Shown one piece after another: positions 1 through 64,000 of a stretch of DNA of 64,000 bases (position 1 is its first letter; every line of letters starts with the position of its first letter). Source of the stretch: Sphingopyxis sp. (GTDB taxonomy: Bacteria; Pseudomonadota; Alphaproteobacteria; Sphingomonadales; Sphingomonadaceae); NCBI GenBank assembly GCA_016793775.1, contig JAEULK010000043.1, forward strand, positions 124,001 to 188,000, read 5' to 3'. The position numbers and the translations under genes are program-made. The notes beneath the pieces were generated by a model, which saw only the letters and a program-made list of their open reading frames with translations, searched no databases and was not told the origin of the DNA.

Positions 1-111
1 AAGCTGTCCGAAGCCGCCGCGCGCGCCTCGCGCGAGACGGCGCAGGCGGCCGGCGTGCTGGCGCGCGAGGCGATCGCCGCGCAGGACGCGGCGGCCAAGC
101 TGCCCAAATGA
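1..111 (+). CDS. C-terminal end of an alanine-rich protein (partial)
   Basis: An open frame enters from the left edge and stops with TGA at 109-111, giving 36 residues rich in Ala, Arg and Glu that would form an amphipathic helix and end in Lys-Leu-Pro-Lys. The start lies outside the window. The piece is too short and too low in complexity to assign; phasin-like or coiled-coil proteins end this way, but that is a guess. It converges on the minus-strand porin remnant. Confidence 0.5.
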   Translation, partial: KLSEAAARASRETAQAAGVLAREAIAAQDAAAKLPK

Positions 112-143
112 CGCTGGGGCGGCGGCGCTTGCCGGCGTTGCCG

Positions 144-1004
144 CTAGAAACCAGCCAGTGAGAAGCTGGCCTCGGCGCGGAGACCGGGGACGATCGCATC
201 GGCGATGCCGGGGTCGGCGGACGGTTCCGGATATAATGGATGCTCGGCTGGACCGCGAGCCTTGCGGCGATCGGCGCCCGATAGGTGGCCTCGATCGCGA
301 CCTCGGATCGCGCCGCGCTGGTCGCGGCGCGATAGCTGTTTGAAGTGAAGGCTGCGGCGAGTGCGATCCCGAACTCATCCTCGTCGCGGCCGGGGCCCCA
401 GCCGCTGAACTTCAGCCCGGTGCTGGCGAAGCCGCCGAACATGTTGAACCGACCGGCCGCCTTGCCGCGGCGGAAGAAGGCGTCGACCTTGCGCTCGGCG
501 CGGCCCGTCGGCGGAAATTCGCAGCGAAAATAAGTGCCGGCATTGCCCTTGCCGGTTCCCGTGCCGTCGTTGCGGTCGAAGCGGGCGGTATAGTGCCAGC
601 GCCCGAGCAGCAGCTTGCCGCCGCCCAACGGGGCCTCGAGTTCGCCGACGAGCAAAGCGCCGTCGTCATCGCCGAGCTTGATCGCGGTGCGCCCGGGATG
701 GTTGGGGTTGCCCGGCACGACGTCGAGCACGGCGGCGCGCACTGCCCATCCGTCGGCTGGCGCCCATTGCGCGTATGGCAAGCGAGGTCGAAGGGAAAAT
801 CGCCGGGCCGTTCCGGTCGCTCTGCGCAAAGTCGGTGCCGATGCCGTGCGGGCTGCTGACGAACATTTGCAGCAGGACGGGGCCGTGGGTTTCGTCGATT
901 TCGGCCGGGGCGTGGATGTGGCTGTGCGGCGGATAGCCGAGATGCGCCGGCTGCGGCGCGCCATAGACCACGGAAGCGGCAAGAATCAGAGCGGATTTCG
1001 CCAT
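144..1004 (-). pseudogene. Decayed carbohydrate-selective porin (OprB family)
   Basis: Read from the ATG at 1004, which overlaps the stop of the upstream porin gene as TGATG, the frame gives a short leader and then OprB-like sequence (SSPHGIGTDFAQ, NGPAIFP). Near 768-772 the match moves to another frame, where a long OprB stretch continues (VPGNPNHPG, LLLGRWHYTARFDR, GPGRDEDEFGIALA, VQPSIHYIRN). Near 224-227 it returns to the first frame and ends at the TAG at 144 with a typical barrel end (ASFSLAGF). Two single-base indels are therefore needed. In addition, roughly the first 120-150 residues of a normal OprB of about 400 residues are missing, which sequencing error alone would not explain. 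It is the last gene of the operon running down from 3383. Family match is by eye. Confidence 0.75.
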
Positions 1005-2290
1005 CAGAAGCTCACCATGAAGGCGAGGCGGATGCGATCGAGCCAGTCGCTTGGCGACAGGCTGCCGGCATAGGCCGGATCGAGCGGACGATAATGATAC
1101 CAGAGTAGGTCGAGTTGGAGGTGCGGCGCGGGCACATAGCCGATGCCGAGGCCATGCAGCCGGTAGTTGGTAGACAGGTCGATATTGTCGTGGCTGAACG
1201 CCGCGAGTACCGAGTCCACTTCGACTTCGGAATAATTATAGGCGATGCGGACGTCGCCGGGCTTGGCGGTGCGGCCGGCGGCGAATTCGAGGTTGAAGGC
1301 GGTGTCGCCGGGGACAGCGGCGCCGAGGTTCTTCACATAATCGGCGGTGAAGGCGAGCGGCCAGCGGTCCGACAATCCCGACCAGCCGAGCGTGCCGATG
1401 CCCTCGGCCAAGTGGAAATCGGACAGATAGCGACCGCCCGCCAGCAGATTGCCGCGGAAGTCGCCGGCATCGGCCCCCGCGACCGAGCCCAGGCGGTAAT
1501 GATAATAGCTGCCGGTCAGGCCTGCCTTGAAATCGGATGACAGTGGCGCGGACAGGGCAAGCTGGCCGCCCAGCATGTCGCTGTCGCGGGCGACCGACGC
1601 CTCGTCGATGACGAACCATATGCCGCGCGCATCGATCCGCGCTTTGCCGACGTTGGCGCCATAGGCCGCCGCGACGCCCTGCGGCGATACGTCGCTGTCC
1701 CACAGCATATCGGTCCGCTGGAATTGCTGCGGGAATTTGCCGACATAGGTGGTGAAGCCGCCATTACTGTAGCGAATCCACGCTTGGTCCAGCGACACCT
1801 GGAAATCGTCGACGAAATTGCCGAGCGTGACGTCGGTCGAATTGGGATCGTCGGGGTCGCCCGTCGCAATCTGTGTGCCGACCGCGAAATGATCGTCGAT
1901 CTTGTAGGTCGCGCGCAGCCGGGCGCGCACCGCGGAACGCGACCGGTCGCGGCCATCGACGAAATTCCACTCCTGCCGAACGCGCATGTCGCCGCTCACG
2001 TCGAGGCCGGGCAGGCGGAAGGCGCCCTCGGGAGCGGTGCCGGTCGCGGCGACCGGCAGCGACGCGGCGGACGGCGCGGCGGCGACGACGGGCTGAGTCG
2101 GGGAGGGGGAGGGCGGCGAGGTCCGTTCAATCATCGTCGCCTGACGCGTCACCATCGCTTCGAGCTGGTCGATGCGTTGCTGTTGTTCTTCGAGTTTGCG
2201 TTCCAGCGCGGCAATGCGGCCTTCCTGCGCTTGGGCCGTGGGCACGAAGCTGAGCGCCGTGGCGGCGAGAAGCAAAGTCCGTATGTGCAT
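1004..2290 (-). CDS. Outer-membrane porin, Porin_5 type
   Basis: The product has 428 residues. Residues 1-21 are a signal peptide ending AQA. Residues 25-60 form a heptad-rich coiled coil (ALERKLEEQQQRIDQLEAM), followed by a Pro/Ala linker and a beta barrel from about residue 95 to the terminal Phe. Motifs such as SGDMRVRQEWNF, YVGKFPQQF and AAFSHDNI are typical of the putative porin family Porin_5. Such porins form outer-membrane channels for small solutes; the substrate is not predictable here. The start is 1 bp from the stop of the PepSY gene, so the two are surely cotranscribed, and its stop overlaps the start of the OprB remnant. Confidence 0.85.
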   Translation of the reverse strand: MHIRTLLLAATALSFVPTAQAQEGRIAALERKLEEQQQRIDQLEAMVTRQATMIERTSPPSPSPTQPVVAAAPSAASLPVAATGTAPEGAFRLPGLDVSGDMRVRQEWNFVDGRDRSRSAVRARLRATYKIDDHFAVGTQIATGDPDDPNSTDVTLGNFVDDFQVSLDQAWIRYSNGGFTTYVGKFPQQFQRTDMLWDSDVSPQGVAAAYGANVGKARIDARGIWFVIDEASVARDSDMLGGQLALSAPLSSDFKAGLTGSYYHYRLGSVAGADAGDFRGNLLAGGRYLSDFHLAEGIGTLGWSGLSDRWPLAFTADYVKNLGAAVPGDTAFNLEFAAGRTAKPGDVRIAYNYSEVEVDSVLAAFSHDNIDLSTNYRLHGLGIGYVPAPHLQLDLLWYHYRPLDPAYAGSLSPSDWLDRIRLAFMVSF

Positions 2291-2291
2291 G

Positions 2292-3383
2292 TCAGTCCTT
2301 CTTTGCCGCCGGTTTGCGGCGCTTGAGACAGAGGAGCACCCCCGCGACGATCATCGTCACGAGCCACAGTCCGACGGCGATGGAAAGCAGTCGCCCGACA
2401 AGGCCGCCGGCCTCGCCGGTGTGGATGGGGAATAGCGCGCTCATGAAGGCGCGCGCCGGTTCGGCCTCAGCGATCGGGAAAACGCCGCGCACAGCGCCGC
2501 TATTGGCATCGATCAGCAAGCGCGTGTCGCCATAGGCGCGGCGAATCTCCCCCGGGGCGTTGACGCGGGCATAATAGGTCGCGTCGCCGTCCTGCGGCCA
2601 GGCGACCTGCGTCAGGCTGCTGCCCGGCACGGCATCGACGGCGGCTTTTGCGGCCCGCGCAAAACCGATGGGCGGCCCGGCTGGCGGATTGGCCGGGAGT
2701 TCGACGCCTTTGGCACCGATGAGACTGCCTACGCCCTCCTCGAACTTCATCAGCGTGCCCGTCGCGGCAATCACCAGTGCGGGAAGCACCGCCCACAGCC
2801 CGACCGCCCGGTGCCAGCTGTAAAGGCGCGCGGCGGGCGGGCCCTTTTGGGCAGGGGTCAGCGCGCGCCGCCACGTGCCGCGCTTCGGCCAGGCCGCGAT
2901 CAAGCCGAGGACGAGGTTCGAGCAAAGCAGGATGCCGCTGATCGCGACGATCCAGCTGCCCCAGCTGCCCAGCAAATCATGGTGAAAGTCGACGAGCAAG
3001 CCCATCAGCCGCGTCTCGTCCTTGCGCGGACGGTCGATCACCGTGCCGTCGCCGAGCACGCGGACCGACCGGCTCTCGCCGTCCGGGCCCTCCAGATAGA
3101 TGTTGAAGCGATCGCGGTCGCTGCCCGTCGTCCAGACAGTCGTGACTTTCGATCCGGGGTCCTCGGCAATCAGCGCGTCGATCCGCCGCTCGATGGCGGC
3201 GAAATCGGCGGTGCGATGCGCGCTCGACAATCGCGCGTCGCCGATCTCCCAGTGAAATACGATCGCGATCCCGGTCAGCGCCTGCAGCAGCCAGAAGACC
3301 GCGGCGCCGAGGCTGAGCCAGCGGTGGATGGTCAAAATCGACTGGCGGATGGGCGTTCTCCCGGCGGCAAGGGAAGGCTTCAT
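2292..3383 (-). CDS. PepSY-associated inner-membrane protein
   Basis: The product has 363 residues. It opens with a short basic segment, a membrane helix containing HRWLSLGAAVFWLLQ, a periplasmic PepSY-type region, a further helix pair around WIVAISGILL and KRGTWR, a second periplasmic loop and a last helix before a basic tail (CLKRRKPAAKKD). This is the architecture of PiuB/FoxB-like proteins found beside siderophore receptors, proposed to be membrane reductases acting on imported ferric complexes. I chose the ATG at 3383 because the frame upstream is arginine-rich and runs through the operator motif at 3416-3448. It heads the operon PepSY, Porin_5, OprB remnant. A paralogue of nearly the same length lies at 25286-26380. 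Confidence 0.82.
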   Translation of the reverse strand: MKPSLAAGRTPIRQSILTIHRWLSLGAAVFWLLQALTGIAIVFHWEIGDARLSSAHRTADFAAIERRIDALIAEDPGSKVTTVWTTGSDRDRFNIYLEGPDGESRSVRVLGDGTVIDRPRKDETRLMGLLVDFHHDLLGSWGSWIVAISGILLCSNLVLGLIAAWPKRGTWRRALTPAQKGPPAARLYSWHRAVGLWAVLPALVIAATGTLMKFEEGVGSLIGAKGVELPANPPAGPPIGFARAAKAAVDAVPGSSLTQVAWPQDGDATYYARVNAPGEIRRAYGDTRLLIDANSGAVRGVFPIAEAEPARAFMSALFPIHTGEAGGLVGRLLSIAVGLWLVTMIVAGVLLCLKRRKPAAKKD

Positions 3384-3415
3384 TCGCACCAAATGCGCGA
3401 CGGACTGGGTCCCCA

Positions 3416-3448
3416 AAACATCCACTTTGGTAAAGGATACGGGTCCAA
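3416..3448 (-). promoter_or_regulatory. Bipartite motif upstream of PepSY gene (site B)
   Basis: On the plus strand AAACATCCA (3416-3424) is followed after 16 bases by GGGTCCAA (3441-3448). The same pair with GGGACCAA and 17-base spacing occurs at 5932-5965 and 8213-8246. It lies 33 bases upstream of the PepSY start. It may be an operator for the nearby MocR regulator (inference). Confidence 0.6.
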
Positions 3449-3582
3449 GTGGCCTCCTTCTCGCAACCCAGGACGTTGAACACCGCCGTTTCGGTCGCTG
3501 TTGACCCCTCTCCCGATTCCTTTCATTGTAGGCGGAGCCATCGGCGTCGGCCGCCGGCCCAATCGGATGCTCTGCGCTTCGT

Positions 3583-3611
3583 AAAAAAAGCCCGGCTGTT
3601 TCCAGCCGGGC
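3583..3611 (-). terminator. Rho-independent terminator of the TonB receptor gene
   Basis: A 9-bp stem GCCCGGCTG/CAGCCGGGC with a 4-base loop (3590-3611) is followed, on the minus strand, by seven T residues. It starts 24 bases after the receptor's stop codon and separates the receptor from the PepSY gene, which has its own motif site downstream of this terminator. Confidence 0.88.
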
Positions 3612-3634
3612 CAAAGCTCGCAAGCCTGCTGCCG

Positions 3635-5827
3635 CTAGAAGTCGGCGGTCACGGACAATTTGAGGGTTCTCGGCAGTCCCTGGAGCAGCGATGCGTCGAA
3701 CGCCGGGAAGCTCGTAAAGGCTGCGGCCCAATAGCGCCTGTTGAAGACGTTATCGACATTCGCCCGGAAGGTGATCGGATTGTCTCCGAGTACCGTCACG
3801 AAACGCGCGCCGACATCGAAGCGGGTCCAGGATTTAAGTTCCAGCGTGTTCAACTGGTTTACCATTTGCGGACCCGTGTGTATGACCCGGCCCGTCAAGG
3901 TGAGGCTGGGGACGACATCCCATTCCACATTGGCGTTGAGGGTATAATCGGGAACGCCGACAGCCTTTTTCCCGTCGAGCGCGATATTGGCGTTTTTGGT
4001 CAGCTTGGCGTCGTTAATCGCGGCGCCCGAGATGATACGAAGGCCCTTTGCCACTTCTCCGTCGATCGCGAGTTCGATACCGCGGTTTCGTTGTTCGCCC
4101 TCGACGACGAAAATCCGGGTCGGTCCGGTCGTCGGCAGTGGCGATATGTTGCGGCTATAGGCATTAGGCCGCTTGGTCTGATAGGCCGCGATGGAAGCGT
4201 TTATTCCGCCGATTATTACCTTGCCGCCGATCTCATACTGCGTGGTCTTGTAGGGATCGAATACTTCGCCCGAGTTGATGATCGCAGGATCGATCGGTGC
4301 GACATCGCCCTTGACGAGCCCTTCGATCCGGTTCGCGTAAAGCGAAATCCGCTCGTTCGGCTTGGCGACCAGGCCGATCACTGGGGTCGTGACGCCCGCC
4401 TTGTACCGGCTGGTCAGCCCGCCGGGCGGGATCGCGCCGGTCTGATTATAGGCATAGCGCCTGTCCTCGATCTGTTGGTAGCGAAGCCCGGCGGTCAGCA
4501 ACAGCCTGTCGTCGGCGAAGCCCAATGTGTCGGAGACATAGAGGCTGTGATATCGCGTGCGGGCGACGGGGAACGGATCGTCGAGATCGCCGCCGCGTAC
4601 CGCATTCTCGGGCGGGCGCGGCACCTGAACGGGATTGTATATATTGGTCACATAGGCGCCGTAGCGTTGATAGGCGTTGCGGTTGACCTGCCAGCTCAGC
4701 GATCCGCCAATGTTCAATTCATGCGAAATACTGCCCGAATTGCCTCGAATGCGGAAGCCGGCCTGGCCAGCTTCGTTGTTGTCGGTCCGAGGGGTGAACT
4801 GGGCATTGTTCCCGGTCGCGGTGCCCAGTACCGGATCGGTAACGAGAACCGCGTTGAGCGACACGCCTTCTTCCATGCCGTCGCGCGCACCGAAGGACGC
4901 ATAGAATTCGGCATTGTCGGCAAGGTCGTATTCGAAACCCACGATGCCGAAGATATCCCGCTGTTCGTATGTCTGCCATTGCTGCGAATAGTTGACGTCG
5001 CCCCGGGGAACGCGCGGGATGACGGTCGAGATTGCGACCTTGTGGCGGAGTCCGCGCACGAACAGACGCTGATAGGCGAGGTCGACGGTCAAGCGTGCGC
5101 GATCGCTATTCCAGTCTAGCGCGATGCCGAACACCTTGGCATTGCGATATTCGTCATCGACTGCTACGTCGCCGCCCCGAATGGCGCCGTTAACGCGCAC
5201 GCCGAACTCACGATCGGTGCCAAAGCGGCGACCCACGTCCACTGCGCCGCCGAAATGCCGCGTCCCGGCATAGTTGAGGGTGACGCGGCTGATCTCCTTG
5301 TCGGTTGCTCGCTTGGAAGCCAGATTGATCCCGCCCCCAAGTCCCGACCCGCCCGGCGCGGCGCCATTGAGAAATGCGTTCGAGCCGTTCAGAACCTGAA
5401 CCTGGTCGTAAAGCTCGGGAGCGACAAGCTGGCGAGGCGTCAAACCGTACATTCCGTTATAGGCGATATCGTCGGACGCGAGGTTGAAACCCCGTACCAC
5501 GAAGAGTTCCGCGGGAGTACCGAACGCGGCGCTCGTGCGTATGGAGGGGTCGTTTTCGAGCACTTGTCCCAATGTTTGCGGCTGCTGATTGAGGATCAGG
5601 GCCGCGTTATAGCTTTTGACCGAAAAGGGCGTGTCCATCGCATCCTTTTCGCCCAGCGCGCCGAGGGAGCCCGTGCGGCTGACCTGACTCTGGTTGTTGC
5701 GCTGCGCGGTAACGACGATGCTCTCGTCGTCTTCCGTTTCCTGTGCAAAGGTCGGCGTCGTCGAAAGGAGCGCGACGCCCATGACCGCAAGCGCGCTTCC
5801 CCGATAAATGTTGCGATGGGCAACCAT
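3635..5827 (-). CDS. TonB-dependent siderophore receptor
   Basis: The product has 730 residues. A signal peptide ends at PTFAQ (about residue 29), followed by a TonB-box-like SIVVTAQR, a plug domain (NDPSIRTSAAFG, VVRGFNLASDD, NGSNAFLNGAAPGGSGLGG) and a 22-strand-type barrel ending in Phe. This is the siderophore-receptor branch of outer-membrane gated transporters, powered by TonB-ExbBD. I place the start at 5827 because AGGGGG sits about 8 bases upstream; the ATG six bases earlier is too close to it. It is monocistronic, with a strong terminator, and its leader carries copy A of the motif shared with the MocR neighbourhood. Ferric-complex uptake is the family expectation; another ligand is possible given the amidohydrolase context. 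Confidence 0.88.
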   Translation of the reverse strand: MVAHRNIYRGSALAVMGVALLSTTPTFAQETEDDESIVVTAQRNNQSQVSRTGSLGALGEKDAMDTPFSVKSYNAALILNQQPQTLGQVLENDPSIRTSAAFGTPAELFVVRGFNLASDDIAYNGMYGLTPRQLVAPELYDQVQVLNGSNAFLNGAAPGGSGLGGGINLASKRATDKEISRVTLNYAGTRHFGGAVDVGRRFGTDREFGVRVNGAIRGGDVAVDDEYRNAKVFGIALDWNSDRARLTVDLAYQRLFVRGLRHKVAISTVIPRVPRGDVNYSQQWQTYEQRDIFGIVGFEYDLADNAEFYASFGARDGMEEGVSLNAVLVTDPVLGTATGNNAQFTPRTDNNEAGQAGFRIRGNSGSISHELNIGGSLSWQVNRNAYQRYGAYVTNIYNPVQVPRPPENAVRGGDLDDPFPVARTRYHSLYVSDTLGFADDRLLLTAGLRYQQIEDRRYAYNQTGAIPPGGLTSRYKAGVTTPVIGLVAKPNERISLYANRIEGLVKGDVAPIDPAIINSGEVFDPYKTTQYEIGGKVIIGGINASIAAYQTKRPNAYSRNISPLPTTGPTRIFVVEGEQRNRGIELAIDGEVAKGLRIISGAAINDAKLTKNANIALDGKKAVGVPDYTLNANVEWDVVPSLTLTGRVIHTGPQMVNQLNTLELKSWTRFDVGARFVTVLGDNPITFRANVDNVFNRRYWAAAFTSFPAFDASLLQGLPRTLKLSVTADF

Positions 5828-5845
5828 GTTCATTTCCCCCTGTTG

Positions 5846-5910
5846 GTGTCCAAAAACCCCTCCCGGGCGGGCTGTGCGCAGGGCCAAGCCTCATCTCGGG
5901 ATTTGGACAC
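5846..5910. repeat. Perfect 9-bp inverted repeat in the receptor leader
   Basis: GTGTCCAAA at 5846-5854 and TTTGGACAC at 5902-5910 are exact reverse complements separated by 47 bases. They lie between the motif at 5932-5965 and the receptor start at 5827, so they could form a long-range stem in the mRNA leader or be two operator half-sites. The TTGGAC core resembles one half of the bipartite motif. Confidence 0.5.
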
Positions 5911-5931
5911 TAAACGGGCGATTGGGCCATT

Positions 5932-5965
5932 AAACATCCAGTTCGTCGTGCCGACTGGGGACCAA
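5932..5965 (-). promoter_or_regulatory. Bipartite motif upstream of TonB receptor (site A)
   Basis: AAACATCCA (5932-5940), 17 bases, then GGGACCAA (5958-5965) on the plus strand. It lies about 105 bases upstream of the receptor start and downstream of the amidohydrolase gene. It matches sites at 3416 and 8213. Candidate MocR operator (inference). Confidence 0.6.
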
Positions 5966-5996
5966 CTTTGCACTAATGTTACAAAGAGGGGAAAGT

Positions 5997-7664
5997 TTAT
6001 CCAAAGCGCTGGGTGCCGCCAACGATGGTGCGCAGCACTTTCGCGGTCGGAAGCTTGTGCGAGTCGATCGTCATCAGATCGCTGTCCCACACCACGAAGT
6101 CGGCAAGGAAGCCGGGCAGGATCGCCCCCATCATCGTCTCGTTGAAACCGGCATAGGCGGCTTCCTGCGTATAGCTGTGCATCGCCTGCGCCAGCGTGAC
6201 GCGCTGTTCGGGAAACCAGCCGTTCGGGTTCAACCCGTCGAGCGTCTCGCGGTCGACCGCCGCCTCGAGCCCGGTCAGCGGGTCGATCGGGGCCACCGGC
6301 CAGTCCGACCCCATGCAGACATGCGCGCCCGACCGGACGAGCGAGCCGAAAGCGAAGCTGGTCTTCAGCCGCTCCTCGCCAATCCGGCGCACCGCCCAGC
6401 GGCCGTCGTCGATGGCATGATAGGGTTGGACCGAGGCGATCACGCCCTGTCCCTTGAAGCGCGCGATCGCGTGGGGCTTCATATGCTGGACATGCTCGAC
6501 GCGGAAACGCCGGTCGCGTGGGCCGTTGGCCTTGGCGACGGCGGCGAGCGTGTCGAGCACGATGTCGTTCGCCTCGTCGCCGATCGCGTGCGTGGTGACC
6601 TGGAGCCCGGCCTTGTCGGCCCCCGTGATCCATGCCTTGAGGTCGGCAGGGTCGGTGACGATAATGCCGCGCGTCGCGGGATCGTCGGCATAGGCTTCGT
6701 AAAAGCGCGCGGTGCGCGATCCGAGCGAGCCGTCGAACACGACCTTGCAGGCGCCCCACTGGACCCAGTCGTCGCCGCGGCCTTCATCCTTGATCAGCTG
6801 GGCCTGTTTTTCCCAGTCCTTGAGCGGCAGATAGTGGCGGAAGCGCAGCCCCGTTTCGCCCTTGGCGCGCAGGCGGCGCGTGGCGTCGAAGCTGATCGTC
6901 TCGAGTTCGGTCGGATGGACCTGCGTCACGCCCTTGCCGAGCGCAAGGTCGATGCCGTGCAGGACCGTCGCGTCGATCTGGTCGGGGGTCGGCGCGCCGA
7001 TGGCACGGATGACGAGTTCCTTCGCCGCATCCTTGACGATACCCGTCGGCTCGCCCTTCGCGTCGCGCTCGATCACGCCGCCGGGAACCTCGGGCGTGTT
7101 GCGGTCGATCCCCGCCAGCTTCAGCGCCAGCGAGTTCAGGAACAGCATATGGAGGTCGTAGCGGATGACCGCGACCGGCGTGTCGGGGGTGACCGCGTCG
7201 ATCCAGTCCTTGTGCGGCATTTCGCCGCCCCAGCGGTCCTGGTCCCAATTGCCGCCCTCGAGCCACTGGCCCTTGGGCAGCGCCTTGGCCGCGGCGGCGA
7301 TGCGCTCGACGAATTCCTTGGGATTGGCGGCGTCGCGCAGCGAAGGCTGCGACAGCATCGTCGATCCGATCACGAAATGGACGTGCGGGTCGATGAAGCC
7401 CGGGGTGACGAAGGCACCCATGAGGTCGATGACCTGCGTCGCCTTGCCGGTGTGCGCGCGGACCGCATCCGCACCGATCGCGGCGATGCGGTCGCCCTTG
7501 ACCCCGATCGCGTCGCTGAAGGTCGCCGGGCCCGCGCCGGTCCAGATCCGGCCGTTGATATAGGCGGTGTCGAGGATGTCGCCGCTCTTGGCGAAGACGG
7601 GACGCGAGACGGCCGCCGCAGCGGTGCCGCCGGCGAGGGCGAGGAGCGTGCGGCGGCCGATCAT
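5997..7664 (-). CDS. Exported YtcJ-type amidohydrolase (Amidohydro_3)
   Basis: The product has 555 residues. The N-terminus MIGRRTLLALAGG followed by an Ala-rich stretch and PVFA looks like a twin-arginine-type signal. The catalytic domain shows the metal-binding HxH motif (HVH, residues 94-96), further histidines in THAIGDEAND and EHVQHM, and the late Asp in GSDWPVAP. These metal-dependent enzymes hydrolyse amide or formamide bonds; the substrate is unknown. I chose the ATG at 7664, which overlaps the stop of the upstream small-protein gene as TGATG, so translation is coupled. An in-frame start 15 codons earlier lies inside that gene. A related enzyme is encoded at 27046-28770. Confidence 0.85.
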   Translation of the reverse strand: MIGRRTLLALAGGTAAAAVSRPVFAKSGDILDTAYINGRIWTGAGPATFSDAIGVKGDRIAAIGADAVRAHTGKATQVIDLMGAFVTPGFIDPHVHFVIGSTMLSQPSLRDAANPKEFVERIAAAAKALPKGQWLEGGNWDQDRWGGEMPHKDWIDAVTPDTPVAVIRYDLHMLFLNSLALKLAGIDRNTPEVPGGVIERDAKGEPTGIVKDAAKELVIRAIGAPTPDQIDATVLHGIDLALGKGVTQVHPTELETISFDATRRLRAKGETGLRFRHYLPLKDWEKQAQLIKDEGRGDDWVQWGACKVVFDGSLGSRTARFYEAYADDPATRGIIVTDPADLKAWITGADKAGLQVTTHAIGDEANDIVLDTLAAVAKANGPRDRRFRVEHVQHMKPHAIARFKGQGVIASVQPYHAIDDGRWAVRRIGEERLKTSFAFGSLVRSGAHVCMGSDWPVAPIDPLTGLEAAVDRETLDGLNPNGWFPEQRVTLAQAMHSYTQEAAYAGFNETMMGAILPGFLADFVVWDSDLMTIDSHKLPTAKVLRTIVGGTQRFG

Positions 7665-8164
7665 CACTTCGTCGCCGCCTGCTTGCGCGGCGGGTTTTCG
7701 GCGCGCCATTTGTCGAGCCGCGCAAGCCAGGTCGCCGCCGACAGCGGGCCATAGGTCTTGGAATCGCTATGCTCGGCGACGAGTTGGCGGATGTTGACGA
7801 AATAGGCGGGGCCGCTCGGCAGGCCGAGTTCCTTCTGCTTCTTTTCCATCGCCGCTTCCTGTTCGGGGGTCGGCTCGATCCCGGTCACCGGCTTGAACAG
7901 GATGACGTCGAAATCGGCGCCATTCTCGTGGAAAAAGAGTTGGATCGGCGGCAGGCCGCCGGCCGCGGACACTTCGTCGGCCTGCGCGATCTGGCGGATG
8001 AATTCTTCCTGCTTGCCGGGGGCGAGCTTGAAGATTTCGAACCAAGCCTCGGGCCAGGCGGCCTTGTCCGTGGCGGCGGGTGCAGGTGCGGGGTCCTGTT
8101 GCGCGGCGGCGGGCGCCAGCGGCAACAAGGCGGCGGCGACGAATACTGCGACTTTATGGTTCAT
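7664..8164 (-). CDS. Small secreted protein paired with an amidohydrolase
   Basis: The product has 166 residues with a signal peptide (MNHKVAVF...AAAQ). The mature part opens with WFEIFKLAPGKQEEFIRQI and contains VSAAGG, TPEQEAAME and LGLPSGPAYFVNIRQ. The same blocks, in the same order, form the protein at 43968-44432, also directly upstream of an amidohydrolase gene, so the two are paralogues. The FKLAPGKQEEF segment recalls dimeric alpha/beta-barrel (NIPSNAP or EthD-like) proteins, but I cannot assign the family. A strong ribosome site (GGGAGGGAA) precedes the ATG at 8164. Its stop overlaps the amidohydrolase start. Confidence 0.75.
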   Translation of the reverse strand: MNHKVAVFVAAALLPLAPAAAQQDPAPAPAATDKAAWPEAWFEIFKLAPGKQEEFIRQIAQADEVSAAGGLPPIQLFFHENGADFDVILFKPVTGIEPTPEQEAAMEKKQKELGLPSGPAYFVNIRQLVAEHSDSKTYGPLSAATWLARLDKWRAENPPRKQAATK

Positions 8165-8212
8165 GATATTCCCTCCCGATCGTCGCAGATTTCCGCATCG
8201 CCATGGATCGCA

Positions 8213-8246
8213 AAACATCCAACAATCGCGTGATCGATGGGACCAA
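8213..8246 (-). promoter_or_regulatory. Bipartite motif upstream of small-protein/amidohydrolase operon (site C)
   Basis: AAACATCCA (8213-8221), 17 bases, then GGGACCAA (8239-8246). It sits 49 bases upstream of the small-protein start and ends 4 bases before the stop of the MocR gene. It is identical in layout to the site at 5932 and nearly so to that at 3416. Confidence 0.6.
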
Positions 8247-8249
8247 TGA

Positions 8250-9716
8250 CTAGCCCGCCGCGGCCTTGCGGATCGCGGCGAGTGCGGTGCGCGCTTCATA
8301 ATTGTTGAGACTGGCAAAGCCGATCCGCAGCCCGCGCGGCGCATTGTCGCGGGTCATGAACGAGCGCGACGAGGCGAAGCGCAGGCCCATCGCCGACGCC
8401 CGCGCCTCCATCTGGTCGAGATCGATGCCCGGGAATTGCAGCCAGAAGGCGAGGCCGCCATCGGGCATCTTGTAGCGCGCGATATCGCCGAGCATCTTGT
8501 CGAGCTCCGCGGCGAAGCTCTCGCGCCGTTCGGCGTAGACCTGCCACACCTTGCGGGCGTGGCGGCGCAATTCGCCATTCTCGATCAGTTCCGCCGCCGC
8601 ATCCTCGGTCAGGGCATTGCCCATGCCGTCGGTCAGCGATACGCGGTGCGCGATCGCATCGACGATCGCGGGCGGGGCCGCGACATAACCGATGCGCAGT
8701 GCCGGCAGCAGCAGCTTCGACATCGACCCGACATAGATGACCTGCCCGGGGCCATAGCTGGCGAGCGGCAGCAACGGTTGCGAGTGGAAGTGAAACTCGT
8801 GGTCATAGTCATCCTCGATGATCGCGAAGCCGAATTGGCGCGCGAGTTCGAGGAGGCGCAGCCGGCGTTCGGGGCGCAGCGAGACGGTGGTGGGAAACTG
8901 GTGATGCGGCGTCACGAACACCGCGCGCACCGCGTTGCGGCGGCAGGCATGTTCGACGGCATCGATGTCGATCCCGTCCTCGTCGAGCCCGACCGGAACG
9001 ATGTTGGCGCCGAAGGCGCGAAACGCCGCGACCGCGGGCTCATAGGTCAAGGCTTCGACGACCACCGAGTCCCCTGGCTGCAGCAGGACTTGCGAGGCGA
9101 GGAAGATGCCGTTCTGGCTGCCGCGCGTGATGCAGATATTCTCGGCGGTCACCGACAGCCCGCGCTGACCGCGCAGCATCGCGGCGATCCCCTCGCGCAG
9201 CATCGGGGAGCCGCGTGGGTCGCCATATTGAAAGCCGTTCTTCTCGGCCGCGCGGTTGGTCGCGCCGCGATAGGCGCGGGCGAGCAATTCGGTCGGGAAC
9301 AGGCGCCCGTCGGGCGCGCCTTCGTCGATCTTGAGGCCCGCGCCCGAGGGAAGCGCGATCGGCCTGGCCGGCGGTTCGGAATAACGATAATCGACGCGGA
9401 CGCTGTTCATCGTCAGTTCGACGTCGCCCTGTTGGCGCTTGACGGGATCCGGGAGCGCCGCCGCGACCATCGTGCCGCGCGTGCCCGCGGAATCGAGCCA
9501 GCCCTGCGCGATCAGATCTTCGTACGCAAAGACCACGGTCTTGCGGTTCACGCCCAGAATCTTCGCCATTTCGCGGCTGCTGGGCAGGTAGGTGCCCGAC
9601 GTCAGCTTGCCGCGCTCGATATCGCGGATCAGCGCCTGGATGATCTGCATATAGATCGGCGTCTCGCGCGACGGATCGATCCGTTCGCTGAGGCTCACTT
9701 GCCAAGGTCGCAGCAT
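8250..9716 (-). CDS. MocR-family regulator (GntR HTH plus PLP aminotransferase domain)
   Basis: The product has 488 residues. A GntR-type winged helix (about residues 15-85: IYMQIIQALIRDIERGKL, YLPSSREMAKILGVNRKTV) is joined by a linker to a fold-type-I aminotransferase domain. In that domain the Schiff-base lysine is probably Lys334 in SMSKLLLPALRIGY. MocR proteins sense pyridoxal phosphate or an amine-PLP adduct and usually bind direct-repeat operators, often acting as activators and autorepressors. I chose the ATG at 9716; upstream in-frame sequence lacks family similarity. It is transcribed divergently from the PaiB/amidohydrolase operon. Three copies of a bipartite motif in this cluster are candidate targets. 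Confidence 0.88.
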   Translation of the reverse strand: MLRPWQVSLSERIDPSRETPIYMQIIQALIRDIERGKLTSGTYLPSSREMAKILGVNRKTVVFAYEDLIAQGWLDSAGTRGTMVAAALPDPVKRQQGDVELTMNSVRVDYRYSEPPARPIALPSGAGLKIDEGAPDGRLFPTELLARAYRGATNRAAEKNGFQYGDPRGSPMLREGIAAMLRGQRGLSVTAENICITRGSQNGIFLASQVLLQPGDSVVVEALTYEPAVAAFRAFGANIVPVGLDEDGIDIDAVEHACRRNAVRAVFVTPHHQFPTTVSLRPERRLRLLELARQFGFAIIEDDYDHEFHFHSQPLLPLASYGPGQVIYVGSMSKLLLPALRIGYVAAPPAIVDAIAHRVSLTDGMGNALTEDAAAELIENGELRRHARKVWQVYAERRESFAAELDKMLGDIARYKMPDGGLAFWLQFPGIDLDQMEARASAMGLRFASSRSFMTRDNAPRGLRIGFASLNNYEARTALAAIRKAAAG

Positions 9717-9807
9717 TGGACCAGTCCTTTGCGAAGAAAATCTTCGAGTCGGGAGCCAAGGGTAATGGTCGGGGGGCGATCCGGCAAGGTTGCGCTGGTC
9801 CCCCCAA
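9714..9807. promoter_or_regulatory. Divergent MocR/PaiB control region with half-sites
   Basis: TTGGACCA overlaps the MocR start codon region (from 9716), and GGTCCCCCCAA lies at 9797-9807. Both resemble the GGGWCCAA half of the bipartite motif, read in opposite directions, but no AAACATCCA partner is visible. This could be the autoregulatory site of the MocR gene. The remainder up to 9917 holds a single GGGTAA (9760-9765) and nothing else I recognise. Confidence 0.35.
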
Positions 9808-9917
9808 TTTTCTTTTTTTGGTGCTTGTAGGAGAGCCAAGGCTACGGAAAAAGAGCGGCAATATGGGGCAGGTGCCAGCAGTGCGCATGGCACGACAGGT
9901 TCTTCTCAGGGGGCGGC

Positions 9918-10517
9918 GTGACGCTTTTCGAACGATTTGACGAAGCCGATGTGCAGAAGCTGGTGGCGGACTATCCGCTCGCCTGGGTATGCGGCGGCGG
10001 CGCGGCCGACATGGAGGCGAGCCTGCTGCCGCTGATCGGCGTATATGACGAGCAGGGCGCGCTCATCGAACTGATCGGCCATCTGATGCGGTCCAATCCG
10101 CTCCACGCCGCGTTGGTTGCCGATCCGCGCGCGACGATCCTGTTTCGCGGCCCCGACAGCTATGTCAGTCCCGAACATGCCGGGGTGCGCGACTGGGGCC
10201 CGACCTGGAACTATGCCCAGGTCAAGGTTCGCGCCGCGGTGCATTTCGACGACCCCCTGACCGAGCCGTCGCTCGAGCTGTTGATCGACGCGATGGAAAT
10301 GGGGCGGCTCCAGCCCTGGAGCAAGGAAGAGCTGGGCGAGCGGTATCGCGGGATGCTCGGGCGCATCATCGGCTTTCGCGCGACCGTCTCCGAACTGACG
10401 GGGAAGTTCAAGCTGGGACAGGACGAGGGCAAGGAGACGCTGGCGGCGATCCTCGGGACGCTTCCGGACCAAGCGACGGTGGCGTGGATGCGGCGGTTCA
10501 ACAGGGGGCGGTCATGA
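9918..10517 (+). CDS. PaiB-like FMN-binding protein
   Basis: The product has 199 residues and the split-barrel flavin-binding fold pattern of PaiB: ELIGHLMRSNPLHAAL in the first half, SYVSPEH and GPTWNYAQVKVRA in the middle, and a helical tail. Bacillus PaiB is called a negative regulator, but most homologues are of unproven function. The start is GTG at 9918 after AGGGGG; no better start is seen. It opens an operon in which the next start codons overlap the preceding stops. Pairing a flavin-fold protein with a divergent PLP-sensing MocR regulator is notable but its meaning is unknown. Confidence 0.78.
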   Translation: MTLFERFDEADVQKLVADYPLAWVCGGGAADMEASLLPLIGVYDEQGALIELIGHLMRSNPLHAALVADPRATILFRGPDSYVSPEHAGVRDWGPTWNYAQVKVRAAVHFDDPLTEPSLELLIDAMEMGRLQPWSKEELGERYRGMLGRIIGFRATVSELTGKFKLGQDEGKETLAAILGTLPDQATVAWMRRFNRGRS

Positions 10518-11902
10518 GCATCGGGCGGATCGGGTGGCTGGTCGCGGTCGCAGCGGTGCTGGGCATGACGGGCCCGGCGGCGGCGCAGCGAGCGGCGCCC
10601 TGGCCGTGGCAACAGGACCCGTTCCCGACCCGTTATCATGCGCCGGCCGCCGACGACATGCTGCTGCGGGGCGCAACGATCCTCGACGGGGCCGGCGGGC
10701 GGATCGATGGCGGCGATGTGTTGCTGCGCGGCGGCAAGATCGTCGCGGTGGGCAAAAATCTGGCCAATCCCGGCGTGCGCGAGGTCGATGCGCGCGGTCG
10801 CTGGATCACCCCCGGCGTCATCGACGTCCACACGCACAACGGGACGTTCGTCCTGCCGCTGACCGCGATCGACCGCGAGGCGTCCGACGTGGCGGAGGTT
10901 GCGACTCCCAACTCCGCCGACACCTGGATCGAAACCGGGGTGAATGCGGAGGACATGGGATTCGACCGGGCGCTGGCGAGCGGTGTCACGACACTCCAGA
11001 TCTTGCCCGGTTCGACGCCGATCTTCGCGGGTCGGTCGGTGGTGGTGAAACCTGTCGGCGGGGCGACCGTGTGGGACATGAAGGCGGCCGGCGGTGTCCA
11101 AGGTTTCAAGATGGCTTGCGGTGAGAATCCCAAGAGCTGGGGCGCCGACGACAAGAATGAAGGGCCGACCAGCCGGCAGGGGGTGATCGGTTTCATGCGC
11201 CAGGAATTCATCGAGGCGCAGCGTTACAAGCGCGCGGTCGAACAGGCACGCGCCGGTGTCGGCGCGATGCCGCCGCGCGACCTGAAGCTCGAGACGATCG
11301 CGGGCATATTGGCCGGCGATGTGCGGGTGAATTTGCACTGCTACCGTGCGGGAGACATTGCAGCCATGCTGTCGGTCGCCAAGGAATTCGGTTTCCGCAT
11401 CGGGGCGATCCATCACGCGACCGAGGCCTATAAAATCCCCGAGCTGCTACGCGAGGCGGGAACCTGCGCGGCCGTGTGGGCGGACTGGTGGGGGTTCAAG
11501 GTCGAGGCGCAGGATGCGATCCGCGCCGAGGCGCCGCTGCTCGAACGGGCGGGCGTCTGCGTGATGATGCATTCGGACTCGCCGGCCGACGGCCAGCGAC
11601 TGAACATTGCGGCGGCGAAGGCGGCGGCGGCAGGGCGCCGCATCGGCATCGAGACGCCGCCCGAGGTGATGATCAAATGGACGACGAGCAATCCCGCGAG
11701 ACTGCTTGGCCTGGAGAAGCGCGTCGGTACGCTGGCGCCGGGATATCAGGCCGACGTCGTGCTGTGGTCGGGCGATCCCTTCAGCATCTACAGCCGTGCC
11801 GACATTGTCCTGATCGACGGCGCGGTCGTCTGGGATCGATCGAAGCCGCATAGCGAACCGGTGTCGGATTTCGAGGTGGGCCGGGGAGGGATTGGGCAAT
11901 GA
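10514..11902 (+). CDS. Exported amidohydrolase (first of a tandem pair)
   Basis: The product has 462 residues with a signal peptide ending at about residue 25 (GPAAAQ). The metal site begins with HTH at residues 106-108 (GVIDVHTHNG) and continues with VNLHCYRAGD, IHHATEAY and the late Asp in MHSDSPADGQR. It belongs to the imidazolonepropionase/prolidase-like branch of the amidohydrolase superfamily, whose exported members have been found to cleave Xaa-Pro or other dipeptides; the exact substrate here is inferred only. The ATG at 10514 overlaps the PaiB stop (ATGA), and its stop overlaps the next start the same way. Confidence 0.83.
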   Translation: MSIGRIGWLVAVAAVLGMTGPAAAQRAAPWPWQQDPFPTRYHAPAADDMLLRGATILDGAGGRIDGGDVLLRGGKIVAVGKNLANPGVREVDARGRWITPGVIDVHTHNGTFVLPLTAIDREASDVAEVATPNSADTWIETGVNAEDMGFDRALASGVTTLQILPGSTPIFAGRSVVVKPVGGATVWDMKAAGGVQGFKMACGENPKSWGADDKNEGPTSRQGVIGFMRQEFIEAQRYKRAVEQARAGVGAMPPRDLKLETIAGILAGDVRVNLHCYRAGDIAAMLSVAKEFGFRIGAIHHATEAYKIPELLREAGTCAAVWADWWGFKVEAQDAIRAEAPLLERAGVCVMMHSDSPADGQRLNIAAAKAAAAGRRIGIETPPEVMIKWTTSNPARLLGLEKRVGTLAPGYQADVVLWSGDPFSIYSRADIVLIDGAVVWDRSKPHSEPVSDFEVGRGGIGQ

Positions 11903-13170
11903 AAAGTCTCGTCAGCCTGCTCGCGATCACGATGGCGACGCCCGCCACGGCGCAGAGCATTGCGGTGACGCACGCCGAAGCCTGGACGATGGAAAGCGAC
12001 ACCCCGGTCCGCGATGCGACGATCGTCATCGAAAATGGCCGCATCCTGTCGGTGACCGCCGGCGGCTCCGCGCCCGCAGGTGCGACGGTGATCGACGCGC
12101 GCGGCAAACCGGTGACGCCGGGCTTCGTCAACGGCGCGACGCAGATCGGCCTCGTTGAAATCTCGGGTTCGCCCGACACCAGCGACACCGGATCGACGGA
12201 CGACCGCAACCCCGGCAACGACGTCAGCCGCGCGCTCAACGGCAATTCGACACTGGTCGGCCTTGCGCGCGCAGACGGCCTTACCCGCGCGCTGATCTTT
12301 CCTTCGCCGTCGCGCCATGCGCCGTTCAGCGGCGAGCCGGCCTTTGCGCGGCTGCGCGACGGGGTCGATATCCTCGATGTCGCCGATGTCGGGGTCTATG
12401 CGGTCATCGGCGGCGGGGCCTGGGACCGGCTGGGATCGCGCGGGGTGCAATGGACAGCGCTGCGCAAGGCGCTCGACGAGGGCAGGCGCGCGCTCGCGCC
12501 GCCGCCGCCGACTGATGAGAAAAAGCGCAGCAAGGGCGATGGCCCCCCGGGCGGTCCGCCCGGCGACCGCAACCCCGGCGCGGAGATGATCCGCGGCGTG
12601 CTGCTCGGCGAAGTGCCGCTCGCGATCCAGGCTCACCGCGAGTCCGACATCCGTCAGGCGGCGGCGCTCGCCTCCGACTTCGGGATCAAGCTGATCATCG
12701 TCGGCGGCGCCGACGCCTGGCGCGCGGCGGATGTGCTCGCGGCGGCGAAGGTCGCCGTCATTGTCGATCCGAGCGCAAACCTGCCCTTCAATTTCGACCA
12801 GCTCGGCACACGGCAGGACAATGCCGCGAAACTTGCGAAAGCGGGCGTGCGCGTCGCGGTCGGACAGGCGGGCGGCCCGATCCACGCCACCTATAATGCC
12901 GGCATGGGCTTGCGCGAAGGCGCCGGGCTCTCGGTCGCGAACGGGATGCCCTATGCTGACGCGTTGCGCATGGTGACGGTCAATCCGCTGGCGATCTGGG
13001 GTCGCGGCGGCGGGACGTTGACGCCAGGCGCCGAGGCCGACCTGGTCGTGTGGGACGGCGATCCGCTCGAACCCGCGAGCATCGCGCTCCATGTCATTAT
13101 CGAGGGACGCGAAGCGCCCAACCGTTCGCGCCAGGACATGCTCGCCGAACGTTACAAGGACGCACGCTGA
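11899..13170 (+). CDS. Exported amidohydrolase-fold protein lacking the HxH motif
   Basis: The product has 423 residues with a signal peptide ending TATAQ (about residue 19). It has the amidohydrolase beta-sandwich at both ends (IVIENGRILSVTAGG near residue 45; GAEADLVVWDGDPLEPAS near the C-terminus). However, the segment where HxH should lie reads PVTPGFVNGATQIGL (residues 71-85), without the two histidines. A histidine in IQAHRESDIRQ remains. It is therefore either a non-catalytic partner of the preceding enzyme or uses a different metal site. A Pro/Gly-rich loop (about residues 200-230) is inserted. It overlaps both neighbours, so stoichiometric coupled synthesis with the upstream enzyme is likely. 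Confidence 0.8.
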   Translation: MKSLVSLLAITMATPATAQSIAVTHAEAWTMESDTPVRDATIVIENGRILSVTAGGSAPAGATVIDARGKPVTPGFVNGATQIGLVEISGSPDTSDTGSTDDRNPGNDVSRALNGNSTLVGLARADGLTRALIFPSPSRHAPFSGEPAFARLRDGVDILDVADVGVYAVIGGGAWDRLGSRGVQWTALRKALDEGRRALAPPPPTDEKKRSKGDGPPGGPPGDRNPGAEMIRGVLLGEVPLAIQAHRESDIRQAAALASDFGIKLIIVGGADAWRAADVLAAAKVAVIVDPSANLPFNFDQLGTRQDNAAKLAKAGVRVAVGQAGGPIHATYNAGMGLREGAGLSVANGMPYADALRMVTVNPLAIWGRGGGTLTPGAEADLVVWDGDPLEPASIALHVIIEGREAPNRSRQDMLAERYKDAR

Positions 13171-13946
13171 TGCCCGTGCTGCTTGTCGGTTGCGGGCGGA
13201 TGGGGAGCGCGATGGCGCGCGGCTGGGCGGGCAGCGAGACGATCTTCGTTCATGATCCGCTGGCCGACATATTGCCGGAAGGGGTCGAACGCATCGATGC
13301 GTTCGATACACTGGGCGGTGAGGACCTGGTCGTCGTTCTCGCGGTCAAACCGCAAATCTTCGGTTCGCTCGGCTCGTCTCTGCACTCGCTGACGCATAGC
13401 GGGGCGCTCTTCGTGTCGATCATGGCGGGAATCACGCTCGGCGGTCTGAGCGACGCACTCGGCGGCGCTCGGCGGATCGTGCGCGCAATGCCCAATACGC
13501 CGGCCGCAATCGGCCGGGGGATTACGGCCGCCGTGCCGGGGAGCGCCATCACGGCTGGCGACCGCTCGCGCGTCGATGCGTTGCTCGCGGCGACGGGCAC
13601 GCTGGTCTGGCTCGACGACGAGGCGCAGATAGATGCCGCGACCGCGGTATCGGGGAGCGGCCCCGCTTATTTCTTTCGTTTCACCGAGGCGCTGGCGATC
13701 GCGGGCGAAAAGGCGGGACTGCCGCCGCACATCGCGATGCAGCTTGCGCGCGCGACTTTTACCGGCGCCGCAGCCTTGGCGGATCAGGATGCCGCGCCGC
13801 TGGCCGAGTTGCGGCGGCAGGTGACGAGCCCCGGCGGCACCACCGCGGCGGGGCTGGGCGAGATGGACCGCGGCGAGGCGATCGATCGGCTGGTGGCCGC
13901 AGTGGTCGGTGCCGCGGCGGTGCGCTCGCGCGAACTGGCCGGCTGA
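13170..13946 (+). CDS. proC: Pyrroline-5-carboxylate reductase
   Basis: The product has 258 residues. It starts with a Rossmann motif (LLVGCGRMGSAMARGW), continues with VVLAVKPQ and MPNTPAAIGRGIT, and ends with the dimer-domain signature SGSGPAYFFRFTEAL and LRRQVTSPGGTTAAGL. ProC reduces pyrroline-5-carboxylate to proline in the cytoplasm. It starts within the stop of the preceding gene (TGATG). A ProC inside an operon of exported amidohydrolases suggests a link to proline-containing peptides or to an imine product, though it may be only a second, housekeeping-like copy. Confidence 0.9.
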   Translation: MPVLLVGCGRMGSAMARGWAGSETIFVHDPLADILPEGVERIDAFDTLGGEDLVVVLAVKPQIFGSLGSSLHSLTHSGALFVSIMAGITLGGLSDALGGARRIVRAMPNTPAAIGRGITAAVPGSAITAGDRSRVDALLAATGTLVWLDDEAQIDAATAVSGSGPAYFFRFTEALAIAGEKAGLPPHIAMQLARATFTGAAALADQDAAPLAELRRQVTSPGGTTAAGLGEMDRGEAIDRLVAAVVGAAAVRSRELAG

Positions 13947-13963
13947 TATAAGGAGGTAGAGCG

Positions 13964-16900
13964 ATGCAGCGAATATTCTCGAGCCTTGCGGCCTTGCTGC
14001 TTCTGGCATCGCCCGTCGCGGCGCAGGAGGGTTTGCCGCTCAAGCCCGCGCGCACACTCGATTATGAAGTGTCGAGCGGGACCTTCCTGTCGCTCGCGGT
14101 CTCGCCCGATGGCAAGACGATCCTGTTCGACATGCTCGGCGAAATCTATGCGCTGCCCGCCGAGGGTGGCAAGGCGGTGCCGATCGCGACGGGGATGGCG
14201 TTCGAGGTGCAGCCGACCTTCTCGCCCGACGGGAAATGGATCGCCTATGTCAGCGACCGGTCGGGCGGCGACAATGTGTGGATCGCGCGCACCGACGGCA
14301 GCGGCGCGCGGCGGATCAGCGACGAGGACGAGGGCGCGGTGCGCGTCTCGCCCGAATGGAGCGCCGACGGCAAGTCGGTCTATGTAAGCCGCTATCGTAT
14401 CCGGATCGACCGCTATGAATTGTGGCGCCATCCCGTCGATGGCGGGCCGGGCGAACTGGTCGCGCCGGCCAAGCCGTCCGGTGAGGCCCCGCGCGATACT
14501 TGGCAAAGCACTCTTGGCGCCGCGGCGTCGCGCGACGGCAAATATCTCTATTTCGCCCGCCGCGTCGGTGACAATGATTTTGCCGAGCCGGTGGCGTGGA
14601 CGATCGTCCGCCGCGAGTTGGCCACCGGCACCGAGCAGGTCGTCGTCGGCAATTCGGGCGGGCGCGAGGCCGGGAAGGAGACGTTTTTCCGGCCCGCGAT
14701 TTCGCCCGACGGGACCAAGCTCGCCTACGCCACGCGCCGACTGGCGGAGACGCGACTGCGACTGCGCGACCTCGCGACCGGCGAAGACCGCGATATGGGG
14801 CCGGCGCCCGCCGACCTTATCAACGGGCTGGCATGGCTCGACCTGATCCCGCGCTACAGCTTCACGCCCGACGGGCGGGCGATCCTGATCGCCTGGCAGG
14901 GGCGGATCGAGCGGCGGCCAATCGACGGATCGGCGGCGGTGCCGGTACCCTTCACGGCGCGGCTGAAGCTAGCGGTCGGTCCAAGCACGCGGATCGGTTT
15001 TCGCGAAGACACCGGCCCGGTGCGCGCCAAATTGCTGCAGGGGACGTCGACGTCGCCCGACGGCCAGCGCGTCGCCTATGCCGCGCTCGGCAGCGTCTAT
15101 GTCCAGTCGGTCGACGGCGGCAAGGCGCTGCGCCTGCCGATCAGCGGCGAGCCCGCCTCGCTGCCGGGCTGGAGTCCCGACGGGTCGCGCATCGCCTATG
15201 TCACATGGAGCGAGCGCGCGGGCGGTGCGCTGTGGAGCATCGCCGCCGACGGGTCGGGCCCGGCAGCGAAGATCAGCGACGTTTCGGCCTTTTACACCCA
15301 TCCCGCCTTCACGCCCGATGGTGCGAATATCCTCGCGGTCCGCTCGCCCGCCGCGGCGCGGCAGCAGACGAGTTTCGAATTCGGGACGGTGCGGCCCGCC
15401 GACCTCGTCGCTTTGCCCGCAGCGGGCGGGCCGGCCCGGGTCGTTACCAGCGGCATGCTTGGGCAGCGACCGCATTTCGTGCGCGGCGAACCCGGTACCG
15501 CCTATCTGCTTGGCCGCGAGGGGCTGGTCGCCGTCGATCTGGCCAGCGGGACGCAGCGCGTCGTCGCGTCGGTGAAGGCGCAGGATTATTATTTCACCGA
15601 ACGGCTCGCGGGCGCCGACGACCTGCAGATCAGCCCCGATGGCAAATGGATCGCGGCGCAGACCAGCGAACAGCTTTATGTGCTGCCTGTTCCGGCCGAT
15701 GCCAAGACGGTGATCGACCTGACCGCCGCCGACACGGTGGGGCGCAAGGTCACGCGCATGGGCGCCGATTTCTTCGGCTGGCGCGCCGATGGCAGCCTAA
15801 TCTGGACGGTCGGCAATTATCTGCAAGTCCTGCCCGATGCGAAAGCGGCTGCACCCGCCAAGCATGTCGAACTGATTGCCGAAATGCCGCGCGCGCGGCC
15901 CGCCGGCAGCCTGTTGCTGCGCGGGGCGCGGGCGCTGACGATGGCCGGCGGCGACACGATCATCGACGACGCAGACATATTGATTACCGGCGACCGGATC
16001 GCGGCGATCGGGCCGCGCGGCACACTGTCGGTGCCTGCCGGAACCCCTGAACGCGAACTCGGCGGAAAGACCGTGACGCCGGGCTTCATCGACGATCACG
16101 ACCATATCGGCGGGGTGCGCCGCAATGTCATCGGTTACGACGAATGGGACTTGCCCGCGCGGCTTGCCTTCGGGGTTACCACCTCCTTCGATCCCTCGAC
16201 CTTGGGCATCGACCAGATCGCCTATCAGGACCTGATCGACGCGGGGCTGGTGATCGGGCCGCGATTGCGCTCGACCGGACCGGCGCTGTTCTCCAAGGAG
16301 CGCTTTACCTCGCTCGATCAGGTACGCGACGTGCTGCGCCGCTATCGCGACGCCTGGGGGCTGCGCAACATCAAGCAATATCGGGGCGAAAGCCGCACGA
16401 TACGGCAATGGATCGCGATAGCGGCGCGCGAACAGGGTATCGTCCCGACCACCGAGGGCAGCCACAATCCCAAGCTGATGCTGACGCAGATCATCGACGG
16501 CTATGCCGGCAATGAACATGCGCTGCCGATCACGCCCTTTGGCGAGGATGTGGTCGGCCTCTATCAGCGCATGCGCGCGAGCTATGTCGCGACGCTGCTG
16601 ATCAACACCAGCGGCCCGTCGGGACGCCATTATTATGTGTCGATGCACGATCCCGCGACCGACCCCAAGGTACGGCATTTCTGGTCGCCGTCGGCGGTTG
16701 CGCACAAGCTGGGTTTCCGCCCCTGGGGCTCGTTCGCGGCGTCGCGCATGCCCGCGCTCGCCGCCGATGCGGCCAGGCTCGCGGAGAATGGCGCGCTGGT
16801 CGGCATGGGGTCGCATGGTGACGAACCGGGGATCGGCTTTCATTATGAGATGGAGGGGCATGCGCTCGGCGGGATGAAGCCGATGGCGGTGCTGCACGCG

Positions 16901-17161
16901 GCGACCGCCGGGGCGGCGGAAACGATCGGGCGGCTGGCGGACATGGGTACGCTGGAGCCTGGCAAATATGCCGACCTGGTGGTGTTCGACGAGGATCCGC
17001 TGACCGACATCCGCAAGACGATGTCGGTGGGGCTGGTGATGCGCGGCGGGCAATTGTTCGACGCGGACACGCTCGACGAACTGTGGCCGACCGCGCGCAA
17101 GATGCCCGCGTTGCCCTACATCGACGCCGAGAAGGACGCGCAGTGGCTGCCCGTGAAATGA
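13964..17161 (+). CDS. Exported beta-propeller amidohydrolase, 1065 residues
   Basis: A signal peptide (residues 1-21, ending PVAAQ) precedes a long TolB/WD40-like beta-propeller with repeated SPDGK motifs (for example FSPDGKWIAYVSDRSG), covering roughly residues 35-640. The C-terminal third is an amidohydrolase domain with HDH at residues 712-714 (FIDDHDHIGG), further histidines in TTEGSHNPK and GNEHALP, and GSHGDEPG late. Such propeller-amidohydrolase fusions are common in Bacteroidetes and sphingomonads and are thought to be periplasmic peptidase-like enzymes. AAGGAGGT lies 8 bases before the ATG. The stop overlaps the esterase start (ATGA). Confidence 0.87.
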   Translation: MQRIFSSLAALLLLASPVAAQEGLPLKPARTLDYEVSSGTFLSLAVSPDGKTILFDMLGEIYALPAEGGKAVPIATGMAFEVQPTFSPDGKWIAYVSDRSGGDNVWIARTDGSGARRISDEDEGAVRVSPEWSADGKSVYVSRYRIRIDRYELWRHPVDGGPGELVAPAKPSGEAPRDTWQSTLGAAASRDGKYLYFARRVGDNDFAEPVAWTIVRRELATGTEQVVVGNSGGREAGKETFFRPAISPDGTKLAYATRRLAETRLRLRDLATGEDRDMGPAPADLINGLAWLDLIPRYSFTPDGRAILIAWQGRIERRPIDGSAAVPVPFTARLKLAVGPSTRIGFREDTGPVRAKLLQGTSTSPDGQRVAYAALGSVYVQSVDGGKALRLPISGEPASLPGWSPDGSRIAYVTWSERAGGALWSIAADGSGPAAKISDVSAFYTHPAFTPDGANILAVRSPAAARQQTSFEFGTVRPADLVALPAAGGPARVVTSGMLGQRPHFVRGEPGTAYLLGREGLVAVDLASGTQRVVASVKAQDYYFTERLAGADDLQISPDGKWIAAQTSEQLYVLPVPADAKTVIDLTAADTVGRKVTRMGADFFGWRADGSLIWTVGNYLQVLPDAKAAAPAKHVELIAEMPRARPAGSLLLRGARALTMAGGDTIIDDADILITGDRIAAIGPRGTLSVPAGTPERELGGKTVTPGFIDDHDHIGGVRRNVIGYDEWDLPARLAFGVTTSFDPSTLGIDQIAYQDLIDAGLVIGPRLRSTGPALFSKERFTSLDQVRDVLRRYRDAWGLRNIKQYRGESRTIRQWIAIAAREQGIVPTTEGSHNPKLMLTQIIDGYAGNEHALPITPFGEDVVGLYQRMRASYVATLLINTSGPSGRHYYVSMHDPATDPKVRHFWSPSAVAHKLGFRPWGSFAASRMPALAADAARLAENGALVGMGSHGDEPGIGFHYEMEGHALGGMKPMAVLHAATAGAAETIGRLADMGTLEPGKYADLVVFDEDPLTDIRKTMSVGLVMRGGQLFDADTLDELWPTARKMPALPYIDAEKDAQWLPVK

Positions 17162-18105
17162 CGATCGATCCCGAGATCGCCGAATTCCTGGCCGTCATGA
17201 AAAAACGCTGGGCCGAGCATCCGCCGTTCGACACGTTGAGCTTTCCCGAACAACGCGCGGTGTCGGAGGCGGTGCGCGCGCATTGGACCGTCGGCGGTCC
17301 GGTGATGGCCGAGACGTTCGAGCGAAGCTTCGACGTCGGGGCGGGGGAATTGCGCGTCCGCATCTATCGGCCCGAGGGCGTGGCGGTTCCGGCGCCCGCT
17401 TTGGTCTATCTCCACGGTGGCGGGTTCACGCTCTTTTCGATCGATACGCATGATCGGCTGATGCGCGAATATGCCGCAGCGGGCGGCTTTGCCGTTGTCG
17501 GGGTCGATTATCCGCTGTCGCCCGAGCACCAACATCCGGTGGCGCTCGACCGGATCGAGGCGTTGATGCTGTGGCTGAAGGATCATGGCGCCACGCTTGG
17601 CATTGATGCGGCGCGGTTGGCGATGGGCGGCGATTCGGCGGGAGCCAACCTCTCCATCGCGACCACGCTGCGGCTGCGCGAGCGGGGGGAGCAGGCGCTG
17701 GTTCGGGCGATCCTGTCCAATTACGGCTATTTCACCCCCGAGGTTTCGGATGACGCCGAGGCGCGCTTCGGCGGGCCGGGGTCGATCATGGATCGCGCCG
17801 AGGCGCGGAGCTATTACGTCAACTATCTCGCCGATTGGGATGCGGGGGTGCGCGACCCCTTCGCCTGTCCGATCCTCGCCGACCTGGACGGACTGCCGCC
17901 GGTCATGCTCGTGATCCCCGAATGCGACCTGCTGACCGAGCAGTCGCTGGCGATGCAGGCGCGGCTGGAGGCGGCCGGCGTCGCGACTTCGGCGCAAATC
18001 TATGCCGGCGCGACCCACAGCTTCCTCGAGGCGATGGCGATCGCCGAAGTGGCGCGGCGCGCCATCCACGACGGCGCCGCCTTTGTGCGGAAACAACTCG
18101 CCTGA
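17158..18105 (+). CDS. Alpha/beta hydrolase, hormone-sensitive-lipase family
   Basis: The product has 315 residues and no signal peptide. The oxyanion motif HGGGF and the nucleophile motif GDSAG identify the HSL (bacterial family IV) esterases; Asp in ECDLLTEQ and His in GATHSF complete the expected triad. It would hydrolyse short- or medium-chain esters in the cytoplasm. The ATG at 17158 overlaps the stop of the propeller amidohydrolase. It is the last gene of the operon and converges directly on the CoA-transferase gene, with no base between the two stop codons. Confidence 0.87.
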   Translation: MTIDPEIAEFLAVMKKRWAEHPPFDTLSFPEQRAVSEAVRAHWTVGGPVMAETFERSFDVGAGELRVRIYRPEGVAVPAPALVYLHGGGFTLFSIDTHDRLMREYAAAGGFAVVGVDYPLSPEHQHPVALDRIEALMLWLKDHGATLGIDAARLAMGGDSAGANLSIATTLRLRERGEQALVRAILSNYGYFTPEVSDDAEARFGGPGSIMDRAEARSYYVNYLADWDAGVRDPFACPILADLDGLPPVMLVIPECDLLTEQSLAMQARLEAAGVATSAQIYAGATHSFLEAMAIAEVARRAIHDGAAFVRKQLA

Positions 18106-19296
18106 TCAGGTCTGGGCGACCACGCCGCCGCGAATGAGCGTTTCGATATCGCCGTCCGTCATCCCCGCTTCACGCAATATGGCGCGGCTGTCGGCGCCGA
18201 GCGCGCGCGGCGCGGTGTCGGCTGCTGCGGGGATTCCGTCGAACAGCACCGGTTGCGGCAAGGCGCGCTTGATGCTGTCGGGATAACCCGCAGGCACGTC
18301 GAAAAAGCCGATCTCTGCCAGATGCGGATCGTCGAGCAGGCCGGGAAGGTCGGGCACCTGCGAGCAGGGAATATCGCGGGCGGCGAGCCGTTCCAGCCAG
18401 TCGGCGGTCGATCGCGCCGGCAGGCTTTGCGCCACGATTGCATAGAGTGCATCGATATGCGCGGGACGCTCGCGCGGGTCGGCGAACCACGGCTGCTCGA
18501 TGATATCGTCGCGGCCGATTTCGGTCAGGAAGGAATGCCATTGGCGGTCGGTATAGGGCAGTACGGCGATCCAGCCGTCGGCGGTGCGGAACGGCCGGCG
18601 GTTGGGCGACAGGATGCGCGGATAACCGAGCGCGCCATCGGTCGCGAAGGTCGCCCCCGCCAGATGTTCGTTGAGCAGGAAGGCGGCGAGCGCCTCGAAC
18701 ATCGGTACCTCGACCTTGATGGCGCCGGTGCGCCCGCCCGCGCGCGCAACCAGCGCCGCCATGATGCCATAAACCGCGTGCAGCGCCGCGACCTTGTCGG
18801 CGAGCACGGTCGGCACGAAGCGGGGAGCGGCACCCGTCGCGCTCTCCAGTCCCGCGAGCCCGCTTGCCGCCTGGATGATGTCGTCGAAGGCGGGGCGGTC
18901 GCGATAGGGGCCCCGCTGTCCGAAGCCGATCGCGGCGCAATGAATAATGGTCGGGTTTATGGCGGAGACGGCGTCGAAGCCAAGCCCGAGCCGTTCGGCG
19001 GCATCGACGCGCATATTGTGGAACAGCACGTCCGCGGTGCCGATCAATCGCGCCAGCGCGGCCTTCCCCTCAGGCCTCTTGAGGTCGATGGCCAGCATCC
19101 GCTTGTTGCGGTTGTTGTTGAGGAACAGCGCCCCGCCGTCGGGGCCCGTCGGATGGGCATATCGCGCGATATCGCCGTCGAGTGCCTCGACCTTGATCAC
19201 CTCGGCGCCGAGGTCGGCGAGAATCTGCCCGGCATAGGGGCCGAGCACGACCGCGCTGACCTCGATGATCCGGATCCCCTCAAGCAGCGGCAACAT
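18106..19296 (-). CDS. Family III acyl-CoA transferase (CaiB/BaiF type)
   Basis: The product has 396 residues. The N-terminal Rossmann-like part (GIRIIEVSAVVLGPYAGQILADLGAEVIKVE), NNNRNKRMLAIDLKRPEGK and the Asp in QAASGLAG-flanking sequence match the family, which moves CoA between carboxylic acids through a glutamyl or aspartyl anhydride. I chose the ATG at 19296 because AAGGAG lies six bases upstream; an ATG two codons earlier is too close to it. A palindromic element lies 17 bases upstream and is shared with the aldehyde dehydrogenase gene at 36603, suggesting common control. It likely activates a carboxylate produced elsewhere in this region. Confidence 0.87.
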   Translation of the reverse strand: MLPLLEGIRIIEVSAVVLGPYAGQILADLGAEVIKVEALDGDIARYAHPTGPDGGALFLNNNRNKRMLAIDLKRPEGKAALARLIGTADVLFHNMRVDAAERLGLGFDAVSAINPTIIHCAAIGFGQRGPYRDRPAFDDIIQAASGLAGLESATGAAPRFVPTVLADKVAALHAVYGIMAALVARAGGRTGAIKVEVPMFEALAAFLLNEHLAGATFATDGALGYPRILSPNRRPFRTADGWIAVLPYTDRQWHSFLTEIGRDDIIEQPWFADPRERPAHIDALYAIVAQSLPARSTADWLERLAARDIPCSQVPDLPGLLDDPHLAEIGFFDVPAGYPDSIKRALPQPVLFDGIPAAADTAPRALGADSRAILREAGMTDGDIETLIRGGVVAQT

Positions 19297-19312
19297 CGAC
19301 ATCTCCTTGGCG

Positions 19313-19358
19313 TTTCATCTCCATATAGAGACAAAATAATGCACCAGTAGAGATGAAA
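19313..19358. promoter_or_regulatory. Palindromic operator candidate upstream of the CoA-transferase
   Basis: TTTCATCTC (19313-19321) and GAGATGAAA (19350-19358) are perfect inverted repeats. Inside, TCTCCATATAGAGA (19318-19331) is itself a near-palindrome. The left part aligns with 36544-36565 in front of the aldehyde dehydrogenase gene, sharing ATATAG and GACAA in the same register. An IclR or similar regulator could bind it. Confidence 0.5.
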
Positions 19359-19431
19359 TGTTGCGATTCGACAATCTTCGCTACCCTGTGGCACCTCGCT
19401 TTGGTGACTCGTCGCGCTTCATTTTTCGCAG

Positions 19432-19492
19432 TTACCCGCGGGTAAGCGCTCGATCGGTGGCAAAATCCACCCATCAAAGTGCCCTTTTACCC
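19432..19492 (+). promoter_or_regulatory. TTACCC half-sites upstream of the second TonB receptor
   Basis: TTACCCGCGGGTAA (19432-19445) is a perfect 14-bp palindrome. Further down, CCACCC (19467-19472) and TTACCC (19487-19492) are 20 bases apart, start to start, and end 105 bases before the receptor start. The layout fits the paired TTACCC sites at five other places. The rest of the 300-base gap 19297-19596 holds the palindrome at 19313-19358 and the receptor leader; I see nothing else in it. Confidence 0.6.
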
Positions 19493-19596
19493 GATTCCGG
19501 CCAACCACAGATTTTCAGGCGATCTACACTCGCATGACAGTTCAACGACGACCGAGGGTTTCAGGGTCCAGGCCAACAGAAAGAGAAGGGGGCGTT

Positions 19597-21681
19597 ATGA
19601 TGCGCGTTTGTCTACATCGTGCGATGGTGATGCGGGGTTCGATCGGGGTTTCGCTGTTGGCGCTTGCCTGCGCACAGCCGGCTTACGCCCAGTCCGAAAC
19701 CACCGATGAATCGGATATCGTGGTCACCGGGACGAGTGCCACATCGGCGACCAAGACCGACACCCCCATCTTGCGCATTCCGCAGGCGATCGAAGTCATC
19801 ACGGTCGAAGAGTTGCAGGACCGCGGCGCGCTGAATATCCGCGAAGCACTGAAATATACGGCAGGCGTCTATAACGGCGGGGATGACTCGCGCGGCGATT
19901 TCAACATCATTCGCGGCTTCGAATCGATCCTCTACGTCGACGGGCTGAAGCGCAACTATGGCTTCGTCTATATGCCGCGTCCCGAGGTTGCGACGCTGGA
20001 GCGGCTCGAGGTTCTCGTCGGTCCAGCATCGGTGCTGTACGGCGCGGGCAGCTCGGGCGGCATCACCAACCTGCAGAGCAAGCGCCCGCAGTTCGACTTC
20101 GGCGGCAGCGCGAGCGTCAGCTATGGCAGTTTCGAGCGTAAGGAAGCGACCGTCGATGTCACCGGCCCGCTCAGTGATACGCTGGCTGCGCGCTTCGTCG
20201 GCGTCGTGCGCGATTCGAACTCGCGCCTCGACTTCACGCGCAACGATCGCATCGTCGCACAGGGTGCGCTGACCTGGCGACCGAGCGACCGCACCGACAT
20301 CACCGCGATCGGCATTTATCAGCAAGACAATAACCCGCCGAACTATAATGTCGTGCCGCTGGTCGGCTCGCTCTATGCGCTGGCTGGCGATCGTATCCCG
20401 GACTCGCGCTTCCTGGGCGAGCCGGGGATCAACCGTGGCGATAAGGAATATACGGCGCTGTCGCTGTTCGCGACCCACGAATTTTCGGATGCGTTCAGCA
20501 TCCGCAGTTCGTCCCGCTACACCTGGGCCAACACCAAGCAGGCCGAATATTATCTCGCGACCTATCTGAGTCCGGGCGGGCCGCTCGATCCGTTCCTGCC
20601 CGGCACGACGATGATTCCGCGGAACCTGTTCGCGATCAACATCAAATATCGCACGTTCAATACCGACAACGGCGTCGCGTTCAAATTCGATACCGGTCCG
20701 GCTTCGCATCAGCTGATCGCGGGCATCGACTATTCCTATTTCAAGCAGGTGTCGGGCCAGGCCTTTGTCGAGAATGCCGGCGCGATCGACGTTTATAACC
20801 CGGTCTATGGCAATGCGCCCGGTCCGGTCTTCACCTTCTTCAACACGCAAATATTGAAGCAGACCGGCTTCTATGTGCAGGACCAGATCGATTTCGGCCA
20901 GGTGGCGTCGCTGGTCGTCGGCATCCGGCGCGATCGGTACAGCAAGGTGGATGTGGGTGCGAATCCCGAAAGGACCAACAAGACGACCAAGCGCGCCGGA
21001 CTGACGATCAACGCCACGTCGACGCTGGCGCCCTATTTCAGCTATTCGGAATCCTTCCTGCCGATCTCGGGCCTCAACCAGTTCGGCAGCACCTATCAGC
21101 CGCTGTTCGGCAAGCAGGTGGAAGTCGGTGTGAAGTGGCAGCCGGCCCGTTCGACGATGCTGCGCGTGTCGCTCTATGATCTGAAGGAAGACAATGCGCT
21201 GCGTACCGATCCGAACAATCCGCTGAATTCGATCCAGACCGGCTCGGTCAAGGCGAAGGGCTTCGAGTTCCAAGCCAACCATAATATCGCCGACGATTTT
21301 TCGATCACCGCAGCCTTCGCATACGGCAAGGTCCGGCTTTCGGGACAAAATCGCCAGCGCGACGACACCCCGCAATATCTGGCGAGCATCTTCGGCACCA
21401 AGACGGTCCAGCTTACCAATGATGTGAGCATGCGCCTTGGCGGCGGCGTGCGATATCAAGGCAAGCAGATGTCGGACCCGTTCGGCGGTGCCTTCGTCGT
21501 CGAAACGCCCAGCTACACGCTGGTCGATGCGATGCTGGCCTTCGACTACAACGACTGGACGTTGCAGTTCAACGCGATCAACCTGTTCGACGACGTCTAT
21601 TATCCGAGCTGCTCGGCCTTCGGATCGTGCGCCAACGGCGAGCCGCGGACGGTGCAGGGGACGCTGACCTACAAGTTCTGA
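19597..21681 (+). CDS. TonB-dependent siderophore receptor
   Basis: The product has 694 residues. A signal peptide ends at PAYAQ. Then come the TonB-box-like DIVVTGTS, a plug domain (FNIIRGFESILYVDGLKR, GPASVLYGAGSSGGITNL) and a barrel ending in TYKF. The sequence resembles ferrichrome/siderophore receptors. I chose the ATG at 19597, preceded by AGAAGGGGG; an in-frame ATG 21 codons upstream lacks a ribosome site. Its promoter region has the TTACCC pair linked to the MalT-like regulator. A strong terminator follows and then the flavoprotein gene. Uptake of a ferric or other bulky complex is the family expectation. Confidence 0.87.
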   Translation: MMRVCLHRAMVMRGSIGVSLLALACAQPAYAQSETTDESDIVVTGTSATSATKTDTPILRIPQAIEVITVEELQDRGALNIREALKYTAGVYNGGDDSRGDFNIIRGFESILYVDGLKRNYGFVYMPRPEVATLERLEVLVGPASVLYGAGSSGGITNLQSKRPQFDFGGSASVSYGSFERKEATVDVTGPLSDTLAARFVGVVRDSNSRLDFTRNDRIVAQGALTWRPSDRTDITAIGIYQQDNNPPNYNVVPLVGSLYALAGDRIPDSRFLGEPGINRGDKEYTALSLFATHEFSDAFSIRSSSRYTWANTKQAEYYLATYLSPGGPLDPFLPGTTMIPRNLFAINIKYRTFNTDNGVAFKFDTGPASHQLIAGIDYSYFKQVSGQAFVENAGAIDVYNPVYGNAPGPVFTFFNTQILKQTGFYVQDQIDFGQVASLVVGIRRDRYSKVDVGANPERTNKTTKRAGLTINATSTLAPYFSYSESFLPISGLNQFGSTYQPLFGKQVEVGVKWQPARSTMLRVSLYDLKEDNALRTDPNNPLNSIQTGSVKAKGFEFQANHNIADDFSITAAFAYGKVRLSGQNRQRDDTPQYLASIFGTKTVQLTNDVSMRLGGGVRYQGKQMSDPFGGAFVVETPSYTLVDAMLAFDYNDWTLQFNAINLFDDVYYPSCSAFGSCANGEPRTVQGTLTYKF

Positions 21682-21710
21682 ACCGAGCAATAGCCAAGGT
21701 CTTCATGGGG

Positions 21711-21742
21711 CGGCGGCCGGGGCATCCCCGGCCGCCGTTTTT
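21711..21742 (+). terminator. Rho-independent terminator after the TonB receptor
   Basis: A 12-bp GC stem (CGGCGGCCGGGG at 21711-21722 with CCCCGGCCGCCG at 21726-21737), loop CAT, then five T. It ends 24 bases before the next ATG, so the flavoprotein gene either has a promoter in this short gap or depends on read-through. Confidence 0.9.
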
Positions 21743-21766
21743 CTTGGGGCATAGGAGGGGCGCACG

Positions 21767-23701
21767 ATGAGCGGACAAAGGTCGGACGAGTTGCTCGGCA
21801 TGGGCAGCCGCATCACGCGGCGCGATTTCTTCAACGGCGCGATGGTCGCGAGCGGCGCAGCGCTGGTCGCGGGCTGCGGAGGTGGCGCAGGCGAGAGCGA
21901 AGGCCCTTGGAGGCCTTCGGGATCGTCATGGACGGGCTATGGTGGGGTCGGCGACTATGCCTGGTCGAACGGCAATACGCAGGCGGTTGCCAACGCGGCC
22001 CACGGCATCCGCGACGGTGTTTATACCGATCCCGCCGCGAAGCCGGTCGATGAGGATTTCGATCTCGTGATTGTCGGCGGGGGCTTTTCGGGGATGACCG
22101 CGGCTTATGAATTTTCCAAGCGCGCGGGCGACGGGAAGACCTGCCTGCTGCTGGACAATCATCCGGTGGTCGGCGGCGAGGCGAAGCAGAATGAGTTCGA
22201 CGTCGATGGCCGGCGGCTGATCGCGCCACAGGGATCGAATGGCGCCATCGTCCCGCGTCCCGCCTATGTGCGGGGCAGTTTCGGCGAGGGCACCTATGAC
22301 ATCTTCACCGACTATTATCGCGAGTTCGGACTTCCTACCGAATATGATCTCGAACCGCTCGGCGGCGGGGCCGAGAAATATGAGCTGACCGACTATCATT
22401 TCGGCCCGATGGCCCCGGCGTGGGAAAAGGCCTATGCCACCGGCTATCATTTTCCCGGCACGGGCTGGGTCGCCAATCCGACCAAGGATGGTTTCGCCAG
22501 GACGCCTTGGTCTGCCGCGGCGAAGAAGGACCTCGACGATTTCGTCGCCGACCGGCGCGATGGGCTGGCGGGCGTTGCGGACCCGGAGAAATGGCTCGAT
22601 ACGCTCACCTATTATCAGCTGCTCGATAAATTGGGCTATGGCACCGAGGTCCGAAATTACATCGACCCCGGCATCGCAGTCGGCAATTATGGCGTCTGCG
22701 GCAGCGGCATTTCGGCCTTTGCGGCGCACCGGCTGCGGCTCCCCGGCACGACGATCAAGGACAAGGTGATTGCGTCGTCCGACATCGGGCTCGTCTCCTT
22801 TCCCGGCGGCAACACCGCCTTCATGCGCATCATGTTGCAGCGGATTATCCCCGGTGCGATCCGCACGAACGCGACTGGCAGCCTTGCCCCTGTCGGCGGC
22901 ACGATAGACTCCGCGAAGCTCGACCGGGCGGGCAACAAGATCCGCATCCGCTCGGGATCGACCGCGATCGACGTGCGGCACCCCGGCGACGCGGCGACGG
23001 CCGACCATGCCATCGTCAGCTATGTGCGGGGCGGCAAGGCCCGCCGCGTGCGGGCGAAGGCGGTGGTGATGGCGTCGGGCGGATGGGTGAACCGGCGCAT
23101 CGTCGCAGATATGCCCGACGCGCATCGCAAGGCCTATGGCGAATTCCATCACGGGCCGGTGATGATCGCGAATGTCGCGCTTCGCAACTGGCGCGCCTTC
23201 GACACGCTCGGCTTCACCAACACGCGCTGGTTCGACGCGCTTGGCTGGCAGACCTCGATCCGGCGCAATGTCGATATGGGCGGCGCACCCACCTTCACGC
23301 CCGACAGCCCGACGGTGCTGACCTTCTATATTCCCTTCCTGCACCCCGACCTTCCCGGCCCGCAGCAGGGGCCCGCTGGGCGCGCACAGCTGTTCGCAAC
23401 CAGCTATGCCGATTTCGAGCGCCAGCTGCGCGAGCAACTCACTGCCGGTTTCGCCGCCGCGGGTTTCGATGCGAAGCGCGACATTGCGGGGATCATCCTC
23501 AACCGCTGGGGCCACGCCTATGTCGCGCCGCAGCCGGGTTTCTATTTCGGCCGCGACGGCACGCCCCCGCCGTCGGACGTGATTCGCCAACCGCACGGCC
23601 GCATCGTGTTTGCCCATTCCGAACTGCTCGGCGAGATGGCGATGGCGCACGCGATGCACGAGGCCTATCGCGCGGCGGGTCAGGTCATGGGTCTGCTCTA
23701 G
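21767..23701 (+). CDS. Tat-exported FAD-dependent oxidoreductase, spermidine-dehydrogenase-like
   Basis: The product has 644 residues. A twin-arginine signal (SRITRRDFFNG, Arg18-Arg19) leads into a lipobox-like LVAGC with Cys37, so the protein may be a Tat-exported lipoprotein. The FAD-binding motif is DLVIVGGGFSGMTAAYEF (about residue 100), and NNP-type second motifs follow (RRVRAKAVVMASGG). The ITRRDFFNG start and the overall arrangement resemble the SpdH spermidine dehydrogenase family, but the substrate could be another amine or alcohol. AGGAGGGG precedes the ATG. It follows the TonB receptor and may oxidise what that receptor imports. Confidence 0.78.
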   Translation: MSGQRSDELLGMGSRITRRDFFNGAMVASGAALVAGCGGGAGESEGPWRPSGSSWTGYGGVGDYAWSNGNTQAVANAAHGIRDGVYTDPAAKPVDEDFDLVIVGGGFSGMTAAYEFSKRAGDGKTCLLLDNHPVVGGEAKQNEFDVDGRRLIAPQGSNGAIVPRPAYVRGSFGEGTYDIFTDYYREFGLPTEYDLEPLGGGAEKYELTDYHFGPMAPAWEKAYATGYHFPGTGWVANPTKDGFARTPWSAAAKKDLDDFVADRRDGLAGVADPEKWLDTLTYYQLLDKLGYGTEVRNYIDPGIAVGNYGVCGSGISAFAAHRLRLPGTTIKDKVIASSDIGLVSFPGGNTAFMRIMLQRIIPGAIRTNATGSLAPVGGTIDSAKLDRAGNKIRIRSGSTAIDVRHPGDAATADHAIVSYVRGGKARRVRAKAVVMASGGWVNRRIVADMPDAHRKAYGEFHHGPVMIANVALRNWRAFDTLGFTNTRWFDALGWQTSIRRNVDMGGAPTFTPDSPTVLTFYIPFLHPDLPGPQQGPAGRAQLFATSYADFERQLREQLTAGFAAAGFDAKRDIAGIILNRWGHAYVAPQPGFYFGRDGTPPPSDVIRQPHGRIVFAHSELLGEMAMAHAMHEAYRAAGQVMGLL

Positions 23702-23732
23702 GGCCGATCGACATTCAGCCCTGACGGCCTGC

Positions 23733-23809
23733 AAATGGCGGCTTTCCGCGCTTCCGGTGCTCACATACTTTAAGTACGCTGCGCTCCGGGTCACGGAAAA
23801 CCACCATTT
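23733..23809. repeat. Large imperfect palindrome between convergent genes
   Basis: The left arm beginning AAATGGCGGCTTTCCG and the reverse complement of the right arm (AAATGGTGGTTTTCCG) match at most positions over about 38 bases around the central ACTTTAAGT. It would fold into a long hairpin on either strand and sits in the 147-base gap between two convergent genes. It may act as a bidirectional terminator or be a genome-wide repeated extragenic palindrome; only one copy lies in this window. Confidence 0.65.
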
Positions 23810-23848
23810 TCGGCACGTCATCTTCTGAATGCCGATTGGCCCTAGGGC

Positions 23849-24520
23849 TCAGGTTTCGGCCCACATCCGCCACAGGTCGCTGGTGTTGCGCGTCAGCGTG
23901 TCGAACGCGGCGCTCTTGCCGCCCTCCGCAAACATCGTCGCGCGCAGATTTTCCAGCTCGAACAGCACGCGCCGCTTGTCGGCCTCGCGCACGAGGCTCT
24001 GGATCCAGCCCACCGCGACGTCGCGCCGGCCCGACGTCACCTTGGTCACCTGGTGCACCGAATTGGCGGGATAGAGGATCGCGGCGCCGGCGGGCAGTTT
24101 GAACGCGCGCGTGCCGGCGGGCTCGTCGATCTCGAGCTCGCCACCCTCATAGCTTTCGGGATCGGACAGGAAGAGCGTGTAGGCCAGATCGATGCGTGTC
24201 TGTGGGTGGTCGCCCATCAGGGCGTTGTCGACATGCGGGCCATAGCCCATGCCCTCGGTATAGCGGCTGAACAGTAGGGGCCGCATGGTGCGGGGCATTG
24301 CGGCCATCGCAAAAAAGCGATTGGCTGCGAGCGCCTCGCTGACCATCGCCTGCATGGCGGCATAGTCCCGGGAATTGCCGGCGACCTGTTTGTTTTCCTT
24401 CACCCCCGCCGCGGCCCAGCCGGCGGTTTCGCGGCCGTCGATGAAGTGCTGCTTGTCCATCATGCCGACCAGCTTCTTGAGCTGGTCGGCAGTCAGGATA
24501 TCGGGGATGCAAATCAGCAA
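23849..24520 (-). CDS. PKHD-type Fe(II)/2-oxoglutarate hydroxylase (PiuC/YbiX-like)
   Basis: The product has 223 residues. The double-stranded beta-helix core shows the iron ligands His and Asp in YGPHVDNALMG, a distal His in NSVHQVTKV, and the 2-oxoglutarate arginine in SGRRDVAVGW. Family members sit beside TonB siderophore receptors and respond to iron, although their substrate is unproven. Translation probably starts at TTG (24520) after AAAGG; the N-terminus LLICIPDIL then lines up with the family's usual MLxxIPxxL. It begins 10 bases after the stop of the unknown secreted protein and is cotranscribed with it. Confidence 0.87.
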   Translation of the reverse strand: MLICIPDILTADQLKKLVGMMDKQHFIDGRETAGWAAAGVKENKQVAGNSRDYAAMQAMVSEALAANRFFAMAAMPRTMRPLLFSRYTEGMGYGPHVDNALMGDHPQTRIDLAYTLFLSDPESYEGGELEIDEPAGTRAFKLPAGAAILYPANSVHQVTKVTSGRRDVAVGWIQSLVREADKRRVLFELENLRATMFAEGGKSAAFDTLTRNTSDLWRMWAET

Positions 24521-24530
24521 AAGCCGGCCT

Positions 24531-25157
24531 TTACATATCGGGCGCGGCGCCCTTCTTCAGGGCGTGCGCCTTACCCGAAACGGTCCCGTCGGGCTTCACC
24601 ATCGCGACGCTATCCATCACGAAGAACATCGTATAGCAACCCGCGATCTGTGACTTTCCGGCCCAGGTTATGTCAACGCATAGCTTATTGTCTTCGGTCT
24701 TCCAGGTGCCCGTCACAGGCTCGTTGACCTGTGCGCTGCATACGCCTTCATAGAGGAGCAGGCCGTCGCCCGGCGTTTCCTTGGTGGGGCATTTCTTCAC
24801 ATCGACGGCGTCGTACCGGATGTTGTAGCCGCCGACCTTGCCGTCCGCGCCATATTGGTGTGCATAATGGTAGGGGATGGCGAGCGTGTTGCCGGTCAGC
24901 GCCTTGCCGATCTGTTCGGTGGTCAGCGCCGGGAAAGACAATGTCGGCCAGACGCGGTGCGACCCGATGCCGTTCTCACCGCCTTCGCCCGCGAGCATCA
25001 GCGACAGCGCCTTGTCGAAACCGGTGGGATAGACGTGCTCGCTCGGCTGGGGCGCCTGCGGCGCATTGGGGTCGGCGGCGGTGGCGGGCACCGCCATCGT
25101 GGTGGCGGCGGCGACGCCCGCGGCCACCGTCCACATCTTCATGGTAAATTTCTGCAT
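24531..25157 (-). CDS. Secreted protein of unknown family with four cysteines
   Basis: The product has 208 residues. A signal peptide ends near PATAAD (residue 28). The mature protein has four cysteines (KKCPTK, EGVCSAQ, NKLCVDI, AGCYTMF), which could form two disulfides, and a beta-rich second half containing WKTEDNKLCVDITW. That half recalls small lipocalin- or DUF995-like secreted proteins, but I cannot name the family. GGGAGGT lies 8 bases before the ATG. The promoter region carries two GGGTAA/TTACCC boxes (25259, 25279). It is cotranscribed with the PKHD hydroxylase. Confidence 0.75.
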   Translation of the reverse strand: MQKFTMKMWTVAAGVAAATTMAVPATAADPNAPQAPQPSEHVYPTGFDKALSLMLAGEGGENGIGSHRVWPTLSFPALTTEQIGKALTGNTLAIPYHYAHQYGADGKVGGYNIRYDAVDVKKCPTKETPGDGLLLYEGVCSAQVNEPVTGTWKTEDNKLCVDITWAGKSQIAGCYTMFFVMDSVAMVKPDGTVSGKAHALKKGAAPDM

Positions 25158-25258
25158 GTCTCAAGACCTCCCTATTGACGATCCAGCCGGCACCCGATGC
25201 GCCGAACCTGCCCGAAGCGAACTCAGCACAAAGGGGCAGGGCGGTCAGCAGGGCCTTT

Positions 25259-25284
25259 GGGTAAGCGGCGGGTGCGAAGGGTAA
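25259..25284 (-). promoter_or_regulatory. Paired TTACCC boxes upstream of the unknown secreted protein
   Basis: GGGTAA at 25259-25264 and 25279-25284 on the plus strand, that is TTACCC twice on the minus strand, 20 bases apart. They lie 102 bases upstream of the start at 25157, the same layout as the other TTACCC pairs. Confidence 0.62.
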
Positions 25285-25285
25285 G

Positions 25286-26380
25286 TCAGCCGGCCGCCTT
25301 GGCGCGCGGCCGTCTCCGCCACCAGAGTAGCAGGCCGACGACGATCATGACGGTCAGCCACACCCCGATCGCCAGCGCCAGAATGCGTCCGGCGAGGCCA
25401 AGGCCTTCGCCGGTGTGCAGCGGATAGAAGGAGCCGATGACGGTCGCACCCAATCCGGCCTCGGTCGCGGGCCAGGCGCCGCGCACGCTGCCGTCATTGG
25501 CATCGACGATCACCAGGCTGCCGCCATAGCCGCCGCGATACAGCTCGGCCGGTGCACGGACCCAGGCGTAATAGCTCGCATCCTCGGCCGAGGGGAAGGT
25601 GGTGCCGACGAAGCGGCTGCCGGGGATCGCCGCGACTGCGGCGCGCGAAGCGGCGGCGAAGCCGACCGGGCGGCCCGTGGGCGGATTGGCGGGCAAAGTG
25701 ATTTCCTCCACCCCGGCGAGTTCGCGGATTTCATTCTCGAACATGAACAGGGCGCCGGTGCCGACAATGATCAGCGCCGGAATGCCTGCCCACAGGCCCA
25801 GTGCCTTGTGCCAGCTGTAATAACCCGCGGTCGATCCGCGGCGCCCGCGCGGGCGCAGCGCCTGACGCCACTGACCGCGCTTCGGCCAGGCGACGACGAA
25901 GCCGAAGATCAAATTGGTGAAGAGCAGCACGCCGCTGGCGGCGAGAATCCAGTGCCCGGTCTGCCCGGCGACAAGCGTCAGGTGGATTTCGCGGATGAAC
26001 CCCAATACGCTGTACTGGTCGGCCGGATTGTCGCGCAGGATCGCGCCCGCTCCGTCGATATAGGCCTTGCGGCTGACCCCAGCTGGATCATTGTGCAGGA
26101 TGATATAGCGGTCGGCGAGTCCCGCGGTCGTCCATATCCAAGTTATCTCGGCCTTGCCCCCCGCCGCAGCGAGCGCATCGATCCGCCGCTCGATCGCGGC
26201 AAGGTCGGTCGGCTGGCTGCGCGTCGTCAGCAGCGCGTCCTCGGCCTCGAAGTGAAAGGTCAGGATCACGCCCGTCACGGCCTGCAGCAACCAGATCGCC
26301 GCCGCGCCGAGCCCGAGCCAGCGATGCAGCGCGACGAGCCTCTTACGGGTCGATCCGTTGGTCGGTGAAGCGGTCGTCAT
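25286..26380 (-). CDS. PepSY-associated inner-membrane protein (second copy)
   Basis: The product has 364 residues and aligns end to end with the protein at 2292-3383: VALHRWLGLGAAAIWLLQAVTGVILTFHFE near the start, WILAASGVLLFTNLIFG, AWPKRGQWRQALRP, YYSWHKALGLWAGIPALI, FYPLHTGEGLGLAGRI, and a basic tail. Four membrane segments flank two periplasmic loops. By family it may reduce or process imported ferric complexes. I chose the ATG at 26380; the upstream frame is arginine-rich and overlaps the HTH gene region. It lies 55 bases downstream of the HTH-only MocR gene and is probably cotranscribed with it. Confidence 0.82.
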   Translation of the reverse strand: MTTASPTNGSTRKRLVALHRWLGLGAAAIWLLQAVTGVILTFHFEAEDALLTTRSQPTDLAAIERRIDALAAAGGKAEITWIWTTAGLADRYIILHNDPAGVSRKAYIDGAGAILRDNPADQYSVLGFIREIHLTLVAGQTGHWILAASGVLLFTNLIFGFVVAWPKRGQWRQALRPRGRRGSTAGYYSWHKALGLWAGIPALIIVGTGALFMFENEIRELAGVEEITLPANPPTGRPVGFAAASRAAVAAIPGSRFVGTTFPSAEDASYYAWVRAPAELYRGGYGGSLVIVDANDGSVRGAWPATEAGLGATVIGSFYPLHTGEGLGLAGRILALAIGVWLTVMIVVGLLLWWRRRPRAKAAG

Positions 26381-26435
26381 TCCTGTTCGTTCCTTGAAAT
26401 ACCAGAGACGCGCCGGGCGCGGCGAATGCAAGGCG

Positions 26436-26792
26436 TCAAATGGCCGGGCGCTGCCGCGGCTTGCGAAAGCGATAGCCGAAACCGCAAGTGTCCGGGTCGA
26501 GCGGTGGCGTGGTCGCGGGCATCGCGGGGGGCACCGTCGCAACCGCCGTGCCGCGGGTGCCGAGGCTGGTCAGCCAGCCGCAGGCAATCAGCTTTTCATA
26601 GGCCGACACCACCGTCTTGCGGTTGAACCCCGCGGTCTCTGCAAGATAGCGGCTGCTCGGCAGCCAGGCACCGGGGGCGAGGCGTCCATTCTCGATATCG
26701 TGGATGATCGCATTGACGATCTGGCAATGTATCGGCTCGCGCAATGAGCGATCGACGCGGTCGCCGAGGCCGATGGGCCAGTTGTACAGCAT
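26436..26792 (-). CDS. HTH-only MocR remnant or stand-alone GntR regulator
   Basis: The product has only 118 residues. It contains the GntR winged helix (EPIHCQIVNAIIHDIENGRL, WLPSSRYLAETAGFNRKTVV, IACGWLTSLGTRGTAV), closely following the MocR at 8250-9716, then a linker ending FGYRFRKPRQRPAI. The stop falls where the aminotransferase domain would begin, and only 55 bases follow before the PepSY gene, so no domain remnant is left. AAGGGGGAACC precedes the ATG at 26792, so it appears to be expressed. It cannot bind PLP as a MocR does and may act as a constitutive or competing DNA binder. Confidence 0.75.
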   Translation of the reverse strand: MLYNWPIGLGDRVDRSLREPIHCQIVNAIIHDIENGRLAPGAWLPSSRYLAETAGFNRKTVVSAYEKLIACGWLTSLGTRGTAVATVPPAMPATTPPLDPDTCGFGYRFRKPRQRPAI

Positions 26793-26913
26793 GGTTCCCC
26801 CTTTCCCGACCTTGGTGACGGGCGCACTATCCAAAGCCTGGCGTGGCGGCGAAAGCGGAGCTTTGGGTAAGGCGGGGCAATATTGGGTGGCGGCGGGTGG
26901 GGCGCGGAAATGC

Positions 26914-26939
26914 TTACCCGTCTTCGCCCGACGTTACCC
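26914..26939 (+). promoter_or_regulatory. Paired TTACCC boxes upstream of the YtcJ-type amidohydrolase
   Basis: TTACCC at 26914-26919 and 26934-26939, 20 bases apart and 107 bases before the ATG at 27046. A further GGGTAA lies at 26865-26870. The region 26793-27045 is the divergent gap shared with the HTH-only MocR gene. Confidence 0.62.
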
Positions 26940-27045
26940 CGCGGCACGGCTTCGAACCCTGCGGCGCTTGCTGTTGAATGACGGCCTGATGTCCATCCAT
27001 CGCCGGACCTGCGACAAGGTCCGCACCAGCCCGCCGGGAGCCACA

Positions 27046-28770
27046 ATGTCGAAAAGCATCGCCTCTGCCACCCTCGCCGCCATGCTGTGCCTGTCGGGAG
27101 CCGCGCAGGCGAAAGGCAAGGTGGAGGCCGACCTGATTCTGACCAACGCGCGCGTCTATACGGTCGAGGACACGCAGCCCTGGGCCGAGGCGGTCGCGAT
27201 TCTGGATGGCAAGATCGTCGCGGTGGGGACGGCTGCGAGCGTCGGCAAGCTGCGCGGTTCGGCGACGCGCACCGTCGATGTCGGCGGCAAGCTGGTGCTG
27301 CCGGCCTTTGGCGATGCGCACGCCCATCCGCTGTTCGGGGCGCTCAGCCGCACCCGTTGTCCGCTGCATGACGGCAAGACGATCGCCGACTATCAGGCGT
27401 TGATCGCCAAATGCGTCGCCGAGACGCCGGGCGACGGTGCGATCTATGGCATCGGTTGGAGCGATGCGCTGTTTCCGCCGAGCGGCATCCCGCGCAAGGA
27501 CTCGCTCGATAAGGTATCGACGACGCGCCCGCTGATCTTTGAATCGCTCGGCGGGCATAGCTATTGGCTGAACTCCAAGGCGCTCGAGGTCGGCAAGATC
27601 ACGCGCGACACCAAGGACCCGGCGAATGGCACGATCGACCGCGACCCCGCGACGGGTGAGCCGGTCGGCAGCCTGCAGGAAGCGGCGATGGACCTGGTCA
27701 AGCCTATGATCCCGGCGCCGACGGCCACCGAGGTGCAGAATTCGATCCTCTATGTCGCCGACCATTTCAACAGCCTGGGCATCGTCAACTGGAACGACGC
27801 CGGGGTCGAATATGACGCCGACGGCGGCAGCGCGATGGTCGATGCGTACAAGGCGGTGCTCGATGTCGGCAAGCTGACCAGCCATGTCGCGGTGTCGCTG
27901 AAGTGGAAGAATGAGGAGGGCCTGGAGCAGCTCCCCGGGCTGCTCAAAGCCGCCGAGCGCGCCAATGCGCTGGGCATTTCGACGCATATGGTGAAATTCT
28001 ATGTCGACGGGGTGATCCCGCAAAAGACCGCCTTCATGCTCGCGCCCTATGAGAATGGCGGCGACGAACGCGGCACGCCGCAGATCGCGCCCGAGCTGCT
28101 GAAAAAGGCGGTCACCGCGGTCGATGCGAAGGGCATGCACGCCTTCCTCCACGCGATCGGCGACGGCGGGGTGCATATCTCGCTCGACGCGGTCGAAGCG
28201 GCGCGCAAGGCGAATGGCGCGAAGCCGACGCATCACATGATAACCCATATGAATGTCGTCGACCCCAGCGACCAGCCGCGCTTCGGCAAGCTCGCGACCT
28301 TCGCGCAATTCCAGCCGAGCTGGGCTTCGTGGTACGATTATATGGATCTGACCGTCGCCGCGATCGGGCCGAAGCGCGCGACCTATGTCTATCCGGCGGG
28401 CAGCATCGTGCGCGCTGGCGGCAAGCTCGCTTATGGCGCCGACTGGCCGGTGGGCGGTGCCAACCCGCTCGAGGGCATCGAGGTCGCGATGACACGCCGC
28501 ACCGCGGGCGATCCGAACGCCAAGCCGCTGCTGCCCGAGGAGGGCGTCAGCCTGAAGGACGCGATCGCCAGCCACACGATCAACGTCGCCTATGTCAACG
28601 GCTTCGCCGATGTCACGGGGTCGATCAAGGCCGGCAAGAGCGCCGACCTCGTGGTGCTCGACAAGGATATCTTCAAGCTGCCGGTCTATGAGATTTCCAA
28701 GGCCAAGGTGCTGGTCACGCTGTTCGAGGGCAAGCCGGTGTTCGGCGACTGGGACGCCGCGACGAAATAG
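27046..28770 (+). CDS. Exported YtcJ-type amidohydrolase (second copy)
   Basis: The product has 574 residues with a signal peptide ending AAQA (about residue 22). Metal ligands are HAH at residues 92-94 (FGDAHAHPLFG), histidines in FLHAIGDGGVHIS and HHMITHMN, and the late Asp in YGADWPVGGANPLEG. The family hydrolyses amide bonds with one or two divalent metals. GGGAG lies six bases before the ATG. It is the counterpart of the enzyme at 5997-7664 but sits under TTACCC boxes instead of the AAACATCCA motif. The frame is open far upstream, but without family similarity or a ribosome site. Confidence 0.85.
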   Translation: MSKSIASATLAAMLCLSGAAQAKGKVEADLILTNARVYTVEDTQPWAEAVAILDGKIVAVGTAASVGKLRGSATRTVDVGGKLVLPAFGDAHAHPLFGALSRTRCPLHDGKTIADYQALIAKCVAETPGDGAIYGIGWSDALFPPSGIPRKDSLDKVSTTRPLIFESLGGHSYWLNSKALEVGKITRDTKDPANGTIDRDPATGEPVGSLQEAAMDLVKPMIPAPTATEVQNSILYVADHFNSLGIVNWNDAGVEYDADGGSAMVDAYKAVLDVGKLTSHVAVSLKWKNEEGLEQLPGLLKAAERANALGISTHMVKFYVDGVIPQKTAFMLAPYENGGDERGTPQIAPELLKKAVTAVDAKGMHAFLHAIGDGGVHISLDAVEAARKANGAKPTHHMITHMNVVDPSDQPRFGKLATFAQFQPSWASWYDYMDLTVAAIGPKRATYVYPAGSIVRAGGKLAYGADWPVGGANPLEGIEVAMTRRTAGDPNAKPLLPEEGVSLKDAIASHTINVAYVNGFADVTGSIKAGKSADLVVLDKDIFKLPVYEISKAKVLVTLFEGKPVFGDWDAATK

Positions 28771-28771
28771 G

Positions 28772-29641
28772 TCAGGGCCAGCGCATGACCGCGCGCATCG
28801 TTGCGGTGATCGAGCGATGCGGCACGGTGACGTGGCTCTCGCCGTCGAGGAGCAGAAATTCGCTGCGCAGCCCGGTGGCTGACAGCGGCGCGAGGCGAGC
28901 GGCGAGCGCTGCGCTGTCCTGCGCGATCGAACCATCGCTTTCAAACTCGCCCGCGATCAGCAGCAGCCGGGTGCGGCGCGCGAGCTTGCCGTCCTGTTCG
29001 GCGCGCGTGCGCCAAGCAGCCTCTTCGGACAGAATCGCCTGATCGTCCCACCAGATCGATGGGCTCGCCGCGACGATCGTGTCGAAGGCGCCGGGATAAG
29101 AATAGAAGAGGTGGAGCGCGAACAGCCCGCCGAGCGAATGGCCATAGAGCGCCTGCCGCTGTGGATGCACCTTGTAGCGCTTGGCGACGGCGGGCTTGAG
29201 TTCATCGAGCAGGAAGGCGCGAAATGCATCGCGGCCGCCCGACGGATATTTGGCATAGAGCCGCTTCAGCGCCGGGGTGACGAGCGGCCCGGTGAAATCC
29301 TCCATCCGGCGCGGGTCATAGACCTGGTCGCCGGGGTGGCCGACGCCGACGACGATCATCTTGTCGAGGTCGCGCCCGCCGAAGCCCTGGATGCGCCGCG
29401 CCTCGGCGAAGCCCGCGAACATGGCATTGCCGTCGAGGACATAGAGGATCGGATAGCCGCCCTCGGGCGCCTCGCCCGCAGGGCGCGAGACGAAGATGCG
29501 ATAGGTCCGGCCCCTCGCCGAGGTCATGTCCCATGTCTCGGTTTCGGGCATGGCGTAGGGCGCGGGCGCCGGCGATTCGGCGGCGAGGGTCGGCAGCGGT
29601 GCGGCGAGGAGCAGCGCGAGGCTCGCGGCGAGAAACCTCAT
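28772..29641 (-). CDS. Exported esterase, IroE/enterochelin-esterase-like
   Basis: The product has 289 residues with a signal peptide (MRFLAASLALLLAAPLPTLAAE). The alpha/beta-hydrolase core has ILYVLDGNAMF, the nucleophile motif GHSLGG, AASPSIWWDD and a C-terminal ESHVTVPH supplying the His. This matches IroE-like periplasmic esterases that trim trilactone siderophores, though other esters are possible. The ATG at 29641 overlaps the permease stop (ATGA), making it the fourth gene of the hydantoinase operon. Its stop lies 2 bases from that of the convergent amidohydrolase. Confidence 0.82.
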   Translation of the reverse strand: MRFLAASLALLLAAPLPTLAAESPAPAPYAMPETETWDMTSARGRTYRIFVSRPAGEAPEGGYPILYVLDGNAMFAGFAEARRIQGFGGRDLDKMIVVGVGHPGDQVYDPRRMEDFTGPLVTPALKRLYAKYPSGGRDAFRAFLLDELKPAVAKRYKVHPQRQALYGHSLGGLFALHLFYSYPGAFDTIVAASPSIWWDDQAILSEEAAWRTRAEQDGKLARRTRLLLIAGEFESDGSIAQDSAALAARLAPLSATGLRSEFLLLDGESHVTVPHRSITATMRAVMRWP

Positions 29642-30906
29642 GCCACGACCGCTTGGCGGCGCAGGCGCAGCACCGCGAGATAGGCCAATGCCGCGAGGAT
29701 GGTCGCGTCGAGCGCGGGCACGGTGGTCAGCGTCCAGCCGAGCTGCATCGCGGGCAGGGTGATGACAAGGCTGCCGAGCCACACCCCGATCGCTTCCCAG
29801 CGGACCGGCAGCGTTGCCACCTCGTCGCGGCCGCGGAAGGTCAGGAAGCCGTCAATCACGTAAATCGCGGCGATCGGCGGGATGATCAGCCCGAGTGCGA
29901 TCAGGAAAGGGATGAAGCTGTTGATGATGCCGAGCAGCGCGAACAGGCAGCCGATCGCGCCGCCGATGACGACGATCCAGCCTTGCTTGAGGCGCGGAAA
30001 GGTCGCCGCGAGCGAGAGGCCGGCCGAATAGAGGTTCAGCGCGTTGATCGTCCACACCGACAGGATGAGCATCGCAAGCGCGGGCAGGCCGAAGCCCAAT
30101 GCGACCACCAGCTTCATGATGTCGGTTTGTCCGGTAGTCAGTGCGATCAGCGCCGACACGAGCATGATCACCGGCGCGCAAAAGGGGAAGGAGAGCAGCA
30201 TCGCCGAGACTGCGCCGCGTTCGGTACGGATGAAGCGCGACAGGTCGGGCATCGCGGCGACGGTCAGCAGATTGCCGCCGACGAGCGAGGAGAGCGCAAT
30301 GCCGAAGCTCATCGGCAGCGGCGGCGCGGCGACCGGGCCGAGGTCGGGGGCGGGATTGTCGCCGAGCGCGACGACGCACACCGCGATCAGGATCACGCCG
30401 ACGAACGGCACCGCGACCATTGCCAGCCGGTCGAGGGTGCGAAAGCCCCAGATCGTCGACAGCGTGATGATGACGCTGCCGATGACGACGAACAGCTGGA
30501 AATTCCCGGCAATGCCATAGCCGCCCCGCGCCGCGGCGACCATCGCGTCGCCGAAGAAGGAGACATTGACCCCGAACCAGCAGAAATGGACGATCGCGAT
30601 GACGATATTGACCAGCGCCGCGCCCCACAGCCCGAAGGACCGCTGCACGAGCATATAGGTGGTGAGCCGCGTGCGGACGCTGACGATGGCGGTCAGGCAG
30701 GCGCCCGCACACAGGATCAGCCCGGCGCCGAGCGCCGCGAGCACCGCCTGGTTCATGCCGAGCGCAAGACCCGCCTGCGCATTATTGAGGAAGCCGGGCA
30801 GCGAGAAGGTGAAGCTCGCGATGATCAGCGCGACGCGCCAGCCGGGAATGGTCAGGTCTTCGGGAAGACGCCCGCTCGCATAGTTTCCCCCCGCCTCTGC
30901 GCTCAT
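29638..30906 (-). CDS. NCS1-type nucleobase/hydantoin permease
   Basis: The product has 422 residues with about 12 membrane helices (ALIIASFTFSLPGFLNNAQAG, FCWFGVNVSFFGDAM, LFALLGIINSFIPFLIALG and others). The pattern matches cytosine permease (CodB)-like carriers of the NCS1 family, which move purines, pyrimidines, allantoin or hydantoins with a cation. The ATG at 30906 overlaps the DUF917 stop. Lying beside hydantoinase-A and DUF917 genes, it probably imports their cyclic ureide or hydantoin-like substrate (inference). Confidence 0.84.
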   Translation of the reverse strand: MSAEAGGNYASGRLPEDLTIPGWRVALIIASFTFSLPGFLNNAQAGLALGMNQAVLAALGAGLILCAGACLTAIVSVRTRLTTYMLVQRSFGLWGAALVNIVIAIVHFCWFGVNVSFFGDAMVAAARGGYGIAGNFQLFVVIGSVIITLSTIWGFRTLDRLAMVAVPFVGVILIAVCVVALGDNPAPDLGPVAAPPLPMSFGIALSSLVGGNLLTVAAMPDLSRFIRTERGAVSAMLLSFPFCAPVIMLVSALIALTTGQTDIMKLVVALGFGLPALAMLILSVWTINALNLYSAGLSLAATFPRLKQGWIVVIGGAIGCLFALLGIINSFIPFLIALGLIIPPIAAIYVIDGFLTFRGRDEVATLPVRWEAIGVWLGSLVITLPAMQLGWTLTTVPALDATILAALAYLAVLRLRRQAVVA

Positions 30907-32009
30907 GCCGTCTCCGTCTCGTTCAGCGATTCCACCGGGGCATAGTCGAACCCCATGCCGAAGGCACGCGGTCCGACAAAGGACAGGGCATGGGCATCCC
31001 GCAATATGCCAGGCGCGGCGGCGGCGATCACCTTCACCCGCTGCCCATATTTCAATTTTTCCGTCGTGATCGTGTCGGCGGTGTCGCGGTCCATCACGGT
31101 GATGATATCGGGGACCATCGCCAGGATCCGGCCGCCGCTCGTCGCGACGAGGTTTTCGTTCTGGAACTCGATCTCCATTTGCCCGGCGTCGCCGAACCCG
31201 TCGATCGTCACCGTGCCGACCGAAAAGCCGCCGCGCGTTTCGCGTTCCAGATCGACGATCTTGCCGTCGAACAAGGTCAGGCAATGGGGGTAGAGGCCCG
31301 TCGCCTCGAGCGCCTTACCCAACGCCGCGAAGGGATCGGCGCCGCGCGCGCGGGCTTCGCGCACCGCGCGGCCCACGGCGATCGCCGCGCTGACGCTGCC
31401 GGGTACGGCATGGGCTTTCGCCTCGGCACCGCTCAACGGATATTCGACCATATGCGCGATGCCGCCCAGCGACACCGACAGCGCGCGCGCGATCCGTTCG
31501 TGCGTGACATTGTCCTCGGTCTCGATGACGCTGAGCGACCCGTCGGCGGCGGTGAGCACCGAGGGGCAGGCGGACAGACCGCGAATGTTGAAGATCGCCA
31601 TCTGCGATTCAGGAAAGGCGCGGCCCATGCCATCGCAATCGACGACGGGGATGCCCAGTTCGGCAGCCGCGATGAAGGGGGCAAGCCCGTTGCCGCCGCC
31701 GATTTCGATCGGCAGCACCGCGTCGATCGGTTTGCCCATAATCTCTTCGAGCCGCCTGAGCCCCGACACCGCCTCATTGCCATTGGGCAGCTTTTCGACC
31801 GACACGGTCGGCGCGCCGATCCAGCCGCAGGGCGCGAGCAGCGCGTCGTCGGCGATATCGGCCAGCGACACGACCTCGAACCGCCCGCAGCGGGCGAGCG
31901 CCGCTTCGGCCAGGAGCAGGCTGTAATAGGGATCGCCGCCGCCGCCCGATCCCAGAAAGGCCGCGCCGCTCGCCAGGTCCGCCAGTACGGCGTAGTCGTC
32001 AATGACCAT
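30903..32009 (-). CDS. DUF917 protein (S-methyl thiohydantoin desulfurase domain)
   Basis: The product has 368 residues without signal or membrane segments. It shows the DUF917 hallmarks: FLGSGGGGDPYYS near the start, VLPIEIGGGNGLAPFIAA, VDCDGMGRAFPE and a C-terminal domain with GGRILAMVPDIITVMD. The family is associated with hydantoin-type ring chemistry and usually neighbours hydantoinase-A genes, as here; its reaction is poorly known. The start lies 11 bases inside the end of the hydantoinase gene and has GGAGG upstream. Confidence 0.85.
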   Translation of the reverse strand: MVIDDYAVLADLASGAAFLGSGGGGDPYYSLLLAEAALARCGRFEVVSLADIADDALLAPCGWIGAPTVSVEKLPNGNEAVSGLRRLEEIMGKPIDAVLPIEIGGGNGLAPFIAAAELGIPVVDCDGMGRAFPESQMAIFNIRGLSACPSVLTAADGSLSVIETEDNVTHERIARALSVSLGGIAHMVEYPLSGAEAKAHAVPGSVSAAIAVGRAVREARARGADPFAALGKALEATGLYPHCLTLFDGKIVDLERETRGGFSVGTVTIDGFGDAGQMEIEFQNENLVATSGGRILAMVPDIITVMDRDTADTITTEKLKYGQRVKVIAAAAPGILRDAHALSFVGPRAFGMGFDYAPVESLNETETA

Positions 32010-33597
32010 GACGCGCCTCCGCCAGCGGCACGGCGGTCACGCCGTCGGCGTCGGCCAGGCTGCCGACCGCCTTCATGCGCAGCTGCGCCGAACGGCCGGG
32101 CAGATAGGAAAGAAACACTTCGTCCATGTCGACAATCTCTGCTGTTTCGCGGGTGGCTCCGGCCGCAACGACGCGGGCGAGGAGCGTTTCGCGCATCGCC
32201 TCGAGCGCGGCGGCGCGGGGTTCCAGATCATAATCGACGATCCGGTCGGCCTGTGCCCCGATCTGGGCGATGGCCGCGCCGACGGCATTGGCGACCGCGG
32301 CGTGATCGGGCCGCACCACCTGTGCTGCGCCCTTCACATCGTCGTCGATCAGGAAATGGCCGCCGCCGACCGCGATGATCGTGACGTCGCCCGACTGGGT
32401 TTTCATGCGGTCGATGCCGTCGGCCAGCATGTCGGCCATGCGGGTGAGGATCGCGGCGCTCAGCGCCGGCGCCAGCGCGGGGATCAGATCGGGGTCGCCA
32501 AAGCGCGCCTTGCCCGCCGCGACCGCGATATCGCTGGTGGTGAGCGTCGATCCGCCGAACAGAAAGGCGTCCTGCGTGAGGCGGAAACCGACCGAATCTG
32601 GGCCGATGGTCACGCCGTTCGTGGCTTCGTCGAGACGGATGCGCGTGCCGCCGCCAAGGCCGATCGCGAGGATGTCGGGCATACGGAAATTGGTCCGCAC
32701 GCCGCCGATATCGACCGCGATCGAGGATTCGCGCGGATATCCGTTCGCGAGCACGCCGATGTCGCAGGTCGTGCCGCCGACATCCATGACGATGCCATTG
32801 TCGACCCCGGTCAGGAAGGCGGCGCCGCGCATACTGTTCGTCGGACCCGACCCCATGGTCAGCACCGGATAGCGTGCCGCCTCCGATGCCGAGATCAGCG
32901 TCCCGTCATTCTGCGAGATATAGAGCGGCGCGGCTATGCCGAGGGCCCCCAGCGCGCGTTCGAGCGAGGCCATGACATGCTGCGCCAGCGTCGCGAGCGC
33001 GGCGTTCAGGATCGTGCCATTCTCGCGCTCTATCAGTCCGAGGCGACCGATGTCGTGCGACAGGCTGACATGTGCATCGGGATGAACGTCGGCGATGATC
33101 GCCGCCGCCCATTCCTCCATCGCGGCGTTGATCGGCGCGAAGGCGCAGCTGACCGCGATACTGGCGATGCCCTGTTCGCGGCAGTCCCTGGCGGCGGCGC
33201 GCACCGCGACTTCGTCGAGGGGGGAGATTTCGCGGCCGTCGACCTCATAGCCGCCGGGCAGCAGGAAGGTCGCGCCCTCGATCCGTTGGACCAGTGCTTC
33301 GGGCCAGCCGGTCATCGGCGGCAGCGCTTCGCCCGAAGGGCTGGCGAGCCGGATGACGCCGACGCGGTCGAGCCGGTCGCGCTCGACCAGCGCGTTGGTG
33401 AAATGGGTGGTGCCGATCATCACGGCGCTGATATCGGCGGCGGCGGCCCCGGCGTCGGACAGGATCGCGCCGATCGCGGCGGTCACCCCCGAACTGACGT
33501 CGGCGCTGGTCGGCTGCTTGGTCGATGCGACCACGCGGCCCCCGGCAATCAGGACCGCGTCGGTGTTGGTTCCCCCGACGTCGACACCAATACGCAC
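31999..33597 (-). CDS. Hydantoinase/oxoprolinase subunit A family protein (HyuA-like)
   Basis: The product has 532 residues. It begins with the ASKHA phosphate-binding motif IGVDVGGTNTDAVL, has TTHFTNALVER, TMGSGPTNSMRGAAFL, VMDVGGTTCDIGVL and GGGTRIRLD. This is the ATP-dependent A component of hydantoinases and 5-oxoprolinases. No B subunit is present, so it probably works with DUF917 instead, a combination common in bacteria. Start is GTG (33597) after GGAG; an ATG nearby is out of frame. Two TTACCC boxes on its strand lie 92 bases upstream, and it leads a four-gene overlapping operon. Confidence 0.86.
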   Translation of the reverse strand: MRIGVDVGGTNTDAVLIAGGRVVASTKQPTSADVSSGVTAAIGAILSDAGAAAADISAVMIGTTHFTNALVERDRLDRVGVIRLASPSGEALPPMTGWPEALVQRIEGATFLLPGGYEVDGREISPLDEVAVRAAARDCREQGIASIAVSCAFAPINAAMEEWAAAIIADVHPDAHVSLSHDIGRLGLIERENGTILNAALATLAQHVMASLERALGALGIAAPLYISQNDGTLISASEAARYPVLTMGSGPTNSMRGAAFLTGVDNGIVMDVGGTTCDIGVLANGYPRESSIAVDIGGVRTNFRMPDILAIGLGGGTRIRLDEATNGVTIGPDSVGFRLTQDAFLFGGSTLTTSDIAVAAGKARFGDPDLIPALAPALSAAILTRMADMLADGIDRMKTQSGDVTIIAVGGGHFLIDDDVKGAAQVVRPDHAAVANAVGAAIAQIGAQADRIVDYDLEPRAAALEAMRETLLARVVAAGATRETAEIVDMDEVFLSYLPGRSAQLRMKAVGSLADADGVTAVPLAEARHGH

Positions 33598-33688
33598 CCC
33601 GACATTCTCCCACAGCCTCTTGCCCGCCGATTACACTGGGGGGGTGGGGCGCACGCAACGCGTAAAACGGGTGCCGGGGACCGCGAAC

Positions 33689-33716
33689 GGGTAATGGCTC
33701 TGCCGTCGATGGGTAA
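33689..33716 (-). promoter_or_regulatory. Paired TTACCC boxes between hydantoinase operon and LuxR gene
   Basis: GGGTAA at 33689-33694 and 33711-33716 (TTACCC on the minus strand), 22 bases apart, ending 92 bases before the hydantoinase start. The same gap serves the divergent MalT-like regulator gene, whose own expression could be affected. Confidence 0.6.
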
Positions 33717-33789
33717 GGCTTTGCAGGCGGTTGTCAGGCCTGTCATCGATCCGTAACCTCCGTTCCCGGAAGCCGAGAGAGGTTGTGCC

Positions 33790-36474
33790 ATGCAGGACCT
33801 GATTGCCGCCAAGTTCGACCCGCCGCTGTGGATGGGCGACCAGATCCGCCGCGAGGTTCTTCTCGGTCGGCTGCTCGGCGTTCTCAGCCACCGCTTGACG
33901 CTGGTGCATGCCCCCGCCGGCTATGGCAAGACGAGCCTGTTGGCGCAGTGGCGCGACGCGCTCCACCCCGAAGCCGCCCGCGTCGCCTGGCTTACGCTCG
34001 AACGCGACGACCGCGATCTCAAGCGTTTCGTGAACTATCTTCTCATGGCGTTACGGCGCGATCATGGGGAAGGCGAGGGCAAGGCCGCTTCGAGCGACCT
34101 GCCGCCGCGCGCCGCGCTGTCGGCTATGATCAACGAGATCGGCGAAAGCAAGGTGCCGGTGGTGCTGATCCTCGACGACCTGCACCATGCGTTCAGCGAG
34201 GCGGTCGGCCAGTTCCTCGAATCGCTGGTGCGGCTCGCGCCGCCCAACTGCCATTTCCTCTTCGCCTCACGCGACTATCCCTGGGTCGGGCAGTCGGTCC
34301 TGGCGGCGGAGGAGCAATTGCTCGAAATCGGTCCCGCGGACCTGCGCTTTTCGGCGCAGGAGACCGAATGCCTGCTGACGCGCACCGACCGGCCGCTCGA
34401 AACGCTCGACATCGATACGCTGCTCGACCGGACCGAGGGCTGGCCGATCGCGGTCCAGCTCGCCTCGCTGTCGATCAAGCGCGGGATGGAGGCCGAGCGG
34501 GTCATCGACGAATATTGCGGCACCAGCAGCGACCTTGCGCGCTACCTGTCCGAACAGGTGCTGATGACATTGCCGCAGGAAACGCGCGATATCGTCGCGC
34601 GCACCGCGCTCGTCGACCGGCTGACCGGCGAGATGGTCGACCTGTTGTGCGACCGGCAGGACGGTTGGATGGTCCTCGAACGGCTGGAGCAGCAGGGGGT
34701 GTTCCTGACCCCGGTCAGCTGGGAACGGCGCGAATACCGCTATCACCAGCTGTTCGCCGAATATCTGCGCGACCGGTTCGAACGATCGGACCGGGTGCAA
34801 TATGCGGCGCTCCAGTGCAGGATCGCGCGCTGGCTCGCTGAACGCGGCCAGACCGCCGAGGCGCTCGACCATGCGATATTGTCGGGCGACGACATGCTGG
34901 TCGCGTCGATCCTCGAGGATGCGGGCGGCTGGCGCCTGATCCCGCAGGGGTTGCAGGGTGTCGTCGAGCGCGGCCTTGCCAAATTGCCGATCGCGCTGAT
35001 CCGCGGCCGGCCGCGCCTCGCGCTGGCGCAAGTGTATCTCCAGATCAAGCTCGGCGAACTCGGATCGGCGCGCGCCGAATATGACCTGTTCCTCGCGCAG
35101 GTCGAGGGCGCCGACCTGTCGGTCGATCTTAAGACCGAGATGCGTGTCGTCGGCGACACGCTGACCGATTATGAGAACCAGCCGGTGACCTTCGACGATT
35201 TGCTGGCGCGCGAAGCCTTGCTGCGCAAGCTGCCCGCGAACGACCATCTGGTACTCGCGAATATCAGCGAGACCCTGGGCGCCAAATATCTGGAGGGCGG
35301 CTGGCTCGAACGCGCGCTCCAGCCGACGCTCGCGGCGCGCGACCATTATCTTGCGATCGGCTCGCTTTACAGCGACCTCTTCACCCGCTTCCTGGAGTCG
35401 CGCATCAAGCGGGCGCAGGGGCGGTCGAAGGATGCCGAGGCGATCCTGCACGCTGCCTGCGCCAATATCACCGACAGCTATGGCGACCGGTCCGACCTTG
35501 CGGCCAATTGCGCGGCGTTCCGCGCCGAATTGCTGTTCGAACAGGATATGGTGGCGGAGGCGCGCGAACTGCTGTCCTGGGCACTACCGCACATGGAACA
35601 GTCCGACGGCTGGGTCGACGTCTATGCCGCCGCCTATTTCACCGAAGCGCGCGCGCTGGCGGGCGAGGGAGCGTTCGAGGAAGCGTGCGACGTCATCGCG
35701 CGTGCGCGCCGCGTCGCGGCGCGGCGGCGGCTGCGCCAGCTCGAAATGCTCGCCGACATCTGCAGCATCGAATTGCAGATTTCGCAGGGGGCGCCGACGC
35801 ATGCGGTACTGGCCGCGGCGGCGGTCGTCGGACTCGATCCGATGGCCGACATGATGCACGAGGAATCGCCGACCTATCGCCCGGTCGCGGTCGCGGCCAG
35901 CCTGTGCCGGACGCGGCTGCGGCTGCTGGTGGGCGAGGTCGATGTCGCGCTCGACGAGCTGCGGGAACTGCGCGATTGGGCCGAGCGGCACGGCGCCGGG
36001 CGCCTGCTGATCGATGTCAACATCCTCGTCGCCGCCGGGCTGCGGCAGCGCGGCGAGGTCGATCAGGCGCGCGCCTGTTTCGACGAGGCGGTGGGCATCG
36101 CGATGTTCCAGAATATCGTCCGGCCGTTCGTCGAGGCGCGGCAGTTCGTCCAGGCCGGGCTCGACGATGCGCTTCAGGCCGACGCGCAGGTCGATCGTTT
36201 CCGCGCGCAATTCATGAAATCGCTGGCGCGTGCGCTTGCGGTCTATCGCAACAATGTGACCGTGCTCGGCGTGTTCAGCGAGGCCGAGGCCGAGGTATTG
36301 CTCTATCTGAGCCAGGGCCATTCCAACAAGGAAATCGCCCGGCTGATCGGCATGTCGCCCGACACGGTGAAGTATCGGCTGAAGTCGGTGTTCCGCAAGA
36401 TCGGCGTCAGCAAACGCCGCGACGCGGTGCGCATTTCCGCCGAAAGAGGCCTGATTCCCGCCAGCACGCCCTAG
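33790..36474 (+). CDS. MalT-like LuxR-family regulator (LAL type)
   Basis: The product has 894 residues. It has an N-terminal STAND ATPase with Walker A HAPAGYGKTSLLAQW (about residues 40-54) and a Walker-B-like VVLILDDLHHAF. A long helical, TPR-like sensor region follows, and a C-terminal LuxR helix-turn-helix (SEAEAEVLLYLSQGHSNKEIARLIG...TVKYRLKSVFRKIGV, about residues 825-885). MalT-type proteins oligomerise with ATP and an inducer and bind short asymmetric boxes arranged as repeats. Scattered TTACCC pairs around this gene are good candidate targets. GAGAGAGG precedes the ATG. No other LAL gene is in the window. Confidence 0.9.
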   Translation: MQDLIAAKFDPPLWMGDQIRREVLLGRLLGVLSHRLTLVHAPAGYGKTSLLAQWRDALHPEAARVAWLTLERDDRDLKRFVNYLLMALRRDHGEGEGKAASSDLPPRAALSAMINEIGESKVPVVLILDDLHHAFSEAVGQFLESLVRLAPPNCHFLFASRDYPWVGQSVLAAEEQLLEIGPADLRFSAQETECLLTRTDRPLETLDIDTLLDRTEGWPIAVQLASLSIKRGMEAERVIDEYCGTSSDLARYLSEQVLMTLPQETRDIVARTALVDRLTGEMVDLLCDRQDGWMVLERLEQQGVFLTPVSWERREYRYHQLFAEYLRDRFERSDRVQYAALQCRIARWLAERGQTAEALDHAILSGDDMLVASILEDAGGWRLIPQGLQGVVERGLAKLPIALIRGRPRLALAQVYLQIKLGELGSARAEYDLFLAQVEGADLSVDLKTEMRVVGDTLTDYENQPVTFDDLLAREALLRKLPANDHLVLANISETLGAKYLEGGWLERALQPTLAARDHYLAIGSLYSDLFTRFLESRIKRAQGRSKDAEAILHAACANITDSYGDRSDLAANCAAFRAELLFEQDMVAEARELLSWALPHMEQSDGWVDVYAAAYFTEARALAGEGAFEEACDVIARARRVAARRRLRQLEMLADICSIELQISQGAPTHAVLAAAAVVGLDPMADMMHEESPTYRPVAVAASLCRTRLRLLVGEVDVALDELRELRDWAERHGAGRLLIDVNILVAAGLRQRGEVDQARACFDEAVGIAMFQNIVRPFVEARQFVQAGLDDALQADAQVDRFRAQFMKSLARALAVYRNNVTVLGVFSEAEAEVLLYLSQGHSNKEIARLIGMSPDTVKYRLKSVFRKIGVSKRRDAVRISAERGLIPASTP

Positions 36475-36543
36475 CAGCGACGATGACCGAACGCCGCCCG
36501 CTGCACCCCGGTTGCGGCCTCGCTACCCGTTTGGCCTCTTGAC

Positions 36544-36584
36544 TTTAGTTTCTATATAGGGACAATTAAGTCCAATATTAGAAA
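36544..36584. promoter_or_regulatory. Operator candidate upstream of the aldehyde dehydrogenase
   Basis: The AT-rich segment contains TTTCTATATAGGGACAA (36549-36565), aligning with 19318-19334 upstream of the CoA-transferase. TTTCTA (36549) and TAGAAA (36579-36584) are inverted arms. It lies just before the start at 36603. An IclR gene follows downstream in the same gene set. Confidence 0.5.
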
Positions 36585-36602
36585 TTATATGAGGCTAGGG
36601 TG

Positions 36603-38081
36603 ATGGGCGAATTTCGATTCGATCGCTTGTTTATCGGCGGCGCGTGGGTGGCGCCGATCGACGGAGGCGTCCGCCCCTCGATCGATCCGTCGACCGGCCA
36701 GCCCTGGGGCGATGTCGCTTATGGCGGGCGTGCCGATATCGACCGCGCGGTGGCGGCGGCAAAGGCGGCGTTCGAGGGGCCGTGGCGCAAGATGCCGCCG
36801 TGGGAGCGCGCCGCGCTGCTGCGCAAATTCGCCGATCTTTACGCGACCTATGTCGATGCGCTGGCCGAGGTCGAGACGCGCGACAATGGCCGCGCGGTGC
36901 GCGAATCGCGCGGCGATATCGGCTTGCACGCCCAATATTATCACTGGTTCGCCTCGCTCGCCGACAAGCTGGGCGGGCGGACGATCCCGATGGACGACAG
37001 CGTCCACGCCTTCACGACGCGCCACCCGGTCGGTGTTGTCGGGGCGATCACGCCGTGGAACGTGCCGATGATGGCCGCGGCGTGGAAGCTCGGCCCGGCG
37101 CTCGCCGCGGGCTGTACCGTGGTGCTGAAGCCCGCCGAGCAGACCCCCGCCTCTTCGCTCGCGCTCGCTCATCTGTTCGAGGAGGCGGGTTTTCCGCCGG
37201 GCGTCGTCAATGTCGTTCCCGGCGACGGTCCGGTCGCGGGCGCGGCGCTGGTCGAACACCCAGACGTGGCCAAGATCAGTTTCACGGGCGAGGGCTCGAC
37301 GGCCAAGACGATATTGAAGGCGGGCGCCGACACGCTGACGCGCTGCACCTTCGAACTCGGCGGCAAGGCGCCGCACATCATCTTCGCCGACGCTGATATC
37401 GAAAATGCGCTGAACGCCGCGACGGGTTCGGCCTGGGCCTTGTGCGGCCAGAGCTGCGCGCTCGGCAGCCGCGTGCTCGTCGAGCGCTCGATCTATGATC
37501 GCGTGGTCGAGGCCTTTCGCGAGCGCGCCGGGCGGGTACGGGTCGGTTTGCCGCTCGACCCCGCGACACATATGGGGCCGCAGGCGCACCGCGAGCAGCT
37601 CGACAAGACGCTCTCCTATGTCGCGATCGGGCAGGGCGAGGGCGCCGAGTTGGTCACCGGCGGGAACCGCATCGAGCGCGACGGAATGGCGGGCGGCTAT
37701 TTCGTCGAACCGACGGTCTTTGCGGGGGTGTCGGGCGACATGCGCATCGCGCAGGAGGAAATCTTCGGTCCCGTCGCCGCGCTGATCCCCTTCGACGACG
37801 AGGAGGAAGCGGTCGCTATCGCCAATTCGACGCCCTACGGCCTCGCCGCCGGCCTCTGGTCGGGTGACACCGGCCGCGCGCACCGCGTTGCGGCACGGAT
37901 CGAGGCGGGCATGGTGTGGGTCAACACCTATCGCTACATCCGCTGGTCGACCCCCTATGGCGGGGTCAAGGCCAGCGGCTGGGGGCGCGAGAACGGCGTC
38001 GAAGGACTCGATCCCTTTCTCGAGACCAAGACCACCATCGTATCGACGACGGGGCGGTTCCCCGACCCCTTCGCATCCTGA
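36603..38081 (+). CDS. NAD(P)-dependent aldehyde dehydrogenase
   Basis: The product has 492 residues. It has the nucleotide-binding Rossmann part (TPWNVPMMAAAWKLGPALAAG), the general-base Glu in FELGGKAPHIIF, and the catalytic Cys in GQSCALGSRVLV, with EEIFGPV near the end. It oxidises an aldehyde to a carboxylate in the cytoplasm; the precise aldehyde is unknown. The start is ATG 36603 after GAGG (a GTG directly before it is possible). The SDR gene follows after 10 bases, suggesting an alcohol-aldehyde-acid pathway whose acid could be the CoA-transferase or CoA-ligase substrate. Confidence 0.9.
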   Translation: MGEFRFDRLFIGGAWVAPIDGGVRPSIDPSTGQPWGDVAYGGRADIDRAVAAAKAAFEGPWRKMPPWERAALLRKFADLYATYVDALAEVETRDNGRAVRESRGDIGLHAQYYHWFASLADKLGGRTIPMDDSVHAFTTRHPVGVVGAITPWNVPMMAAAWKLGPALAAGCTVVLKPAEQTPASSLALAHLFEEAGFPPGVVNVVPGDGPVAGAALVEHPDVAKISFTGEGSTAKTILKAGADTLTRCTFELGGKAPHIIFADADIENALNAATGSAWALCGQSCALGSRVLVERSIYDRVVEAFRERAGRVRVGLPLDPATHMGPQAHREQLDKTLSYVAIGQGEGAELVTGGNRIERDGMAGGYFVEPTVFAGVSGDMRIAQEEIFGPVAALIPFDDEEEAVAIANSTPYGLAAGLWSGDTGRAHRVAARIEAGMVWVNTYRYIRWSTPYGGVKASGWGRENGVEGLDPFLETKTTIVSTTGRFPDPFAS

Positions 38082-38091
38082 GGAGAGAGAT

Positions 38092-38856
38092 ATGCGCCTG
38101 CAAGGCAAGCTTGCCGCCGTCACCGCCGCCGCATCGGGCATGGGCCGCGCGGGGGTCGAGCGTTTCGTGCGCGAAGGGGCGCGCGTCGCGGCGATCGACA
38201 TCAGTGCCGAGGCGCTTGACGCGCTGGTGGCCGATTTCGGGGCCGACAAGGTGGTGCCGATCGTCGCCGACCTCGTCGATCCCGAGGGTGCCAAGGCCAG
38301 CATCGACGAGGCCGCGGCGGCGCTCGGCGGGCTCGACATATTGTGGGCGCATGCCGGCATGCCCGGTCCCGCGTCGGTCGAGGATCTCGATTTGGCCGCC
38401 TATGACAAGGCCATCGCGCTCAACGTCACGTCCGCGGCGCTGGGGGCGGGCAAGGCCGCGCCGCATATGCGGCGCCGCGGCGGCGGCTCGATCCTGTTCA
38501 CCGCCTCGGTCTCGGGGCTGGTCGGCTCGATGATGAGCCCGATCTATTCGGCTGCCAAATGGGGCGTCGTCGGGCTGACCAAGAGCCTTGCGCTCGCGCT
38601 CGCCGCCGACAAGATCCGCGTCAACGTCGTTTGCCCCGGCCTCGCCGACACGCCGATGAAACTCGGCTTCACGGGTCGCAGCGGCGACCCCGCCGAGGCC
38701 GCGGCGAACGAGGCCAAGCTGATGGCGAATGTCCCGATGGGACGGCTGGTGCAGGCGGGCGAAGTGGCCGACGCGGCGCTGTGGCTGGTCTCGGACGAGG
38801 CGAGCTTCGTCACCGGCGTCGCGCTGCCGGTGGACGGCGGCTTCACGGCACGCTGA
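38092..38856 (+). CDS. Short-chain dehydrogenase/reductase
   Basis: The product has 254 residues. The cofactor motif reads TAAASGMGRAG, an alanine variant of TGxxxGxG. NAG is replaced by HAG (WAHAGMPGP), and the catalytic pair is in IYSAAKWGVVGLTKS. Ser is in FTASVSGLVGS. The C-terminal ITGVALPVDGG-type end is typical of classical SDRs. AGGAGAGAGA precedes the ATG. It is cotranscribed with the aldehyde dehydrogenase and probably acts one step before it. Confidence 0.88.
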   Translation: MRLQGKLAAVTAAASGMGRAGVERFVREGARVAAIDISAEALDALVADFGADKVVPIVADLVDPEGAKASIDEAAAALGGLDILWAHAGMPGPASVEDLDLAAYDKAIALNVTSAALGAGKAAPHMRRRGGGSILFTASVSGLVGSMMSPIYSAAKWGVVGLTKSLALALAADKIRVNVVCPGLADTPMKLGFTGRSGDPAEAAANEAKLMANVPMGRLVQAGEVADAALWLVSDEASFVTGVALPVDGGFTAR

Positions 38857-38949
38857 CGATGATCGGCGCCCGGGAAATGCTGACGGCTTTTCCGGGCGCT
38901 TCACTTCGGCCATATGGGATGTCACAAAGCTCAGCAGGCGAACCAGACC

Positions 38950-39675
38950 ATGATCGTGCGGCAGGCCGCGAACGTCCTCGAAATCCTCGAATATTTCGCC
39001 AAGCGGCTGCGTCCCGCGACCGCCGCCGAAATGGCCGAGGAGCTGGGCTGGCCGCGGTCGAGCACCTTCAAGATCGTCGCGACGCTGGCGTCGAAGGGCT
39101 ATCTTTACGAACCGCGCGGACGCGGCGGCTATTACCCCAGCCCGCGCTGGCTGGTGCTGGCGGAGGCGGTGACGCAGGCCGAACCCTTGCCGGACAAATA
39201 TCAGCGGCTGGCGCGCGACCTGATGCAGGCGACGGGCGAGACGGTGGCGATCGCGGCGCCCGCCGGCATCCATGCAACCTTCGTCGATGTGGTGGAGTCG
39301 CCGCAATCGGTGCGCTATTTTGCGGCGGTGGGCGACCGGGTGCCGATTCATGCGACCTCGGCTGGGCGCGCGCTGCTCGCGCAAATGCCCAAGGACGAGC
39401 GCGAGCGGCTGTATCGCAAGATCGATTTCATCGGCTATTCGCCGACGACGCCCGCCAACGCCGAGGCAGTCGAGGCGCGGCTGGACGAGGCGGCGGCGAT
39501 GGGCTGGCACCAGAGCAACACCGAATATACCCCCGACCTGGCGGGCGTCGCGCTGCCGCTGCCCGGCGGCGACCGGCTGCTGTCGGTGGTGGTGGTCGGC
39601 CCGGTGTCGCGCTGTCTCGAGCGGCGGCCCGAAATGGCGGCGATCACCGCCAAACATCTTGCCAAGCTGAAATAG
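38950..39675 (+). CDS. IclR-family transcriptional regulator
   Basis: The product has 241 residues: an N-terminal winged helix (VLEILEYFAKRLRPATAAEMAEELGWPRSSTFKIVATL) and a C-terminal effector domain with HATSAGRALLAQMP, GWHQSNTEYTPDLAGVALPL. IclR proteins sense small organic acids and control catabolic operons nearby. I favour the ATG at 38950, which puts the helix-turn-helix at the usual distance; an in-frame ATG at 38914 is possible. It lies between the ALDH/SDR pair and the MFS carrier and may bind the palindrome at 36544. Confidence 0.85.
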   Translation: MIVRQAANVLEILEYFAKRLRPATAAEMAEELGWPRSSTFKIVATLASKGYLYEPRGRGGYYPSPRWLVLAEAVTQAEPLPDKYQRLARDLMQATGETVAIAAPAGIHATFVDVVESPQSVRYFAAVGDRVPIHATSAGRALLAQMPKDERERLYRKIDFIGYSPTTPANAEAVEARLDEAAAMGWHQSNTEYTPDLAGVALPLPGGDRLLSVVVVGPVSRCLERRPEMAAITAKHLAKLK

Positions 39676-39742
39676 CCTATCATCAAGAACGACAATGGAC
39701 CGGAGCGGCCGCAGGGCACGCGACCGGCGGGAGAGTCATATC

Positions 39743-41056
39743 ATGAGCCAGGATCCCAGGGCGGTGATCGCCGCGGCGCCGATGCGCACGCTTCAGATCG
39801 TCGTCGTCGCGCTTTGTATTGCGCTCAATGCGCTCGACGGCTTCGACGTGCTCGCGATAAGCTTCGCGGCGCCGGGCATCGCCGACGAATGGGGGGTCGA
39901 CAAGGCGACGCTGGGCGTCGTGCTGTCGATGGAATTGCTGGGCATGGCGGCAGGATCGGTGCTGATCGGCAATGTCGCCGACCGCATCGGGCGCCGCCCG
40001 ACGATCCTTGCCTGCCTGGTCGTCATGGCGCTCGGCATGTTTGCGGCGATGCATGCGCAGGGGGTGACCAGCCTGTCGGTCATTCGCTTCCTGACCGGCA
40101 TCGGCATCGGCGGCATGCTGTCGTCGACCAGCGCCATGGTCGCCGAATTTTCCAACGACAAAAGGCGCGGGCTGAACGTCGCGCTCAATATCGCGGGCTA
40201 TTCGACCGGCGCGATCCTCGGCGGGTTGCTGGCATCGCGATTGCTCGCCGAAACGGGCGATTGGCGGTCGGTATTCACCCTCGGCGCGATCGCGTCGGCG
40301 GCGATGATCCCGCTCGCTTTCTTCTTCCTGCCCGAATCGATCGAATCGCTGATCGCGCGGCGCCCGGCGGGGGCACTGGAACGGGTGAACCACACGCTCG
40401 TGCGCCTGGGTAATGCACCGATCGATGCGCTTCCGCCGCCGCCCGAACAGGCGATCAAACCGTCGATCGCCTCGCTCTTTGGGCCCGGCTTCGCGCGCAT
40501 CACGATTCTGCTGACTATCGCCTATTTCGCGCAGATCCTGTTCTTCTATTACATCCAGAAATGGGTGCCGAAGATCGTCGTCGACATGGGCTTCGACGCG
40601 GCGCAGGCGGGCGGAGTGCTCGTCGCGGCCAATGTCGGCAATCTCGCGGGCGCGGTGATCATCGGGCTCGCCAGCCAGCGTTTCAAGCTCCGCCCGCTGG
40701 TGGCGGGGGCGATGCTGGCGGGCTTCGTCGCGATCGGGTTGTTCGGTGTTGCGGGCGCCGACCTGACGCGGCTGTCGATCACCGTCGCGGTCGCGGCCTT
40801 CTTCATCAACGCCGGAGTCGTCGGCATGTATCCGTTGCTTGCGCACGCCTATCCTGCGGCGCTGCGCGCGAGCGGCACCGGCTTCGTGATCGGCATCGGC
40901 CGCGGCGGATCGGCGCTGGGGCCGGTGGTCGCGGGGGCGCTGTTCGCGAGTGGGGGCAGCCTGTTGCTCGTCTCGCTGGTGATGGGGATCGGCGGCCTGC
41001 TTGCCGCGGCGACGATCCTGTTGCTGCCGCGCGAAACTTCGGCCAGCATCGAATAG
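39743..41056 (+). CDS. MFS transporter, aromatic acid:H+ symporter type
   Basis: The product has 437 residues and 12 predicted helices. The first helix carries NALDGFDVLAISFAAPGI, matching the DGxD motif of the AAHS family, and the loop-2 motif GNVADRIGRRPTI is the major-facilitator signature. It would import an acidic, possibly aromatic, substrate with protons. GGGAGAG lies before the ATG at 39743. Together with the IclR, ALDH and SDR genes it forms a compact uptake and oxidation set. Confidence 0.87.
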   Translation: MSQDPRAVIAAAPMRTLQIVVVALCIALNALDGFDVLAISFAAPGIADEWGVDKATLGVVLSMELLGMAAGSVLIGNVADRIGRRPTILACLVVMALGMFAAMHAQGVTSLSVIRFLTGIGIGGMLSSTSAMVAEFSNDKRRGLNVALNIAGYSTGAILGGLLASRLLAETGDWRSVFTLGAIASAAMIPLAFFFLPESIESLIARRPAGALERVNHTLVRLGNAPIDALPPPPEQAIKPSIASLFGPGFARITILLTIAYFAQILFFYYIQKWVPKIVVDMGFDAAQAGGVLVAANVGNLAGAVIIGLASQRFKLRPLVAGAMLAGFVAIGLFGVAGADLTRLSITVAVAAFFINAGVVGMYPLLAHAYPAALRASGTGFVIGIGRGGSALGPVVAGALFASGGSLLLVSLVMGIGGLLAAATILLLPRETSASIE

Positions 41057-41078
41057 CGGGTGACCATTGGGGGGCGGA

Positions 41079-43277
41079 ATGACGGACGGAATCGGGCGCG
41101 GGGCATGGCGCGGCATCATCGTCGGGCTGATCCTGCTTGCGCTATGGACGCTGCGACCGTTTGGCGTCGATGCGCCGTCGTCGCTCGATACGCCCTTCGA
41201 CACCGATCGTGCGATCGCGCGGCTCGCGACGATCCTCGGCGACGAGCGCCCGCACCCGACCGACAGCGACGCCAATGATCTGGTCGAGGCGCGGCTGCTC
41301 GCCGAAATCCGCAAGGCGGGTTTCAGCCCCCAAGTCGACGAACGCTTTCACTGCAATGATTTTCGCGAGGGCGCCGCGATCTGCGCGCGGCCGCGCAACA
41401 TCGCCTTCTGGGTCACCCCGCCGGGGGACGATGCGCTGCTGATCCTGTCGCATCATGACTCGGTGGCCGCCGGGCCGGGCGCGGCCGACGACGGCCTTGG
41501 CATGGCGGTCGCACTCGAAATCGCGTATCAGTTCAAGGGAAAGAAGCTGGCGCGGCCGGTGCTCGTCGTCATCACCGACGCCGAGGAAGCGGGGCTGGTC
41601 GGCGCCGCCGCCTTTGCCGCGCATGATCCGCTGGCGAATCGCGTCGGCGCGGTGATCAACATGGAGGCGCGCGGCACGACCGGCGGCGTGAACATGTTCC
41701 AGACGAGCACCCCGAACGCGCGCGATTTTGCGGCGATCGGCCGCCCGCTGCCGTCGGCCAATTCACTCGCGACCGATTTTTACGAGTTGCTGCCCAATGA
41801 CACCGATCTGACGATGCTGCTGCCGCTCAAGATCGATGCGGGCAATTATTCGATCATCGGCAGCGGCAAACGCTATCATACGCCGCTCGACAATCTGGCG
41901 CATCTCGACCGAAATTCGGTGCGCCACATGGGCGCGACGACGCTGTCGGCGGTCGAGCGTTTTGCGGGCGAGACGGGGAAGGGTGCCGAGGGCCAGCGCG
42001 TCTTCACCGATGTCGGGCGACAATTCATGCTCGAACTGCCGCAGCTTCTCGCGGCGGTCGTTATCGGGATGGGGTTGGTCGCGGCGGCCTTCCTCTACTG
42101 GCGCGGCGGGGCCGCGCGCCGCATCCGCAGCGCCTTCATCCCGCTGCTGGCGATCGTCGGCGGGACCGGCCTTGCGATCGGCGCCGCGATGCTCGTCGGG
42201 GTCCTACGGCCGGAGGCGGATTTCGGAACGGCTTATCCGGTTGTGTTCCGCCTGCTCTATGCCGCCGCGGGGCTGGCCGGCGCGACCGCGATCCTTGCGC
42301 TCGCGCGGGAGGACAATCCGGTGCGCGGGACGGTGGCGGCGTGGGGTTGGCTCGCCATCCTGATCCTCGCCGCCTTTGCCATTGTCCCTGGCCTTACGAT
42401 CCTTGCGGCCTGGTCGATGCCCTTCGTCGTCGCGGCGGCGATCGCGGCGATGATCCCGGCGGCGCAGCGCGCTGTGCCTTTCCTGCTGACGGGCGCCGCG
42501 ATCGTTCATGTCGTCATCGTCCTTCCGCTTGGCGGGGGAATCGAGGAGGGGCTGTTTGTCGAACAGGCGGCGCCCGCGACCTTCCTGCTGGTATTCATGT
42601 TCCTCTTTTTCCTGCCCGCCGCAGGGCGAGGCACGCGCTGGACTCCGGCGGTCTTCGGCATCGTCGCGCTGGGCGCCTTCATCGCGGCGCTCATCGTGCC
42701 CGCCTATAGTCCGCATGCACCGCGCCACCTGACCGTCGTGCACGAGGACGACAATGGAAAGGCTGCTTTCCTGATCGCCGACAACGGTCCGGTGCCGGCC
42801 GCTATGGCGGCCGAGGCCAAATTCGCCGCCACCCCCGACGACAAGGGCGTCTGGCGCGCGCCGGCGCCCACGCTCGTGGACGACGGCAGCGTGGAAATCC
42901 TGTCGGACACGGTTGCGGGCAATCGCCGCACGATAAGCCTGGCCCTCATGGCGCCGACCGCCAACACGCAGGACCTGCAGATCAAGGACGGCAAGGATAT
43001 CCGGAACGTCATCATCAACGGCACGCGGCCGGCGATCAAGGGCGAGCCCGTCTATATCGGTTGTACCGGCCGCACTTGCCGCCGCCTGGAGGTTCAGTTC
43101 GACCTGTCCGCGAAAGGCAAACAGCCCAGGATCGACTGGCGTCGCACCCGCTTTGGCGCAGGAGAGGCGGGGGCAAAACTGGCCGCGAAGCGCCCGGCGA
43201 CCGCGCAGCCGGTGCATGGCGGCGACCGGCAGGTGTGGATCCGCAAGCTGCGCCTGCCGGCAGCGCCGACCGGCTAA
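41079..43277 (+). CDS. Membrane-anchored M28-family metallopeptidase
   Basis: The product has 732 residues. An N-terminal membrane helix (GIIVGLILLALWTLRPFG) anchors a zinc peptidase domain with ligands in LSHHDSVAAGPGAADDG, TDAEEAGLVGAAAF and RYHTPLDN. About seven further membrane helices (residues roughly 320-550) and a soluble C-terminal domain with a CTGRTCRRLEV pair of cysteines follow. The family cleaves N-terminal amino acids from peptides. GGGGGGCGGA directly precedes the ATG at 41079. It ends convergently with the cupin gene, overlapping by 4 bases. It could supply amino acids from peptides processed outside the cell. Confidence 0.86.
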   Translation: MTDGIGRGAWRGIIVGLILLALWTLRPFGVDAPSSLDTPFDTDRAIARLATILGDERPHPTDSDANDLVEARLLAEIRKAGFSPQVDERFHCNDFREGAAICARPRNIAFWVTPPGDDALLILSHHDSVAAGPGAADDGLGMAVALEIAYQFKGKKLARPVLVVITDAEEAGLVGAAAFAAHDPLANRVGAVINMEARGTTGGVNMFQTSTPNARDFAAIGRPLPSANSLATDFYELLPNDTDLTMLLPLKIDAGNYSIIGSGKRYHTPLDNLAHLDRNSVRHMGATTLSAVERFAGETGKGAEGQRVFTDVGRQFMLELPQLLAAVVIGMGLVAAAFLYWRGGAARRIRSAFIPLLAIVGGTGLAIGAAMLVGVLRPEADFGTAYPVVFRLLYAAAGLAGATAILALAREDNPVRGTVAAWGWLAILILAAFAIVPGLTILAAWSMPFVVAAAIAAMIPAAQRAVPFLLTGAAIVHVVIVLPLGGGIEEGLFVEQAAPATFLLVFMFLFFLPAAGRGTRWTPAVFGIVALGAFIAALIVPAYSPHAPRHLTVVHEDDNGKAAFLIADNGPVPAAMAAEAKFAATPDDKGVWRAPAPTLVDDGSVEILSDTVAGNRRTISLALMAPTANTQDLQIKDGKDIRNVIINGTRPAIKGEPVYIGCTGRTCRRLEVQFDLSAKGKQPRIDWRRTRFGAGEAGAKLAAKRPATAQPVHGGDRQVWIRKLRLPAAPTG

Positions 43278-43741
43278 ACCGAGCGGTCGATATAAGTGAG
43301 GAATATCCGAAGGTTGCCGGGGCCGTCCTGGTTGGCGATGCCCCGCCAACTGTCGAGCGGCGCAAAGACATGGTCGCCCGCGGTGACGGCGAATTTCTCG
43401 CCGTCGACCGTCATGATGCCGGAGCCTTCGACGATATAATAATATTCCTCATAGGGTCCGAGCGCCGGGTCGCTGAGATTGTGGAGATGCACGCCTTCGC
43501 TCGCGCCGGGCGGGATATCGTAGATCATGAAATTGGCGGGCGCCGCGGCGCCGCCGAAATCGAACAGGCGGACGCCGAGTTCGCCCAGACCTTCGTGTAC
43601 GGCCTTGAACTTGTTGAATCCCTCGGTCGCGCGCTCAAGCTTGAAGCGCGAAGGGCGTCCGACGGGCGCAGCCGCAGCGGGGGCGACCATCGATCCGATC
43701 GCGGCGGCGGCGAGCAGGGTGCGGCGGCTGATATCGTCCAT
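43274..43741 (-). CDS. Exported cupin-domain protein
   Basis: The product has 155 residues. A twin-arginine-like signal (DDISRRTLLAAAAIGSMVAPAAAA) is followed by one cupin barrel with SEGVHLHNLSDPALGPYEEYYYIVEGSG (two His and Glu as likely metal ligands) and GDHVFAPLDSWRGIAN. Function is unknown; single cupins may be isomerases, dioxygenases or sensors. AGAGGT lies before the ATG at 43741. Its upstream region carries GGGCAA and GGGTAA 19 bases apart on the plus strand, a candidate LAL site shared back to back with the next operon. Confidence 0.78.
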   Translation of the reverse strand: MDDISRRTLLAAAAIGSMVAPAAAAPVGRPSRFKLERATEGFNKFKAVHEGLGELGVRLFDFGGAAAPANFMIYDIPPGASEGVHLHNLSDPALGPYEEYYYIVEGSGIMTVDGEKFAVTAGDHVFAPLDSWRGIANQDGPGNLRIFLTYIDRSV

Positions 43742-43825
43742 CGGAAGACCTCTTCTGGCGCCATGGGCGCATCGGTTGCCCGCGAAGCGTAATCGCGGGC
43801 GCCCGGTCAGGGAAGCGCGGCGATA

Positions 43826-43850
43826 GGGCAAACAGGCGTCAGAAGGGTAA
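43826..43850 (-). promoter_or_regulatory. TTACCC-type pair upstream of the cupin gene
   Basis: GGGCAA (43826-43831) and GGGTAA (43845-43850), 19 bases apart, read on the minus strand as TTACCC and TTGCCC. They end 85 bases before the cupin start. The first box is imperfect. Confidence 0.5.
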
Positions 43851-43874
43851 TCGGGCCTGGCTATTTGGTCGCAT

Positions 43875-43899
43875 TTACCCATCTGTCGGACCGTTACCC
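43875..43899 (+). promoter_or_regulatory. TTACCC pair upstream of the second small-protein/amidohydrolase operon
   Basis: TTACCC at 43875-43880 and 43894-43899, 19 bases apart, ending 69 bases before the ATG at 43968. Confidence 0.62.
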
Positions 43900-43967
43900 G
43901 CATCGTCCCTTGCCGGTCCGACAGGTGCCAGGCACGCTGACGGCTTCACCATGGGAGGAGCGATCCG

Positions 43968-44432
43968 ATGCTGCGCAGCCTGATTTTCGCCCTGTTCGCG
44001 CTTGGTATGACCGCGCCGGTCGCGGCAAAGGAAGCCGCCGATCCCTCGGCCGTCGAGATGACCACGCCGGTCTTCGAAATGTTCCGGCTCGTCCCCGGCA
44101 AGACCGAAGAATTTATCCGCGACATGGAAAAATGGGATCAGGTCAGCGCCGCCGGCGGCCAGCCGGCGACGCAGCTGTTCCTGCATGCCGGCGGCGAGGG
44201 CTGGGACGTGCTGCTCTACAAACCCGCGCGCCCCAAACCGACCCCCGAACAGGAAGCGGCGATGGCGGCCAAGGCAAAGGAAACGGGCCTGCCGTCCGGG
44301 CTGCTCTACTTCGTCGATATCCGCGAAAAAATGGCCGACCATATCCATTTCGAGGCCACGGGGCCGCTGACCGCCGCCAAATGGGTCGCACAGATAGAGA
44401 GCGAGCGCGCGGTGAAGACGGCGGGCCAATAG
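43968..44432 (+). CDS. Small secreted protein paired with an amidohydrolase (second copy)
   Basis: The product has 154 residues with a signal peptide (MLRSLIFALFALGMTAPVAAK). The mature part reads FEMFRLVPGKTEEFIRDM, VSAAGG, LFLHAGGEGWDVLLYKP, TPEQEAAM, TGLPSGLLYFVDIRE and GPLTAAKWVAQI, colinear with the protein at 7664-8164. GGGAGGAG precedes the ATG. It is followed after 80 bases by an exported amidohydrolase, as its paralogue is, which suggests a functional pair such as substrate capture, chaperoning or a preceding reaction. No family name can be given with confidence. Confidence 0.76.
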   Translation: MLRSLIFALFALGMTAPVAAKEAADPSAVEMTTPVFEMFRLVPGKTEEFIRDMEKWDQVSAAGGQPATQLFLHAGGEGWDVLLYKPARPKPTPEQEAAMAAKAKETGLPSGLLYFVDIREKMADHIHFEATGPLTAAKWVAQIESERAVKTAGQ

Positions 44433-44512
44433 CTGGTCCCTTCCGGCAGGGCGAAGCTGGCGGTTGCGGCGGTGGCAGCCCGGCCGCACGCTGGGGCGAT
44501 GACGGAGATCCT

Positions 44513-45853
44513 ATGAGCTTTCACCCCACGCGCCGCGCCGTGCTGGCGGGCATCGGCCTGGCCCCGCTGGCCGCGGCGTCGGCGGTCGATGCGCCGCCCG
44601 CGACCCTCCTGATCCGCGGCGTCATGCTCTTCGACGGCAGCGGCAGCGCGCGCCAGCCGCGCAACGTCCGCGTCACTGGAAACCGCATCGACGCGGTATC
44701 GGCGGGCGACATTCCCGTCCCGCCGGGTACCACGGTGATCGACGGCGCAGGGCAGACGCTGATGCCCGGCCTCTCCGACGCGCATTGGCATATGGCCGCG
44801 GTTCGCGGCGTGCCATGGATGGGCTCCGACGACGCGACGCATATCGCGATGATCTTCAAGGATGCCGAGTTTCAGCTGATGCGTGGCTTCACGACGGTGC
44901 GCGATACCGCCGGCGCGATCTTCGGAATCAAGAATGCGATCGACAAGGGCATCATGCCGGGGCCGCGCTGCTACCCCAGCGGCGCGGCGATTTCGCAGAC
45001 CTCGGGCCATGGCGATCCCGAACCGGTCGGCGAGCTGCCGACCGCGCTCGGCGGCCGTCCGACCATTCGCCAGCAAAGGGGCATGACCGCGGTCGCGAAC
45101 GGCGTGCCCGAGGTACTCGCCGCGACCCGCGAACAGCTCAAGCGCGGCGCGTCGCAGATCAAGATCATGGCGGGGGGCGGCGTGACGTCGGAGCACGACC
45201 CGATCGACACGGTGCAATATACGCTGGAGGAAATGCGCGCGATCGTCGGGGCGGTGACAGACTGGGACACCTATGCCTGCGCCCACGCCTATACACCCGC
45301 GGGCGTGCGCCGCTGCCTCGAGGCCGGCGTTCTGTCGATCGAACATGGCCATGCCATCGACGACCGCACGGCGGCACTGATCGCCGAGAAAGGCGCCTGG
45401 CTCTCGATCCAGCCGTTCGAGGATGGCGACAATATTCTGACCGAAGAACAGCAGGTTAAGGCGAAGGAATCGCTGGGCGGCGAGGGATGGCAGGCCGCCG
45501 TGCGGTTGGCGAAGAAACATGGGGTCAAGGTTGCGTTCGGCACCGACCTTTTCTGGCGAAGCCCGACGTCGCGCACCGAAAATGCTATGCTGCCGCGCTT
45601 CGGACAAATCTATTCGAACGCCGAGGTGCTGCGTATCGCGACCTCCGGCAATTGCGAGCTCTTCGCGCGCAGCGGCCGCCGCAACCCCTATCGCCAAGCG
45701 GCGCTCGGGGTGATCCGCGAGGGCGCCTGGGCCGACATGCTGCTCGTCCGCGGCAATCCGCTCGACGATCTTCGCCTGCTGGAAGATCATGACCGAAATC
45801 TGCTGCTCATCGTCAAGGACGGGGTGATCCACAAGAATCTGATCCCAGCCTGA
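44513..45853 (+). CDS. Exported amidohydrolase, imidazolonepropionase-like
   Basis: The product has 446 residues. The N-terminus HPTRRAVLAGIGLAPLAAASA looks like a twin-arginine signal. The metal site is HWH at residues 91-93 (LSDAHWHMAAV), a lysine-type bridge region KIMAGGGVTSEHDP, CAHAYTPAGVRRCLEAG, SIEHGHAIDD and the late Asp in FGTDLFWR. This is the prolidase/imidazolonepropionase-like branch, whose exported members hydrolyse dipeptides or cyclic amides. GGAGATCC precedes the ATG. The frame is open for more than 600 bases upstream, but it there overlaps the small-protein gene and has no family similarity. Confidence 0.85.
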   Translation: MSFHPTRRAVLAGIGLAPLAAASAVDAPPATLLIRGVMLFDGSGSARQPRNVRVTGNRIDAVSAGDIPVPPGTTVIDGAGQTLMPGLSDAHWHMAAVRGVPWMGSDDATHIAMIFKDAEFQLMRGFTTVRDTAGAIFGIKNAIDKGIMPGPRCYPSGAAISQTSGHGDPEPVGELPTALGGRPTIRQQRGMTAVANGVPEVLAATREQLKRGASQIKIMAGGGVTSEHDPIDTVQYTLEEMRAIVGAVTDWDTYACAHAYTPAGVRRCLEAGVLSIEHGHAIDDRTAALIAEKGAWLSIQPFEDGDNILTEEQQVKAKESLGGEGWQAAVRLAKKHGVKVAFGTDLFWRSPTSRTENAMLPRFGQIYSNAEVLRIATSGNCELFARSGRRNPYRQAALGVIREGAWADMLLVRGNPLDDLRLLEDHDRNLLLIVKDGVIHKNLIPA

Positions 45854-46073
45854 CGATTGGCAAAGCGCCATGCCGCCCATTGATCGGCACAGCCTATTGA
45901 AGCGCGGCGAACGGTGATTGGACCTATCGCCTCTGCGTGACGAAAAACCTCGCAACTGCCGTGAAACCGGGGCCCCTTTGCCCCGTTCGGTGACTGGGAG
46001 ATGCGGGAATGGGCATTGAACTTTTCTGGATTGTAGGACGCGGGCAGCGTCCGGCTTCGACGGTGCAAGACTG

Positions 46074-47564
46074 ATGCATCCGTCATCACAGGCGCGCATC
46101 ACGCCCGGCAAACCTGCTTACATCATGGCGGGGACGGGCGAGACCGTCACTTACGCCGAACTCGACGCCCGCTCCAACCAGGGCGCGCATCTGTTGCGGT
46201 CGCTGGGATTGCGGCGCGGCGATGGCATCGCGCTCATGCTCGAGAATCACGCGCGTTTCTTCGAAATCGTCTGGGCGGCGCAGCGGGCGGGGCTTTACTA
46301 CACCTGCATATCGACGCGGCTTGCGGTGCCGGAGATCGCCTTCATCATCGCGGATTCGGGATCGCGCGTCCTGATCGCCTCATCCCCGGTTTCTTCAGTG
46401 CTGGCGACGCCGGCCCTGAAAGTCTTTGCGCCTGCGCAGCGCGATTTCGTCGCCGAACGCTCGCGCTTCCCGGAGACCCCGATCGCGGACGAAGCGCCCG
46501 GGATCGACATGCTCTATTCGTCGGGCACGACCGGGCGCCCCAAGGGAATCCGGCCCGCGCTTCCCGAGGGCGGCCTCGATCAGACCAACGCGCTCACCGA
46601 ATTCGGACGGTCGAATTATGGCATGGATGCCGACACGATTTTCCTGTCGCCGGCGCCTCTCTATCATTCTGCGCCGCTGCGCTGGTGCATGGCGGTGCAG
46701 AAGCTTGGCGGGACCGTCATCGTGATGGAGAAGTTCGATGCCGAGGCGGTGCTTGCGCTAATCGACCGATATCGCGTGACGCATGCCCAGTTCGTGCCGA
46801 CGCATTTCATCCGCATGCTGAAACTGCCCGAGGAGGTCCGCCGCCTGCATGACCTGTCGTCGCTGCGCGTCGTCTACCATGCCGCGGCGCCCTGTCCGGT
46901 CGAGGTCAAGCAGCACATGATGGACTGGTTCGGCCCGATCATTCACGAATTCTATGCCGGGACCGAGGCGAACGGATTGACCGCGATCGGCCCCGACGAA
47001 TGGCTGACGCATCCGGGATCGGTCGGGCGTGCGATCTGGGGCAGGCTGGAGATTTGCGGCGAGGACGGCGAGCCGCTGCCGGTTGGAGACACCGGCGCGA
47101 TCCATTTCGCCGACGGGCCGGCGTTCGAATATCACAACGACCCCGAAAAGACGGCGGCGAGCAAGAATCGCCATGGCTGGACGACGCTCGGCGACGTCGG
47201 CCATGTCGATGCCGAGGGCTATCTCTACCTTACCGATCGCCAGAGCTTCATGATCATTTCGGGCGGCGTGAATATCTATCCGCAGGAGATCGAGGATGCG
47301 ATCATCACCCATCCCAAGGTCGCCGATGTCGCGGTGATCGGCGCGCCCGATGCCGAGATGGGCGAGCGGGTTGTCGCGGTGGTACAGCCCACCGACTGGG
47401 CCGACGCGGGGCCGGCGCTGGCCGCAGAGATCATGGCGTCGCTCGAAGGCCGGATCGGACGGATCAAGCAACCGCGGCAGATCGATTTCGATCCCGATCT
47501 GCCGCGCCATCCGACGGGCAAGCTGCTGAAACGGCTCGTGCGTACGCGCTACTGGCCGGCGTAA
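46074..47564 (+). CDS. AMP-forming acyl-CoA synthetase
   Basis: The product has 496 residues. The adenylation motifs are present: LYSSGTTGRPKGI (P-loop), EFYAGTEANGLT, TLGDVGHVDAEGYLYLTDR, and the C-terminal lysine in HPTGKLLKRLVR. It activates a carboxylic acid to its CoA ester with ATP; the acid is unknown. The start at 46074 has a weak ribosome site, but the next residues match the family start. The 220-base gap before it shows no clear signal. It precedes the P450/TonB operon in a convergent arrangement. Confidence 0.88.
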   Translation: MHPSSQARITPGKPAYIMAGTGETVTYAELDARSNQGAHLLRSLGLRRGDGIALMLENHARFFEIVWAAQRAGLYYTCISTRLAVPEIAFIIADSGSRVLIASSPVSSVLATPALKVFAPAQRDFVAERSRFPETPIADEAPGIDMLYSSGTTGRPKGIRPALPEGGLDQTNALTEFGRSNYGMDADTIFLSPAPLYHSAPLRWCMAVQKLGGTVIVMEKFDAEAVLALIDRYRVTHAQFVPTHFIRMLKLPEEVRRLHDLSSLRVVYHAAAPCPVEVKQHMMDWFGPIIHEFYAGTEANGLTAIGPDEWLTHPGSVGRAIWGRLEICGEDGEPLPVGDTGAIHFADGPAFEYHNDPEKTAASKNRHGWTTLGDVGHVDAEGYLYLTDRQSFMIISGGVNIYPQEIEDAIITHPKVADVAVIGAPDAEMGERVVAVVQPTDWADAGPALAAEIMASLEGRIGRIKQPRQIDFDPDLPRHPTGKLLKRLVRTRYWPA

Positions 47565-47597
47565 AAAGGGCCCGGCGTCCTGTCGAGGGCGCCGGGC
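47563..47597 (-). terminator. Terminator of the third TonB receptor operon
   Basis: An 8-bp stem GCCCGGCG/CGCCGGGC (47570-47597) is followed on the minus strand by CCTTTTT. It lies just after the CoA-ligase stop and may also hinder plus-strand transcription. Confidence 0.75.
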
Positions 47598-47610
47598 ATG
47601 GGAGGAGGCG

Positions 47611-47642
47611 ACACGCCCGCCGCATCGCTGCGGCGGGCGTGT
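47611..47642. repeat. 13-bp GC hairpin between convergent genes
   Basis: ACACGCCCGCCGC (47611-47623) and GCGGCGGGCGTGT (47630-47642) form a perfect stem with a 6-base loop, immediately downstream of the receptor stop. There is no T-run on either side, so it is probably a transcript-end stabiliser rather than a terminator by itself. Confidence 0.7.
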
Positions 47643-47645
47643 TCG

Positions 47646-49889
47646 TCAGAAGGCGATACGCACCGATCCGCCGAATGTGCGCGGCGCGGCCGGCACCAGG
47701 AAGGGATAGGGGAAGCCCGCGCCGCGCAGGTCGAGGCCATAGGCATAGGTCTTGCGGTTGAAGGCGTTGTTGACGAAGCCCTTGATCGTGAAGCGGCCGA
47801 TTTCCCACGCCAGCGTCGCATTCACCTTGGCATAGGAGCCTTGCTGCAGTTCGGCATTCTGCTGCGCGGTGCCGGGCGCGTTCACCTCGTTCAGCGGCGA
47901 GAAGAACTGGCGGCTGAAATAGGCGACGTTGGGCGAGAAGGTCAGCCGGGAATCGCCGCTATCGAAGAATTTGATGTCGGCCCCCGCCTGCATCGTCCAA
48001 CGCGGCGCGAAGGGCAGGTCGTTGCCCGCGATGTCGGCGCCCTGAAGCACCAGCTCCTTGTAGGTGGCGTGCAGGTAGCCGACCGCAAGGTTCAGCTTGA
48101 TCGCGTCGGAGGCGCGCCAATTGGTCTCGATCTCCGCGCCATAGACTTCGGACTTCGGCGCATTGACGAGGATTCCGACCGGGCCGGGACGCAGATCCTG
48201 GAGCTGCTGCTTGGTATAGTCGTAATAGAAGGCCGCGGCCGAATAGGTCAGGCGATTGTCGGCGAGTCGGCCCTTCGCGCCGAGCTCGAAGGCGTTGACG
48301 CGTTCGGGATCGACATAGTTGATGCCGCTCGACGAGGTATAGCTGCCGCCGTTGAACGCACCTGAACGATAGCCGCGGTTATAGCTCGCATAGACCAGCG
48401 GCCCCTGGTCGAACTGATAGCTGAGCGAGACGCGCCCGGTCAGCGCATTGTTGCGGCCGTTGCTCGCGAACACCGCGTTCGGATCATAGGCGCAGGTGCC
48501 GGGCTGGCCGGCGCAGGGCACCGTGGTGGCGAGCGGCGTCTTGGCCGTGTCGACATAGCCCGCATAGAGGAAGGCATAGCCGTCGCGATATTGCTGGCGG
48601 TCCCAGGTATAGCGCGCGCCGAGGGTCAGCGTCAGGCTCGGCGCGATCTCGTAATCGCCCTGCGCGAAGACCGCATAGGATCGGCGTTTCTGCCGATAAT
48701 GCTGGAAGAAGCCGCCATTGGCGCCGGGGCCGAACACGCTGCCGATGCCGAAATCATTATCGGTGACCACACGGTCCCAGCCGTAGAATACCCCTCCGAC
48801 GAGGTTGAGCCCGTCCGCGCCATAGTTGAAACGCGCTTCCTGGCTGAATTGCTGATATTTCGATTTCCACCACACATCGAGAATGTCGATCGGCGCGCCG
48901 TCGGCGGCCTGCTGGATCAACTGCGACCCGCCATCGCGCGAGGTGATCGAGGTGACGCTCAGCGACGGCGACAGCTCGTAGGAGATCGTCGCGGCGACGC
49001 CATAGGCGTCGGTGCGGTTGAGTCCGATCCGGTTCTCGTTAACCTCGAAGAATTTGAGGCCGGTGCGCGCGGTGAGCAAGCCGTGGATCGCCGCCTGCGT
49101 GCCATGATCGCGGCCGCCATAGGCCTTGATCTTGATGTCGAGCGGACCGCCGCCGGGGTTGAAGCGCAGCGTCGCGCGGCCCTGCAACGTGTTCTGGCGA
49201 TTGGGATCGCGCCCGCCCGCGAAGACATTGCCGATCAGCCCGTCGCTCTTCAGATAATTGCCCGCGATGCGCAGGCCCAGCTGATCCTCGATCAGCGTCG
49301 CCTCGAGCGCGGCCTGCCCGGTGATCGTGTTGAAATTGCCATAGCCGGCTTCGGCATAGCCATTGTTGCCCGACAGCGACGGGCCACGCGTGATGAAGTT
49401 GATCGCGCCGCCGGTGGTGTTGCGACCGAACAAGGTTCCCTGCGGACCGCGCAGCACCTCGACCCGGTCGAGGTCGAAGAGACCCATGCCGTGCGAGGTG
49501 CGGCTCGCCATATAGACGTCGTCGATATAGACGCCGATCGGCGAGGCCTGGTTCGAATTATATTCGTTGGCGACCGAGATGCCGCGCAGCGAGAAATTCG
49601 GCTGGGTGTTGCCATAGGGGCTGCTGATCTGGAGGTTGGGAACCGCGTCCTGCAGGTTCGCCGAATTGGTGATGCCTTTCGACGCCAGCGCGTCGCCCGC
49701 GACCGCCGAAATCGCGATCGGCACCGATAGCAAAGATTGTTCGCGGCGATTGGCGGTCACGATGATGTCGCCGTTCGCCGCGTCGTCGGACTCGGCGGCG
49801 GGCGCGGGTGCAGCGTCCTTGGCATGGACGACCGCGGGACACAGCGCGGTCGTGGCGGTGAGCAACAGGCTCAAGCGTATGGTTTTCAT
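47646..49889 (-). CDS. TonB-dependent receptor (non-siderophore, sphingomonad type)
   Basis: The product has 747 residues. A signal peptide ends AVVHAK, followed by an Ala-rich linker and TonB-box-like DIIVTANRRE. Then come a plug with VPNLQISSP, FSLRGISV, GVYIDDVYMASR, VEVLRGPQGTLFGRNTTGGAINF, and a barrel ending SVRIAF. This is the large catabolic TonB-receptor group of sphingomonads that imports hydrophobic or sugar-like compounds rather than siderophores. GGAGAGGG precedes the ATG. It is the third gene of the P450 operon, so the ligand may be the P450 substrate. Confidence 0.87.
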   Translation of the reverse strand: MKTIRLSLLLTATTALCPAVVHAKDAAPAPAAESDDAANGDIIVTANRREQSLLSVPIAISAVAGDALASKGITNSANLQDAVPNLQISSPYGNTQPNFSLRGISVANEYNSNQASPIGVYIDDVYMASRTSHGMGLFDLDRVEVLRGPQGTLFGRNTTGGAINFITRGPSLSGNNGYAEAGYGNFNTITGQAALEATLIEDQLGLRIAGNYLKSDGLIGNVFAGGRDPNRQNTLQGRATLRFNPGGGPLDIKIKAYGGRDHGTQAAIHGLLTARTGLKFFEVNENRIGLNRTDAYGVAATISYELSPSLSVTSITSRDGGSQLIQQAADGAPIDILDVWWKSKYQQFSQEARFNYGADGLNLVGGVFYGWDRVVTDNDFGIGSVFGPGANGGFFQHYRQKRRSYAVFAQGDYEIAPSLTLTLGARYTWDRQQYRDGYAFLYAGYVDTAKTPLATTVPCAGQPGTCAYDPNAVFASNGRNNALTGRVSLSYQFDQGPLVYASYNRGYRSGAFNGGSYTSSSGINYVDPERVNAFELGAKGRLADNRLTYSAAAFYYDYTKQQLQDLRPGPVGILVNAPKSEVYGAEIETNWRASDAIKLNLAVGYLHATYKELVLQGADIAGNDLPFAPRWTMQAGADIKFFDSGDSRLTFSPNVAYFSRQFFSPLNEVNAPGTAQQNAELQQGSYAKVNATLAWEIGRFTIKGFVNNAFNRKTYAYGLDLRGAGFPYPFLVPAAPRTFGGSVRIAF

Positions 49890-49940
49890 TATTCCCTCTC
49901 CTGAATATGCGGTCTTTGCCGCTTTCGGTTCTCTGAATTT

Positions 49941-50387
49941 CTAGTGCCGGCCGAGTTCGCCGACCCGGTCGCCGACCTCGCCGCCGATCGCGGCCCATCC
50001 GGTGCCCGGCGCTCGCCCGGCGAGGAAGTCGATCGTCGCCGACGTATCGAACGCCTCGTAAATGCGGGTAATTCCCGCCGGCCCGGCATGGACGAACAGC
50101 GTGTAGTCATTCTCGTACCAGTCGGCCGCGAAGAGCGACCAGGCGCGGTAGACGAAGCGTACCGCGCTGAGCGATGCGTCGCCGACCTCGTCGAGGATCG
50201 TCACGCTGCAATCGCGCCGGTGATGTTCGGTCCAGACCTGCTCGTTGAAGGCGGCGACGGCGTCGATGCCTTCGAGCGGCGGCATCCCGAGCGAAGCCGA
50301 TATGTCCCAGTTGACGTCGGGGGCATAGAGCGCGCGCATCGCGTCGGGATCGCCGAAAAGCTCGGCAAGCTGGCGGGCGGGGGTCAT
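49941..50387 (-). CDS. SnoaL/NTF2-like small protein
   Basis: The product has 148 residues. The pattern RALYAPDVNWDISASLGMPPLEGIDAVAAFNEQVW followed by FVYRAWSLFAADWYENDYTLFVHAG is typical of the SnoaL-like cone fold. Such proteins are isomerases, hydrolases or binding proteins in ring-compound and polyketide metabolism. The ATG at 50387 overlaps the P450 stop (ATGA), so it is translationally coupled to it and probably acts on the P450 product or substrate. Confidence 0.78.
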   Translation of the reverse strand: MTPARQLAELFGDPDAMRALYAPDVNWDISASLGMPPLEGIDAVAAFNEQVWTEHHRRDCSVTILDEVGDASLSAVRFVYRAWSLFAADWYENDYTLFVHAGPAGITRIYEAFDTSATIDFLAGRAPGTGWAAIGGEVGDRVGELGRH

Positions 50388-51637
50388 GCGTCGCACTCTC
50401 TGATATTGTAGCGGATCGGCAGGTGCTTCAGCCCCGAGACGAAGCTCGCCTCCACCCATTGAGGGCTACCGGCGAGCTCGAAGTCGTCGATCCGCCGCAG
50501 CATTTCGGTGAAGAGCAGGCGGATCTCGAGCTTGGCGAGCGCATTGCCGAGGCAGAGGTGCGGACCGTAACCGAAGGAGAGATGCTTGCGCGCATCGGCG
50601 CGGTCGACGCGGAACGCATAAGGATCGGCGAAGACGCTCGCGTCGCGGTTGCCCGAGGGATAGCACATCATCAGATTGTCGCCGGCGCGGATCGCTTTTC
50701 CGCCGACTTCGCAGTCGGTCGCCGCGGTGCGGAAAAAATGCTTCACCGGGCTGGTCCAGCGAATGAATTCGTCGACCGCGTTTCCGATGAGCGAAGGGTC
50801 GGCGCGCAGCTTCACCATCTCGGCGGGGTTCTGGATCAACGCCAGCAGCCCGCCCGAGATCGACGAACTCGTCGTGTCATGCCCCGCCGCCGCGACGATC
50901 AGATAATAGGCGTTGCGCTCGGCCTCGCCGATCGGCTCGCCATCGATCGTGGCGGTCGCGAGGATCGTCGCGACATCGCTCTGCGGATTGCGGCGGCGCT
51001 CCTCGGTGATCTTGCCGAAATAGGCGTTGAAGGCGTCGAACGCCTCGACCATCCCCGCCATGCCGTCGACGCCGCCGACGCTGCCGAACAGCTTCTGCGA
51101 CAGCTGCAGCATCAGCGGCTCGTCCTCGCGGGGGACGCCGAGCACGATCATGATCGTGCGGAGCGGAAACCAGGCCGCGATCTCGGTCGCGAAGTCGCAG
51201 GTCCCGCCCATCTCGACCATCCGGTCGACCGTCTCGCAAGCGAGCGCGGCAATCTCGTGCTCGAGCGCGCGGACGCTCTTCGCGCCGAACCAGGCCGAGG
51301 TCAGCGCGCGAAAGGCGCGGTGCTCGGGATCGTCCATCGCGACCAGATTATGTGCGAATTTGTGGCTGCCCGTCTGTTCGAGCAGCATGTCCTCGTCGGC
51401 GCGGGTGACGAGAAATTGCCGCGGATCGTTGAGGAAATTCGTCGCGTTGAGCTCGACCGCCATGATGTCGGCGTGGCGCGTGACGGCCCAGAAGGGGCGA
51501 TAGTGTTTCGGTGCGGCCCAATGCAACGAATCTTCGCGGCGCAGCCGGTCGAACGCATGGTGATAGGCATGTTCGTCCCCGTAGGTTCGGGGATCGACGA
51601 TGATTTCGTCGATGTCGTCGGAAAGCGTGTCGCTCAC
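50384..51637 (-). CDS. Cytochrome P450
   Basis: The product has 417 residues. The I-helix oxygen-activation motif is AAAGHDTTSSS, the ExxR-region and DEFIRWTSPVKHFFRTA follow, and the heme-binding loop is FGYGPHLCLGNALAKLEI with the Cys ligand. It is a soluble bacterial class I P450. No ferredoxin or ferredoxin reductase gene lies in the window, so partners must come from elsewhere. Start is GTG 51637 after GAGGAG. The operon continues with SnoaL-like protein and TonB receptor. A divergent LysR gene lies upstream. Confidence 0.9.
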   Translation of the reverse strand: MSDTLSDDIDEIIVDPRTYGDEHAYHHAFDRLRREDSLHWAAPKHYRPFWAVTRHADIMAVELNATNFLNDPRQFLVTRADEDMLLEQTGSHKFAHNLVAMDDPEHRAFRALTSAWFGAKSVRALEHEIAALACETVDRMVEMGGTCDFATEIAAWFPLRTIMIVLGVPREDEPLMLQLSQKLFGSVGGVDGMAGMVEAFDAFNAYFGKITEERRRNPQSDVATILATATIDGEPIGEAERNAYYLIVAAAGHDTTSSSISGGLLALIQNPAEMVKLRADPSLIGNAVDEFIRWTSPVKHFFRTAATDCEVGGKAIRAGDNLMMCYPSGNRDASVFADPYAFRVDRADARKHLSFGYGPHLCLGNALAKLEIRLLFTEMLRRIDDFELAGSPQWVEASFVSGLKHLPIRYNIRECDA

Positions 51638-51704
51638 GTCTTTCTCCTCTCCGTAGCCCAATTGCGGGGAGGGGGCGCGAGCGTCCAATCGGCAATGGCG
51701 CTGC

Positions 51705-51739
51705 ATTTATCGACTCTGCCGATTTATCGACACGTCGAC
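51705..51739. promoter_or_regulatory. Direct repeats in the P450/LysR divergent promoter
   Basis: ATTTATCGAC occurs at 51705-51714 and again at 51722-51731, 17 bases apart, followed by ACGTCGAC. They lie centrally in the 180-base gap between the P450 and LysR genes and are a likely LysR binding region. Confidence 0.55.
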
Positions 51740-51817
51740 CGCGCGGCGTGGATTTCGACCGCAGCCATGCTATGGCCGCCTCCACCCCGGCCATGGCCGG
51801 GAGCATAGGAGAGGATC

Positions 51818-52783
51818 ATGTTTCACCCGGATCTCCGCCTGTTGCGGAGCTTCGTAACCGTCGCGGCCGAGGGGTCGGTGACGCGCGCCGCCGAACTGCT
51901 GCATCTGACCCAGCCGACGGTGTCGGGACAGCTCAAGGAACTGGAGCAGGCGGTCGAGCATGTGCTGTTCCACCGCACGACGCGCAGCATCAGCCTCAGC
52001 CCCGCGGGCAAGCGGCTGCTTCCCGCGGCGCAGCGCGTGATCGCCGAGGCCGAGGCGCTGCGCAGCCTGGTTGATTCGATGCAGAATGCCGGGCGTACCC
52101 AGTTCCGCCTCGGCGCGGCGCTCTACACGCTGGACATTCCGGAGAAGGCGGCGCTGATCGATGCGTTCCACAAGCGCCATCCCGGTATGGGCTTCACGAT
52201 CGACAATCGGCTCCAGAGCGCGCTGATTCCCGACCTGTTGGCTGGCAGGCTCGACGCCGGCCTGTTTCTGGGCGTCGCCGCTTCCTATGTCGCGGACGCG
52301 CGCGAAGACGTCACCCCGATCTACAACGAAACCCAATATCCCGACACGCTCGACCGCGTCGTCCTCCGCCGCCAGCCGATGGGGCTGCTCGTTCCGTATG
52401 ATTCCGAACTGGCGGAGCAGCAGGTGGTCGCCCGCTCGCAGCTTCGCGGCCTGACCGTCGCGGTGCTCAACCATGAGCATGGCACCGCGGTGACCGACCC
52501 GCTCGAGGCTTTTTTCAAGGAAAGCGGCGCCGAGCTTCTTATACCGGCCGAGGGCAATGCCATGGCGGTCGAGCGTTACGCGGCGCAGCACAAGATCTGC
52601 GGCATCGGCATCAACTGGTTCCCGCCGCCCCCGGCGCTGGTTTCGCGTCCGGTCGAGGGGATGGAGCTCTATCTCGACTTCGCGGCCGTGATCGGTCCCG
52701 GCGCCAACCATGCGGCAGGTCAGTTTTTCGCCTTCGCGCGCAAATGGCAGGACGGTCGGGACGGGGCCGCGATCGCCGCCTGA
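51818..52783 (+). CDS. LysR-family transcriptional regulator
   Basis: The product has 321 residues. The N-terminal helix-turn-helix (LRSFVTVAAEGSVTRAAELLHLTQPTVSGQLKELEQ) is followed by the periplasmic-binding-like effector domain. GGAGAGG precedes the ATG. LysR proteins respond to small metabolites and usually control the divergent operon, here P450, SnoaL-like protein and TonB receptor. Its 3' end converges on the acyl-CoA dehydrogenase gene with a single base between the stop codons. Confidence 0.9.
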   Translation: MFHPDLRLLRSFVTVAAEGSVTRAAELLHLTQPTVSGQLKELEQAVEHVLFHRTTRSISLSPAGKRLLPAAQRVIAEAEALRSLVDSMQNAGRTQFRLGAALYTLDIPEKAALIDAFHKRHPGMGFTIDNRLQSALIPDLLAGRLDAGLFLGVAASYVADAREDVTPIYNETQYPDTLDRVVLRRQPMGLLVPYDSELAEQQVVARSQLRGLTVAVLNHEHGTAVTDPLEAFFKESGAELLIPAEGNAMAVERYAAQHKICGIGINWFPPPPALVSRPVEGMELYLDFAAVIGPGANHAAGQFFAFARKWQDGRDGAAIAA

Positions 52784-52784
52784 C

Positions 52785-54035
52785 CTATTCGGCGGCGACC
52801 GCCGTCGGGGTCTCCGCGGCAGCTGCCGCATATTGCGCGATCTTAAGCTTGCCGAGCTGGCTCATATGCACTTCGTCGGGGCCGTCGGCGATGCGGACGT
52901 AACGGTTGATCGTCAGGAAATCGGCGAGCGGGGTGTCTGCGCTCAGGCCCATCGCGCCATGGCTCTGGATCGCGCGATCGACGACATGCTGCGCCATCGT
53001 CGGCGCGACGACCTTGATCGCCGCGATCAGATCCTTGGCCGCCTTGTTGCCGAACTTGTCCATCGCATCGGCGGCCTTCAGCGTCAGCAACCGTGCCATC
53101 TCGATCTCGCAGAAGCTTTTGGCGACATCCTGCCGGATCGAGGACTGGTCGGCGAGCTTCTTGCCGAAGGCGACGCGGCTGTCGACGCGGTCGCACATGA
53201 TCTCGAATGCGCGCTGCGCCTGACCGATCGAGCGCATGCAATGATGGATGCGCCCCGGCCCGAGCCGCCCTTGTGCGATCTCGAACCCGCGGCCTTCGCC
53301 GAGGATCAGATTGTCCTTGGGCACGCGGACATTGTCGAAGCGCATCTCGACCTCGCCGCCCGGCGGGTTGAGCGTGCCGAGCAGCTTGAGGTCGCGGACG
53401 ATTTCCACTCCGGGTGCGTCGCGCGGGATGATGATCGTCGAATGCTGCTGGTGGCGCGGCGCCGAGGTGTCGGTCTTGCCCATCAGGATCAGCAGCTTGC
53501 ACGCCGGGTTGCGGACGCCCGAGATCCACCATTTGCGGCCGTTGATCACATAATCGTCGCCGTCGCGGACGATGCTGGTCTCGATATTGGTCGCGTCGGA
53601 CGAGGCGACCTGGGGTTCGGTCATGACATAGGCCGAGCGGATTTCGCCTTCGAGCAGCGGCGTCAGCCACTGTTCCTGCTGCGCGGGCGAGCCATATTTG
53701 GCGAGCACCTCGATATTGCCGGTATCTGGCGCCGAGCAGTTGAAGATTTCGCTGCTCCACGGGACGCGGCCAAAAACTTCGGCGAGCGGCGCATATTCGA
53801 GATTGGTGAGGCCCGGCGAGAAGCGGCCATATTCGCGGGGCAGGAACAGGTTCCAGAGCCCTTCCGCGCGGGCAAGCGCCTTTAACTTCTCCAGACCCGG
53901 CCACTGCGTCCACAGATTGGCGGGATCGTCCATCCATTCGGTATAGGCGCTCTCGGCGGGATAGACATGCGCGTCCATGAACGCCTCGACCCGCACGAGC
54001 AGGCCGTTGGTGGTGTCGTTGTAATCGAAGTCCAT
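52785..54035 (-). CDS. Acyl-CoA dehydrogenase, ACAD10/11- or LvaC-like
   Basis: The product has 416 residues. It has the helical N-domain, a middle beta-domain with [18 protein letters not shown] and [10 protein letters not shown], and the C-domain [40 protein letters not shown]. It uses FAD. Genes of this type next to a kinase-like gene resemble the mammalian ACAD10/11 fusion and the bacterial LvaA/LvaC pair, where a 4-hydroxyacyl-CoA is phosphorylated and the dehydrogenase homologue helps remove the phosphate. That role is inferred from context. GGGGAAG lies before the ATG, 10 bases after the kinase stop. Confidence 0.85.
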
Positions 54036-54045
54036 TTGTCTTCCC

Positions 54046-55095
54046 CTATCGGATGCGGCGGAGCGCGCGTTCGAACAATGCGATGGTCTGGGCGTGGAGC
54101 CGGTCGCCGATCGCGCGCGGCGCGAGACCGGCGCAGGCGCGCGCGTGACTGCCCTCGAGGATCGCGCCGAGCTTGAGGCACGCGAGCACGCCGAACCAGC
54201 GCGCGTCGGCGGCGCTGCGCCCGGTCGCGGCGAGGTAGCGATCGACGAGTTCGGCGATCCAGGGAAAGCCGTCCAACGGCTCGACCGCGACGATCGCGTC
54301 GTCGCCCTCGTCGGGCCAGGTCGCCATCAGCCAGCCGAGGTCGAGCAACGGGTCGCCGATGCTCGCGAGTTCCCAGTCGACTATCGCCGCCAACTCGGGC
54401 GCGTCCGGCCGATAAAGGACGTTGGCGATATGATAGTCGCCATGAACGAGCCCGGGATGGAGAGCGGCAGGACGATGCGCTTCGAGCCAGTCGCAGATCC
54501 GGCCGACGGGCGGCAACGCGTCGAGACCGGTCCACCCCTCCAGCGCCGTATAACTGTCGAGCTGGCCGCGCCATCGCGGGACCTGCCGTTCCAGCCAGCC
54601 TCCGCTGCGGCCGAGATCGCCGAGCCCGATGGCCTGCGGGTCGAGGCGCGACAGCGCGACGATGCCGTCGACCAACGCCTCGCCCATCGCGCGTCGCCAT
54701 TCGGGCCGACTACGGTGCGGCTCGGGCATCGCGACCGCGGCGTTGAACCCTTCGACGGAACGCATCAGATAGAAGGCGGCGCCGAGCGGTTCGGGGTCCT
54801 CTTCGCCGGCGACAAGCTTCGGGTGCGGTACGTCGGTGGCGGCGAGCGCGCCGAGGACGCGCATCTCGCGGCGCATCACCTTGTCGCTTTCGGGGCGCTT
54901 GTTGCGGGGCGGGCGGCGGAGAACGAAGGCTTCCTCGCCGCGATCGAAACGGAGCAGGATATTCTGCGTCCCCCCGCCAATCGGCGCCGCGTTATCGATC
55001 GGCCCCGAGCCGAGGCCGCGACCGTCCATCCAGCGCGTCAGGGCATCGAGATCGACGATCTCCCGCCAGGCATCCGAATCATGGCTGTCCGTCAC
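54046..55095 (-). CDS. APH-fold kinase, ACAD10/11- or LvaA-like
   Basis: The product has 349 residues. The aminoglycoside-phosphotransferase fold shows [24 protein letters not shown] (nucleotide loop and lysine region), the catalytic [11 protein letters not shown] and the metal motif [18 protein letters not shown]. With the dehydrogenase downstream it likely phosphorylates a hydroxyacyl-CoA, not an antibiotic. Start is GTG 55095, overlapping the SDR stop (GTGA). A longer open frame upstream is arginine-rich and lies inside the SDR gene. Operon order: SnoaL fusion, SDR, kinase, dehydrogenase. Confidence 0.83.
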
Positions 55096-55820
55096 AGCGT
55101 CATGCCGCCATCGACGATGATCGTCTGGCCGACGATGTAGCTCGCGGCAGGCGAGGCGAGGAACAGGGCGGCCGCAGCCATTTCGGCAGGATCGCCCATG
55201 CGGCCGAGCGGGATGGTCGCTAGCGCGGCTTCGAGCCGGTCGGGATGCTCGGTCGTCACCTTGGTCAGCTTCGTCGCAACATAGCCCGGTGCGATGCCGT
55301 TCACGCGCACGCCCTTTTTCACCCAAGCTTGGCCGAGCGTCCGCGTCAGCCCGACGACGCCGCATTTGCTGGCGTTATAGGCGGGGTTGCCGCGCGTCGC
55401 GTGATAAGCAGCGGTGCTGCTGACGGTGACGATCGCGCCGCCTTGGCGCGACAGCAGGGGGAAGGCCGCGGCCGCGCAGGCCATCATGCCGTTCAGATTG
55501 ACGTCGACCACCTGGCGGAATGTTTCGATCTCGAATTCCTGGCGATCGTAACGGACGGTCCCCTGGCAGAGGATCAGCACATCGAGCCGGTCGAGCGCGG
55601 CTGTGGCGCGCGATACCGCGGCGTCGTCGGCGGCGTCGACCTGCCGGTAGGCGATGCGGGCAAGCTCGTCGGGCTGTTCATAGTCTGTCGCCGAAACTCG
55701 CGTACCCCAGACCGTCGTCGCGGCGCCTGCGTCGCGAAGCGCCTGCGCGATACCGCGGCCGATGCCGCTCGATCCGCCGACCACCAGCGCATTTCTTCCT
55801 TGGAAAGACAGCGAGATCAT
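55092..55820 (-). CDS. Short-chain dehydrogenase/reductase
   Basis: The product has 242 residues. Its cofactor motif is VVGGSSGIGRGIA, followed by LCQGTV in the NAG position, VSSTAAYHATRGNPAYNASKCGVVGLT (Ser, Tyr and Lys of the active site) and VVDGG-type C-terminus (IIVDGGMTL). It oxidises or reduces a hydroxyl or keto group, plausibly the 3-hydroxyacyl-CoA expected from the kinase/dehydrogenase pair. The start is 3 bases after the upstream stop. Confidence 0.88.
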   Translation of the reverse strand: MISLSFQGRNALVVGGSSGIGRGIAQALRDAGAATTVWGTRVSATDYEQPDELARIAYRQVDAADDAAVSRATAALDRLDVLILCQGTVRYDRQEFEIETFRQVVDVNLNGMMACAAAAFPLLSRQGGAIVTVSSTAAYHATRGNPAYNASKCGVVGLTRTLGQAWVKKGVRVNGIAPGYVATKLTKVTTEHPDRLEAALATIPLGRMGDPAEMAAAALFLASPAASYIVGQTIIVDGGMTL

Positions 55821-55823
55821 TGC

Positions 55824-56888
55824 TCAGCCATCCTCGTCGCAAAGCAGCGACGCGACGATGTCGCTGGCCGCCCAGCGGAACAGGGCTTCGGTCTCGTCAC
55901 CGTCGATAAAAGCGCCCTCGGGTTCGGCGAGCGGCGCGGCCGCGGCTTCGAAACGGAGCGAGCTGCGTCCCCCTTGCCAGCCGAATTCGAGCGCGCCTTC
56001 GCCGCATATATCGCCGGGATCGCCGCCCGCCGGGATGCGGATCGTCAGTTCGCCCGATGCCGACCGGGCGGTGGGGTCCAGCGCAATCGACGCGCCGACG
56101 ATCTTGCCCGCCGGCTGTCCCGCGCGCCGGAACTGTCCGGCGCATTCGGCGAGACGGACGGTTTTCCCTGCTTCAGCAGGCGCTCTTTCGGGCCCGTCGC
56201 CGATAGTCCCGGCAAGGTCGATCGTGACATTGGTCAGTCCCGACCGCGCCCAGCGGATTTCGAGGCGCTCGACCGCGGCGTCCGACAACCCCCGATCAGG
56301 CCCGCCGTGCTGTGCATAAGCGATGTCGAGCCGCGGCCGTTCGTCGCGCCACCGGAAGCGGATGCTGCCCCCTTCGCGGTCGGGCGCCCCGAATGTCGCC
56401 GCCAGCCAGAATGCGATCGCATTGCTGTCGAGCGGAACGACGAGCTGGCCGCGATCGCCCTCGATGTCGGCGCTCATCACCGGCAGCGCCCGCCCGGCGT
56501 CGCCGGCCAGCTCGGCGCCAAGCGTTCCGCCGCGGATCCAGCGGCCATCGACGTAGGGACCGTTCCAGACTTCGACGATCTTGCCGTCGACGACGCGAAA
56601 CACCTCGATCCCGCACCATTTCCAGTTCGGATCGCGGCCGGTGACGTTCCAGACGAGCGTGACATATTCGTCGTCGCCGGCTAGCACGATGGGCTCGAAG
56701 GTCGGGCGCAGTTCGTCGTAATTGTGGCGGATACGCGCGATCTGCTCGTCGAGGTCGAGGGTCGTGACGCTGTTCGCATCGTAGCGCGTCATCCGCTCGG
56801 CGCACAGTTCGGGGACGAGGTCGATCCGGCCCTTGTTCCATATCTCCAGATTATAGAGCGTCACCATTTCGAGCGCAGATCGCGTCAT
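55824..56888 (-). CDS. SnoaL-like domain fused to an uncharacterised domain
   Basis: The product has 354 residues. Residues 1-125 match a SnoaL/NTF2-like fold (MVTLYNLEIWNKGRIDLVPELCAERMTRYD, YVTLVWNVTGRDPNWKWCGIEVFRVVDGKIVEVWNGPY). The remaining 230 residues are beta-rich with two related stretches (SNAIAFWLAATFG, ASIALDPTARSASGELTIRIPAG) and no recognised motif. It resembles no full-length family I know. AAGAGG precedes the ATG at 56888. It leads the SDR/kinase/dehydrogenase operon. Confidence 0.75.
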   Translation of the reverse strand: MTRSALEMVTLYNLEIWNKGRIDLVPELCAERMTRYDANSVTTLDLDEQIARIRHNYDELRPTFEPIVLAGDDEYVTLVWNVTGRDPNWKWCGIEVFRVVDGKIVEVWNGPYVDGRWIRGGTLGAELAGDAGRALPVMSADIEGDRGQLVVPLDSNAIAFWLAATFGAPDREGGSIRFRWRDERPRLDIAYAQHGGPDRGLSDAAVERLEIRWARSGLTNVTIDLAGTIGDGPERAPAEAGKTVRLAECAGQFRRAGQPAGKIVGASIALDPTARSASGELTIRIPAGGDPGDICGEGALEFGWQGGRSSLRFEAAAAPLAEPEGAFIDGDETEALFRWAASDIVASLLCDEDG

Positions 56889-57078
56889 ATCGTCCTCTTC
56901 CCGTCTATTATGCCTCCTTGTCTCAAAGCCGGCCCTGGACCGCCAATCGGATATGGGCCGTCTTTTATCGTCCTTTCCTATCAATCATCGCGAGCGCCGA
57001 TCTTTCCCTCGCCATTCCCGATTTGTGATGCCGCGCCGGGCGGGGCAGCATCAAAGAAAAGGACGGAGAGGAAAGCCA

Positions 57079-58161
57079 TTGAGGGATAGCGATAGCCCGC
57101 GACTGCTCGATCGTTGCGAAGAGGTCGATACTGTGTGGCTAGGAAAAGCCCTCAGCATCGCAGGGCATGGCGACGCCGAGGTTTCTTCCTTCGCATCGCA
57201 CCCGATCGGCGCAGGCAATGTCAGCGACACGTTTCGCGTGACGCTCGACTATGCGCGGCCGACGACGGCTCCGGCGTCTCTCATCTGCAAATTCCGTTGC
57301 AGCGGCGCAGCGGCCCATGCCCACGGCATCGGAAGCGGGTCTTATCTGCGCGAACTCGAAAGCTATCGCGCATTGATGCATCGTACCGACGTATGCCGTA
57401 TTCCGCATGTCTATTGGGTCGATGGGCACGCCGAGAACATCAATCTCGTGATGGAAGACCTCAGCGGTACGGCGCGCGCCGGCAACCAGGTCGCGGGGTG
57501 CGACATTGCCGATGCGCGCAGCGTGGTCGCCGAACTCGCAAAGCTGCATCGCGCCTTCTATCCGATGGCGCAGTCCGAGGCTCCGCCATGGGCCATGACG
57601 ATGGCCGGGACGGCCGACTATTGGGCGGCGGCGGTCGAACGCGGGATCGAGGTCGTCCGCACCCATGTCGCCGACCGGCTGGAAGCGTGGCAGATGGGTA
57701 TCATATCGGATGCGCAGCGGAGGGCTCGCGCCTGGTATGATATGCCGATGCTTCGCGGTACGCTGACGCACGGCGATCCGCGGGTGGACAATATCCTGTT
57801 CGCGGCGGATGGCGCCGTCCTGATCGACTGGCAAGTCACCGGATGGCGCAATCCCATGCACGATGTGGGCTATTTCCTGTCCGGGAGCGTGTCGGTGGAA
57901 GACCGGCGCGCCCATGAACGCGAGCTGCTCGATCTCTATGCGAGAATATTCGGCGATGAAGAGAGTTATGGCCGCGATCTGATCGAGGCCGATTATCGGG
58001 TGCAATTGCTGAGCGGACTGATGACGACGATCGCGGCCTATGGTTTGCTGCCGCTTTCTTTCGAGGTGGACGATCTTCTCATGGCCTTGTTGCGCCGCAA
58101 CGTCGCGGCGGCCGCGGATTGGAACGCGTTCGCTGCCTTTCCGTCCTCGCCAGCCACCTGA
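57079..58161 (+). CDS. APH/EcKinase-like phosphotransferase
   Basis: The product has 360 residues. The fold shows GAGNVSDTFRVTLDY, LICKFR with the ATP-site lysine, a hinge NLVMEDLSG, the catalytic THGDPRVDNILF and the metal motif LIDWQVTGWRNPMHDVGYFLSGSV. It resembles ecdysteroid-kinase-like or choline-kinase-like proteins found in hydroxylated-lipid catabolism. The best start is TTG 57079 after GGAGAGG; an ATG at 57028 is an alternative without a clear ribosome site. It is divergent from the SnoaL-fusion operon, with 190 bases between them and no clear operator. Confidence 0.8.
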   Translation: MRDSDSPRLLDRCEEVDTVWLGKALSIAGHGDAEVSSFASHPIGAGNVSDTFRVTLDYARPTTAPASLICKFRCSGAAAHAHGIGSGSYLRELESYRALMHRTDVCRIPHVYWVDGHAENINLVMEDLSGTARAGNQVAGCDIADARSVVAELAKLHRAFYPMAQSEAPPWAMTMAGTADYWAAAVERGIEVVRTHVADRLEAWQMGIISDAQRRARAWYDMPMLRGTLTHGDPRVDNILFAADGAVLIDWQVTGWRNPMHDVGYFLSGSVSVEDRRAHERELLDLYARIFGDEESYGRDLIEADYRVQLLSGLMTTIAAYGLLPLSFEVDDLLMALLRRNVAAAADWNAFAAFPSSPAT

Positions 58162-58295
58162 TCGGGGGACGCCCGATGGAGTCCAATGTCGGTCGTCCGT
58201 CTGCTTGCGGGCAGCGCGGAATTTTCCGACACAATTCAAGATCGGCGCTGACCCCGTTTTTGGATCGAGAACATTTCCCAATGATTTCAAGGAAA

Positions 58296-58371
<76 letters not shown>

Positions 58372-58495
58372 ACTGCCGATTTACGGCGCGCTTTCGGAGC
58401 ATCGGGCAGGGCCCTTTGCTGCGAAGCGAGCGGCCCGCTATCATGGCCTTGCGGGGATGGCAATGCCCCAAGCGCATTTTTATCGACAAACTTGC

Positions 58496-59602
58496 TCAGC
58501 TGAGGCGGCTGCCCTGTTTCTTGCTGTCATTCTCGATCGCCAGCACGATGCCGACGCAGGTCATGACCGTCAGCATCGACGAACCGCCATAGGAAAAGAG
58601 CGGCAGCGGAATGCCGACGACGGGGGCAAGGCCCATCACCATCATCAGGTTGATTGCGATGTAGAAGAAGATCGTCATCGTGAGGCCCGCGGCGGTGAGC
58701 TGCCCGAAGCGCGTGCGCGCCTTCAATGCGACGCGCGTCGACCAGCGCAGCAGCAGGAAAAAGGCGAAGAGCAGGGCGAGGCCGCCGAGCAGCCCCCATT
58801 CCTCCGCCATCGTCGCGAAGATGAAGTCGGTATGCCCCTCGGGCAGATAGTCGAGGTGGCTTTGCGAGCCGTTCAGGAAACCCTTGCCGCTGACGCCGCC
58901 CGACCCGATCGCGATCTTCGACTGGCTGATATGATAACCGGCGCCCAAGGGGTCGCTCTCGGGATCGAGGAAGATCAGCACGCGCTTCTGCTGATAATCG
59001 TGGAGCATCGAAAAGAGAACGGGCAGCGCCGCGGCACCGGCGCCCGCGGCGCTGCCGAACCACCAGAAGGGCAGGCCGGCGACGAACATCACGATCACGC
59101 CGCCGATGCAGATGGCGAGCGCGGTGCCGAGGTCGGGTTGCAGCATCACCAGCGCAGCGGGGAAGCCGATCATCACCAGCGCCGGCCACAGCGCGGTCCA
59201 GGTGCGGGTGTTGCCTGGCGGGAGCTGGGCATAGAAGCGCGCGAGTGCGAGCACGATCGCGACCTTCATCAGTTCGGAGGGCTGGAGGTTCATGAAGCCG
59301 AGGTCGAGCCAGCGCTGGCTGCCGCCGCCGACGAAACCGAGCAGTTCGACCGCGATCAGCAATATCAGCACGCCGATATAGCCCAGATAGGCGAAATCCT
59401 CGAAAATCCGGATCGGGAAGCGTCCGATGATCAGCGCGAGGGTCAGGAAGGCCAGGAAACGCACACCCTGCTGCAATGCCCAGGGCGACCAGCTGCCGCC
59501 CGCCGCCGAATAGAGGACGAGCAGGCCGAAGCCGGTGATCGCGCTGAGCACGGCAATCAGTTTCCAGGGGATGCGCTGGACGGCGGGCGGGACGGGGATC
59601 AT
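58496..59602 (-). CDS. rodA: Rod-shape peptidoglycan glycosyltransferase RodA
   Basis: The product has 368 residues and about ten membrane helices of the SEDS family. Signatures include WLDLGFMNLQPSELMKVAIVLALARFYA, LVMLQPDLGTALAI, GGVSGKGFLNGSQSHLDYLPEGHTDFIFATMAEEWGLLGG and PVVGIPLPLFSYGGSSML. RodA polymerises lipid II glycan strands during elongation with its partner PBP2. The ATG at 59602 overlaps the mrdA stop (ATGA). It is the last gene of the mre cluster. Confidence 0.95.
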   Translation of the reverse strand: MIPVPPAVQRIPWKLIAVLSAITGFGLLVLYSAAGGSWSPWALQQGVRFLAFLTLALIIGRFPIRIFEDFAYLGYIGVLILLIAVELLGFVGGGSQRWLDLGFMNLQPSELMKVAIVLALARFYAQLPPGNTRTWTALWPALVMIGFPAALVMLQPDLGTALAICIGGVIVMFVAGLPFWWFGSAAGAGAAALPVLFSMLHDYQQKRVLIFLDPESDPLGAGYHISQSKIAIGSGGVSGKGFLNGSQSHLDYLPEGHTDFIFATMAEEWGLLGGLALLFAFFLLLRWSTRVALKARTRFGQLTAAGLTMTIFFYIAINLMMVMGLAPVVGIPLPLFSYGGSSMLTVMTCVGIVLAIENDSKKQGSRLS

Positions 59603-61509
59603 TGCGGCACCCCGGGGTCGGGATCGCTCGACGCGCCCGATTTCCACGCCGCATAGTCGCGGTCCATGCGCTCCTTGATCGTACCGCCCCAGCCGGTCTC
59701 GAAGGTCTCGAGCGCCTCCATCGCCTTTTCCCGGTCGAAGAGGAAGGTCATGAAATCCTTGGCCACCGGCGCCGCGGCGCGGCTGCCGCCCATGCCATGT
59801 TCGATCACCACGGCGGTGGCATAGCGCGGATTGTCGACCGGCGCGAAGCCGATGAACAGGCCGTGGTCGCGGAATTTCCAGGCCCCGGCCTTGCCATTGC
59901 CGGTGTTCAGCCCGCGCACCTGCGCCGTTCCCGTCTTGCCCGCCATCGCGATGCCGTCGAGCGGCAATTTGCTGCGCCCTGCGGTTCCGCCCGGGCCGTT
60001 GACCACCAGGTCCATGCCGTGACGCGCGGTTGCGAGCGCCTCGGCCGAAAAGGGGAGGGCCTCATTCTTGAATTCGCGGCGGATCAGGCGCGGATAGAGG
60101 CGGCGGCCCGATGCGATCCGCGACGCCATCACCGCAAGCTGGAGCGGGTTCACGATGACATAGCCCTGGCCGATGACGGCGTTCAGCGAGTCCGACGCCG
60201 ACCAGGGCTGGTCATATTTGCGCATCTTCCACGCGCTGTCGGGGATGGTACCGAAGCGCTGGTTGCTGCCCGCGAGCTGGAATTCCTCGCCCAGCCCCAT
60301 CAGCTTCGCGGTCGGCGCGATCGCGTCGTAACCCAGGCGATGCGCGACCCAATAGAAATAGCTGTTGCAGCTCTTCATGATCGCGGTCGCCATATCGACG
60401 CTGCCATGCGTGCCGAGGCATCGGAAAAAGCGGCTGCCGAGCCGGTATCCCCCGATACAGGTGTGACGTTCGCTCGGGTCGATGCCATGTTCGATCGCGG
60501 CGATCGCCGCCATCGGCTTCAGCGTCGATCCCGGGGGATAAAGCCCGCGCGTCGCCTTGTTGATCAAAGGCTGATGATCGTCGGCGCGCAGCCAGGCATA
60601 TTCGCTGTTGCTGATCCCGTCCGAAAAGCTGTTCGGGTCGAAACTGGGCATCGAGACGAAGGACAGGATATCGCCGTTGGTGCAGTCGATCACCACCGCC
60701 GCGCCAGATTCGCGCCCCATCCGGCGCGCGACATAGTCCTGCAGGTCGGCGTCGATCGTCAGGTGGACGGTCTTGCCCTGGACATCGGGGCTCGTTTCCA
60801 GGTCGCGGACGACCTTGCCGCGCGCGGTCACCTCGACGCGCTTGGCTCCCGGTTCGCCCTTCAGCACCGGCTGGAAATATTTCTCGAGCCCGTCTTTGCC
60901 GATCTTGTAGCCCGGCGTGATGTAGAGCGGATCCTTGTCCTTCTGATATTCCTCGGCATTGGGCGCGCCGACATAGCCGATCAGATGACCGACCGCCGCG
61001 CCGGTCGGATAGTTGCGGGCAAAGCCGCGCTGCGGCGCGACCCCGGGCAGTTCGGGCAGGCGAACAAGAATCGATGCATAATCGCCCTCGGACAGATCCT
61101 CGGCGATCGCGACCGGCTGAAATCCCGAGGCGGCCTTGAGGTCGCGGTTGATCCGTTCCATCGCGTCGCCGTCGAGCCGCAGCAGCGTGCGCAGCTGGCC
61201 AAGGACAAACTCCTTGTTGTGGAGCCGGTCGGGAATGATGTCGATGCGCAAGGACACGCGGTTGTTGGCGAGCGCCTTGCCGTTTTTATCGACGATCCAG
61301 CCGCGGCGCGGCGGGATCAGCGTCAGGTTGACGCGGTTGCTTTCGGATTCGAGCACATAGCGGTCGTTGTCGATGATCGAGATATAGGCCATGCGCGTCG
61401 CGAGCGCCGCCCCGATGACCATCTGGCCGCCGCCGACCAGCAGGGCCCGGCGGGTGAAGGTCATTCCCCGCCAGGCTTCGGTGATCGGTGGACTTTTCTT
61501 GCGCGGCAT
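59599..61509 (-). CDS. mrdA: Penicillin-binding protein 2, elongation transpeptidase
   Basis: The product has 636 residues. An N-terminal membrane helix (TRRALLVGGGQMVIGAALATRM) is followed by the PBP dimerisation domain and the transpeptidase domain with the active-site Ser in PPGSTLKPMAAI, SCNSYFYW (SxN) and GKTGTAQV (KTG). It crosslinks peptidoglycan with RodA in the elongasome. The family-typical start at 61509 sits only 2 bases from the palindromic insert at 61512-61777, so its original ribosome site has been displaced. An ATG 15 codons in, preceded by GGCGGGG, is a fallback start. Confidence 0.95.
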   Translation of the reverse strand: MPRKKSPPITEAWRGMTFTRRALLVGGGQMVIGAALATRMAYISIIDNDRYVLESESNRVNLTLIPPRRGWIVDKNGKALANNRVSLRIDIIPDRLHNKEFVLGQLRTLLRLDGDAMERINRDLKAASGFQPVAIAEDLSEGDYASILVRLPELPGVAPQRGFARNYPTGAAVGHLIGYVGAPNAEEYQKDKDPLYITPGYKIGKDGLEKYFQPVLKGEPGAKRVEVTARGKVVRDLETSPDVQGKTVHLTIDADLQDYVARRMGRESGAAVVIDCTNGDILSFVSMPSFDPNSFSDGISNSEYAWLRADDHQPLINKATRGLYPPGSTLKPMAAIAAIEHGIDPSERHTCIGGYRLGSRFFRCLGTHGSVDMATAIMKSCNSYFYWVAHRLGYDAIAPTAKLMGLGEEFQLAGSNQRFGTIPDSAWKMRKYDQPWSASDSLNAVIGQGYVIVNPLQLAVMASRIASGRRLYPRLIRREFKNEALPFSAEALATARHGMDLVVNGPGGTAGRSKLPLDGIAMAGKTGTAQVRGLNTGNGKAGAWKFRDHGLFIGFAPVDNPRYATAVVIEHGMGGSRAAAPVAKDFMTFLFDREKAMEALETFETGWGGTIKERMDRDYAAWKSGASSDPDPGVPQ

Positions 61510-61511
61510 GC

Positions 61512-61777
61512 GGAGTCAGAACCAGTCTATTGTGCGTTCAAGGTTTGAAGCGATTTTGTTCAGGGCGAGGAAGCAAGGCGATGGCATATGTCGATATTCC
61601 AAGACTTGCTGACGCGGCCATGGACAAAATCGATCAAATCCCGAAGGGACGCCGAAATGGCTTCGATCTCGCCCCCGCGCGGCCTTGCTGATGGAACCAC
61701 CATCCGCAGCGGCCACGCGAAGGCGATATCTTCGCCATTTCGGCGCCTCGAACGCACAATAGACTGGTTCTGACCCC
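61512..61777. mobile_element. Palindromic MITE-like insert between mreD and mrdA
   Basis: The ends are long inverted repeats. GTCAGAACCAGTCTATTG at 61515 continues to 61539 and is matched perfectly, 25 of 25, by the reverse complement at 61750-61774. With two mismatches the match extends to about 31 bases, beginning GGAGTC on one side and GGGGTC on the other. Inside is a second inverted pair, CGCCGAAATGGC (61650-61661) and GCCATTTCGGCG (61734-61745). No credible transposase frame is present, so it would be non-autonomous. It fills exactly the gap between the mreD stop and the mrdA start. Confidence 0.7.
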
Positions 61778-61779
61778 AT

Positions 61780-62304
61780 CTATCGGCGTTTCAGGCGGAA
61801 ATTGTCAAACAGGCCGGTCAGACGCATGAACAGGGGAACGAGCAGCGCCGACACGATGATTTGCGGCGCGACGAGGCCCAGCACCTTGCCCATATGCGCG
61901 TCGGGATGCGCGATCAGCGCGGCAAACGACTGGATCGCCGCGACGAGCAGCGCCGCGATCGCCCAGTCGTGGAAAAAACCGCGCCAATAGATGCGCTGCG
62001 CGAAATACTGTATCGCGATGCTGGCAAAGGTCCACAGCGCGATCGCCGAACCGATCGGGGCGCCGCTGAACAGATCGTCCCACAGGCCGAGCGGCAGGCC
62101 GATCCACACGGGCCACATCTCGATCCGCAGCAATTGCCAGCACAGGAAGAACAGCAGCCCGAGCGGCGGCAGCACGGGCGAACTCGCGACCATGGGCAGC
62201 ATCAGCGGCAACGCCGAGGCGAGCATCACGCTGGCGACCGGCACGACCCGCATCCGCCACAGCGACGCGGGCTCGCCGAGCCGACGCGTGTCGGCGCGGT
62301 TCAT
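61780..62304 (-). CDS. mreD: Rod-shape-determining protein MreD
   Basis: The product has 174 residues with five to six membrane helices (ASVMLASALPLMLPM, WPVWIGLPLGLWDDLFSGAPIGSAIALWTFA, ALLVAAIQSFAAL). It connects MreC to the membrane elongation machinery. The ATG at 62304 overlaps the mreC stop (ATGA). Only three bases separate its stop from the palindromic insert. Confidence 0.92.
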   Translation of the reverse strand: MNRADTRRLGEPASLWRMRVVPVASVMLASALPLMLPMVASSPVLPPLGLLFFLCWQLLRIEMWPVWIGLPLGLWDDLFSGAPIGSAIALWTFASIAIQYFAQRIYWRGFFHDWAIAALLVAAIQSFAALIAHPDAHMGKVLGLVAPQIIVSALLVPLFMRLTGLFDNFRLKRR

Positions 62305-63200
62305 GGCTGGGGCGCCGGGGCGGGAAGGGGGGCAGGCACCGCCTGGGCCTCGATATTGTCGGGGGTATAGGCGCGCAGCACCGACACCGCATCGACCTGC
62401 GCCGGGTCGGCGAGCGGGCGGGCGAGCGCGCCATCGGGGGTACGCCGCACGACGATCGCGACCGGGATATTGGGCGGATAGAGGCCGCCGGTGCCCGAGG
62501 TGACGAGGATGTCGCCGGGCTTGAACGGGTTGTTGGCGATGTTCAGCGTGCGGATGTCGAGGTCGCCGTTGCCGCGGCCGTTGGCAAGCGCGGGCAGGCC
62601 ATCGCGGGCGCGGCGGATCGGCACGATATTGTCGATGTCGGTGAGCAACAGCACCTGTGACACCGAGGGTCCGCTTGACAGCACGCGGCCGATCAGCCCG
62701 TCGGCGCCGCGCACCGGCTGGCCCGATGCGACGCCCACATTGCGTCCGATGCTGAGCAGCGCGATGCGCTTGCTGCTCGTCGAGGTAGATGTGAGCAGAT
62801 AGCCGTTGGCGACCGCCGCCTTGTCGTTGTCCTGCAGCTTGAGCAGCACCTTGAGCTGGCGGTTCTCTTCCTGCAGCGCGCTCGTCGCGACCAGCTGCCG
62901 CCGCGTTTCGGCGAGTTCCTTGCGCAGTCGGCGGTTCTGCGATCCGGCGCCGACATAGGCCGACACCCAATCGTCGATGCCCGAGATCGAGCCGATCACC
63001 GAGCGCGTGCCGCGCGCCACGGGCGCGGTCACCTCATGGCTCGCGACGCGCAGCGCCGCGAAACCCACTGGATCGGCAACCGACAGGATCGCCAGCAACA
63101 GCCCCGCCACCGCCCCGGTCACCGCGATGACATAGGCGACGAACAGGCTCGTCTGGGCCTTGCGGGATTGCCCCGGACGCCTAGCTGCCGGGCGGACCAT
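62301..63200 (-). CDS. mreC: Rod-shape-determining protein MreC
   Basis: The product has 299 residues: a short basic tail, one membrane helix (SLFVAYVIAVTGAVAGLLLAIL), a coiled coil (SQNRRLRKELAETRRQLVATSALQEENRQLKVLLKL) and the periplasmic double beta-barrel with VLLLTDIDNIVPI and GGLYPPNIPVAIV. It scaffolds PBP2 in the elongasome. The proline-rich C-terminus is not unusual for this group. Confidence 0.94.
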   Translation of the reverse strand: MVRPAARRPGQSRKAQTSLFVAYVIAVTGAVAGLLLAILSVADPVGFAALRVASHEVTAPVARGTRSVIGSISGIDDWVSAYVGAGSQNRRLRKELAETRRQLVATSALQEENRQLKVLLKLQDNDKAAVANGYLLTSTSTSSKRIALLSIGRNVGVASGQPVRGADGLIGRVLSSGPSVSQVLLLTDIDNIVPIRRARDGLPALANGRGNGDLDIRTLNIANNPFKPGDILVTSGTGGLYPPNIPVAIVVRRTPDGALARPLADPAQVDAVSVLRAYTPDNIEAQAVPAPLPAPAPQP

Positions 63201-63220
63201 CGGGGATCTTTATCCTTCGA

Positions 63221-64000
<780 letters not shown>

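Follow-up and report, generated by a model that had tools for sequence, protein, structure and literature searches.

The question raised by this locus is whether the hexamer TTACCC, repeated as a direct pair ahead of several transcription units, is a genuine regulatory element and, if so, which regulator reads it. In the 64,000-nucleotide stretch of Sphingopyxis sp. DNA analyzed here (hereafter, the window), the initial annotation had placed such pairs before six units and had assigned them to a MalT-like (LAL) regulator encoded among them. The pairs are real and far above chance expectation, as TTACCC-N13-16-TTACCC occurs four times exactly (25259-25284 and 33689-33716 on the minus strand, 26914-26939 and 43875-43899 on the plus strand) and never in 100 dinucleotide-shuffled versions of it. 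Nor are they spread over the 3.93-Mb genome, a check that the annotation had suggested: five exact pairs were found, four of them in the window (binomial p 3.5e-7) and the fifth inside a 21-base tandem repeat, while the single TTACCC hexamer is also enriched (20 vs 6.4 expected). Allowing up to one mismatch brings the window to five pairs, all within the span 19432-43899, the sole addition being the pair before a cupin gene; with up to two mismatches at 19-22 bases start to start, 12 of 14 pairs fall within that span. The proposed six pairs therefore hold for the four exact ones and, at one mismatch, for the cupin pair, the two-mismatch pair before a receptor gene being weak alone; the 69-107 bases originally measured to the start codon have been corrected, the second box beginning about 74-112 bases before it, because translation of the receptor probably starts at 19597 and that of the YtcJ-like protein at 27046.

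Which genes, then, do the pairs precede? The weak pair, CCACCC-20-TTACCC (19467..19492, plus strand), lies before a FoxA/FhuA-like TonB-dependent siderophore receptor (19597..21681, plus strand; called on ORF 19534-21681) passing TIGR01783 with 273.9 bits (cut-off 223.5), a model also passed by the receptors of loci L036, L135, L127, and L030; for all of these, the window receptor included, the FhuA/FoxA equivalogs are the best, yet below cut-off. A putative -10 element, TACACT (19525..19530, plus strand; by eye), starts 38 bases past box 2, and the L127 receptor (61% identical) has CTACCC-21-CTACCC with the same TACACT 38 bases on (by eye). An inverted repeat, TTACCCGCGGGTAA, was also noticed at 19432-19445. 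The exact pair at 25259..25284 (minus strand) precedes a 208-aa secreted protein (24531..25157, minus strand; no Pfam or NCBIfam match; mean AlphaFold pLDDT of 41.7 with 6 close sequences) and a PKHD-type Fe(II) dioxygenase (23849..24520, minus strand; NF003974 255.5 bits, cut-off 143), and relatives of this unit are preceded by exact pairs in L024-L027, L066, L067, and L128. A pair was also expected at the PepSY gene (25286-26542), upstream of which none with up to two mismatches is present in the window. The pair at 26914..26939 (plus strand), exact before relatives in five further loci, is followed 40 bases past box 2 by a putative -10 element, TTGAAT (26974..26979, plus strand), and by a YtcJ-like amidohydrolase (27046..28770, plus strand; PF07969, signal peptide by eye). 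Two last pairs lie close together: one containing TTGCCC (43826..43850, minus strand; exact in L024, L025, L026, and L035) before the cupin protein (43274..43741, minus strand; Cupin_2 on the longer ORF 43274-43903), and an exact one (43875..43899, plus strand; exact in L024 too) before a 154-aa small protein without a family match (43968..44432, plus strand) and an amidohydrolase resembling Xaa-Pro dipeptidase, under that model's cut-off (44498..45853, plus strand; start approximate).

The remaining exact pair, TTACCC-22-TTACCC (boxes 1 and 2; 33689..33716, minus strand), is located between a hydantoinase gene and the divergent LAL gene, and a third, degenerate box, GCACCC (33669..33674, minus strand), lies 20 bases past box 2, ahead of a putative hydantoinase promoter, TTGCGT-N17-TGTAAT (33630..33658, minus strand). 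Among 28 LAL-hydantoinase intergenic regions (27 loci and the window), box 2 is exact in all 28, box 1 in 23, the third box is recognizable as NNACCC at 20-21 bases in 26, and the TTGC of the promoter is kept in 27. Over a set of 22 promoters, the distance to the best -10-like hexamer is 59-61 bases in 13. The operon comprises, by Pfam, a HyuA-like hydantoinase/oxoprolinase of 532 aa (31999..33597, minus strand), an S-Me-THD-like (DUF917) protein of 368 aa (30903..32009, minus strand), and an NCS1-type permease of the cytosine/purine/allantoin family (29638..30906, minus strand; PF02133 on ORF 29638-31284, start 30906 chosen). An ergothioneine/thiohydantoin reading of the S-Me-THD-like protein was rejected, as both NCBIfam thiohydantoin desulfurase models scored far below cut-off. 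On the other side, a putative LAL promoter, TTGTCA-N17-TAACCT (33731..33759, plus strand; by eye), adjoins the hydantoinase boxes, and autoregulation of LAL is possible.

Boxes lying between two divergent promoters might suggest that LAL represses through them, or acts both ways at this promoter pair, and a repressor LAL from Streptomyces is indeed on record in the part of PMC9628970 that was available; the fairly constant distance of the boxes upstream of the putative -35/-10 elements, however, is the usual place for an activator, which makes either reading quite improbable. A -10-like hexamer often follows the near box at a distance of 38-40 bases, -10 elements having been picked out visually and by means of a simple matrix. 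Secreted-protein promoters deviate in part, the best hexamer being at 34 instead of near 40 in 3 of 7, and both of the two PepSY promoters depart from the spacing.

The LAL gene itself (33790..36474, plus strand) encodes a MalT-like STAND protein of 894 aa, in which an N-terminal AAA/NTPase domain (AAA_22 and AAA_16 above the Pfam cut-off; Walker A motif APAGYGKT at residues 41-48, by eye in the translation) is followed by a MalT-like TPR region (PF17874, 50.6 bits, cut-off 45) and a C-terminal GerE/LuxR helix-turn-helix (HTH; PF00196, 47 bits, cut-off 23.5). Residues 4-416 align with MalT (8bob) at E 2.2e-47 (phmmer). The annotation had named it the window's only LAL regulator, and a Pfam scan of 30 window proteins recognized no further regulator of any kind. 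The predicted recognition helix, GMSPDTVKYRLK[SA], is near-invariant among orthologues sharing 49-94% identity: 29 of the 31 orthologue rows, counting that of the window, have it (L009 has one change and L044 four), and it is absent from all 13 distant LAL rows listed.

How closely the boxes follow this regulator was assessed in 29 LAL orthologue loci from 27 genomes (602 kb) and in 16 distant-LAL loci (120 kb). In the former, 27 of the 29 loci (which are related to one another, so that counts are not independent) contain between them 54 exact pairs whose boxes start 18-23 bases apart, whereas the next-best of 60 letter permutations gives 10; the latter, at 120 kb in all vs 602 kb, hold no exact pair, with one-mismatch pairs present in three of them (L011, L023, and L054). 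A mechanical assignment of pairs to genes places 51 of these 54 ahead of relatives of the six window units, and conservation upstream of orthologues holds across genera and orders. That the pairs are due to chance, or are a mobile or coding repeat, would fit the fifth genome pair, which is such a case, and the 0.33 pairs per family genome found without LAL, yet such an origin can practically be dismissed: it is contradicted by these permutation counts, by the empty shuffles, by hexamers that are kept while spacers diverge between genera, by a spacing limited to 19-23 bases save for five pairs, and by counts in genomes with and without LAL. Across 199 family genomes, 17 pairs occur in the four LAL carriers (4 with a reversed-pattern control) and 64 in the 195 others, and pairs are present in every one of the 20 named carriers, out of 27, whose genomes were searched. 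These pairs total 57, against 25 for the reversed control, and 48 of the 57 lie within about 18 kb of LAL (coordinates by eye). Of eight pairs away from LAL, five have no regulon relative downstream and look like background. A stricter pattern finds four sites in the window's own genome, all in the window, five in Sphingopyxis KK2, every one on the contig that carries LAL, only one in G150, and none in three same-genus genomes without LAL or in G011 (57% orthologue, three looser pairs). In Sphingomonas Root710, pairs precede YtcJ and esterase genes at least 0.69 Mb from LAL, since they are on another contig and LAL is about 0.69 Mb from the nearer end of its own. A pair on another contig (C83) of G207 was discarded as a case of action at a distance; it probably reflects a contig break, because the LAL contig stops about 7 kb from LAL and its gene order is carried on by C83.

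Could a real, conserved element still be read by another regulator coded elsewhere, with LAL merely a neighbor? The orientation of the boxes towards the hydantoinase operon, and not the LAL gene, would allow for this, but the option seems unlikely, given that LAL is the only recognized regulator among the window genes recurring in the Sphingomonadales, Caulobacter, Niveispirillum, and Luteimonas loci and that the pairs follow its presence: all 4 hydantoinase genes beside an orthologue of this LAL have the pair, against 0 of 17 homologues elsewhere. Hydantoinase homologues beside a different LAL carry different, related words, with CTACCC in 5 of 7 vs 0 of 9 without LAL (a post hoc comparison to which no weight is given). 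A de novo direct-repeat search upstream of hydantoinase homologues returned no common word; the LAL-adjacent homologue in L082 has an 8-base repeat, AACCTCCT, 22 bases apart, which may serve as a lead.

The paired box is, then, a mark of uptake and amide-breakdown gene promoters among sphingomonads and in a small number of other bacteria, travelling with LAL, and the pairing of regulator and box, initially only conjectured, is supported at the sequence level by co-occurrence and by the near-invariant predicted helix. LAL is very probably a MalT-type activator that would bind its own paired boxes and, upon meeting an inducer, activate the six units. An inducer at the TPR sensor, together with ATP at the NTPase domain, would cause LAL to oligomerize, and its C-terminal HTH would bind asymmetric boxes, each approximating cTTACCCgTcTt (logo of 49 distinct exact pairs) and arrayed as direct repeats 19-22 bases, or two helical turns, apart on one DNA face. 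The promoter-near box would often begin about 38-40 bases before the -10 element, bordering the -35 region on its upstream side, and bound LAL could therefore recruit RNA polymerase. The regulon would include the hydantoinase/S-Me-THD/permease operon (with three boxes), the siderophore-type TonB receptor, the YtcJ-like amidohydrolase, the secreted protein with the PKHD hydroxylase, the cupin, and the small protein with its amidohydrolase. From sequence alone, LAL is thereby given a precisely defined candidate operator, a geometry for its promoters, and a list of targets conserved across several orders, and the inducer and the function of the hydantoinase/S-Me-THD operon become directly testable by reporter screens.

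What the regulon is for can be suggested only tentatively: it might serve the import and consumption of hydroxamate siderophores (ferrioxamine/ferrichrome type) made by other microbes, with a MalT-type STAND protein sensing the siderophore or an amide breakdown product and switching the genes on, although we regard this as rather doubtful. Desferrioxamine hydrolase activity has been reported in Azospirillum (now Niveispirillum) irakense, according to the available passages of PMC10866069; were the siderophore reading true, that hydrolase would be a box-controlled amidohydrolase or amidase, and the locus would offer candidate genes for bacterial desferrioxamine breakdown, for which the literature passages available named no gene.

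Among the titles and abstract openings listed, with subscription journals and preprints outside their scope, none dealt with the TTACCC pair, this LAL, or the hydantoinase operon. Comparison is with better-studied relatives, as excerpted in the passages available. MalT multimers bind their boxes cooperatively and recruit RNA polymerase (excerpts of PMC4381067 and PMC10427625), and these boxes, short and asymmetric, are directly repeated at the promoters of its targets (Vidal-Ingigliardi 1991, as relayed in parts of PMC6099782 and PMC7567727). LAL resembles MalT of the Escherichia coli/Klebsiella mal regulon in its domain order, its expected ATP-dependent multimerization, and, going by those excerpts, the direct repeat of its associated boxes at target promoters, yet differs in that the box is TTACCC-based and not GGGGA(T/G)GAGG, that the protein scores below the NCBIfam MalT equivalog cut-off (306.5 bits vs 537), and that receptor, hydantoinase, and amidohydrolase genes take the place of maltodextrin genes as probable targets. 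TpdR, a LAL regulator that activates tetramethylpyrazine breakdown in Rhodococcus jostii TMP1, is similarly described in the sections seen of PMC6099782 as regulating a catabolic operon with two direct repeats, binding to which is that paper's hypothesis; the near repeat starts at -51, close to the position suggested for the window boxes, but the repeats are 15 bases long and 28 apart start to start, in another promoter layout. In the Actinoplanes MalT regulon, as far as the extracts of PMC7567727 go, the motif is a palindrome, TCATCC-5-GGATGA, overlapping -35, and not a direct repeat; as is proposed for the window, however, a LAL gene lies inside an extensive co-regulated region whose promoters have one motif in common, which is likewise found in related regions of other genomes.

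Four exact TTACCC-N13-16-TTACCC pairs are found in the window, and none in any of 100 shuffles; a fifth pair, with one mismatch, precedes the cupin gene, and a sixth, with two mismatches, the TonB receptor gene. The six paired units proposed in the initial annotation are thereby retained, four of them with exact boxes, while the likely start codons of the receptor and of the YtcJ amidohydrolase had to be moved to 19597 and 27046, respectively. A genome-wide scan agrees with that proposal: the 3.93-Mb genome contains five exact pairs (two for the reversed-pattern control), four of which are those of the window, the fifth lying within a 21-base tandem repeat (by eye) and not being promoter-like, and the stricter YTACCCNTY-N10-13-YTACCC has exactly four genomic sites, every one of them in the window. 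A perfect inverted repeat, TTACCCGCGGGTAA, is also seen upstream of the TonB receptor (19432-19445), possibly as an extra regulator site.

Scanning 84,980 species genomes for LAL, the MalT-like regulator, returned 31 loci, of which 29 (L024-L052; 27 genomes, LAL identity 49-94%) form the orthologue set and two, L053 and L054, carry distant LALs and were used as controls. The orthologue loci (602 kb) hold 54 exact pairs whose boxes start 18-23 bases apart, spread over 27 loci, these counts not being independent, as the loci are related and three come from the same species; L046 and L052, which are LAL pieces at contig ends of one MAG, have none. Every other direct spacing of up to 80 bases adds just five pairs, and among 60 letter permutations, TTACCC included, the runner-up CTTACC (which overlaps CTTACCC) gives 10 pairs and the third gives 3. 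No exact pair occurs in the 16 distant-LAL loci (120 kb), a one-mismatch pair being present in three of them (L011, L023 and L054). Between genera, the spacers diverge and the hexamers remain exact.

With the target of each pair taken mechanically to be the longest of the ORFs that start no more than 300 bases downstream, 51 of the 54 exact pairs lie before relatives of the window's six units (hydantoinase 22, TonB receptor 15, YtcJ 5, secreted 208-aa protein 4, cupin 4, small protein 1), in line with the expectation that the pair would be conserved upstream of orthologues; the remaining three are two overlapping pairs before a propeller-amidohydrolase gene (L034) and one before an oxidoreductase gene (L028). 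Since the receptors of most loci share 35-40% identity with that of the window, they are relatives rather than clear orthologues. The complete target table, extended by the window and 12 short loci, has 74 rows, with some sites entered twice, and its pairs from L005, L055 and L056 are background-like. The L034 gene, preceded by box pairs, is 28% identical to a window gene without a pair (13964-17161), which encodes a 1065-aa protein with a TolB-like propeller joined to an amidohydrolase domain. In Henriciella (L135), an exact pair at 2921 (+) stands before a gene that runs divergently from the receptor and resembles an alpha/beta hydrolase (by eye); this gene may also belong to the regulon.

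Co-occurrence of the pair with LAL is likewise supported. A LAL orthologue of >50% identity is present in 4 of 199 family genomes, namely the window's own, G085, G150 and G011, with 5, 6, 3 and 3 exact pairs, respectively (reversed-pattern control: 2, 0, 1 and 1), i.e., 17 in four carriers versus 64, within 47 genomes, in the 195 others; by coordinates, loci L028 and L029 come from G085 and G150, so these two genomes are not independent of the 29 loci. Three same-genus genomes without LAL have 0, 0 and 1 exact pairs. All of the 20 named carrier genomes searched (of 27) contain pairs, 57 in total versus 25 for the reversed pattern, and 48 of the 57 lie within about 18 kb of LAL (coordinates read by eye). 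Among the nine far pairs, one (G202, contig C259) adjoins a second LAL copy, five have no regulon relative downstream, and three precede regulon genes: YtcJ and an esterase in Sphingomonas Root710, and the secreted protein in G207. As the Root710 LAL is about 0.69 Mb from its contig's nearer end, and both pairs are on another contig, these two are distant targets; the G207 pair was rejected as such, a contig break inside the cluster being the probable explanation. Two exact pairs on other contigs of G085 precede secreted-protein copies (L137 on C15, L138 on C33), one of which is followed by a PKHD hydroxylase.

The LAL-hydantoinase intergenic regions of the window and 27 loci (excluding L027, whose LAL has no adjacent hydantoinase, and L046, which lacks upstream sequence) retain box 2 exactly in 28/28 and box 1 in 23/28; 26/28 have a third box, NNACCC, 20-21 bases further on, and 27/28 have TTGC, which is likely the -35. 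Hydantoinase homologues served as a within-genome control: the exact pair precedes 4/4 genes adjoining a LAL orthologue and 0/17 other homologues (46-53% identity), eight of these being from G011, G085 and G150. The sole one-mismatch pair among the 17 is that of L089, which adjoins a distant LAL. Such a LAL is adjacent to seven of the 16 homologues with upstream sequence (L080-L083, L086, L089 and L092), and CTACCC occurs upstream in five of these seven versus none of the nine without LAL (a post hoc comparison), which suggests that LAL-hydantoinase units form a wider family whose boxes drift. In the 250 bases before the L082 hydantoinase, two direct copies of the eight-base word AACCTCCT stand 22 bases apart, i.e., the two-turn layout of the TTACCC pairs in another word.

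LAL itself (33790-36474) comprises AAA/NTPase, MalT-like TPR and GerE domains; residues 4-416 match the MalT structure 8bob, and the nearest orthologue, from Sphingopyxis sp. KK2, is 94% identical, so that the host is probably related to Sphingopyxis. Of 31 orthologue rows (window counted, two genomes present twice, L032 and L052 lacking the region), 29 share the recognition helix GMSPDTVKYRLK[SA]; L009 departs from it by one change and L044 by four, and the helix differs in the 13 distant LALs printed (e.g., ENTVKFHLK).

As for a role, the five receptors scanned (window, L036, L135, L127 and L030) exceed the siderophore-receptor subfamily cut-off, their best equivalogs being FhuA or FoxA at scores below the equivalog cut-offs, and are accompanied by genes for a PKHD dioxygenase, a PepSY protein, an NCS1 permease, amidohydrolases, an esterase weakly similar to enterochelin esterase and a hydantoinase partially similar to caprolactamase. 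The cluster is also present in Niveispirillum irakense (L043), where an amidase adjoins the presumed permease; this species was formerly named Azospirillum irakense. In an excerpt of PMC10866069, which cites Winkelmann 1999 on Azospirillum irakense, Azospirillum is reported to cleave desferrioxamine B by a specific hydrolase; the strain that degrades it may differ from the one sequenced. Together, these points suggest hydroxamate-siderophore catabolism, a role we hold to be rather unlikely. Among the papers listed by literature searches, titles and abstract openings contained nothing on this regulon.

Measured from the promoter-near box, the best -10-like hexamer, often TTGAAT or TTCAAT, lies at 39-40 bases in 12/14 receptor, 3/6 YtcJ and 3/4 cupin promoters, the rest having a lesser match there; TACACT is seen (by eye) at 38 in the window receptor promoter and its L127 relative. 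In 13/22 hydantoinase promoters, the best hexamer is 59-61 bases away from box 2, putting it 38-41 from the third box. The secreted-protein promoters fit less well (best hexamer at 34 in 3/7), and neither of two PepSY promoters follows this -10 geometry. Excerpts of PMC4381067 and PMC10427625 describe MalT as multimerising upon inducer and ATP binding, occupying its boxes cooperatively and recruiting polymerase. The layout found here would suit such an activator's needs: the boxes are asymmetric, occur two or three to a promoter with a spacing of two helical turns, and keep a fairly constant distance from the -10; the binding of LAL to the boxes, and the sign of regulation, we infer from sequence. 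Taking the hexamers as true -10 elements would place the start of the near box near -51, where the near repeat (-51 to -37) also begins in the promoter described for the LAL regulator TpdR in an excerpt of PMC6099782. A MalT-type regulon is of a known kind; what is new here is the box and its targets.
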